From Acidobacteriaceae bacterium (GTDB lineage: Bacteria; Acidobacteriota; Terriglobia; Terriglobales; Acidobacteriaceae), in contig JASHQE010000033.1 of NCBI GenBank assembly GCA_030037705.1, positions 1 to 33,156 of the forward strand: a DNA stretch of 33,156 bases, in the 5' to 3' direction. The notes beneath the pieces were generated by a model, which worked only from the letters and a program-made list of their open reading frames with translations, ran no database searches and was not told where the DNA came from. A program made the translations under genes and the position numbers. Below are positions 1 to 33,156 of the stretch, piece after piece (position 1 is the stretch's first letter; each line of letters begins with the position of its first letter).

Positions 1-155
1 CCATCGAAACAAAGGCGCGAAAGCGGAGATCCAAGCGCCTCATCGGCCTCAGCAAAGGTTTGCGCTGCGATGGAAAAACCTTCGGCAAGTTCGCGGCCCA
101 TGCCGACGGCCTGTGAACCCTGGCCTGGAAAAAGGAAGGCAATTTTCGTTGACAT
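1..155 (-). CDS. fabD: Malonyl-CoA:ACP transacylase, N-terminal part (cut by window edge)
   Basis: The reverse strand reads from an ATG at 155 into the window edge, giving 51 residues that begin MSTKIAFLFPGQGSQAVGMG. The FPGQGSQ(x)VGMG signature at the very N-terminus is the classic start of FabD, which moves malonyl groups from CoA to acyl carrier protein in type II fatty acid synthesis in the cytoplasm. The catalytic GHSLGE serine lies beyond the window. The rhomboid-like gene ends 42 nt upstream on the same strand, so the two may be co-transcribed. Other acyltransferase domains (polyketide AT) share the motif, but the motif sitting right at the start of the protein favours stand-alone FabD. 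Confidence 0.85.
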   Translation of the reverse strand, partial: MSTKIAFLFPGQGSQAVGMGRELAEGFSIAAQTFAEADEALGSPLSRLCFD

Positions 156-197
156 TCCCACTGATTTTATCGCGCCAATGCCCGGGCAACGGATATA

Positions 198-1019
198 TCA
201 GTTCCAGCGTTTCTTGTCGTCGGGGTCTTCCTGAATCTGCCGCCCTTGCCCATCGAAGCGGACGGTGCGGCCCTGCCGGCGCATGTAGACCTCGAACTTG
301 CGCGCGGCGCGGCGGCGCCTCCAGCGATAGTAGCGGTTGCGCATCCCATACCAGCTCTCGCTCAGAAAGAACGAAACGCCACGGCGAGGCGCCATCCTGA
401 TCCAGAAGAGCCCGGCCAGAGCGCCGCCGAGCTGCGCAAAAGCATAGACCCTTTGCTGGCCGAAGAGCATGGCAATGGCGACCAGCGCATAGATCACGGC
501 GAGGTAGCGAGCCTTGATCCCGATGGGCAAGGGAAACATCATGAACTGTACATCGCCATAGAGAAAACCAATGGCCGCGAGCATTCCGAAAATTCCGCCA
601 AAACAGCCGTACAGAGGAACCAGCGGCAGATCGAAGCGTAGCGTAGCGCTGACACCGTAAATGCCTAACGCAGCCACAGCGGTTCCCAACACCGATGCGG
701 CGTAAAGGCCCATCACCCAGCCCGATCCGTGGCCTTGCATCTCGAGAAAGCCCGCCAGGAACCAGAGAGACAGCAACTCAAAGAACGTGCCCCACAGGCC
801 GGGATGAACCAAGCTGTAAGTAATCGGCTGCCAGAAAGAGCCGTGGAGGAAAAAGCCGGGGTCAAAGCTCAGCGCCACAGCCAGGTTCGCCGCCTGATCA
901 CGCAAGGCAAGCCCAACCACCAGGAGCAAAAAATAAGCCGCGAGATTGGCGAGGATCAGCCGGCGCGTGGCGCCCCTGAAATCGGGAAAAGCAAACGGGC
1001 TGGAGCCGATCTTGGGCAT
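198..1019 (-). CDS. Rhomboid-fold membrane protein lacking catalytic Ser and His (pseudoprotease)
   Basis: 273 residues with about six hydrophobic segments between residues 20 and 210, followed by a basic, Arg-rich cytoplasmic tail. The layout follows the rhomboid intramembrane protease family: an N-terminal helix, a long loop with WQPITYSLVHPG at about 63-74, a helix at the usual GxSG position and a final GG-containing helix. The GxSG motif reads GCFG (138-141), with Phe in place of the nucleophilic Ser. The expected AHxGG in the last helix reads AQLGG (195-199), with Gln in place of His. Both changes were checked on the nucleotide sequence. It is therefore unlikely to be a serine protease; a binding or chaperone-like role, as for iRhoms and derlins, is only inference. 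The gene lies 42 nt upstream of fabD, and a mobile repeat (1064-1194) lies just upstream of its start. Confidence 0.7.
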   Translation of the reverse strand: MPKIGSSPFAFPDFRGATRRLILANLAAYFLLLVVGLALRDQAANLAVALSFDPGFFLHGSFWQPITYSLVHPGLWGTFFELLSLWFLAGFLEMQGHGSGWVMGLYAASVLGTAVAALGIYGVSATLRFDLPLVPLYGCFGGIFGMLAAIGFLYGDVQFMMFPLPIGIKARYLAVIYALVAIAMLFGQQRVYAFAQLGGALAGLFWIRMAPRRGVSFFLSESWYGMRNRYYRWRRRRAARKFEVYMRRQGRTVRFDGQGRQIQEDPDDKKRWN

Positions 1020-1055
1020 GTAAGCAACAGGTTAAACGGAAAGTGGGCCGGGTGT

Positions 1056-1202
1056 CATGGCCGGGTAGTGGGTTAGTTTGAAGGATACAGGCTTCAGCTT
1101 GAAGGGTACGGGCTTTAGCCCGTACATCAAACCACACAAATTGAGTGGGGCTTTAACCCCTGAGGCACAGGCAATTCCAAACTGACCCACTGCCCATGGC
1201 CG
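1056..1202. mobile_element. MITE-like element, type A copy 1, with 8-bp target duplication
   Basis: The element spans 1064-1194 (131 bp). It starts GGTAGTGGGTTAGTTTG and ends CAAACTGACCCACTGCC, which are inverted repeats with two mismatches. It is flanked by a perfect 8-bp direct repeat CATGGCCG at 1056-1063 and 1195-1202, as left by transposition. Inside are two hairpins: GTACGGGC-TTTA-GCCCGTAC (1107-1126 region) and GGGG-CTTTAA-CCCC (1147-1160), the latter followed by TGAGG. No coding capacity, so it must have been moved by a transposase encoded elsewhere. Confidence 0.8.
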
Positions 1203-1653
1203 TGATCTTAGAAAGCCGCCGTCGGTCCTGATCGGCGGTTGAACGGACTGCTGAACGCGGCAAACCTTATAAGGGTTTTGACCGTCTGTTGTATGCACGC
1301 GGCGGCGCAGGAGGATCGGCACAGAATCGGCCCTGTCGGGCGGGAAAAGCGCCCGGCCCTCAGGACCGGAAGAGAACATGGTATATTCTCCACACTTCGG
1401 ATTGATGCCTGGTCTCGGGGGGCCTTGACCTGAAGCCGGGTTGTCTCTAAAACTATAGCGGAACCGGAGTCTACGCACGCTGGAGACAAAGCCGTTTCTA
1501 TGAGATTTCCGTTTCGCTTGAGTTTCCATCGGAACTGATTTTTTCCGTCGGGGCAAGCAGGAATTGTAGGAAAAAATTTGCAAAAACGCACGTTTGATCG
1601 TGTTGGATATCGTAACCCTGGAGTCGAATTGCACGTGGAGAGAGGAGGCTGCC
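1203..1653. other. Intergenic region without a recognised gene
   Basis: About 450 bp between the type A element and the LysW-like gene. I see no tRNA, no credible coding sequence and no known riboswitch. A short palindrome, AACCTTATAAGGGTT, lies near 1264-1278. The segment should hold the promoter for the rightward 1654-2222 pair and possibly one for the leftward rhomboid gene, but no box pair with good spacing could be picked by eye. Confidence 0.4.
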
Positions 1654-1848
1654 ATGCCCAGCTGCCCTGAATGCGAGAATAATTTGGATATCGAAGTCGA
1701 CGAAGTAGAAGAAGGCGACGTGATCGCCTGCGAAGAATGCGGGACTGAGTTCGAAGTGGTCGGTGTTGAACCGCTCGAGCTGGCGCGCATCGAGGATGAG
1801 CTCGAAGAAGAGGACGATCTCTACGAAGAAGAGGAGGAGGAAGAGTGA
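1654..1848 (+). CDS. LysW-like acidic zinc-ribbon protein with poly-Glu tail
   Basis: 64 residues from the ATG at 1654, chosen because a perfect AGGAGG lies at 1643-1648; longer in-frame starts lack one. The N-terminus MPSCPECENNLDIEV and the second pair CEECG make a CPEC...CEEC zinc ribbon, followed by EFEVVGVEPLELARIEDE, the pattern of LysW, the amino-group carrier protein of the alpha-aminoadipate lysine (and LysW-type arginine) pathway in Thermus and archaea. In LysW the substrate is attached to the C-terminal Glu of an EDWGE end. Here that end is replaced by an acidic stretch finishing in seven Glu. No lysX or other lys/arg biosynthesis gene is nearby. Carrier function is thus inference; a general acidic zinc-ribbon adaptor is possible. 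The stop overlaps the start of the next gene (GTGA). Confidence 0.75.
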   Translation: MPSCPECENNLDIEVDEVEEGDVIACEECGTEFEVVGVEPLELARIEDELEEEDDLYEEEEEEE

Positions 1849-2222
1849 GGCGCCGCCGGGTAACTCTGTTGGCGGCCGCATTTGCGGCGGTAGCTGCAGC
1901 AATCATTTCTTTCGGCGCGAAGGATGCGCCGCTTGCGCCTCAAGCCCAGGCGCAGAACATCGGCGAGCGTACGGTCTCAGGCACCGTGCTCGACGCCGGC
2001 TCCAATCCCACACCCGGAGCGACGGTCTTTCTCAAAAATGAGAAAACCAAGTCCATCCGCAGTTATACGTCCACCGCAGACGGCCACTTTCATTTCGCGC
2101 AAGTGAACATGGCCGAGGATTTCGACCTGTGGGCGGAAAAAAGCGGCAAGAAGAGCGCAGTAAAGACCGTCAGTTCCTGGGACGCACGCAAAGACTTTAT
2201 CTCTGACTTGAAGCTGAAGTAG
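1845..2222 (+). CDS. Secreted carboxypeptidase-regulatory-like (CarboxypepD_reg) domain protein
   Basis: 125 residues from a GTG at 1845 that overlaps the stop of the LysW-like gene by four bases (GTGA), suggesting translational coupling. Residues 1-37 form a signal peptide: RRRR, then an Ala-rich hydrophobic core, then a QAQAQ cleavage region. The mature part has VSGTVLDAGSNPTPGATVFLKN followed by STADGHFHFAQV, the transthyretin-like beta-sandwich of the carboxypeptidase regulatory-like family common in acidobacterial secreted proteins. No catalytic domain is attached. The likely place is periplasm or outer surface; the role is unknown. It converges with gatB, whose stop is 7 bp away. Confidence 0.75.
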   Translation: MRRRRVTLLAAAFAAVAAAIISFGAKDAPLAPQAQAQNIGERTVSGTVLDAGSNPTPGATVFLKNEKTKSIRSYTSTADGHFHFAQVNMAEDFDLWAEKSGKKSAVKTVSSWDARKDFISDLKLK

Positions 2223-2229
2223 AAAGCAG

Positions 2230-3708
2230 TCACCCTTCCAGCTTTTTCACCACCAGCTCATTGAGCAGTACGGGATTGGCCTGCCCTTTCGACGCGCGCA
2301 TCACTTGGCCTAGGAAGAATCCAGCCATGGTCTTCTTGCCTGCGCGATACTGCTCTACCTGTTTCGGATGAGCGGCAATTGCTTCATCGATCAGCTTTTC
2401 AAGGGCGGACGCATCCGTGATCTGCTGCGGCTTTTCCCGCTCATAGACAATGCCGAAGTCTTCGCCTTTTTCGAAGGCAATATCCATGAGCTGCTTCATC
2501 TGTCTGGAACTGATCTTGTCTTCGTCGAGAAGATCCGCTGCCAGCACGATGCCGGTCATCGAAACAGGCGACTGTTCGGGCTCAAGCCCCAGCGCCTTCA
2601 GCCGGCCTCCCACTTCGCTTAGGAGAACGTTCGCCACGCGGCGCGGACTCTTCGCGGTTTTAGCGGCGGACTCAAAGCGGTCGGCGAATTCGCGCGATGC
2701 CGTAAGCGTCTGTGCATCCTGTGCCGTCAGCTCATACTCGGCGATCATACGGGCGCGGCGGGCCTCGGGTAACTCCGGAAGCCTCTTCTCCGTTTCCTCT
2801 AAAACCTTCGCAGAAACGATGAGCGGCGGTAGATCTGGTTCGGGAAAGTAGCGGTAATCATGCGCCTGCTCCTTCGAGCGCATCGAGTAAGTGCGGCCCT
2901 CGTTGGAGTTCCACAGACGTGTCTCCTGCACTACAGAGCCGCCTGACTCGATCACCTCGATCTGCCGCTCGATCTCATATTCAAGCGCCGCGCGAATGAA
3001 GCGGAAACTGTTGACATTTTTCACCTCGACCTTTGTGCCGAATTTTTCCTGCCCCTTTGGCCGTACGCTCACATTCGCATCGCAACGAAGCGACCCTTCT
3101 TCCATATTGCAATCGGATACACCGGTATAAAGCAGGATTTCCTTGAGCCGCGTGAGATACTCGAAGGCTTCCTCTGGAGTGCGAATATCCGGTTCGCTGA
3201 CAATCTCAACGAGCGGCGTGCCACAGCGGTTCAGGTCGAGGTAGGTGCGCGTAGCCGAATCGGCGAACCCCTCATGCAGGCTCTTGCCCGCGTCCTCCTC
3301 CATGTGCAACCGCGTGATGCCGATCCGCTTCGTGTGACCGTCGGCTGTCGGCACTTCAATCCAGCCATGCTCGGCGAGCGGCTTATCATACTGCGAAATC
3401 TGATAACCCTTCGGCAGGTCAGGATAGAAGTAGTTTTTGCGCGCGAAGATGGAACGCTCTCTCACTTTGCAATGCAGGGCCAGCGCAGCCAGCGTTGCGA
3501 ACTCGACGGCCTTGGCGTTCAACACCGGCAGTGCGCCCGGCAGACCAAGGCACACCGGGCAAATGTTCGTATTGGGCGCCGAGCCGAACTTGTTGGCGCA
3601 ACCGCAAAAGGCCTTGGTAACAGTAAGCAGTTGCACGTGCACTTCGAGCCCGATGACAGGCTCATATTTCGCCAGAACGTCAGGAGAAAGCGATATTGCA
3701 GCAGACAT
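2230..3708 (-). CDS. gatB: Asp-tRNA(Asn)/Glu-tRNA(Gln) amidotransferase subunit B
   Basis: 492 residues, normal length for GatB. The N-terminus YEPVIGLEVHVQL and the cysteine set CGCANKF...NICPVCLGLPGALPVLN (structural zinc site) are diagnostic, followed by the FYPDLPKGYQISQYDKPL and SDCNMEEGSLRCDANVSVRP blocks. The C-terminus has the GatB/YqeY tRNA-binding domain (AHPKQVEQYRAGKKTMAGFFLGQVMRASKGQANP). With GatA and GatC it converts Glu-tRNA(Gln) and/or Asp-tRNA(Asn) to the amidated forms, GatB being the kinase and tRNA-binding subunit. gatA and gatC are not in the window. It starts 9 nt after the infC stop, so it is very likely in the infC transcript. Confidence 0.97.
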   Translation of the reverse strand: MSAAISLSPDVLAKYEPVIGLEVHVQLLTVTKAFCGCANKFGSAPNTNICPVCLGLPGALPVLNAKAVEFATLAALALHCKVRERSIFARKNYFYPDLPKGYQISQYDKPLAEHGWIEVPTADGHTKRIGITRLHMEEDAGKSLHEGFADSATRTYLDLNRCGTPLVEIVSEPDIRTPEEAFEYLTRLKEILLYTGVSDCNMEEGSLRCDANVSVRPKGQEKFGTKVEVKNVNSFRFIRAALEYEIERQIEVIESGGSVVQETRLWNSNEGRTYSMRSKEQAHDYRYFPEPDLPPLIVSAKVLEETEKRLPELPEARRARMIAEYELTAQDAQTLTASREFADRFESAAKTAKSPRRVANVLLSEVGGRLKALGLEPEQSPVSMTGIVLAADLLDEDKISSRQMKQLMDIAFEKGEDFGIVYEREKPQQITDASALEKLIDEAIAAHPKQVEQYRAGKKTMAGFFLGQVMRASKGQANPVLLNELVVKKLEG

Positions 3709-3717
3709 ACGTCGATT

Positions 3718-4317
3718 CTATGCGGGCGGACGCTGTGCTGGGGGCTGCGGTGAGGGCGGGACGGGCGGCTTGGGTTTAGCGGCGTCTTTCTTGACTGGTG
3801 CAAGAATCGCGTGCAGAATGGTGCCTTCCATGCGCGGCATAAACTCCACCACGCCGGCATCGCCCACATCCTGAATCAAACGATTGATAATGTTATAACC
3901 TAGCTCGCGGTGCGCCATCTGGCGGCCGCGGAAGCGCAGGCTGGCCTTCACCTTGTCGCCTTCGTTCAGGAAACGCACAGCCTGATTTTTTTTAGTCTGA
4001 TAATCGTGTTCGTCCACTGTCACAGAAAACTTAACTTCCTTGACGACGATCACCTTTTGCCGCTTGCGGGCAGCGCGCTCGCTTTTTTCTTTTTCGTAGA
4101 GGTAGCGGCCGTAGTCCTGGATGCGGCAAACAGGCGGGACGGCGTTCGGCGAAACCTCAACCAGGTCCAGCCCGCGCTCGCGGGCAACCTTTAACGCCTC
4201 ATAAGGAGGCATGATGCCCAACTGTTCGCCGTTTTCGTCAATCACGCGAATCTCGCGTGCGCGAATTCGATCATTAATACGAATAAAAGACTTGGCCGAT
4301 CGTTTATCGAGTGCGAT
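3718..4317 (-). CDS. infC: Translation initiation factor IF-3, apparent AUC start codon
   Basis: 199 residues when begun at the ATC at 4315-4317. This codon is preceded by GGAGG (4324-4328) with a 6-nt spacer, and yields M-ALDKRSAKSFIRINDRIRA, close to the usual IF-3 N-terminus. The only ATG or GTG further upstream would add about 22 residues without family resemblance. IF3-N (INDRIRAREIRVID...VCRIQDYGRYLYEKEK) and IF3-C (VKEVKFSVTVDEHDYQTK...LRFRGRQMAHRELG...EGTILHAILAP) are complete. A Pro/Lys-rich tail of about 25 residues follows. IF-3 binds 30S and rejects non-AUG starts, so a rare start codon permits autoregulation, as for the AUU of E. coli infC. Unlike most bacteria, infC is followed by gatB and not by rpmI-rplT. 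Confidence 0.93.
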   Translation of the reverse strand: MALDKRSAKSFIRINDRIRAREIRVIDENGEQLGIMPPYEALKVARERGLDLVEVSPNAVPPVCRIQDYGRYLYEKEKSERAARKRQKVIVVKEVKFSVTVDEHDYQTKKNQAVRFLNEGDKVKASLRFRGRQMAHRELGYNIINRLIQDVGDAGVVEFMPRMEGTILHAILAPVKKDAAKPKPPVPPSPQPPAQRPPA

Positions 4318-4328
4318 GGCGCTCCTCC
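4318..4328 (-). promoter_or_regulatory. Ribosome binding site defining the AUC start of infC
   Basis: On the reverse strand GGAGGAGCGCC runs directly into ATC GCA CTC. The GGAGG core is 6 nt from the ATC, the optimal distance, while no ATG, GTG or TTG lies at a usable distance in the IF-3 frame. Confidence 0.75.
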
Positions 4329-4430
4329 AGACGCCGTGTTCGCACGATCTTCCCGGAAGTGTCAGGAAACAGCGCGAGCCCACGAACGCACACTGAGTAT
4401 AGCATTGGCTCGGCTTCCATGAACAAAGGG

Positions 4431-5813
4431 TTAAACAGCCAAATTACCCTGGAGCACTTCCTCTACACCCAGTCCCGTAATGAACGCGCGAATCAGTCGA
4501 TTCGCCGGTAAGCTTCCTTCGATCTCGACGGGAAGAAAATTCTCCGTCAGTACAGAAGTTCGGCTGCGGGACGCAAGCGTCACAGGCGTGTGGAGAGTGA
4601 TGACATCGAGCACACGGCCCACAAAGCGGCCACGATGTGTTGCTGTTTTTTCGGCGGCTTGAGTGCGCAGCGCGGACATGCGCTCTTCGACGAGAGCGGG
4701 CGCAACGGGCGACTGCTCGTGCAAAGACCATCCACGCGTTCCCGGCCGCGGCGAAAACGGGAACAAGTGCAGGTAGCCGAACGGCAGTGCGCGCAGGAAT
4801 GAAAGAGTCTCTTCAAATTCGGCATCGGTTTCGCCGGGAAAACCCGCCATTACATCGGCGCCGATGGTGAGATCCGGCCCTGCCGCACGAAGCAGGGCTT
4901 CGACTTTTTCCGCATAATGCCAAGGCCTGTAACGGCGGTGCATGCGGCGCAGCACCGCGTCCGAGCCCGACTGCAGCGGCAGATGTGCATGGCGCGCCAG
5001 ACGGCCGCCGCCAAATTCCGCGATCAGGCCGATCAATTCATCATCCCAGTCCATAGGCTCGATGGAACTGAGGCGCAGACGCGGCAGTGCCGTCCGGTCG
5101 AGAATCTGCCGGACCAGCGCCGCGAGCGTAACGCGCGGCGTTAAATCTCTCCCCCAGCGGCCGAGATTAATTCCAGAGAGCACCAGCTCCTGGCCGCCGG
5201 CAGCAACAAATCCTTCAATGTGGCGCAAGATGTTCGCGTTGGGCAGGCTTTTGGACGGGCCGCGCGTCTGGGGAATGACGCAAAATGTGCACCGGTTTCC
5301 GCAGCCTTCCTGGATCTTCAGATTCGGACGCGTCTGCGTCCCGGGCACCAGCCGCGCCTCTTCAATAAAAGAATGCGCGAAGCGGTCATCGGCCCAAACG
5401 GGTGCTCTGCCTGCGAGCAGAGACTGCACGCTCACCAGCGTATCCCTTGCAAGCAGTGACGAGCTGGTCTCGCGGGAAGCCAGCTTCAGAATGATCTCGG
5501 GCGCCAGCGCCTTATGGCTGTTGCCAATCACCGCAGCCACGCCATCCATCTCTGCCAGCTCTTCCGGCGCGCGCTGCGCGTAACAGCCGGTGACGACGAT
5601 CTTCGCCGTGGGATTTCGGCGATGCGCGCGGCGAATGAATGCCCGCGCCTGCCGGTCCGCTTCGGCTGTGACGCTGCAGCTGTTCACAACAACAACATCG
5701 GCATCGGAAAGCTGCGCGCTCTGCTGCCCTGCCGCGCACAGGCGCGCGCTGATCGCTTCGCCATCGGCGCGCGCCGCTCTGCAGCCAAAATGCTCGATAT
5801 AACAGCCGGACAT
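4431..5813 (-). CDS. mtaB: tRNA threonylcarbamoyladenosine methylthiotransferase (MtaB/MiaB family)
   Basis: 460 residues from the ATG at 5813, chosen because MSGCYIEHFGCRAARADGEA matches the usual family start; an in-frame ATG 102 nt upstream would add unrelated sequence. The UPF0004 domain carries three iron-sulfur cysteines (about C11, C46, C77: FGCRAARADG, NSCSVT, TGCYAQ). The radical SAM domain has CGNRCTFC (about 171-178) with RGPSKS just after. The C-terminal part fits a TRAM RNA-binding domain. The enzyme adds methylthio to t6A37 of tRNAs reading ANN codons, using SAM and two 4Fe-4S clusters. MtaB, not MiaB or RimO, is suggested by the short N-terminus and overall pattern. It heads the leftward group mtaB-infC-gatB. 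Confidence 0.88.
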   Translation of the reverse strand: MSGCYIEHFGCRAARADGEAISARLCAAGQQSAQLSDADVVVVNSCSVTAEADRQARAFIRRAHRRNPTAKIVVTGCYAQRAPEELAEMDGVAAVIGNSHKALAPEIILKLASRETSSSLLARDTLVSVQSLLAGRAPVWADDRFAHSFIEEARLVPGTQTRPNLKIQEGCGNRCTFCVIPQTRGPSKSLPNANILRHIEGFVAAGGQELVLSGINLGRWGRDLTPRVTLAALVRQILDRTALPRLRLSSIEPMDWDDELIGLIAEFGGGRLARHAHLPLQSGSDAVLRRMHRRYRPWHYAEKVEALLRAAGPDLTIGADVMAGFPGETDAEFEETLSFLRALPFGYLHLFPFSPRPGTRGWSLHEQSPVAPALVEERMSALRTQAAEKTATHRGRFVGRVLDVITLHTPVTLASRSRTSVLTENFLPVEIEGSLPANRLIRAFITGLGVEEVLQGNLAV

Positions 5814-5903
5814 CCCTTCTAGTTTACGGTGAAACCGGAGGCATCTTGAATACGCGCCGCGGTTCGGCCGCAAAAACAAGGAACAGCGGGAGCAGGCGTC
5901 CGC

Positions 5904-6344
5904 ATGTATCATCACGCCATGCGCTCAGACGAGGAGCCGGATCTCACGACGCCGCCCAGGCTCATGTCCGTGTTACACGAGTTGATCGACCGCGAACCGA
6001 TCTTCCATCGCCCGGAGTTGGGCACCACGCGTGCTGATTTCGAGCGGATGACACGGGAGGATTTTTGGGAGACCGGCGCTTCGGGACGCCGTTACAGTCG
6101 CGCCTTTGTGTTGGATGTACTCGAAAGGCGCTTTTCGCGTCCGCATGAGGATCGGTGGGAAGCGAGCGATTTCTGCTGCCGTGAGCTCGCAACGGACCTG
6201 TATCTGCTTACCTACACGCTCGTTCAGGATTCCATACGCAAGACGCGCCGCGCGACGATCTGGCAGCGCACGGCGGCAGGGTGGAAGATCGTCTATCACC
6301 AGGGCACGACCGTCGAAGAACGGCCGCAGCCGCTGTCTCCATAA
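5904..6344 (+). CDS. DUF4440/SnoaL-like (NTF2-fold) protein
   Basis: 146 residues from the ATG at 5904; a second ATG at 5919 (MRSDEEP) is equally possible and neither has a strong ribosome site. The pattern of an N-terminal helix with ELIDREPIFHRPE, a middle AFVLDVLERRF, then strands YLLTYTLVQ, RRATIWQRTAAGWKIVYHQGT, matches small cone-shaped NTF2-like DUF4440 proteins. The end (W-R-T-x-x-GW-K-I-V-Y-H-Q-G-T) is the most conserved part of that family. The biochemical role is unknown. It is divergent from mtaB, with about 90 bp between starts, and just upstream of the MFS gene. Confidence 0.75.
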   Translation: MYHHAMRSDEEPDLTTPPRLMSVLHELIDREPIFHRPELGTTRADFERMTREDFWETGASGRRYSRAFVLDVLERRFSRPHEDRWEASDFCCRELATDLYLLTYTLVQDSIRKTRRATIWQRTAAGWKIVYHQGTTVEERPQPLSP

Positions 6345-6388
6345 CTCAATTTCGCATCCGATATACTTTGAAGAGGGGAATTGCGCCC

Positions 6389-6409
6389 ATGAGCCGGTTC
6401 CCATGTTAG
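6389..6409 (+). other. Possible six-codon upstream leader ORF before the MFS gene
   Basis: GAGGGG (6373-6378) is followed 10 nt later by ATG AGC CGG TTC CCA TGT TAG, a six-codon frame (MSRFPC). Its stop overlaps or abuts the possible starts of the transporter (ATG at 6403 or 6412). The transporter's own starts lack a ribosome site, so initiation by coupling to this mini-ORF is plausible. It could also be chance. Confidence 0.3.
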
Positions 6410-7617
6410 GCATGCCTTACTCCGCTTCTGCCAGTATCCCCGTAACCGCGCGCACCGCAGCGAGAAGCGGGACACGGCACATTCTAGGCTTCGTCTACTT
6501 CACATTTATCTGCTATTTGTCGATCGGATTGCCGCTGGCGGTGTTGCCGCCTTACGTGCACCTGCGCATGGGCTATAGCGCCGTGCTCGCCGGACTGGTC
6601 ATCAGCATCCAGTACATTGCCACGCTCGCAAGCCGCCCATGGGCCGGGCGCATCTCAGACCGCCAAGGCGCGAAGATCTCCGTGATCTGGGGCATGGCGG
6701 CGTGCACCGCCAGTGGAGCGCTGCTGGTGGCAGCCGCGGCTCTTTACTCCATTCACTGGTTGAGCTTCTGGAGCCTGATTCTGAGCCGGCTCATTCTGGG
6801 CGTTGGAGAAAGCCTCGGCTCAACCGGGGCCACGCTATGGGGCATCACGGCCGCAGGACCGGAAGCCACAGCCAAGGTGATCTCCTATAACGGCATCTGC
6901 ACCTACGGCGCAATGGCCCTTGCCGCGCCGCTGGGCGTAGTGCTCGATGACCTATGGGGCCTGAGCTCACTCGGAGTCTTCACCATCCTCATCGGCGCGC
7001 TCAGCCTGATGATGGCCACACGCAAACAGCCTGTCCCGGTGATACCAGGCGAACACCTCCCCTTCAGTCATGTGCTGGGCCGTGTGGCGCCGCACGGCAT
7101 GGGACTGGCGCTGAGCGGCGTTTGCTATAGCGTGCTGGCCACCTTCATCACGCTCTTTTATGCCGCCCGCCATTGGAGTGGAGCGGTCCTGTGCCTTACG
7201 GCTTTCGGCATTGCATTTATCCTCGCCCGCCTGCTCTTTGTTCAAACCATCAACCGTTTTGGCGGATTTCCAGTGGCAATGACGTGCCTTGTCGTCGAAT
7301 CTGTCGGCTTGTTTTTGCTCTGGCGCTCGAACTCGCCGGCCCTCGCGCTCACTGGCGCATCTCTGGGCGGCTTTGGCTTTTCGCTTGTCTTTCCAGCCAT
7401 CGGCGTCGAAGCCGTCGAGCGCGTGCCCGAAAACAATCGCGGCACCGCGCTCGGCGTCTACACTGCATTTGCCGATGTCTCGTTTTTCCTCGTCGGCCCC
7501 ATCGCCGGAGCAATCATCGGCTGGTTCGGCTACCGCAGCGTCTTTCTTTTCGCGCTGATCAGCGTGCTCACTGCGCTGGGGATTGTCATCGTGCTCTGCC
7601 GCGTTCAGAAGGAGTAG
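6403..7617 (+). CDS. Major facilitator superfamily transporter (YhhS/YfcJ-like)
   Basis: About 404 residues from the ATG at 6403 (MLGMPYSAS); an alternative ATG at 6412 is three residues later. Twelve hydrophobic segments can be traced. The A-motif between segments 2 and 3 reads GRISDRQGAK (G-x-x-x-D-R-x-G-x-K/R), and SRLILGVGESLGSTGATLWGI in segment 4 fits the sugar/drug exporter-type MFS set that includes E. coli YhhS and YfcJ. It should be an inner-membrane, proton-coupled exporter; the substrate cannot be told from sequence. It ends just before a bidirectional terminator shared with rpsA. A leader mini-ORF (6389-6409) may drive its translation. Confidence 0.85.
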   Translation: MLGMPYSASASIPVTARTAARSGTRHILGFVYFTFICYLSIGLPLAVLPPYVHLRMGYSAVLAGLVISIQYIATLASRPWAGRISDRQGAKISVIWGMAACTASGALLVAAAALYSIHWLSFWSLILSRLILGVGESLGSTGATLWGITAAGPEATAKVISYNGICTYGAMALAAPLGVVLDDLWGLSSLGVFTILIGALSLMMATRKQPVPVIPGEHLPFSHVLGRVAPHGMGLALSGVCYSVLATFITLFYAARHWSGAVLCLTAFGIAFILARLLFVQTINRFGGFPVAMTCLVVESVGLFLLWRSNSPALALTGASLGGFGFSLVFPAIGVEAVERVPENNRGTALGVYTAFADVSFFLVGPIAGAIIGWFGYRSVFLFALISVLTALGIVIVLCRVQKE

Positions 7618-7640
7618 CGCATTCCATCTCGTAGACGCAA

Positions 7641-7669
7641 AACGGCCATCCCTGCGCAGGATGGCCGTT
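7641..7669. terminator. Bidirectional hairpin terminator between the MFS gene and rpsA
   Basis: AACGGCCATCC pairs perfectly with GGATGGCCGTT across a 7-nt CTGCGCA loop. Both genes end here, convergently. On the reverse strand the stem runs into a short T stretch (CCGTTTTGCG). A near-identical stem-loop ends the STAS and lemA genes at 26831-26859. Confidence 0.75.
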
Positions 7670-7702
7670 CTGTTCACTGTCCCCTGATCTCTGTTCTCTG
7701 TC

Positions 7703-9661
7703 TTACCGCTCGCCCTTCCGCCAGTTGATCAGATCGCCGAGAGTCGTGGTCGAGCTTGAGACCGGCTGCTTATGGCTGCTCTCTTTATAGTGCTCCACCT
7801 GGGCGCGGCTGGCCTCATGCCCCACGGCGCGCAGACTCAGGCCCACCTTCTTCTCTTCTACATTGATCTTGATGATCTTGAAGTCGTGCTCCTGACCCTG
7901 CTCAAGCTTGGCGTGACTATCGCCCGGTTCGCCCGCTTCCGAGACATGGCACAGACCCTCCACACCTTCGGCGATCTCGACGAACGCGCCGAACTGAGCT
8001 GTGCGCAATACCTTGCCGTGAACCACGTCGCCCACGCGGTGCGTGGCGAAAAAGCTCTCCCACGCGTCCGGCTGGAGCTGTTTGATGCCCAGGCTCAGGC
8101 GGCGATTCTGTGGCTCGACGCCGAGAACGGCAGCTTTCACCTTTTCGCCCTTCTTCACCACTTCCGAGGGATGCTTGACGCGCTTGGTCCAGCTCAGGTT
8201 TGAGACGTGCACCAACCCGTCGATCCCATCTTCAATCTCGATAAACGCGCCGAAATCGGTGAGATTGCGAACGCGGCCCTCCACGATTGTCCCCACCGGA
8301 TAACGCTCGGTCAGGTTCTCCCACGGGTTTTCCATGAGCTGCTTCATGCCCAGGGAGATGCGGCGATCAGAGGGGTTCACGCTCAGAACAACCGTATCAA
8401 CCTCGTCGCCCGGCTTGACCAGCTTGGAAGGATGTTTGAGACGCTTCGACCAGGTCATCTCGGAGAGATGAACCAGCCCCTCAATGCCCTGCTCAAGCTC
8501 AATAAACGCGCCGTAGTCGGTAACCGAAAGCACCCGGCCGTGGACGCGCGCCCCCACCGGGTAACGTTCCGCGGCATCGAGCCACGGGTCGGGCGTCAAC
8601 TGCTTGAAACCGAGAGAGACGCGCTGCTTGTCTTTATCGAATTTGAGCACCTTCACCTGGATCTCATCGCCCACATTGACGAGATCACGGGGATGAGTGA
8701 GCCGGCCCCAGCTCATATCCGTGATGTGCAGCAGGCCGTCAATGCCGCCCAGGTCGACAAACGCACCGTAATCGGTGAGGTTCTTCACCGTGCCGGTGAG
8801 AACAGCTCCTTCAAACAGGTGCTCCATCGTAGCGGTGCGCTTTGTATTCTGCTCTTCTTCAAGCAGTTCCTTGCGGCTTACCACCACATTACCGCGCTTC
8901 TTGTTGAGCTTGATCACCCGGACTTCGATCTGCTGGCCAAGGTAGCCGTCGAGGTTGCGCACGGGGCGAATCTCAAGTTGCGAACCGGGTAGGAAAGCCT
9001 TGAGGCCGATGTCCACGGTCAACCCACCCTTTACGCGGCTCACGACTGTACCCATCACCGGAGTCTTTTCATTTGCGGCCTTCTCAATGGTGTCCCACAC
9101 GCGCAGGCGTTGCGCGCGCTCGTAACTCACCAGATAGCCGCCCTCCGGCTCCTCGCGCTCGATCACCACATCGATCACGTCACCGGGATGGAACTTTGCC
9201 GCACCCGTGTGATCGACGACCTGGTCGAGAGGCACCAACCCCTCGGATTTCAGTCCCACGTCAACCACCAGGTACTTTTCCGTCTGCTTCAGCACTGTGC
9301 CGGGAACCAGCTTGTCCCCATAGGCTTCAACAGCGGCGGCCTCTGCGGCCTGCTCGCGTTCAAAGGCCTCGAGCGCCGCGGAAAAATCCTCTGCCGGCTC
9401 GCTTGCCTGCGTGGCCGCAACCGCAGCAGGCGCGGATTGGGTCTGGGCCGCCGTGGACTCGACGTGCGCTTCTGCACGTGCGGACTCGGTTGCATGGGTA
9501 TCGGCGTCCAGCACATTTGCTTCGACGGCGTCAGCAGTCTCGAGGTTGGACGTGGACTCGTACGACGGCTGCTCAAGCTCCGTCGCAGGATCGAGGGTTG
9601 GGGTTTCCAATTCGGTGTTCAGGGTTATGCTCTCGGGTTCGGGATTGAGGACGTTTGCCAT
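7703..9661 (-). CDS. rpsA: 30S ribosomal protein S1
   Basis: 652 residues from the ATG at 9661 (MANVLNPEPES). In-frame codons continue upstream but the acidic MANV start is the more natural one. Six S1 RNA-binding repeats follow, starting at about residues 118, 202, 290, 375, 462 and 549; repeats 3-6 show the canonical G-x-V-x-x-x-TD(Y/F)GAF(V/I)-x-x...G(L/I)xHxS pattern. Repeats 1 and 2 are the divergent ribosome-docking type (GTVLKQTEKYLVVDVGLKSEGLVPL; GTVVSRVKGGLTVDIGLKAFLPGS). Before them lies an unusual segment of about 115 residues rich in Glu, Ala, Thr and Ser. S1 binds mRNA leaders and helps the 30S subunit start on weak ribosome sites. Its transcript has a leader of about 275 nt. Confidence 0.95.
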   Translation of the reverse strand: MANVLNPEPESITLNTELETPTLDPATELEQPSYESTSNLETADAVEANVLDADTHATESARAEAHVESTAAQTQSAPAAVAATQASEPAEDFSAALEAFEREQAAEAAAVEAYGDKLVPGTVLKQTEKYLVVDVGLKSEGLVPLDQVVDHTGAAKFHPGDVIDVVIEREEPEGGYLVSYERAQRLRVWDTIEKAANEKTPVMGTVVSRVKGGLTVDIGLKAFLPGSQLEIRPVRNLDGYLGQQIEVRVIKLNKKRGNVVVSRKELLEEEQNTKRTATMEHLFEGAVLTGTVKNLTDYGAFVDLGGIDGLLHITDMSWGRLTHPRDLVNVGDEIQVKVLKFDKDKQRVSLGFKQLTPDPWLDAAERYPVGARVHGRVLSVTDYGAFIELEQGIEGLVHLSEMTWSKRLKHPSKLVKPGDEVDTVVLSVNPSDRRISLGMKQLMENPWENLTERYPVGTIVEGRVRNLTDFGAFIEIEDGIDGLVHVSNLSWTKRVKHPSEVVKKGEKVKAAVLGVEPQNRRLSLGIKQLQPDAWESFFATHRVGDVVHGKVLRTAQFGAFVEIAEGVEGLCHVSEAGEPGDSHAKLEQGQEHDFKIIKINVEEKKVGLSLRAVGHEASRAQVEHYKESSHKQPVSSSTTTLGDLINWRKGER

Positions 9662-9936
9662 GCCTACCAGCTCCGGGATTCCTTGCTCCTGCGGCGGTCC
9701 GGGCCGGCCGCTGGCCGGCTCCCTCGCTACGTTTACCGCAGCCCAGGCGCCTTCGAGCCGTGATCCTGCCGTCGGGTTTTCGAACGTACCGGTGAAATTC
9801 TCCGGAGCAGCAACCTTGCCAGCACTGATTTGCGCTGGGAATAAGGCGACTGTTCTCCTTGGGAAGCACCCGGCAGGCAACGGCTTGCTGGAGGGCGGCC
9901 GCAACTCACTGCTGGAAATCCGCGCAGGAAGCTACG
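9662..9936 (-). promoter_or_regulatory. Long 5' leader of rpsA
   Basis: The segment between the predicted promoter and the ATG is about 275 nt. It holds a strong hairpin with GCCGGCC and GGCCGGC arms (9703-9719) about 40 nt upstream of the start. S1 represses its own translation through structured leaders in E. coli, so a similar control is plausible. The leader stays open in the rpsA frame back to 9904, but that reading gives low-complexity, unfamily-like residues. Confidence 0.45.
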
Positions 9937-9942
9937 CTCACG

Positions 9943-9972
9943 AGTGTAGCAATCTCTGCAAGCCAGCGTCAA
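9943..9972 (-). promoter_or_regulatory. Sigma70-type promoter of rpsA
   Basis: On the reverse strand TTGACG (9967-9972) is separated by 18 nt from TACACT (9943-9948), a good match to housekeeping -35/-10 boxes. Transcription would start near 9936. The type A mobile element begins only about 15 bp upstream of the -35 box. Confidence 0.65.
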
Positions 9973-9979
9973 ACCAAAC

Positions 9980-10119
9980 GCTCATCCGGTAGTAGGTCAG
10001 TTTGAAGGATACGGGTTGAAGGGTACGGGCTTTAGCCCGTACGTTAATCTCCTACCATCATTCAGGGGCTTCAGCCCCTGAGGAAAGCTTCTTTCAAACT
10101 GACCCACTACCGCTCATCC
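9980..10119. mobile_element. MITE-like element, type A copy 2, with 8-bp target duplication
   Basis: The element spans 9988-10111 (124 bp), from GGTAGTAGGTCAGTTTG to CAAACTGACCCACTACC. A perfect direct repeat GCTCATCC flanks it at 9980-9987 and 10112-10119. Inside are GTACGGGC-TTTA-GCCCGTAC (about 10023-10042) and GGGGCTTCAGCCCCTGAGG (10065-10083). It lies between rpsA and the HIT gene, directly upstream of the rpsA -35 box. No coding capacity. Confidence 0.82.
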
Positions 10120-10226
10120 CGCAATACAGACGTTTCGTTTGCTCATGCCCAGTCGCATGGCAGAGACCCGGCCCACTCTCGCCTCTATACTGAATCGAAC
10201 GGCTCAAACGTCCCTCATCGCGGCAT

Positions 10227-10823
10227 ATGGAACATTTCTGGACTCCCTGGCGCTATCACTACGTCACCACGGCGGGGAAGGCGGTGCGCCCCGGAATTCC
10301 AGAAACGCTCTCCGCCTGGCCCGGAGATACTGGCTGCGTCTTCTGCAATCTCATCGCGTCGATTGACCATGCGATTGCGCAAGGGATGGATCGGGATCAG
10401 GCAGAAGCCGCGGGCGGTCTGGTTCTGCGCGCCCAACATTGCTTCATCTGCCTGAATGCCTTTCCATACACCTCAGGCCACGTCATGGTCATGCCCTATG
10501 CGCATCTCGACCGGCTGGCCATCTTGCCTCGGGACGCAGCGCACGAACTTGTCGATCTGGCGCAGCTTACCGAGCGTACGCTCGACCGCGTCTACATGCC
10601 GCATGGCTTTAACTTCGGCCTCAACATCGGCCACGCCGCCGGAGCGGGCGTAGCCGGCCACGTCCATCTGCACGCCATGCCACGCTGGATCGGTGATACC
10701 AGCTTCATGACCACGGTTGCCGAGACCCGCGTGCTTCCTGAAGACCTGGAGACGACCTGGAAGCGGTTGCGCGCGGCGTTTGCGGAGCTGGAAAGTAAAC
10801 CAGCCGGCCAGTCAGCGCGTTAG
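10227..10823 (+). CDS. HIT-family nucleotide hydrolase/transferase
   Basis: 198 residues from the ATG at 10227; no clear ribosome site precedes it, and TATACT at 10186-10191 is a candidate -10 box, so the leader is short. The protein has the HIT signature GHVHLHAMPRW (His145, His147, His149; H-x-H-x-H), where the middle His forms a nucleotidyl intermediate. It also has a CVFC pair at 37-40, as in the zinc-binding HIT/Ap4A phosphorylase-like group (HFWTPWRYHYV start, LRAQHCFICLNAFPYTSGHVMVMPY). It probably cleaves dinucleoside polyphosphates or AMP-lysine-type adducts; the substrate is not fixed by sequence. The final G of its TAG stop is the first base of the type B element that follows. Confidence 0.88.
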   Translation: MEHFWTPWRYHYVTTAGKAVRPGIPETLSAWPGDTGCVFCNLIASIDHAIAQGMDRDQAEAAGGLVLRAQHCFICLNAFPYTSGHVMVMPYAHLDRLAILPRDAAHELVDLAQLTERTLDRVYMPHGFNFGLNIGHAAGAGVAGHVHLHAMPRWIGDTSFMTTVAETRVLPEDLETTWKRLRAAFAELESKPAGQSAR

Positions 10824-10974
10824 GTAGTGTCTGATGAATCACGAGCGAGAGGGTTTTGTAACAGGGCATGGCTTTAGCCATGCCGAAAAGGCGCAAAACT
10901 TCGAAGGGGTTTTAACCCCTGAGGGATGTTCTTTGCGCTGCAAACAGGTGTTTTCCGATTCGTCAGACACTGCC
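10823..10974. mobile_element. MITE-like element, type B
   Basis: 152 bp with ends GGTAGTGTCTGATGAATC and GATTCGTCAGACACTGCC (two mismatches as inverted repeats). These ends differ from type A after GGTAGTG, yet the core is the same: GGCATGGC-TTTA-GCCATGCC, spacer, AGGGGTTTTAACCCCTGAGGGA, then TTCTTT. Flanks AGCGCGTTA and AGCGCCGTT resemble each other but are not an exact duplication. It abuts the stop codon of the HIT gene. Confidence 0.72.
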
Positions 10975-11093
10975 TAGCGCCGTTGGAGTGTGCACTCGAT
11001 CCGGTGCATCTGTGTAAATCTGGACATGTGCAAGGTGCTGGCCGGCGGTATATGATGCGGGCGCTGTCTCTAAAGAGAGCGAGGGACTCACCC

Positions 11094-11489
11094 ATGAAAA
11101 AACTGCTCTGCGCCTGCGCCGGACTAGCGATGGCGTTTTCGGCTGCGGCTGCTTTGGCCGCCGACCTCTCCGGCACGTGGACTGCGGATAGCACTGGCCC
11201 CGACGGCAGCAGCTATCAGCTCACTTTCATCTTCGAGCAGGACGGTGCGAAGCTGACCGGGACCGTGCAGGGACCGCAAGGCGATCCGATCGAGATCAGC
11301 AACGGCAAGGTAGACGGCAACACCATCTCCTTCGAAGTGTCATTCAACGGAATGACGATTACGCATTCCGGCACGGTGAACGATGCCGGCGACGAAATCA
11401 AGCTCTCCACCAAAGCTGACCGGCCCGACTTTCCGGTGCATGACTTGACCCTCAAGCGCACCAAACCGGTCGGACAACCCACGCCGTAA
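11094..11489 (+). CDS. Small secreted beta-rich protein of unknown function
   Basis: 131 residues from the ATG at 11094, chosen because it opens a clean signal peptide (MKKLLCACAG, Ala-rich core, AALAA cleavage region) and GAGGG lies about 10 nt upstream. The mature part begins DLSGTWTADSTGPDGSSYQLTFIFEQDGAKLTGTVQGPQG and continues with alternating strands up to VHDLTLKRTKP. The D-L-S-G-x-W ... L-x-x-x-G-x-x-L-T-G-x-V pattern is that of small lipocalin-like or avidin-like beta-barrels found many times in acidobacterial genomes. Periplasmic or secreted; ligand unknown. No operon partner. Confidence 0.72.
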   Translation: MKKLLCACAGLAMAFSAAAALAADLSGTWTADSTGPDGSSYQLTFIFEQDGAKLTGTVQGPQGDPIEISNGKVDGNTISFEVSFNGMTITHSGTVNDAGDEIKLSTKADRPDFPVHDLTLKRTKPVGQPTP

Positions 11490-11669
11490 GCGCCACGCGA
11501 TAGAAGACAGCCGCTAGGAAGCGCTTGCTGTCCTGAATTGGCACATGTTTCCAGATTCGGACTGGAATCAAGAAAGCTACTCCCCCGGCCTGGGGATTCT
11601 CTGCTATGAACAGCTAAATTGGCTCAATGGGCCATATTGCTCCAAGGTTTTTGACGGGGAGGTCTGCCA

Positions 11670-11861
11670 ATGCAGGTATCCGCAGAATCCGTCTGGTCCC
11701 CCTCCACACGCGATAGACGTAGTATTGAACCCGATCCACCGGAACTTCGATCGAGCCCCCAATTCCGGCTCCAGGGCTTAGCCTGGAGCATCTGTCTGTC
11801 TACGATTCTCTGGGTCAGTTTCATCGTCGCCGGGCGCGAGCTTTGGAGCTGGTGGCGCTAA
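11670..11861 (+). CDS. Small single-span membrane protein, hypothetical
   Basis: 63 residues from the ATG at 11670, with a strong ribosome site GGGGAGG at 11656-11662 (7-nt spacer). The first 30 residues are polar and charged (STRDRRSIEPDPPELRSSP). Residues about 35-57 form one hydrophobic helix (GLAWSICLSTILWVSFIVAG), followed by RELWSWWR. The good ribosome site, the amphipathic end and the clear membrane helix support a real small protein. I do not recognise its family. It converges with the glycan fusion gene. Confidence 0.5.
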   Translation: MQVSAESVWSPSTRDRRSIEPDPPELRSSPQFRLQGLAWSICLSTILWVSFIVAGRELWSWWR

Positions 11862-12196
11862 AGCAGATTCAGAGTTACTGCAAAGGGAATTGATACGGCT
11901 CCACGGCTTTTCCCTCCGGGGTTCCCACGAACAGGTCTTCGTTCGTGGGATGGTCCCGGGGTTCCCGGCGAGCGTCCACCGCCGCGGACGCAGTCGAAAC
12001 ATCCGCGGTTCGTTTCATGCCGCACGAATCCAATGCAAAACTTGCTGATTTTGCCCATGGGTTATCGGGCTATATCTATATGTCGATACGGCCTAAGCCC
12101 CCTCGTCAGATTTCGCGTTTTCTTCCGCGTCCTCTTCTGAATCGTCTCCTGTGTGATCGCGTCGCTGGTTCCCCTGCGCTCACGCGCAGACATTGG
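11862..12196. repeat. Intergenic region with dispersed repeat fragments
   Basis: No gene is visible. A hairpin with arms TCCCACGAAC and GTTCGTGGGA lies at about 11924-11951. A stretch at 11984-12012 (GCGGACGCAGTCGAAACATC then CGCGGTTCGT) recurs at 24461-24490 with two differences. Both pieces look like fragments of dispersed repeats, not regulatory sites of the neighbouring genes. Confidence 0.5.
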
Positions 12197-15100
12197 TTAC
12201 TCGTGTACCGCCGTCAACACCTCGGTGCTCTTGCTTATGGTTGCGGTGCGCTCCAGCTTGTCCCAGTTGAACGGCTTGCCATCGATGGCGCGTTTGAGCG
12301 TCTTGAAGAGCACAATGGAGAAGAGCTGGCGATACGCAAAGCGCTGCAGCCAGATGTGGAAGAGCAGCCACCCATCGCCTTTGTTGGCCGGATGCCGCCG
12401 CTCCAGGCTAAAGGCGACTGTCGAGGTGATGAAGTCGATTACCAGGAACCCGAGAAAATACGTTACCAGCTTTTCGAAACTCGCCGGTGAAGCGGACTCG
12501 GGATGGTAGTGCCGATCGATAAAGAAATTGAGAATGCCCCAAGCAAACAACAGATCGATGAAGGGCGAGACGAGCGGCAAAAACATCTGGAAGATGAGAA
12601 TATTGGGCAAGGCAAACAGGCCCATCGCTTTGTTACGCACAAATGCGGCGCGATGCTTCCAGATGGCCTGGAGTGTTCCGAATGACCAGCGAAAGCGCTG
12701 CCGCATCAGTCCGCGCGCATCGAGGGGCGCTTCAGTGAACCCGAGCGCGCGGTCTTCATAATCCACGCGCAGCCCCTGTTCGAGCAGGTTCATGGTCAGG
12801 TCCGCGTCTTCGGCAACCGTGTTCAGCGGATAACCACCCGCAGCTTTCACCGGAGCCGCGCGCCACGCGCCAATGGCGCCCGGAACCACGGTGACGACGT
12901 GGAAAAGATCGAGGGCGCGCCGCTCGAAGTTCTGGCTGGTGACATATTCAAGCGCCTGCCAGCGCGTCCACAGGTTCACGCGGTTGCCCACCTTGGCATT
13001 GCCGGCCATCGCGCCAATACGCGGATCCTCGAAATGGCTGACCAGCTTGGAAATGGCATCCGCGGCGATCACGGTGTCCGCATCGATGCCGATGTAGATC
13101 TCCTCGTTCATTCTGTCGAGCGCATAGTTGAGCGCGGCGGCTTTGCCCGCATTCGGTTTGGTCAGCACCTGCAAACGCCCGGTCTTGATCTCCTGCGCAT
13201 AGGCCTCCGCGGCCACTTCGGCGGTGCGATCGCTTGATCCATCATCGATCACAATCACGTGCAGATTCTCGTAATCCGAGTTGAGCACCGAGCGGATGGT
13301 TCGCACAATGACGGCTTCTTCGTTGTAGGCCGGGATGAGAACTGCGACACGGGGGTTGTAGTCAGGCGATGTATCATGGCGCGGCCCGCGTACGCGATCG
13401 ATGACGGCGAACAATCCTACGATGACCAGCCGCGCACTCATCAGAATATCGCCCAGGAAGAAGACAATGACGATGAAGTTGCCGATGATATCCACGGCGG
13501 AAAATGCGATCGAATCGGGCAGCGCGCGCACGCGTTGCCAGAGCGTGAGCGGCGGCATCACTTCCGCGGTGGTCTTTCCCATCAACGCGGAGACTGGAAC
13601 AAAGGTGTAGCCGTGCGCGCGCAGCGTGTCAATCAGATACGGCAGCGCGGCCACTGTCGCCGAGCGGTCGCCGCCGCCGTCGTGCATCAGGATCACCGAG
13701 CCGGCGAACTGCGGCTTGGTCTTCATAATCCGCAATTGATTTAAGACGGATTGCGTGATCTCTTCCGGTGTCTTGCGCGGATGCTCGAGCCAATCGTCGG
13801 TATCGATCTTGTTGCCGATCACGATATAGCCCTCGTTCTGAGCCGGCACAACCGGCCAGGCTTGATCGTCGGTCTCCGGCTCTTCATCGATGTCATAGGG
13901 TGGGCGAAAGTAGAGCGGTTGCACCCCCAGCTTGCTCGAAAAAAGGCTCTCCGTCAGCTTCATCTGCAGATCAATCTGCCCTCGCGAGATGTCGCTGATG
14001 TCCGGATGGCTCCAGGTGTGGTTGCCGATCTCGTTCCCTTCGCGGACGATTCGTTGCAACAGGCTCACATTCTGCGCGGCCTCTTCGCCGATGATCATGA
14101 ACGTGCCCGTCACATGCTTCTGTTTCAGGATGTCGAGGATCTTGGGTGTCCACTCGGGATCGGGGCCGTCATCGAAGGAGAGCGAAACCTCATTCGGGTG
14201 GTAGCCGTAATATTCGACACTGAAGTTGCGCGGGTACACATCCATGTGCTCGTCAACGATCAGCTTTTTGCGTGGATCGGGCTCATCGGTATCCACTTCC
14301 ACAGTCCGGCGGCCGTTCTGAGGAAGGCCGGTGATCCGCATGATGTCGCCCTCGCCCGTCACATCCACATCGTGGCCCGGCTGGACGCCGGGCTTGTCTG
14401 AGCCAAGCACTTGCAGAGACTCGGGCGAACTGGGCTTATCCCATATATTCCAAAGCGAACTGTCCTCCGTACCAAGGCGCCAGAGAGCGAAGGTCTGCAG
14501 GCCAAGCTGCCGCGCGCCGCGCATCTCATCCAGCACTGTGACGCCGTCGAGAAACCAGACGACGTGGCGCTGATGCGCGTCTTCATCGATATATTCAAAG
14601 TGCGGATTCAATGCGTCGTAGTCGAGATCGAGGTCGGCGTCGGCATCGGAGGCCTCCTGCCACACGTCGGATACCGAAAGATCCTCAGTATTGAGAACCT
14701 GCGGTTTGGCCGCTTTTCGTGAGCCTCGCTTCAGGCGAGCCGGAATCGACATCGTCCAGTCGTAGCCGTAGTTGCCGAGCGCGCAGATGAGCTTGTTCTT
14801 GGGCACCACCTTGAGCACACGGGCGAGATTGCCAATGAACCATTCCTGGCTGGCAACCGGTCCAGGATTGCTGGTGACCTGGTGCTCGTCGTAATTCATC
14901 AGGATCACGCCGTCGGAGTTCGCGGCGATCTGTTTGAGATCGGCATCGGGCGTGGCGACGGCGACGTTCACGTAAAGCCGCAGATTCAGCGGATGCATGA
15001 CCGCATAAAGCTCTCGAATGAAGCTCAGATAAGCAGGAGTTGCATCATCGGGCAGGCTTTCGAAGTCCAGCGAAAGACCGTGATAAACCGGATACGCATG

Positions 15101-15748
15101 GAAAAAATGAAGGATCTGCTGGCGCAGGAAGGCGCGCTTCGCGGGATCGCCCAGCATCGCGCCCACGCCGGCGTCCCAGGTCTGTGCAGCAGAGTTGAAA
15201 TTGTTGAGATGAGGAAAGATCTCGGTATCTTCTTTGGCCTCTTGAATGACGTGTTTGATCCGGTCCATCTCGTCGGGATCGCGAACTGAACCACCGTCGA
15301 TAATGGAATAAGTGCGATGGCTGTCATTATTGATTCCCAGCAGCGCCGGCTGAGCCGAGTAGACGTGCAGCCATTCGGGAAACAGCATATCGATTTGGTG
15401 TACGTGCTGCTTGAATGAAGCGAAGCTGGCCTCGTCGTAGGGCACATAGTAGGCCGCGCGCAGCCCCTCACCCGTGTTGAAAGGAATCTCAGAAGGCCGG
15501 CGGCTGGTCTTGCGGCGCGCAGGACGTGGCGGCCTGGCGCCACGCAGAAGAACGGAACGGTCTGGCAGAGCGCGGTAATTGTGCCGTGGGGTGGGGAGCA
15601 GCAGCTCGGGCAAATGCTGAATGCGCAACAGGTTGAACGTGAACCCAGCGACCACCAGCGTGCACAGCACGGCCGTAATATCCAGAATGCGGCGCAGCCG
15701 TTTCCAGCGTTTACGTTCCGGGTCGAAGAAAATCTGACGATCAAGCAT
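12197..15748 (-). CDS. Trifunctional GH18-like + polysaccharide deacetylase + GT2 glycan synthase fusion
   Basis: 1183 residues. Order: N-terminal membrane helix (about 23-43); GH18 domain of the YaaH/SleL type (about 90-440) with YHGLSLDFE (D228, E230; the first Asp of DxxDxDxE is His223), LMNYDEH and FALWRLGTED; NodB-type CE4 deacetylase (about 520-715) with FDDGPD (525-530), HTWSH (H577, H581), RPPYD (615-619), DTDDW and LMHD (H689); a hydrophobic pair (about 745-785); GT2 domain (about 795-1030) with DDGSSD, DAD (889-891), EDAD (980-983) and QRFRW (1017-1021); then membrane helices. By analogy with PgaC plus PgaB it should polymerise a beta-linked (probably GlcNAc) glycan from the cytosol and deacetylate or cleave it outside. 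The polymer's identity is inference. Divergent from a GT39-like gene 66 bp away. Confidence 0.9.
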   Translation of the reverse strand: MLDRQIFFDPERKRWKRLRRILDITAVLCTLVVAGFTFNLLRIQHLPELLLPTPRHNYRALPDRSVLLRGARPPRPARRKTSRRPSEIPFNTGEGLRAAYYVPYDEASFASFKQHVHQIDMLFPEWLHVYSAQPALLGINNDSHRTYSIIDGGSVRDPDEMDRIKHVIQEAKEDTEIFPHLNNFNSAAQTWDAGVGAMLGDPAKRAFLRQQILHFFHAYPVYHGLSLDFESLPDDATPAYLSFIRELYAVMHPLNLRLYVNVAVATPDADLKQIAANSDGVILMNYDEHQVTSNPGPVASQEWFIGNLARVLKVVPKNKLICALGNYGYDWTMSIPARLKRGSRKAAKPQVLNTEDLSVSDVWQEASDADADLDLDYDALNPHFEYIDEDAHQRHVVWFLDGVTVLDEMRGARQLGLQTFALWRLGTEDSSLWNIWDKPSSPESLQVLGSDKPGVQPGHDVDVTGEGDIMRITGLPQNGRRTVEVDTDEPDPRKKLIVDEHMDVYPRNFSVEYYGYHPNEVSLSFDDGPDPEWTPKILDILKQKHVTGTFMIIGEEAAQNVSLLQRIVREGNEIGNHTWSHPDISDISRGQIDLQMKLTESLFSSKLGVQPLYFRPPYDIDEEPETDDQAWPVVPAQNEGYIVIGNKIDTDDWLEHPRKTPEEITQSVLNQLRIMKTKPQFAGSVILMHDGGGDRSATVAALPYLIDTLRAHGYTFVPVSALMGKTTAEVMPPLTLWQRVRALPDSIAFSAVDIIGNFIVIVFFLGDILMSARLVIVGLFAVIDRVRGPRHDTSPDYNPRVAVLIPAYNEEAVIVRTIRSVLNSDYENLHVIVIDDGSSDRTAEVAAEAYAQEIKTGRLQVLTKPNAGKAAALNYALDRMNEEIYIGIDADTVIAADAISKLVSHFEDPRIGAMAGNAKVGNRVNLWTRWQALEYVTSQNFERRALDLFHVVTVVPGAIGAWRAAPVKAAGGYPLNTVAEDADLTMNLLEQGLRVDYEDRALGFTEAPLDARGLMRQRFRWSFGTLQAIWKHRAAFVRNKAMGLFALPNILIFQMFLPLVSPFIDLLFAWGILNFFIDRHYHPESASPASFEKLVTYFLGFLVIDFITSTVAFSLERRHPANKGDGWLLFHIWLQRFAYRQLFSIVLFKTLKRAIDGKPFNWDKLERTATISKSTEVLTAVHE

Positions 15749-15797
15749 GGGCAGTATTGTCTCCGAGCGCGCGGAAAACCATGAAGACGGTTTACGT

Positions 15798-15803
15798 TAT
15801 ACA
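15798..15803 (+). promoter_or_regulatory. Candidate -10 box of the GT39-like gene
   Basis: TATACA lies 11 nt before the ATG at 15815 in the 66-bp divergent spacer, and the gene has no ribosome site. The transcript may thus be almost leaderless. No good -35 box was seen. Confidence 0.3.
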
Positions 15804-15814
15804 TTACGAATCGT

Positions 15815-17278
15815 ATGGAAGCCGCCTCGGAGAGTCAATTCAAGTCCGTAACGTTCTTGAAAGGACTTGTGCCTTCAGTACTGCAGGTTGGATTGCCGCT
15901 CGCGGCAGGCCTCGTGCTGCGCGCTTGGATGCTCAAAAACCTTTTTGAGGTCAACGGAGATACGCTGATCTATGGTGGCATTGCAAAAAATCTTTTGCTT
16001 CATGGCCGTTATGCATTGTCCGGAGCAAATGGTGAACTCTATCCCACGCTGATCCGCCTGCCCGGCTATCCGCTGTTCCTTGCACTCTGTTTCCGGCTCT
16101 TCGGCATGGAGAATTACTTTGCCGTAGCTTGTGTACAGGTCGTGCTCGATCTTGCGGCTTGTGTGCTTCTGGCCTCCTTCGCGCGCCGCATCATGTCTCC
16201 CGCGCATCAATCTGCGGCAATGCAATCCGCGGCCATGCGGGTTACGCTCTGGCTCGCAATTCTGTGCCCGTTTACGGCCTCTTACGTGGCCTTCCCGCTC
16301 ACGGAAACACCCACGCTTTTCATGCTGGCGCTTGCGATGCGGTCCATGGCCGGCTTTCACGATCATCCCGGATGGAAGAATGCACTCTGCTTCACCTTTG
16401 CGGTCTGCTCTGCCTCGCTGCTGCGGCCCGACGGCGCATTGGCTGCCGTAGCCTTTGCGCCAGCGCTCATGACCGGATTCAGTGGCACGCATGTCACGCT
16501 GTCGAAGCGAATACGCATGGTTTCCGTTTGCATTGTGCTGGCGTTGCTTCCGTTTGCGGCGTGGACCTGGCGGAATTGGGAGACGTTTCACGTCTTTCAA
16601 CCGCTCGCGCCGCGCCTGGCCACCGATCCTGGAGAAGCGACGAATCCGGGCTGGGAGCGATGGGTGAAGACCTGGTGCCTCGACTTCGTTTCCACCTACC
16701 AGATCTACTGGAATGTTCCCGATGACACGCTGGAGGTGAGCCGGCTGCCCACCCGCGCCTTCGACACGCCGGCGCAATATGCCGAGACCGCCGACCTCGC
16801 CCGCGACTACAACACGCACGGCTACGACCTTACGCCAGAGATCGACGCGCGTTTCGAGCGGCTCGCCGAAGAGCGTATCGCCGCACACCCGCTGCGCTAC
16901 TACATATGGCTGCCGTTGGGCCGCATGGCCGACATGTGGCTGCGCCCGCGCGTCGAAAATCTTCCCATCGATCTCGACTGGTGGGTTTATGCACATCATC
17001 GTGCAGAGACGCGCTTCAGCTGGTTCTATGCCGCGCTCAACGCGGTTTATCTGCTTCTTGGAATCGCCGGCCTGTGCTTGCGCCCGCGCTTCTGGGGCGC
17101 GCTGCTCGCCTACATGCTGCTGCGCAGCGCGCTGCTGCTTACCATCGAAGCGCCGGAGGCGCGCTACACGATCGAGTGCTTCCCGATGCTGTTTGCGCTC
17201 GGAGGGGTTACGCTCGGCGCGATCTTCGAAAAATGCAAAGGGAGCAAAGCATCAGCCGGAGTTCCGCTGTCCCGTTAG
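15815..17278 (+). CDS. Polytopic membrane glycosyltransferase (GT39/ArnT-like)
   Basis: 487 residues with about ten hydrophobic helices. Early loop NGDTLIYGGIAKNLLLHGRYALSG...YPTLIRLPGYPLFLALCFRLFG matches the first periplasmic loop of the PMT/ArnT/GT39-GT83 superfamily: an acidic residue followed by A-x-N-L-L-x-x-G-x-Y and R-x-P-G-Y-P. These enzymes use polyprenyl-phosphate sugars to modify lipids, proteins or glycans on the outer face of the inner membrane. LRPDGALAA and the two-helix C-terminus also fit. A periplasmic segment between about 285 and 365 is polar. It is transcribed away from the GH18/CE4/GT2 fusion, suggesting a shared role in surface glycans. The substrate is unknown. Confidence 0.75.
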   Translation: MEAASESQFKSVTFLKGLVPSVLQVGLPLAAGLVLRAWMLKNLFEVNGDTLIYGGIAKNLLLHGRYALSGANGELYPTLIRLPGYPLFLALCFRLFGMENYFAVACVQVVLDLAACVLLASFARRIMSPAHQSAAMQSAAMRVTLWLAILCPFTASYVAFPLTETPTLFMLALAMRSMAGFHDHPGWKNALCFTFAVCSASLLRPDGALAAVAFAPALMTGFSGTHVTLSKRIRMVSVCIVLALLPFAAWTWRNWETFHVFQPLAPRLATDPGEATNPGWERWVKTWCLDFVSTYQIYWNVPDDTLEVSRLPTRAFDTPAQYAETADLARDYNTHGYDLTPEIDARFERLAEERIAAHPLRYYIWLPLGRMADMWLRPRVENLPIDLDWWVYAHHRAETRFSWFYAALNAVYLLLGIAGLCLRPRFWGALLAYMLLRSALLLTIEAPEARYTIECFPMLFALGGVTLGAIFEKCKGSKASAGVPLSR

Positions 17279-17294
17279 CATGGAGACAGTCGGC

Positions 17295-18002
17295 TCAGTG
17301 CGTCACGTAGGTGGTCTTGCTATCGGTCTTGAAGGTAAAGGCATCCTTCGGCAGGGACTGATTCACCTTGATGTTGGTGTAGTGAGCGGTCCGCGCCTGG
17401 CCTTGGCCCTCGTCAAAATACTGCTTCATACTGATTGCCCGGTCAGGATCGATCCAGATGATCACCTTGGGAACGGTCTTTCTTACGCTGGGATCCTTGG
17501 CTGTCAGCTCCAGCTTGGCCGTCTTCACGCCATCGATCGTCTCAGACCCGTCGTAGACGATATCCCATTTCTGCTGGAGTTCCTTCCCGCTGGCGCCGAA
17601 GCCCAGCATGAACCAGTCTTCGTATTGGCTGAGCTTGCTCAACGTAGTGACCTGATCGAGCAGTTTTTCGTAAAGCTGGATGGAGCCTTTCGCGCAGCAA
17701 ACGAGGATCTTCGGAGCAGGCTGGCCATTGTCTGTAGCGATGTGGACGCCCATCTGGAAGGCCGATCCGTTGCGCTGATAGTACTCCACGCCCTTCAGCA
17801 CGTCCGTGTCGGGTACAGGCTCGGTCTGCGTGGTGTCGAATTCGACATCGGCTGAGGTGGAGTGGAATTTAGCGGCAGAAGCATCCAGCCTGCTCAACAC
17901 AGAGTTCAAGTCGTCTGCCGCGAGTGCCGCGCGACCTGGAGCCAGAAGGAACCCAAAGCAAACAACAAAAAGAATGACTCGTCCTGCGTGCATAGCTTTC
18001 AT
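17295..18002 (-). CDS. Secreted LolA-like (outer-membrane lipoprotein carrier fold) protein
   Basis: 235 residues from the ATG at 18002; another ATG at 17993 and a TTG at 18032 are possible. A signal peptide (ILFVVCFGFLLAPGRAALAA) is followed by DLNSVLSRLDASAAKFHSTSADVEFDTTQ. The middle YYQRNGSAFQMGVHIA and C-terminal KVIIWIDPDRAISMKQYFDEGQGQARTAHYTNIKVNQSLPKDAFTFK follow the half-barrel pattern of LolA/LolB and of the LolA-like or DUF2092 proteins abundant in acidobacteria, with the typical ending 'lP-x-xAF-x-F'. Periplasmic lipid or lipoprotein binding is likely from the fold; true LolA function is not shown, as no lolCDE is near. Last gene of a leftward row ndh-serS-small protein. Confidence 0.7.
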   Translation of the reverse strand: MKAMHAGRVILFVVCFGFLLAPGRAALAADDLNSVLSRLDASAAKFHSTSADVEFDTTQTEPVPDTDVLKGVEYYQRNGSAFQMGVHIATDNGQPAPKILVCCAKGSIQLYEKLLDQVTTLSKLSQYEDWFMLGFGASGKELQQKWDIVYDGSETIDGVKTAKLELTAKDPSVRKTVPKVIIWIDPDRAISMKQYFDEGQGQARTAHYTNIKVNQSLPKDAFTFKTDSKTTYVTH

Positions 18003-18074
18003 CCATTTCGATTTCGATGTGCGCCGATGCAAGGCGATCCGGAAAAAACACGCCTGGCGAAAGATGCCTGTTTG

Positions 18075-18508
18075 TTACTTATGCGCCCAGACCTTCCAAG
18101 CCAAATTCCCCTCACTGTTGGTGACCGTCTCCCAATGTTCGACGAATACGGCATCGCCTGTGACGGGTTCGATAGCCTGGCGTAACGCTTTTTTCACCTC
18201 TGCATCGGACGCGCCCGGAGCCACGGCCACATCCGTTGCCTGTACGGTGACGATGATGCCATGCCCGCCGTTGCCGCTCACCAGGATTGGATGCAAGGGT
18301 CCGGGTAGAGTCGAAGGCCGGTCGCCGAAGTTCCACAGGTGCGGGGTGACGAAGATGAAGAGGAGGATCAGTGAGACCATTACGTCGTACTGGACGCTGC
18401 CGCGTGGATGGGTCCAGTAAAAGTAACTCTTCAGAATCGGCCTGAGACCCTGACCTTCCATGTGTCGTTCCGGTTGAGGCGCCGAGACGGCTGCGCTCTG
18501 CATTTCCA

Positions 18509-18509
<1 letters not shown>
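18075..18509 (-). CDS. Small membrane-anchored protein coupled to serS
   Basis: 144 residues from the ATG at 18509, chosen because AAGGAG lies 5 nt upstream and the ATG shares one base with the serS stop (TAATG), the hallmark of coupled translation. An N-terminal cytoplasmic part has SYFYWTHPRGSVQYDVMVSL, then one helix (LILLFIFVTPHLW, about 46-60), then a periplasmic domain of about 80 residues with GIIVTVQATDVAV, SDAEVKKALRQAIEPVTGDAVFVEHWETVTNSEGNLAWKVWA. The topology resembles single-span TolR/ExbD-like or sensor-anchor proteins, but I cannot assign it to a named family. Translational coupling to an aminoacyl-tRNA synthetase is noteworthy. Confidence 0.7.
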
Positions 18510-19852
<1,343 letters not shown>

Positions 19853-19917
19853 TTACTTGACGAGAAGTGACGGATTTTCCAGATAGAGCGCAGCAAACGT
19901 GTCGCCGAACCCAGCAT

Positions 19918-21372
19918 TTAGCTCCGCTGCAGGCTGCCGCTCGCTGCGGCTCGCGTGGGCGCAGCGCCATTCGCGGTTCCCGCGGATTCAGCCAACTCAG
20001 ATTCTGAGCCGGTTGCCTTCTTCGTTGCAATCTGTTCTTGCCATCCCGGCAGCCGCTGGTCGCCGGTAATGAGCCGGGCGCCGCGCGTGAAGGTGAAGTA
20101 AGTCCAGATCCAGGCGGCAAACACCGAAACACGATTGCGGAATCCGATAAGAAAGAAAATGTGCACGGTAAGCCAGGTAACCCACGCGAAAAGGCCACTC
20201 ATGTGGGCTTTGAATGGCCACTTCACGTCGGCTACCGCATCCATGCGGCCGATGGTGGCCATGTCGCCCTTGTCAAAATACCGGAAGGCGGGCCGGATCT
20301 TGCCTGCAAGATCGGCGGCAATCATCTTCGCCACATGATCGCCCATCTGCATCGCCGGCTGCGCTACGCCCGGAACTTGACGCCCATCCTGCTCGAAATG
20401 GGCCAGATCGCCCAAGACGAAGACCTCCGGCAGTCCCGGCGGATTGAGCCGGTCGTCGACCATCACACAGCCGCGATGGTCCACCGGCGCGCCCAGCATC
20501 CTGCCCAGGGACGAGGCCTGAACGCCCGCAGCCCATAAAGTGACCGCCGCATCGATCCTTTGGCCATTTGCTTCCACCCACCCCGGACCCACACCGGTCA
20601 CCTGCGCTTTGGTATGGACCTCAACGTTCAGCCGCTTAAGCGCAGCCTCGGCTTTGGCGGAGAGATCCTCTGGGTACGCGGCCAGAATCCGATGACCTCC
20701 ATCGAGTAAAAGAACGCGGGCCTTGGTGGGATCGATATGCCGGAAGTCGTGGCGCATGTAGAGTTGCGCAATGTCGCTGATAGCCCCGGCCAGCTCCACG
20801 CCGGTCGGTCCGCCGCCAATGACCACGAAGTTCAGCGGCGGATGCCACCCATGCTCCACCATCTGCCGTTCGGCCAATTCGAAGGCTAAGAGCACGCGGC
20901 GGCGAATCTCCGTGGCGTCTTCTACTGTTTTGAGCCCCGGCGCCAGTGGCGCCCAATCTTCGTGGCCGAAATAAGAGTGGCTGGCGCCGGTGGCAAGAGC
21001 CAGGTAATCGTATGTCACCCGCGCGCCGCTGGCCAGCGTGATCTGCCGCATGCCCACGTCGATGCCGACGACCTCATCCATGAGCACTTCCGCATTCGAC
21101 TGGTGCCGCAGGATGGAGCGGATGGGCTCGGCGATATCCGCCGGCGAAAGCACGGCGAGCGCGACCTGATAGAGAAGCGGCTGAAAGAGATGGTGGTTGC
21201 GCCGGTCGATCACCGTTACGTTCACGTCCAGACGAGCCAGCGCCCGCGCCGCGTGAATCCCGGCAAACCCTCCGCCCACAATGACTACGCGCGGCCGGGA
21301 GGGCTGCGCCTCTGCAAGTCCCATTCCAACTCCCACTTTTGGTGCCGTTGCCAACTCACCCACTGTCTGCAC
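19918..21372 (-). CDS. ndh: Type II NADH:quinone oxidoreductase
   Basis: Up to 484 residues. The start is uncertain: GTG at 21372, GTG at 21363 (best ribosome site, GAGGTG) or ATG at 21324 (after GGGAG). Two Rossmann dinucleotide motifs are clear: VVIVGGGFAGIHAARAL for FAD and FVVIGGGPTGVELAGAI for NADH. LFQPLLYQVAL and the C-terminal FVLGDLAHF...PGVAQPAMQMGDH are typical of Ndh-2. A hydrophobic C-terminal region (MSGLFAWVTWLTVHIFFLIGFRNR) is the membrane-anchoring part seen in this family. It passes electrons from NADH to quinone without pumping protons. The last 40 residues are an Ala/Ser-rich tail. Divergent from terC. Confidence 0.92.
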   Translation of the reverse strand: MQTVGELATAPKVGVGMGLAEAQPSRPRVVIVGGGFAGIHAARALARLDVNVTVIDRRNHHLFQPLLYQVALAVLSPADIAEPIRSILRHQSNAEVLMDEVVGIDVGMRQITLASGARVTYDYLALATGASHSYFGHEDWAPLAPGLKTVEDATEIRRRVLLAFELAERQMVEHGWHPPLNFVVIGGGPTGVELAGAISDIAQLYMRHDFRHIDPTKARVLLLDGGHRILAAYPEDLSAKAEAALKRLNVEVHTKAQVTGVGPGWVEANGQRIDAAVTLWAAGVQASSLGRMLGAPVDHRGCVMVDDRLNPPGLPEVFVLGDLAHFEQDGRQVPGVAQPAMQMGDHVAKMIAADLAGKIRPAFRYFDKGDMATIGRMDAVADVKWPFKAHMSGLFAWVTWLTVHIFFLIGFRNRVSVFAAWIWTYFTFTRGARLITGDQRLPGWQEQIATKKATGSESELAESAGTANGAAPTRAAASGSLQRS

Positions 21373-21490
21373 CTCGCAATCTCTCTAGCAGATGCGGAAA
21401 AGAGGAAATAGGTCACAGCGCCTTTGCAAAAGCAATGCCTTATCACCCGCAAACGCACGTGAGGACGCGACGGTGCTGTAGCATCCACGT

Positions 21491-22360
21491 ATGATCGCAG
21501 GCGCATCCTGGATCTGGTGGGCAGGGTTCCATGCGGGTGTGGCGGCGTTGCTGCTCGTTGACTCCCTTCTTCCCGGGCACACGCGCGAAACCCGCCATCA
21601 GCAAGTGTTCGCCTGGATCGGCACGGCCTTCTTTGCCCTGGCCGCGGCGGTATTTGCCGCCTGGATCGCTTTTACCCAGGGCCGGCAGCCTGCGCTCGAA
21701 TTTGTGGCCGGCTACACCATCGAGACATCGCTCAGTATCGATAACCTCTTCGTTTTTCTGGTCCTTTTTGAAGGCTTTCAGATCGGCCGCCAGCGCCAGC
21801 ATAAGGCGTTGCTGTGGGGCGTGTGGGGCGCCATCGCGCTGCGGGCGGCGTTTATTGCCACTGGCGTCACGCTGCTGGAGCACTTTAGCTGGATTGCGTG
21901 GGTCTTTGGTCTTTTCCTGTTGTACGTGGCCTGGCGGTTGATCCGGGGTGGTTCGGCGCGTGCGGCGATTCCCGCCTGGATCCGCCGTTTGCAGCCGGCT
22001 AAAGGCTCGCTGCTGCCGGTGATTCTGGCGGTCGAAGTCACCGATCTCGTCTTCGCCACCGATTCCATCCCGGCGGTCCTGGCCGTAACTCACAATCCTT
22101 TCGTCGCTTACACCTCGAATATCGCGGCCATTCTCGGGTTGCGGTCGCTTTACTTCGCTCTCGCCGGCCTGCTTGACCGGTTCCGTTATCTCCACTACGG
22201 ATTGGGCGCACTGCTTGGCTTTGTTGCGTTCAAAATGCTCGTCGCTCGCTGGATCGAGATTCCGATTGTTCCATCGCTGGCTGTGATCGGGGGCATCCTC
22301 GCTGTTTCGGCGGTTGCCTCACAGATGGCGAAGGGAAAGGGACTAGGGACTAGGGACTAG
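21491..22360 (+). CDS. TerC/Alx-family integral membrane protein
   Basis: 289 residues with about eight to nine hydrophobic helices. Core motifs are ETSLSIDNLFVFLVLFEGF (acidic residues in the third helix) and VEVTDLVFATDSIPAVLAVTHNPFVAYTSNIAAILGLRSLYF, the diagnostic TerC/Alx signature. Members export Mn(II) or other metals (Alx, MeeF/MeeY) or belong to tellurium-resistance sets; no ter genes or Mn riboswitch are seen upstream, so Mn export is family inference. The final residues GLGTRD and the stop are encoded by a tandem GGGACTA array (22339-22366), so the C-terminus depends on array length. Divergent from ndh with 118 bp between starts. Confidence 0.88.
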   Translation: MIAGASWIWWAGFHAGVAALLLVDSLLPGHTRETRHQQVFAWIGTAFFALAAAVFAAWIAFTQGRQPALEFVAGYTIETSLSIDNLFVFLVLFEGFQIGRQRQHKALLWGVWGAIALRAAFIATGVTLLEHFSWIAWVFGLFLLYVAWRLIRGGSARAAIPAWIRRLQPAKGSLLPVILAVEVTDLVFATDSIPAVLAVTHNPFVAYTSNIAAILGLRSLYFALAGLLDRFRYLHYGLGALLGFVAFKMLVARWIEIPIVPSLAVIGGILAVSAVASQMAKGKGLGTRD

Positions 22361-22366
22361 GGACTA
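22339..22366. repeat. GGGACTA heptanucleotide tandem array at the 3' end of terC
   Basis: Four perfect GGGACTA units run from 22339 to 22366 and encode the last TerC residues plus its TAG stop. A fifth copy lies at 22499-22505, on the other side of the type C element. Gain or loss of a 7-bp unit would shift the reading frame of the TerC C-terminus. Confidence 0.7.
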
Positions 22367-22368
22367 GA

Positions 22369-22498
22369 ACTGGTTGCATAAATGGTTTCGTAACAGGGCA
22401 CGACTTGAGTCGTGCCGCAAAAGCCTCGTGAACACTGGGGCTTTAGCCCCTGAGGGAAGTTTCTTTACCTGACCAGACCATTGATGCAACCAGCTCTG
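22369..22498. mobile_element. MITE-like element, type C
   Basis: Ends ACTGGTTGCATAAATGGT and ACCATTGATGCAACCAG form inverted repeats unlike those of types A and B. The core is the same as theirs: CAGGGCACGACTTGAGTCGTGCCG (stem GGCACGAC-TTGA-GTCGTGCC), a spacer, then GGGGCTTTAGCCCCTGAGGGA and TTCTTT. GGGACTAGA occurs on both sides (22360-22368 and 22499-22507), which fits a 9-bp target duplication but could also come from the heptamer array. Exact ends are therefore uncertain. Confidence 0.68.
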
Positions 22499-22513
22499 GG
22501 GACTAGAGACGCT

Positions 22514-24121
22514 TTACCAGGTTTCGAACCGGATATGCCCTTGGCGGTCCAGCACCGAATGCTTCTGGAACTCCTGATCGTTTCGCTGGGGGTAATCATT
22601 GCGAAAGTGCGCGCCGCGGCTCTCCGTGCGCGCCAAGGCCGAGCGCAGAATGGCGTGGGCCACACGGCAGAGCGACTGGGCCTCGGCGAGACGGCGGTCG
22701 AACCTTCCGCGCTGCGTGAGACGCGCAAGGGAGAAATCGCACTTGGCTTGTGTGCGCAGTCCTTCGCACAAGGCTGCGTCGTCACGGAGAAGGCCGGCGC
22801 AGGTCCACATGGCGCGCTGAAGCCGCGCAATAACTTCTTCGACGCAGCGCTCTTCATCAGGAGGCAATGGGGATTCGGCGGCCTCATTGCATTCAACGCG
22901 CGTGAGCGGCGGGCCGTCGGCAAGCATCGCCTGGGCGGCGCGCGCGCCGAAGACCAGTCCTTCGAGCAGCGAGTTCGAGGCCAGCCGGTTGGCGCCGTGA
23001 ACACCGGTGCAAGCCGCTTCACCGGCTGCGTAAAGGCCGGCGATGTTGGTGCGCCCCTCCAGATCGGTACGGATGCCGCCCATGAGGTAATGCGCCGCCG
23101 GACGGACGGGAATCAGATCGCGCGCAAGGTCGAGACCATGACGGGCCAGGAAAGCGCTGATGCCCGGAAAGCGCTTGTGCAGATCGTGTCCGGTAACGTG
23201 GCGCATGTCGAGGAAGACCGGACGGGCGCTGCCCGCCGCATCCATGCCTTCGCGCGCGATGGCCCGCGCCACCACATCGCGCGGGGCCAGTTCGAGCAGC
23301 GGATGGTAGCGTTCCATGAATCGTTCGCCGCGGTCGTTGCGCAGATACGCGCCCTCGCCTCGCAGGGCTTCGGAGAGGAGAAACCGCGGCGCACCGGGGA
23401 GCGAGAGCGCCGTGGGATGGAATTGGTAGAACTCCATGTCGGCGAGCTCGGCCCCGGCCTGCGCGGCAAGGGCGATGCCGTCCCCTGTTGCTACGGCGGG
23501 ATTGGTCGTGTCCGAGTACACCTGGCCTGCGCCGCCTGAGGCGATGAGTACGGCCCGCGCGCAGATCCTTTGCGGACGGCAGTTTTCTTCAGCCGGACAG
23601 GCCTCTGCCAGATCGGCGCCAATGACCCGGTTATCCGCGGTTACCAGGCTCGTCACGCGGGTCCACGCGGCAAAACGGATGGCTTTGTGGACACGCGCGA
23701 AGGCCACGAGGGAACGGCTGATCTCAGCCCCGGTTGCATCGCCGTTGGCATGCAGGATGCGGGCCAGGGAATGTGCTCCCTCACGGGTGCGCAGCAGTTC
23801 GCCGTGGGTCTGGTCAAACTTTGCGCCCCATTCGATCAGCTCATGGACGCGCAGCGGACCCTCCGCAGCCAGCGTCTCGGCGGCCGGCCGGTAAACAATG
23901 CCATCTCCGGCATTTACGGTATCTTCGAGATGCAGCGCGACATCCTGCTCGCCTTCCATCGCAACAGCGATGCCACCTTGCGCATAGTGCGTATTCGATT
24001 CGCCCAGAGCTTCCTTCGTGACCACGAGCACTTCGCCGTGGCGGGCGAGCTCGACAGCCGCCCGCAGCCCCGCTACGCCGGCGCCCACTACCAAAAAATC
24101 GACCTCTGCCCCCGCCCCCAT
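22514..24121 (-). CDS. nadB: L-aspartate oxidase
   Basis: 535 residues, normal length. The FAD-binding start VDFLVVGAGVAGLRAAVELA is followed by the family blocks SNTHYAQGGIAVAM, HANGDATGAEISRSL, ASGGAGQVYSDTTNPAVATGDGIALAAQAGAELADMEFYQFHPTAL, and HYLMGGIRTDLEGRTNIAGLYAAGEAACTGVHGANRLASNSLLEGLVFGARAA. These include the substrate-binding His and Arg residues of the succinate dehydrogenase/NadB family; the EFYQFHPT and GVHGANRLASNSLLE motifs separate NadB from SdhA/FrdA. It oxidises L-aspartate to iminoaspartate, the first step of de novo NAD synthesis; NadA and NadC are not in the window. Start at ATG 24121 (MGAGAEVDF). Confidence 0.95.
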   Translation of the reverse strand: MGAGAEVDFLVVGAGVAGLRAAVELARHGEVLVVTKEALGESNTHYAQGGIAVAMEGEQDVALHLEDTVNAGDGIVYRPAAETLAAEGPLRVHELIEWGAKFDQTHGELLRTREGAHSLARILHANGDATGAEISRSLVAFARVHKAIRFAAWTRVTSLVTADNRVIGADLAEACPAEENCRPQRICARAVLIASGGAGQVYSDTTNPAVATGDGIALAAQAGAELADMEFYQFHPTALSLPGAPRFLLSEALRGEGAYLRNDRGERFMERYHPLLELAPRDVVARAIAREGMDAAGSARPVFLDMRHVTGHDLHKRFPGISAFLARHGLDLARDLIPVRPAAHYLMGGIRTDLEGRTNIAGLYAAGEAACTGVHGANRLASNSLLEGLVFGARAAQAMLADGPPLTRVECNEAAESPLPPDEERCVEEVIARLQRAMWTCAGLLRDDAALCEGLRTQAKCDFSLARLTQRGRFDRRLAEAQSLCRVAHAILRSALARTESRGAHFRNDYPQRNDQEFQKHSVLDRQGHIRFETW

Positions 24122-24276
24122 TCCTGTTAGAGGCTATCATCGCGGCCTGGGATGCGGAGTTGAGAGCACGGTCTCAGTTTGGGCCTTGCTCTAAGATGGA
24201 CGTCTTTTCCGGTTGCCGGGTGCCCCAGGTCTCCGGATGTCGAGCTCAGCACGATGATGGTTGCAGCCCGATCATT

Positions 24277-24338
24277 CAAGCGCTGTCATGTTGAGCGGAG
24301 TCCGCCACGGCGGACTACGCTCAGGATGACAGTGCTTG
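24277..24338. repeat. 62-bp near-perfect palindrome (TGTCAT...GAGCG-type repeat)
   Basis: Two 30-bp arms (24277-24306 and 24309-24338) pair at 26 of 30 positions. The motif TGTCAT(CC/GT)TGAGCG...AGTCCGCC is a dispersed repeat type seen widely in bacterial genomes. A partner left half recurs at 24428-24457. It probably has no coding role; its mode of spread is unclear. Confidence 0.7.
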
Positions 24339-24374
24339 GGTTGGGATTTATGCTTTCCCAGGTTTCAAAATCGA
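24303..24374. repeat. 72-bp direct repeat, copy 1
   Basis: This 72-bp stretch recurs at 24615-24686 with a single mismatch (A versus G at the TTTATGC/TTTGTGC site). It includes the right arm of the palindrome at 24277-24338. Two copies 312 bp apart could recombine and delete the segment between them. Confidence 0.8.
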
Positions 24375-24614
24375 GACCCTTCGACAAGCTCAGGGCAGGC
24401 TCTGGGGCACCCGGCAGCCCAATCACCCAAGCACTGTCATGTTGAGCGGAGTCCGCCGCGGCGGACGGAGTCGAAACATCTGCGGTTCGTCTCGCAGCTC
24501 CACGCACAATGCACTCATCAAAGATGTCAAAGCAGCATCGTTTCCAGCCTTAAGCTTCGCGAAGAACAACCGCAGATCCCCTTCGACTACGCTCAGGGCA
24601 GGCTTTCGACTCGT
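24375..24614. repeat. Mosaic of dispersed repeat fragments
   Basis: Pieces here include CTTCGACAAGCTCAGGGCAG (24378-24397), a second TGTCATGTTGAGCGGAGTCC half-palindrome (24434 on), a GCGGACGGAGTCGAAACATC stretch shared with 11984-12012, and CTTCGACTACGCTCAGGGCA (24582-24601). These are common dispersed-repeat modules. No coding sequence is convincing. Confidence 0.55.
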
Positions 24615-24686
24615 CGCCACGGCGGACTACGCTCAGGATGACAGTGCTTGGGTTGGGATTTGTGCTTTCCCAGGTTTCAAAATCGA
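24615..24686. repeat. 72-bp direct repeat, copy 2
   Basis: Near-identical to 24303-24374 (71 of 72 bases). It is followed by CCTGGGGCACCC, which matches in inverted orientation the GGTGCCCCAGG at about 24218-24230. Confidence 0.8.
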
Positions 24687-24727
24687 AACCTGGGGCACCC
24701 AGGTCGTGCTCAGTCAGCCCGGAAAAT

Positions 24728-24837
24728 GGTAGTGGGTCAGTTTGAAGGGGCACGGCTTTAGCCGTGCCGTAAACAGATCAAAATGTGTGCGGGCTTTAGC
24801 CCCTGAGGGATGGTTTTACGCAAACTGACCCACTACC
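24728..24837. mobile_element. MITE-like element, type A copy 3
   Basis: 110 bp with perfect 17-bp inverted ends: GGTAGTGGGTCAGTTTG and CAAACTGACCCACTACC. The core has GGCACGGC-TTTA-GCCGTGCC and GGGCTTTAGCCCCTGAGGGA. Flanking 8-mers CGGAAAAT and TGAAAAAT agree at six positions, so any target duplication has decayed. It lies upstream of the two-gene unknown pair. Confidence 0.78.
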
Positions 24838-25026
24838 TGAAAAATATATTCTCAATTTCTTCGTGATTTTTTCTAGCGCCGACCCAAATCTTCTGTTACA
24901 GTCACCATCATCGGAATCCGGTATTTGTTTCTACCGGTTCTGGACAACACGAAGCGGGACACGCCGATGTAGAAAGCACCGACGTATCCCTGACCACCAT
25001 CACCTTTTACACAGAAAGGCAATGCC
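24838..25026. promoter_or_regulatory. Upstream region of the two-gene unknown pair
   Basis: An AT-richer stretch (AAAAATATATTCTC near 24841) followed by mixed sequence. TACAGT at 24897-24902, preceded by TGT, is a possible extended -10 box. A purine-rich GAAAGG lies 11 nt before the ATG at 25027. No known riboswitch or RNA gene was recognised. Confidence 0.3.
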
Positions 25027-25395
25027 ATGGCTGTTTCTAAAAATACCCACCAACCCACTCCCCGCGCAAACCCTCCCCAAAAACCCCTCTCCGAACTGGA
25101 TATGGAACCGGATACGCCGGTACGCCCACCGAACTATCCGCCGGAAATCGGCATCAACTTTACCGAAGCCGTGGGCAAGACGGTAGCCTACATCAACTAC
25201 GTCGATGACGCTCCGGAGTGGCAGTCGCTGCAAGTACGCTTTACGGATGGCACGCTTCTCGCCTTTGACCTGTTGCCTCGTATGCGTGTTCGTCTGCGTG
25301 TCCAATACATGGAATCGCGCGGCGACGAGCTGGAGACGATCCGCAACTACGGGATTGTGGAGGACAGGAGGGCGAGCCATGGGCAGGAAGCATAA
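25027..25395 (+). CDS. Hypothetical protein, first of an overlapping unknown pair
   Basis: 122 residues from the ATG at 25027 (GAAAGG upstream). A Pro-rich, disordered start (residues 1-45, PTPRANPPQKP...PVRPPNYPPE) leads into a compact domain: GKTVAYINYVDDAPEWQSLQVRFTDGTLLAFDLLPRMRVRLRVQYMESRGDELETIRNYGIVED. The V-x-F-x-D-G-T-x-x-x-F-x-L pattern suggests a small beta-sheet fold. No signal peptide or membrane helix. I do not recognise a named family. It overlaps the next gene by 17 bp, so they form one operon and probably one functional unit. Confidence 0.68.
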   Translation: MAVSKNTHQPTPRANPPQKPLSELDMEPDTPVRPPNYPPEIGINFTEAVGKTVAYINYVDDAPEWQSLQVRFTDGTLLAFDLLPRMRVRLRVQYMESRGDELETIRNYGIVEDRRASHGQEA

Positions 25396-25672
25396 AGCGC
25401 GCCTCCGTTCGGAGTCCCCGACGGGCAAGTTCCGGCCCGGTCCGGCTGGCACCTGCGAGGCGTTCCTGTTTGAGTTCAGCAACGAACGCGGCCATCTGAC
25501 GGATGGCCATCTTCTTGATGCGGAGAAGACCCTTGCCACCACCCATCGCATCGCCGCGGGCTCGATGCTGGAGGCCATCGCATACATGGCGCAGTACGAA
25601 CCGGATTTCCATATCTGGTCGGTCCAAAAGATGGGAGCGATCGTGCTGCTCTCAGGTTCTCGATACAACTGA
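25379..25672 (+). CDS. Hypothetical protein, second of an overlapping unknown pair
   Basis: 97 residues from the ATG at 25379, chosen for the AGGAGGG ribosome site inside the end of the preceding gene (17-bp overlap). The start is basic (MGRKHKARLRSES), the middle GTCEAFLFEFSNERGHLTDGHLLDAEKTLATTHRIAAGSMLEAIAYMAQY is probably helical, and the end is EPDFHIWSVQKMGAIVLLSGSRYN. No known motif. Size, coupling and basic start are compatible with a toxin-antitoxin-like or regulator pair, but nothing shows it. A 68-bp inverted-repeat element begins 18 bp after its stop. Confidence 0.68.
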   Translation: MGRKHKARLRSESPTGKFRPGPAGTCEAFLFEFSNERGHLTDGHLLDAEKTLATTHRIAAGSMLEAIAYMAQYEPDFHIWSVQKMGAIVLLSGSRYN

Positions 25673-25689
25673 GATCGATCCCAGCCAGC

Positions 25690-25757
25690 GGTAGCGTCTC
25701 TGTTTGCAGCTCTCGCCTGAGAGTCTTCAGCGCACAGATGCAAACGGAGACACTACC
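25690..25757. mobile_element. Short inverted-repeat element, type D (68 bp)
   Basis: Ends GGTAGCGTCTCTGTTTGC and GCAAACGGAGACACTACC are 18-bp inverted repeats with two mismatches. They share GGTAGYGTCT with the type B ends, but the two-hairpin core is absent; only a small CTCTC-GCCT-GAGAG hairpin lies inside. No target duplication is visible. It could also act as a terminator for the gene pair upstream. Confidence 0.55.
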
Positions 25758-25872
25758 GGGAATACCGGCTGCTTGACACAAACGCACCCAGCCATGAAAC
25801 TGCCAGCAAAGGTTTCTTTTCCGTGCTGTGGGTGGTATGGAACCCACTTGAGCGAAGGCGGAACGCAATTCG

Positions 25873-26313
25873 GTGAGCGCATCCAGCAAAGGACGGTGGA
25901 GCTTCCGGCTGAACTCCACTATGGAAAGCGTCGGTGAAGTGGAGGCGGCTGCAGAAAGGCTGGCCACGGACGCCGGCCTCGATGAAGACCAGCGTTTTCA
26001 CGTGACCATGGCAGTGCGCGAAGCTACAATCAACGCCGTCCTGCATGGAAATGAATACGACCCGGCGCTGCAGATCGACGTGGCCTTCGAAAACACCGGA
26101 AAAGACTTTATCTTTACGATTACCGACCAGGGCCGCGGATTCGATCCTGATCGCCTGCCCGATCCATCGGCGCCGGAAAACCTTCTGCGCGGCACCGGCC
26201 GCGGCATCTTCCTCATCCGGTCTCTGATGGATGAGGTACACTTTCGTCAATTGCATCCCGGGACCGAACTGACGCTCGTCAAGCATCTGGCGCCTGAAGC
26301 AGGCAGAACCTGA
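25873..26313 (+). CDS. RsbW/SpoIIAB-like anti-sigma serine kinase (HATPase_c_2)
   Basis: 146 residues from a GTG at 25873. The single GHKL ATPase domain has an N-box EATINAVLHGN (E50, N54), a G1 box DQGRGFDP (about 85-92) and a G2 box GTGRGIFLIRSLMDEV (about 107-122). There is no sensor, HisKA or receiver part, which fits the RsbW/SpoIIAB/BtrW kind that phosphorylates a STAS antagonist and may hold a sigma factor. The next gene is a STAS protein 122 nt downstream, its likely partner. No sigma factor or PP2C phosphatase gene is in the window, so the controlled process is unknown. Confidence 0.88.
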   Translation: MSASSKGRWSFRLNSTMESVGEVEAAAERLATDAGLDEDQRFHVTMAVREATINAVLHGNEYDPALQIDVAFENTGKDFIFTITDQGRGFDPDRLPDPSAPENLLRGTGRGIFLIRSLMDEVHFRQLHPGTELTLVKHLAPEAGRT

Positions 26314-26403
26314 TGCGGCCGCGGAGAAGTCAACGTAAGCTGATTTCTCACCGGCAGCACGGCCGGCAGGGAGTTTTCCGCCGGTCGGCGCAACAAAAAA
26401 TGC

Positions 26404-26409
26404 TATAAC
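26404..26409 (+). promoter_or_regulatory. Candidate extended -10 box of the STAS gene
   Basis: TGCTATAAC (TG at 26401-26402) has the extended -10 layout. It lies 26 nt before the GTG start, leaving a short leader that holds the AAGGAGG ribosome site. The -35 region is weak. It would let the antagonist be made independently of the kinase. Confidence 0.4.
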
Positions 26410-26435
26410 CGAAATACCAAGAAGGAGGATCTTCC

Positions 26436-26780
26436 GTGGCACTTACGATTGCTTCGCGTGAAATTGACGGCGTCACCGTTCTGGATCTGAGCGGACGGAT
26501 CACACTAGGCGAGGGCAGCGTGCAGCTACGCGACGCTATCCGCGACCTGATCGGCAAAGGGCAAAAACGCATCCTGCTGAACCTGGGAGAGGTGAATTAC
26601 ATCGATAGCTCCGGCCTGGGCGAACTGGTAAGCGCCTACACTACCTCAAAGAACCAGGGGGCGACCCTGAAGCTGCTCAGGCTGACCAAGAAGGTGCATG
26701 ACCTGCTGCAATTGACCAAGCTCTACACCGTCTTCGACATCTATGACGACGAGGCCAGCGCCATCGCCTCCTTTAAATAG
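26436..26780 (+). CDS. STAS-domain anti-sigma factor antagonist
   Basis: 114 residues from a GTG at 26436, with AAGGAGG just upstream. The protein is a single STAS domain: [63 protein letters not shown]. The DSSGLG motif (57-62) carries the serine phosphorylated by RsbW/SpoIIAB-type kinases. With the upstream ATPase it makes a partner-switching pair: unphosphorylated, it binds the kinase and frees its target. Similar antagonists control stress sigma factors, exopolysaccharide export or motility; the target here is unknown. It converges on lemA across a hairpin terminator. Confidence 0.93.
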
Positions 26781-26830
26781 CCCTTCCGGTATCCCCTCGC
26801 GTTCTCGACGCTTTCGGTTCACGCATACGC

Positions 26831-26859
26831 AAAGGCCATCTCTGCGCGGGATGGCCTTT
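26831..26859. terminator. Bidirectional hairpin terminator between the STAS gene and lemA
   Basis: AAAGGCCATC pairs with GATGGCCTTT across a TCTGCGCGG loop. The convergent genes end at 26780 and 26901. The stem and the TGCGC loop are nearly the same as in the rpsA/MFS terminator at 7641-7669. Confidence 0.7.
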
Positions 26860-26900
26860 ACGCTTTAGGGCAAGGCTTCATGGCAGTTCTCGAAACTGCT

Positions 26901-27479
26901 CTAGAACTTGACCTCCGGCACCGACTGCGCCGCGGGACTGGCCGTAAAGAACGCGTTGTTTACCTGGAATCCGGCCATGCCCGCCCAGATGCTGTTGGGG
27001 AACTGGCGAATGAAGGTGTTGTAGTCCTGGATCGCGTCATTGTAGCGTTTGCGGGCCACGGCAATACGGTTCTCGGTGCCGGCCAGTTCGTCTTGCAGGC
27101 GCATGAACTGTTCGCTTGAACGCAGTTGCGGATAATTTTCCGTAAGAACGAGCAGGCGTCCCAGGGCCGAGTCGAGCTGTCCATTGGCGGCAATTTTGGC
27201 CTGCGGCCCCTGCGCGTTGAGCAGACCGGCGCGCGCATTGGCGATGTCCCCGAAGACCGTGCTCTCTTCCTTGGTAAAACCTTTCACCGTCTCCACCAGG
27301 TTGGGAATCAGGTCGGCGCGCCGCTGCAACTGCACATCGACCTCGGACCACGAGGATTTCACGATCTCGTCTTTGGCCACCATCTGGTTTTTTGCGCTCA
27401 CATAGCTGCCAAAGACCAGGAAAACTGCAAGAAGCAGGATGCCTACAATCGCCAGCGTAATTCCAAGTCCACGACTCAT
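26901..27479 (-). CDS. lemA: LemA-family membrane-anchored protein
   Basis: 192 residues. One N-terminal helix (LGITLAIVGILLLAVFLVFGSYVSAKN) is followed by the family signature KSSWSEVDVQLQRRADLIPNLVETVKGF and then coiled helical stretches (ENYPQLRSSEQFMRLQDELAGTENRIAVARKRYNDAIQDYNTFIRQFPNSIWAG). LemA proteins are helical bundles exposed on one side of the inner membrane; their exact job is unclear. The start is at ATG 27479. The TPM-domain gene ends 61 nt upstream; lemA with a TPM/YgcG partner is a widespread pairing. Confidence 0.94.
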   Translation of the reverse strand: MSRGLGITLAIVGILLLAVFLVFGSYVSAKNQMVAKDEIVKSSWSEVDVQLQRRADLIPNLVETVKGFTKEESTVFGDIANARAGLLNAQGPQAKIAANGQLDSALGRLLVLTENYPQLRSSEQFMRLQDELAGTENRIAVARKRYNDAIQDYNTFIRQFPNSIWAGMAGFQVNNAFFTASPAAQSVPEVKF

Positions 27480-27540
27480 ACCGTTCCTTTATCCTCCGGC
27501 CTCCGCACTGCGGAAGGCTTTTTCTCAAAACCCGAACAGC

Positions 27541-28341
27541 TTACCAGCTCCCTCCGGCGCCGCCTCCACCAAAGCTTCCACCGCCAAATCCGCCGAAACC
27601 GCCGCCGGAATCGCCTCCACCGCCGCCGTAGCCGCCTCTCCAGCCTCCGCCACCCCATCCGCCGAAGAAAAGGCCAAAACCGAACAACATGCGGAGCAGG
27701 GAGAAGCCACCGAAAAAGATCAGGATGATGAGAAGCAACACGAGTTTTGCGAGCGCTGAGCCATGATGGCGCGCTGGCTGATCGGCGGCCGGTAAAGGCG
27801 GCGCGGTTTCGTCCAGCGTGATGTGAGCGTCGGCGGCTATATCCTGCGCAATCTCACCCACGGCGAGCATCACGGCGCCGTCAAAGTCGTTGGCCCGCAG
27901 ATCGGGCACCATGGCCCGGCCGATGTCACCGAGCTTGGCGTCGTTCAAAATGCCTTCCAGGCCGTAACCCACCTCGATCCGGCGCTGATGGTCGTTGATC
28001 GCGAGCAGAATCAGAACGCCGCGGTCCGAGCCTTTGCGGCCCATCTTCCACTTGCTCTCCAGCTCATCCGAGTATTCGGCTGCATCTTCGCCTTCGAGCG
28101 TGCGGACCGTGACCACGGCCACCTGCGCGTTGGCCGCAGAATGATCGAGCTGGGAACAGATCGAGTCGATGCGCTCAATCGCCTCCGGCGAGAGCACGTG
28201 CGCAAAATCGCTTACATAATCGGAGGGCTGGGCAGGTAGGTCCTGGACCCGTTGAGCGCACGCGGGAAAGACTCCCGCCAACACGAGCGCCCACACACCG
28301 ATCCATAAACCGGCCCAACCTGCAGGGCGATGGCCTTTCAT
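27541..28341 (-). CDS. TPM-domain (YgcG-type) membrane protein with Gly-rich tail
   Basis: 266 residues. A signal peptide (WIGVWALVLAGVFPACA) precedes a TPM domain: SDYVSDFAHVLSPEAIERIDSICSQLDHSAANAQVAVVTVRTLEGEDAAEYSDELESKWKMGRKGSDRGVLILLAINDHQRRIEVGYGLEGILND. A helix follows (LVLLLIILIFFGGFSLLRMLFGFGLFF), then a Gly-rich tail ending in GGGGAGGSW. That makes it the YgcG kind found with lemA. Some TPM proteins act as acid phosphatases or photosystem repair factors in plants; in bacteria the role is unproven. TACAAT (28350-28355, reverse strand) lies so close to the start that the mRNA may be nearly leaderless. Confidence 0.9.
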   Translation of the reverse strand: MKGHRPAGWAGLWIGVWALVLAGVFPACAQRVQDLPAQPSDYVSDFAHVLSPEAIERIDSICSQLDHSAANAQVAVVTVRTLEGEDAAEYSDELESKWKMGRKGSDRGVLILLAINDHQRRIEVGYGLEGILNDAKLGDIGRAMVPDLRANDFDGAVMLAVGEIAQDIAADAHITLDETAPPLPAADQPARHHGSALAKLVLLLIILIFFGGFSLLRMLFGFGLFFGGWGGGGWRGGYGGGGGDSGGGFGGFGGGSFGGGGAGGSW

Positions 28342-28764
28342 CTCAATTTATTGTACGCGGAGGGCCGTCTACCGGTTCCCTGCTCTCAAAATCTGCATGG
28401 GCTACATGGGCCTCCCGTCTCTTCCGTTGTGCTTCTTCACAGGCGCCGACTCATTGCGGTCCCTTGTTTTTGCGGTCCCTTGTTTGCATGGAAAAAACCT
28501 CTGGTGATCCGACCACATCGACTTGCAAGAAGAGACAACCTCATGCACAAATCTCTGCACTAATCTCAAGTGGGGTGGTGGGAGTTTCAAAATATGAATA
28601 CCTTACGCGAAGGCAAGTCTTAGAAGCGTATTTCAGTTTTTACTGTCTTGGTGATTATGCTCGAATGACTCGAAAACATCCCTGTCGTTTCTGACAAATC
28701 TGTGCCTGATCTCTCTTGACTGCAAAGGAGCACCAAGCCCGAAGCGTGTCTCCTGGGAGAGATC
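28342..28764. other. Intergenic region upstream of the BIG2/propeller lipoprotein
   Basis: About 420 bp with no convincing gene or RNA. A 16-bp unit TGCGGTCCCTTGTTTT occurs twice in tandem at 28455-28485 (second copy 15 bp). The right part (28560-28700) is AT-richer than the surroundings, as expected for a promoter region, but no box pair could be fixed. No c-di-GMP riboswitch motif was seen. Confidence 0.4.
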
Positions 28765-31062
28765 TTGCGACTTCGCCCTGGGGGCCCAATGGGCATGCAT
28801 CCGGCTGCAAGATACAACTCTCACTTGGTCTGGCTCTTCATCTCCCTCCTGTTGAGCGGAACGATCACAGGCTGCACATCCCCAGTCGCTTCCAACAAGC
28901 CACCAAACCCGACGAAGACGCTGAACAGCATCGCGGTGACGCCTGCAACGTCGAGCATTGCCGTTGCCGCAACCGCGCAGTTCGCTGCGACCGCTTCTTA
29001 CAGCGATGGCTCGACGGCAAATGTGACCTCATCCGCAACCTGGACGTCTTCGAGTCCCTCCGTGGCGACGGTCAGTACCGGGGGTGTAGCCACCGGCGTG
29101 GCCGCAGGCTCCAGCACCATTACAGCATCGTTGAGCGGAATCAATGGAACTGCGGCTCTGACCGTAACAGCGGCCCCAGTCACTGTGACATCGATCGCAG
29201 TCACGCCGCAAGGCGCAAGCTTTGCTGCGGGCTCCACGCAGCAATTTACGGCCACGGCCACTTACAGCAACGGCTCAACGGCAAACGTGACATCGAGCGC
29301 GGCCTGGTCATCGTCCAATACTTCCGTAGCTACGATCGATGCAAGCGGCCTTGCCACTGGCATTGCTGCGGGTTCCACGACCATCTCGGCTTCGCTCGAT
29401 ACAATAAGCGGCTCCGATCCGGTCACGGTCACGCTTCCCAACGCGACGGGCGTGAATATCACCACATGGCACGTGGACATGAACCGCAGCGGACTGAATG
29501 CGAACGAGCAGACGCTGACACCGGCGAACGTGACACCGTCCTCCTTCGGCAAGCTCTTTTCTTATCTGGTAGACGGGTATGTGTACGGCTCACCGCTCAT
29601 CCTGTCGAACGTGACGATCAACGGCGCTACGCACAACGTGGTGTACGTGGCAACCGAGCACGACAGCGTGTACGCTTTCGACGCCGACAACTACGGCACC
29701 GGAGCGCCGCTGTGGCAGGTCTCTCTGTTGCAGAGCGGAGAAACCCCGATCACAAACGGGCCCATCCAGCCCTATGAAGGCGTCACCTCCACGCCGGTGA
29801 TCGATCCGAACACGAACACACTTTACGCGGTCTCTGCGCAAACCTCGGCCGCTGCCGGCAGCTCATTCCGCCTGAACGCACTCGACATCACGACGGGCGC
29901 ACAGAAGTTCGGCGGCCCCGTAACGCTCAACGTCTCCGTTCCGGCCACCAACTCCGCGGCGGTGAACGGCGTGCAGACGCTGGACACATCCTGTATCCAG
30001 CGGGCCGCGCTGCTGCTGGCCAACGGTAACATCTACATGGGATTCGGAAGCTGCCACTCCGGCTGGCTCGTGGCCTATAGCGCGTCGACGCTGCAGCAGG
30101 TGGGCGTGTTCAATGCCAGCCCCAACCTGAACGGCGAAGGCACGTATGCCAGCGCCGGAGGCGTGTGGATGGGCGGCGGCGGTCCGGTTGCGGACAGCCA
30201 GGGAAATGTCTACATTACGACCGGCAACGGCCCATGGGATGGACTGTCGGCCTTCGGCGACTCCGTGCTGAAGTTTGGCCCCACGCCGGTATCAGGCGCG
30301 AACGGAACCATGCAGCCGATCGACTACTTCACGCCCAGCATCTACCAGTACATGGACTGCGATGACGCGGATCTGGCCTCCGGTGGGTTGCTCCTGATCC
30401 CCGGCGCCACCACGCTTGTGGCTGGCGGCAAGACAGGCACGATGTACCTGGTGAACAGCACCAATCTGGGACACGAATCTGCAAACGACGCCGGTGCGAT
30501 CCAGGAGCAGGTATGGGGCGCGGGCCTGACCGGCGGCAGTACCTATCCGTCCAGCTGCCAGGACAGCACGGGAACCAATACCGCGAACATCACGTCCTAC
30601 GAAATCTTCGGGACATCCGCATATTTCAACAACTACATCTACCTCGGAGTGACGCCCACCTCGTCGACGGCGCCGGGAGGGGTCCGCCAATTTGAGTACT
30701 CCGGCACGCTGACGCCCTTCGACGATACGTCGGACTTCCAGCAGCAAGGCACGCGCGGAACCAGCCCGTTCATCTCCTCCAACGGAACCGGCTATGGAAT
30801 CGTGTGGATGATCGACCAAGGTAATCCGCTGCAGAACTCGAGCGGGGCAACGCCCACCAGCGCCACGCTGCGCGCTTACGATGCGGCAAACTTCCCAAGC
30901 GAGATCTACAACAGCAGCACCAACGCGAGCGACACGCCCGGCTACGGCATTAAGTTCAGCTCGCCGGTGGTCGCCAACGGCAAAGTGTATATCTCGACCG
31001 GGCACGACCTCACCACCGCATCGAATCCGCAGGGTGAGATCGATGTGTACGGATTGAAGTGA
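28765..31062 (+). CDS. Lipoprotein with two BIG2 Ig-like domains and a PQQ-type beta-propeller
   Basis: 765 residues if begun at TTG 28765 (GGGAGAG upstream); ATGs at 28789 and 28795 are alternatives and leave the lipoprotein signal intact. The signal helix VWLFISLLLSGTITGC ends in a lipobox Cys (residue 37). Two BIG2 repeats follow (about 54-135 and 142-222), each with SIAVTP...QF-TAT-YSDGSTANVTSSA-W-SS...VATV...G-ATG-AAGS-TI-AS. The rest (about 228-765) has WHVDMNRSGLNANEQTLTPANV, VYVATEHDSVYAFDADNYGTGAPLWQVSL and similar blades, typical of PQQ/WD-like outer-membrane propellers in acidobacteria. A cell-surface binding or scaffold role is likely; enzymatic activity is not evident. The high content of Ser, Thr, Asn and Gly fits an exported protein. 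Confidence 0.85.
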   Translation: MRLRPGGPMGMHPAARYNSHLVWLFISLLLSGTITGCTSPVASNKPPNPTKTLNSIAVTPATSSIAVAATAQFAATASYSDGSTANVTSSATWTSSSPSVATVSTGGVATGVAAGSSTITASLSGINGTAALTVTAAPVTVTSIAVTPQGASFAAGSTQQFTATATYSNGSTANVTSSAAWSSSNTSVATIDASGLATGIAAGSTTISASLDTISGSDPVTVTLPNATGVNITTWHVDMNRSGLNANEQTLTPANVTPSSFGKLFSYLVDGYVYGSPLILSNVTINGATHNVVYVATEHDSVYAFDADNYGTGAPLWQVSLLQSGETPITNGPIQPYEGVTSTPVIDPNTNTLYAVSAQTSAAAGSSFRLNALDITTGAQKFGGPVTLNVSVPATNSAAVNGVQTLDTSCIQRAALLLANGNIYMGFGSCHSGWLVAYSASTLQQVGVFNASPNLNGEGTYASAGGVWMGGGGPVADSQGNVYITTGNGPWDGLSAFGDSVLKFGPTPVSGANGTMQPIDYFTPSIYQYMDCDDADLASGGLLLIPGATTLVAGGKTGTMYLVNSTNLGHESANDAGAIQEQVWGAGLTGGSTYPSSCQDSTGTNTANITSYEIFGTSAYFNNYIYLGVTPTSSTAPGGVRQFEYSGTLTPFDDTSDFQQQGTRGTSPFISSNGTGYGIVWMIDQGNPLQNSSGATPTSATLRAYDAANFPSEIYNSSTNASDTPGYGIKFSSPVVANGKVYISTGHDLTTASNPQGEIDVYGLK

Positions 31063-31067
31063 GCCTG

Positions 31068-31096
31068 ACCGCCGCAGAAGAGCTCCTCGCGGCGGT
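31068..31096 (+). terminator. Hairpin terminator after the BIG2/propeller gene
   Basis: ACCGCCGC (31068-31075) pairs perfectly with GCGGCGGT (31089-31096), loop 13 nt, followed by TCAGCTTTTCC. It starts six bases after the stop codon. Confidence 0.65.
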
Positions 31097-31126
31097 TCAG
31101 CTTTTCCTGCGCTATACACTGGAGAA

Positions 31127-33156
31127 GTGACAAGCCAAGACCCTCTGCCTTCGCCTCCCATAGCGCGCAAACACGCAACGGGAAACACCTTGCACGGCTT
31201 TACGCTCACAGACGATTACGCCTGGCTGCGCAGCAAGAATCGTGACCAGGAGAATCCCGAAGTCACCCAATATCTCGAAGCGGAAAATGCTTACGCCGAG
31301 GCGCAACTGGCCCCGCTCGCGGCTCTGCGCGACGAGCTTTACCGCGAGATGCTCAGCCACGTGAAGCAAACCGACATTTCGGTGCCCTTCCGCGATGGCG
31401 CATGGTGGTATTACACGCGCACCGAGGAGGGCCTGCAGTATGCGATTTACTGCCGCAAGCGTGGCGGAACGGCGGGTCCGGATGCCGACGCCAAGGAAGA
31501 AGTGATCCTCGACGGCAACGCGCTGGCCGCAAACTTCGCCTTTTTCGCCATCGGCCATACTGACATCTCCGATGACGGCCGCTGGCTCGCCTATTCGACC
31601 GATACCAAAGGGTTTCGCCAGTACACGCTGCGCATAAAAGATCTGGAGACGGGCGAGACACTGCCCGGCGAAGTCGAGCGCGTGGGATTGCTCGCCTGGG
31701 CTGCGGATAGCCGTACGCTTTTTTATACCGTTGAAGACGAGCAGCAGAAACGGCAATACCAGCTATGGCGGGCTTGCGGCCAGCAGCTTTCTGAGGCTGT
31801 TCTGGTTTATCAAGAGGCCGACGAGCGCTTCAATCTCGGCGTGGGCCGCACACGCGACGGCAAATTTCTGGTCTTCGAATCGGCCAGCCACACCACCACG
31901 GAATGCCATGTCCTGCCCGCGGACGAGCCGTATGGCCAATTTCGGCTGATCAGTCCGCGCGAGGACGAGCATGAGTATTCGATCGATCATCGCTATGGCC
32001 ATTGGTTCATCCGCACCAATGATCAAGGGCGCAACTTCCGCCTGGTCACCGCACCCGAAGCAAATCCGGGCCGCGAGCACTGGACCGAGCTGATCGCGCA
32101 CCGCGACGACGTGATGCTCGAAGAGATCGATCTTTTTGCGGAGTTCTTCGTTGCCTGCGAGCGCGAGGACGGATTGCCGCGGCTCCGCCTGTGGAGCTTT
32201 TCCGGAGACGGGCCAGACGCCGCGCCCGCCGATGAGATCGCCTTTCCCGAACCGGCTTACAGCGCCCATCCGCACATCAACCGCATCTTTGAGACCAAGA
32301 CCTTCCGCTACGCCTACGAATCACTGGTGACACCGAGCTCGGTGTACGAGTACGACGTGGCCACAGGCGCTTCCACGCTGCTCAAGCAGCTCGAAATTCC
32401 CGGAGGATTCGATCGGACACTTTATGCAAGCGAACGCGTCCACGCCAAGGCCGCGGACGGCGTAGAGATTCCGGCGTCGATCGTCTATCGCAAAGACAAG
32501 CATGAGCCAGGCAAAAACCCGCTGTACGTATACGGCTACGGTGCATATGGCTACGCATTGCCGCTGGGATTCAACCCGAACCGGCTCAGCCTGCTCGACC
32601 GCGGTATCGTGATGGCGTACGCGCACATACGTGGCGGCGGCGATCTGGGCAAACCCTGGCACGATGCCGGCAAGATGCTGGCCAAGCGCAATACGTTCAC
32701 AGATTTCATTACCGTCGTCGAGCACTTGACTCGCGAAGGCTATGGCGATCCGGAGCGCGTCGCCATTGAGGGTGGGTCGGCCGGCGGCCTGCTGATGGGC
32801 GCGGTGGTCAATTTGCGCCCCCGGCTCTTTCGCGCCGTCGTCTCGCATGTACCGTTCGTCGATGTGATGAACACCATGCTCGATGCCTCGCTGCCGCTGA
32901 CCGTGCCCGAATACGAGGAATGGGGCGACCCGAACCAGGAAGAATATTTCCAGTACATGCTCAGCTACTCACCCTACGACAACCTGAAGGCCGGCCATTA
33001 TCCTGCGATGCTGGTGAAGACTTCATTGCACGACAGCCAGGTGATGTACTGGGAGCCGGCCAAGTATGTCGCCAGGCTGCGCACTCTCAAGCAGGACGCA
33101 AACCTGCTGCTGCTGGTGACCAACATGCAAGCCGGCCACGGCGGCGCCAGCGGGCG
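31127..33156 (+). CDS. Oligopeptidase B (S9A prolyl oligopeptidase family), C-terminus cut by window edge
   Basis: 676 residues are visible from a GTG at 31127 (GGAG just upstream) and the frame is open to the window end. It starts PPIARKHATGNTLHGFTLTDDYAWLR, the usual protease II beginning. A seven-bladed propeller follows (about 70-400: DISDDGRWLAYSTDTKGFRQYTLRIKDLETGE). The alpha/beta hydrolase part has YGYGAYGYALPLGFN, AYAHIRGGGDLGKPWHDAGK, and the nucleophile motif GGSAGG. All three catalytic residues are present: Ser in GGSAGG, Asp in LHDSQVMYWEPAKYVA and His in AGHGGASG. ARLR and the EYEEWGDPN segment favour oligopeptidase B, which cuts short peptides after Lys/Arg in the cytoplasm. 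No signal peptide is seen. Only a few tens of residues are missing. Confidence 0.9.
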   Translation, partial: MTSQDPLPSPPIARKHATGNTLHGFTLTDDYAWLRSKNRDQENPEVTQYLEAENAYAEAQLAPLAALRDELYREMLSHVKQTDISVPFRDGAWWYYTRTEEGLQYAIYCRKRGGTAGPDADAKEEVILDGNALAANFAFFAIGHTDISDDGRWLAYSTDTKGFRQYTLRIKDLETGETLPGEVERVGLLAWAADSRTLFYTVEDEQQKRQYQLWRACGQQLSEAVLVYQEADERFNLGVGRTRDGKFLVFESASHTTTECHVLPADEPYGQFRLISPREDEHEYSIDHRYGHWFIRTNDQGRNFRLVTAPEANPGREHWTELIAHRDDVMLEEIDLFAEFFVACEREDGLPRLRLWSFSGDGPDAAPADEIAFPEPAYSAHPHINRIFETKTFRYAYESLVTPSSVYEYDVATGASTLLKQLEIPGGFDRTLYASERVHAKAADGVEIPASIVYRKDKHEPGKNPLYVYGYGAYGYALPLGFNPNRLSLLDRGIVMAYAHIRGGGDLGKPWHDAGKMLAKRNTFTDFITVVEHLTREGYGDPERVAIEGGSAGGLLMGAVVNLRPRLFRAVVSHVPFVDVMNTMLDASLPLTVPEYEEWGDPNQEEYFQYMLSYSPYDNLKAGHYPAMLVKTSLHDSQVMYWEPAKYVARLRTLKQDANLLLLVTNMQAGHGGASG

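Follow-up and report, generated by a model that had tools for sequence, protein, structure and literature searches.

Short mobile elements with insertion sequence-type ends around a RAYT-type REP doublet in an Acidobacteriaceae genome

Five intergenic elements with a common core

How do short intergenic elements with different terminal inverted repeats come to enclose the same interior? The question is raised by the 33,156-nt stretch of Acidobacteriaceae DNA analysed here (the window), for which an earlier note had described five elements with one core and three types of ends. In the usual view, REP repeats rely on one single-copy RAYT (REP-associated tyrosine transposase), and the interior of a MITE is what is left of its parent. 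The elements fit neither picture: at most sites sampled in this genome the REPs are enclosed in elements of the DDE type, and the interiors are common to several MITE families.

A sequence check of the window located all five elements where they had been reported, with one boundary shifted; elements, hairpins and core motifs all lie on the plus strand. Type A elements with a gamma-class REP doublet occupy 1064..1194 (131 bp; ends 1064–1080 and 1178–1194) and 9988..10111 (124 bp), both being assigned by end pair, core and target duplication. The 8-bp duplications are perfect, as the note had claimed, and read CATGGCCG at 1056..1063 and 1195–1202 and GCTCATCC at 9980–9987 and 10112–10119, respectively. 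Hairpin 1 of the former element (GTACGGGC TTTA GCCCGTAC; 1106..1125) was identified from the sequence and the pairing test of its class; hairpin 2 with its CTGAGG tail, which constitutes the core motif and was assigned by motif match in all five elements, is located at 1147..1165. The corresponding positions in the latter element are 10023..10042 and 10065..10083.

The type B element (10823..10974, 152 bp; ends 10823–10840 and 10957–10974) contains an alpha-class doublet with the foot TTTTGTAACA, starts where a HIT-domain gene ends, directly after its stop codon, and has TA on either side (10821–10822 and 10975–10976). Its hairpin 1 (GGCATGGC TTTA GCCATGCC) and its hairpin 2 with tail are found at 10865..10884 and 10906..10924. 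For the type C element, likewise with an alpha-class doublet, the boundaries 22369–22498 had to be corrected: it is best read as AACTGG...CCAGCT at 22368..22495 (128 bp), with hairpin 1 (GGCACGAC TTGA GTCGTGCC) at 22397..22416 and hairpin 2 with tail at 22437..22455. It is preceded by CTAG (22364–22367) and followed by CTGG, which is best read as a decayed CTAG duplication. The fifth element (24728..24837, 110 bp; ends 24728–24744 and 24821–24837) belongs to subtype A1 of type A and has a beta-class doublet, with hairpin 1 (GGCACGGC TTTA GCCGTGCC) at 24749..24768 and hairpin 2 with tail, at one mismatch to the core motif, at 24790..24808. A perfect target duplication was sought for this copy in the window and none was found; its insertion context recurs at C225:14065, there with a perfect 8-bp duplication. 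An Rfam search of the window yielded no family reaching its gathering score.

The genome, a draft of 332 contigs that is 85% complete, was searched with the core and the ends separately, as the note had proposed. The core motif gave 126 matches at up to one mismatch (reversed-pattern control, 0). The A end gave 157 matches (control, 0), and at up to three mismatches the B and C ends gave 32 (control, 1) and 86 (control, 0). Among short end pairs (up to 450 bp) in the sampled stretches of this genome, a core at up to four mismatches was present in 75 of 81 A pairs, 11 of 11 B pairs, 40 of 41 C pairs (the 41 include, at C131 and C314, wider readings of two pairs that are themselves in the count) and the single D pair. 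Dinucleotide shuffles of the elements contained such a core in 0/243 (A), 0/30 (B) and 0/162 (C) cases, the type C number including double counts due to an inner end-like match. Conversely, 94 of 113 sampled core copies lie between DDE-type ends. In related genomes the core is mostly bare, without such ends.

The core as a RAYT-type REP doublet

In the note the core was a cargo module. Far from being neutral or anonymous cargo, it is a REP unit that consists of two hairpins and belongs to RAYT transposases; in it a long-stem hairpin is followed by the hairpin GGGGCTTTAGCCCC about 37–40 nt further on (centre to centre), often with T-rich sequence behind it. The genome's own RAYT gene (G000:C1; NCBIfam NF047646, 98.8 bits, cut-off 80) is flanked by alpha hairpins on both sides, in inverted orientation. 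Seven Y1-transposase matches occur in this genome, and only at C1 are hairpins close on both sides; at another, C234, the nearest core lies about 900 bp off, within a type A element. Among 29 RAYT loci scored in the genus, a strict test found perfect-stem hairpins on both sides of 18 and on one side of 4. Hairpin density was 43 in 14,090 nt beside RAYT genes, compared to 0 in 44,707 nt at a distance from them. Compensatory changes are seen in hairpin 1: eight positions pair in 83–93% of 122 distinct windows, and for seven of these eight the value exceeds that of all 300 shuffles.

Rather than one uniform sequence, the core is a set of related REP classes, with the feet GTAACA (alpha), TTGAAA (beta), GTGTCAG (delta), GGAGGGAG (zeta) and GGTAGG (epsilon). 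The classical GTAG foot is missing in most classes; since only the epsilon class has a foot of this type, we refer to the core as RAYT-associated rather than as a GTAG REP. The tail of hairpin 2 at alpha RAYT loci is mostly CTGCC, not CTGAGG. The REP class of an element shows no clear tie to the best RAYT of its own genome: in a comparison that used one such locus per genome only and partly missed mismatched hairpins, the mean percentile was near chance (0.39 for 48 elements and 0.43 for 16 genomes; null, 0.5), and the resident class ranked first in 5 of 48 cases.

Ends, parental elements and target sites

Judged by sequence likeness, the ends of types A, C and E, and probably those of type D, belong to DDE insertion sequences as their terminal inverted repeats. 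Miniatures of this genome show perfect 8-bp duplications in 39 of 81 type A copies, CTAG on both sides in 27 of 37 type C copies, and TA on both sides in 9 of 11 type B copies. For A, C, D and E, four of five end types, likely full-length parents with a transposase were found in sister species, although the family assignments are partly weak. The note had called for a search for full-length insertion sequences with the same ends and 8-bp duplications, and L247, L248 and L249 are such elements: they share the type A ends, have perfect 8-bp duplications in three of three cases, and match PF03400 with 30–35 bits (cut-off 24.1) and NF033558 (IS1) with 60–63 bits (cut-off 100). Type A is thus a MITE of an IS1-like element, parent and miniature having the ends and the 8-bp duplication in common.

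Types C and E are MITEs of IS5-like elements, with which they share ends and the CTAG target. The parent of type C, L198, is 892 bp long and scores 122.8 and 102.8 bits with NF033580 (cut-off 110), its right flank being cut by a contig end. That of type E, L381, spans 892 bp between CTAG copies, with four mismatches in the right end and a transposase in two frames scoring 96.8 and 109.9 bits, below the cut-off of 110. The candidate parent of type D (L395/L352) is a 1592-bp, IS5/IS1182-like element with a transposase over two frames, below cut-off (89.4 and 87.5 bits for L352; cut-off 140); the left end of L395 is exact to a variant and its right end has three mismatches. For type B, a TA target was seen and no full-length parent was present among the loci examined.

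In 392 kb of stretches from the genome under study, no full-length parent was recognised, and the long end pairs there consist mostly of two separate short elements each. A type D pair of 1454 bp at L347 is probably not an insertion sequence either; by eye, it contains a serine-hydrolase-like frame.

Mixing of ends and cores

Across the genus, individual end types enclose several REP classes, and individual REP classes recur within several end types. The number of end types rises from the three described earlier to at least five. Of the original picture, several end types around one core stand, with the core now resolved into classes. The modular reading was right in essence, considering that the core combines with more than one end type both in this genome and elsewhere in the genus and that likely parents were found for four of five. 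Neither a single ancestor with diverged ends nor a core confined elsewhere to one end type, the two outcomes which the note had set against this reading, was what we found. A strict doublet classifier returned no doublet for 14/81 A, 2/10 B and 3/54 C copies of this genome (type C again with double counts) and for 8/21 A, 9/24 B, 8/22 C, 3/8 D and 8/16 E copies of relatives; because it missed many copies, the class at an individual locus was assigned by reading its sequence directly.

Mosaics were observed as well. Subtype A5 has type A ends, but in gapped comparisons its core is identical to B cores at 57–58 of 60–61 positions (93–95%) and to A1 at 47–48 of 58–59 (80–83% to other A cores). 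Its right arm resembles that of A1, whereas the right arms of A5 and B cannot be aligned, or only weakly (24/31 in one pair). A5 copies at C13, C126, C152 and C330 have perfect 8-bp duplications of their own. Elements with two different ends are found at C248 (B/C), C140 (A/C) and C295 (B/E). Within each end type, element length hardly varies between species, a pattern that fits old chimeras whose core turns over better than it fits repeated fresh capture.

The identity of ends and core, the target duplications and these mosaics are consistent with an origin as chimeric miniature transposons, and this is what the elements probably are: ends of DDE insertion sequences (the B parent was not found) around a RAYT-type REP doublet. 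As to the direction and mechanism of the joining, we infer that DDE transposases would act on the ends in trans and mobilise the element as a whole, which would let the REP unit spread without its own transposase, that RAYT would move bare REP units, and that REP units would be swapped from one family of elements to another, the likeliest routes being recombination or template switching by way of the near-identical hairpins. A more far-reaching proposal, made tentatively, is that the doublet may be an exchangeable core spread by two unrelated chemistries, that of the single-strand HUH RAYT and that of several DDE transposases; MITEs might then be assembled as end-plus-core modules, and a RAYT repeat might escape its single-copy transposase by lodging in active MITEs.

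Several REP classes per end type could also arise if RAYT repeatedly inserted REP units into pre-existing REP-free miniatures, recombination being minor for the mixing. This is possible, if doubtful. Short type E elements without a REP do exist (L374, L376, L387 and L391), so the core is not obligatory, and the REP occupies two different positions in D and A elements. However, REP-free type E elements measure 86–108 bp and filled ones 128–131 bp, a difference that is not one clean REP unit; core position is nearly fixed in B and C across classes, and the breakpoints of the A5 mosaic lie at hairpins.

Alternatively, the core might be kept for a useful role at the insertion site, such as transcription end or mRNA stabilisation, end mixing then reflecting selection for core carriers. 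We consider this unlikely. It would agree with the core in 46 of 52 A pairs of this genome picked by exact end alone, with the T-rich sequence often following hairpin 2, and with single-strand folding, which in four of four window elements is far better than in shuffles (z -4.6 to -7.0, the ends contributing in part). The REP-free type E elements argue against such a role, and amplification of a few founders explains the constancy equally well.

Descent from a single chimeric ancestor, in which the ends only diverged around one inherited core, is very improbable: the fixed length per end type would suit it, and the likeness of A5 to B cores could be old inheritance, but the ends point to transposases of different families with different target-site rules, hairpin-1 stems inside one end type are unrelated in relatives, and A5 and B combine near-identical cores with dissimilar right arms. 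Assembly or binning errors are hardly credible as the source of mixed ends and mosaics, in spite of the draft state and of several copies near contig ends, since the A5 copies have their own duplications and other genomes show the same mixing.

Relation to known repeat systems

As chimeras, the elements of these soil bacteria appear to be a place where two gene-jumping machineries meet in one small unit, and they make it directly testable how new MITE families are put together and how a repeat may become independent of its own transposase. The note knew of no named family with this design. DDE ends and REP units both belong to known kinds; a systematic and interchangeable combination of the two did not turn up in searches of the open-access literature, nor did REP units as the interior of MITEs with several end types. 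Like MITEs derived from insertion sequences, the elements are short and non-coding, with the ends of a full-length element and the expected target duplications, but inside they carry a REP doublet that belongs to a different transposition system and is exchanged between MITE families.

Likeness to REP/RAYT systems (REPtrons) and REPINs, for which the accessible parts of PMC2817692, PMC3116915 and PMC3733652 provide background, lies in high-copy hairpin repeats, inverted around a single RAYT gene, with base-pairing kept. In contrast, the GTAG foot is absent from most of the classes described here, DDE-type ends enclose most of the copies sampled in this genome, as counted above, and the two hairpins of the doublet differ in stem while sharing a TTNA loop; a REPIN has one REP in two inverted copies. 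Flanking repeats, some at high copy number, also accompany the acidobacterial tyrosine transposases TIRYT (PMC3733652) and class 3 TnpA (PMC6006769), which the RAYTs found here resemble by description; a DDE-ended form is not mentioned in the accessible parts of these two sources. Finally, type B and D elements here sit in REP hairpin loops, a likeness to REP-targeting insertion sequences such as IS1397; according to the accessible part of PMC1525189, the REP is the target there, whereas here it is also content of the element.

Distribution of the core and of its ends

All five elements that an earlier note had described as one inner core between different terminal inverted repeats (type A at 1064-1194, 9988-10111 and 24728-24837, type B at 10823-10974, type C at 22368-22495) were confirmed as real. 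In the draft genome of the strain (5.13 Mb, 332 contigs, 85% complete), core and terminal repeats were searched separately. With at most one mismatch, the core pattern GGGGYTTYARCCCCTGAGG gave 126 matches (reversed control, 0) and the A end 157; with up to three mismatches, the B end gave 32 (control, 1) and the C end 86. Ends were paired in the stretches around the matches listed (100 each for core and A end, minus contig C147 and two weak matches to the B end), some of which were reached through the core itself. Among these matches, pairs no more than 450 bp apart comprised 81 A, 11 B, 41 C and one of a fourth end type, D (end CTAGCAGGCTGCGGAAAAA); the core, at up to four mismatches, lay within 75, 11, 40 and 1 of them, respectively. 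It was present in 46 of the 52 A pairs in which one or both ends were exact (51 at up to five mismatches), and in 0 of 243 shuffled A elements. Relatives added a fifth end type, E (AGCGTGTTTCAAAAATGG), and there, at loci reached via ends or core, the core was found within 15/21 A, 15/24 B, 20/22 C, 6/8 D and 11/16 E elements; the shuffled counterparts gave 0/63, 0/72, 0/66, 0/24 and 0/48.

Perfect 8-bp duplications surround 39 of the 81 type A copies, CTAG flanks both sides of 27/37 type C copies, and TA both sides of 9/11 type B copies. Since the 128-bp type C copies (n=30) and the 110-bp copies of subtype A1 (n=15) are on average 94–95% alike, identical pairs included, part of the amplification looks recent. 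The type A element adjoining another repeat family in the window, the direct and inverted TGTCATGTTGAGCGGAGTCCGCC blocks at 24263-24690, recurs on contigs C100, C225 and C325 together with its left flank. In type A elements, TTGAAGGGTACGGGCTTTAGC, a hairpin 1 half plus foot, is often tandemly repeated ahead of hairpin 1 (C5, C165, C181, C309 and others).

Identity of the core

One of seven Y1-transposase matches in the genome, G000:C1:9509-10018, is a REP-associated tyrosine transposase (RAYT; NCBIfam, 98.8 bits, cut-off 80), flanked on both sides by inverted hairpins with foot TGTAACAG and stem GGCACGAC..GTCGTGC, which we call class alpha; all Greek class names are labels of this analysis. 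Relatives of this RAYT occur in 38 of the 59 genomes of the genus set, and a named collection yielded 30 loci, 28 of which bear Acidobacteria-type names, the other two being weak Glaciecola and Flavobacteriales matches. Within the genus, 29 of 30 RAYT loci were scored: perfect-stem hairpins stand on both sides at 18, on one side at 4 and on neither at 7. Six of these seven show imperfect-stem versions on both sides in the printed flanks, and the seventh, L290, has a hairpin upstream and a core downstream. Hairpins number 43 per 14,090 nt adjoining RAYT genes versus 0 per 44,707 nt farther off. The hairpin 1 foot varies with the group of RAYT loci (alpha GTAACA, beta TTGAAA, delta GTGTCAG, epsilon GGTAGG, zeta GGAGGGAG); for class gamma (TTGAAGGGTAC), no locus was identified among the RAYT loci. 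The beta RAYT locus L295 carries the exact GGGGCTTTAGCCCCTGAGGGAT of the elements, and alpha loci mostly have CTGCC following hairpin 2. Compensatory changes keep eight positions of hairpin 1 paired in 83–93% of 122 distinct windows; seven exceed all of 300 shuffles and the outermost ties the shuffle maximum. Because hairpins bracket RAYT genes and hairpin 1 shows such changes, the core is read as a RAYT-associated REP doublet. It is not filed as a GTAG REP or REPIN, since the classical GTAG foot is missing from most classes.

REP/RAYT units and MITEs derived from insertion sequences are both known kinds. In the portions of the open-access literature searched, the REP doublet as interior of several MITE families was not found described.

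The exact core pattern occurs in 59 of 99 genomes, namely 52/59 of the genus set (own genome included) and 7/40 outside it. At one core locus per genome in relatives (30 loci, 6 outside the genus; 31 cores), two cores have matching A–E ends on both sides, one has two different ends, five a single end and 23 none. Of the 113 own-genome cores with at most one mismatch, 94 lie between matching ends and four have no ends, in a sample partly enriched via end-fetched stretches. Short type E elements without REP (L374, L376, L387, L391) and short A and B elements with only a REP remnant (C14 and C215; L298 in a relative) also occur. At L160, in another family of the class (G077), a core locus is enclosed by an inverted repeat of 10 bp, TCCGCTAGTG, which may represent one more end type beyond the genus.

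Likely parents of the ends

Sister species likely hold parents, i.e. full-length elements with transposase and the same ends, of types A, C, D and E. The three type A candidates (3083, 3609 and 2123 bp) have A ends and perfect 8-bp duplications, gtagtttt, atctttgc and gggcatcg. Their transposases score 30–35 bits against Pfam IS1, above the cut-off of 24.1, and 60–63 bits against NCBIfam IS1, below that of 100. The type C candidate (892 bp) has an IS5-type transposase over two frames (122.8 and 102.8 bits, cut-off 110), its right flank being truncated by the contig end. A transposase of the same IS5 group, again in two frames (96.8 and 109.9 bits, cut-off 110), is present in the type E candidate, 892 bp between CTAG copies. 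The type D candidate (1592 bp, three mismatches in the right end) has an IS5_4/IS1182-like transposase over two frames (89.4 and 87.5 bits, cut-off 140). No type B parent was found in the fetched stretches of the own genome or the loci in relatives, and no full-length parent of any type was recognised within the former. Given these likely parents, one kind of inside is bounded by IS1-like and IS5-like ends with differing target rules. The type A parents are large for IS1 and have extra open frames beside the transposase (L247 1244-2345; L248); by eye, those of L247 resemble a putative small toxin-antitoxin-type pair.

Combinations of ends and cores

The modular design proposed in the earlier note, a core joined to more than one end type, holds in relatives, where each of five end types occurs with several REP classes, as read from the printed sequences. 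Type A encloses alpha (L231), beta (L245), gamma (L227, L239, L253, L264) and delta (L244); type B alpha (L334, L339), beta-like (L340), epsilon-like (L311) and zeta-like (L309); type C alpha-like (L256-L258, L260), beta (L188, L210, L262) and delta (L164, L191); type D alpha (L355), beta-like (L357), delta (L327, inner element), epsilon (L348) and zeta (L316, L349); type E alpha (L167) and beta (L240). Subtype A5 of the own genome combines type A ends with cores identical at 57-58/60-61 positions to B cores versus 47-48/58-59 to A1 cores; its copies on C13, C126, C152 and C330 have 8-bp duplications, that on C127 has none. Elements with two different ends (B/C at C248, A/C at C140, B/E at C295), around which no common duplication was seen, are probably recombination scars.

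The sequences show the identity of cores and ends, target duplications and mosaics; as to mechanism, DDE transposases would move the elements in trans, cores may be exchanged at the hairpins by recombination or template switching, and bare REP units would be moved by RAYT. Across species, elements of one end type barely vary in length (C mostly 127–131, B mostly 148–153), which speaks for old chimeras with core turnover in place rather than for repeated fresh capture, a reading qualified by the two geometries each of types A and D. Two further observations weigh against the proposed scheme: no clear correspondence of element REP class with the best resident RAYT was seen, and some short elements lack the REP or keep a mere remnant of it.

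REP loops and adjoining repeats

B elements lie within the hairpin 2 loop (TTTA^TAG) on C146, C151, C152, C5 and C321 and at L324, L325 and L335, and D elements within the hairpin 1 loop at L176, L316, L323 and L327. REP loops thus double as insertion sites for the elements; insertion of insertion sequences into REPs is a theme in the published record (PMC1525189). A palindromic insert of about 45 bp, of the GGGGTCCCC...GGGGT type, sits within the hairpin 1 loop of several elements (C121:3099, C37:3198, C22:5576; L203, L259, L305, L324, L328). Type C copies often adjoin CTAGTGTCCTGTCTC or its complement (C121:389, C134:5372, C28 and others), as if they had landed at the CTAG terminus of a different repeated element.
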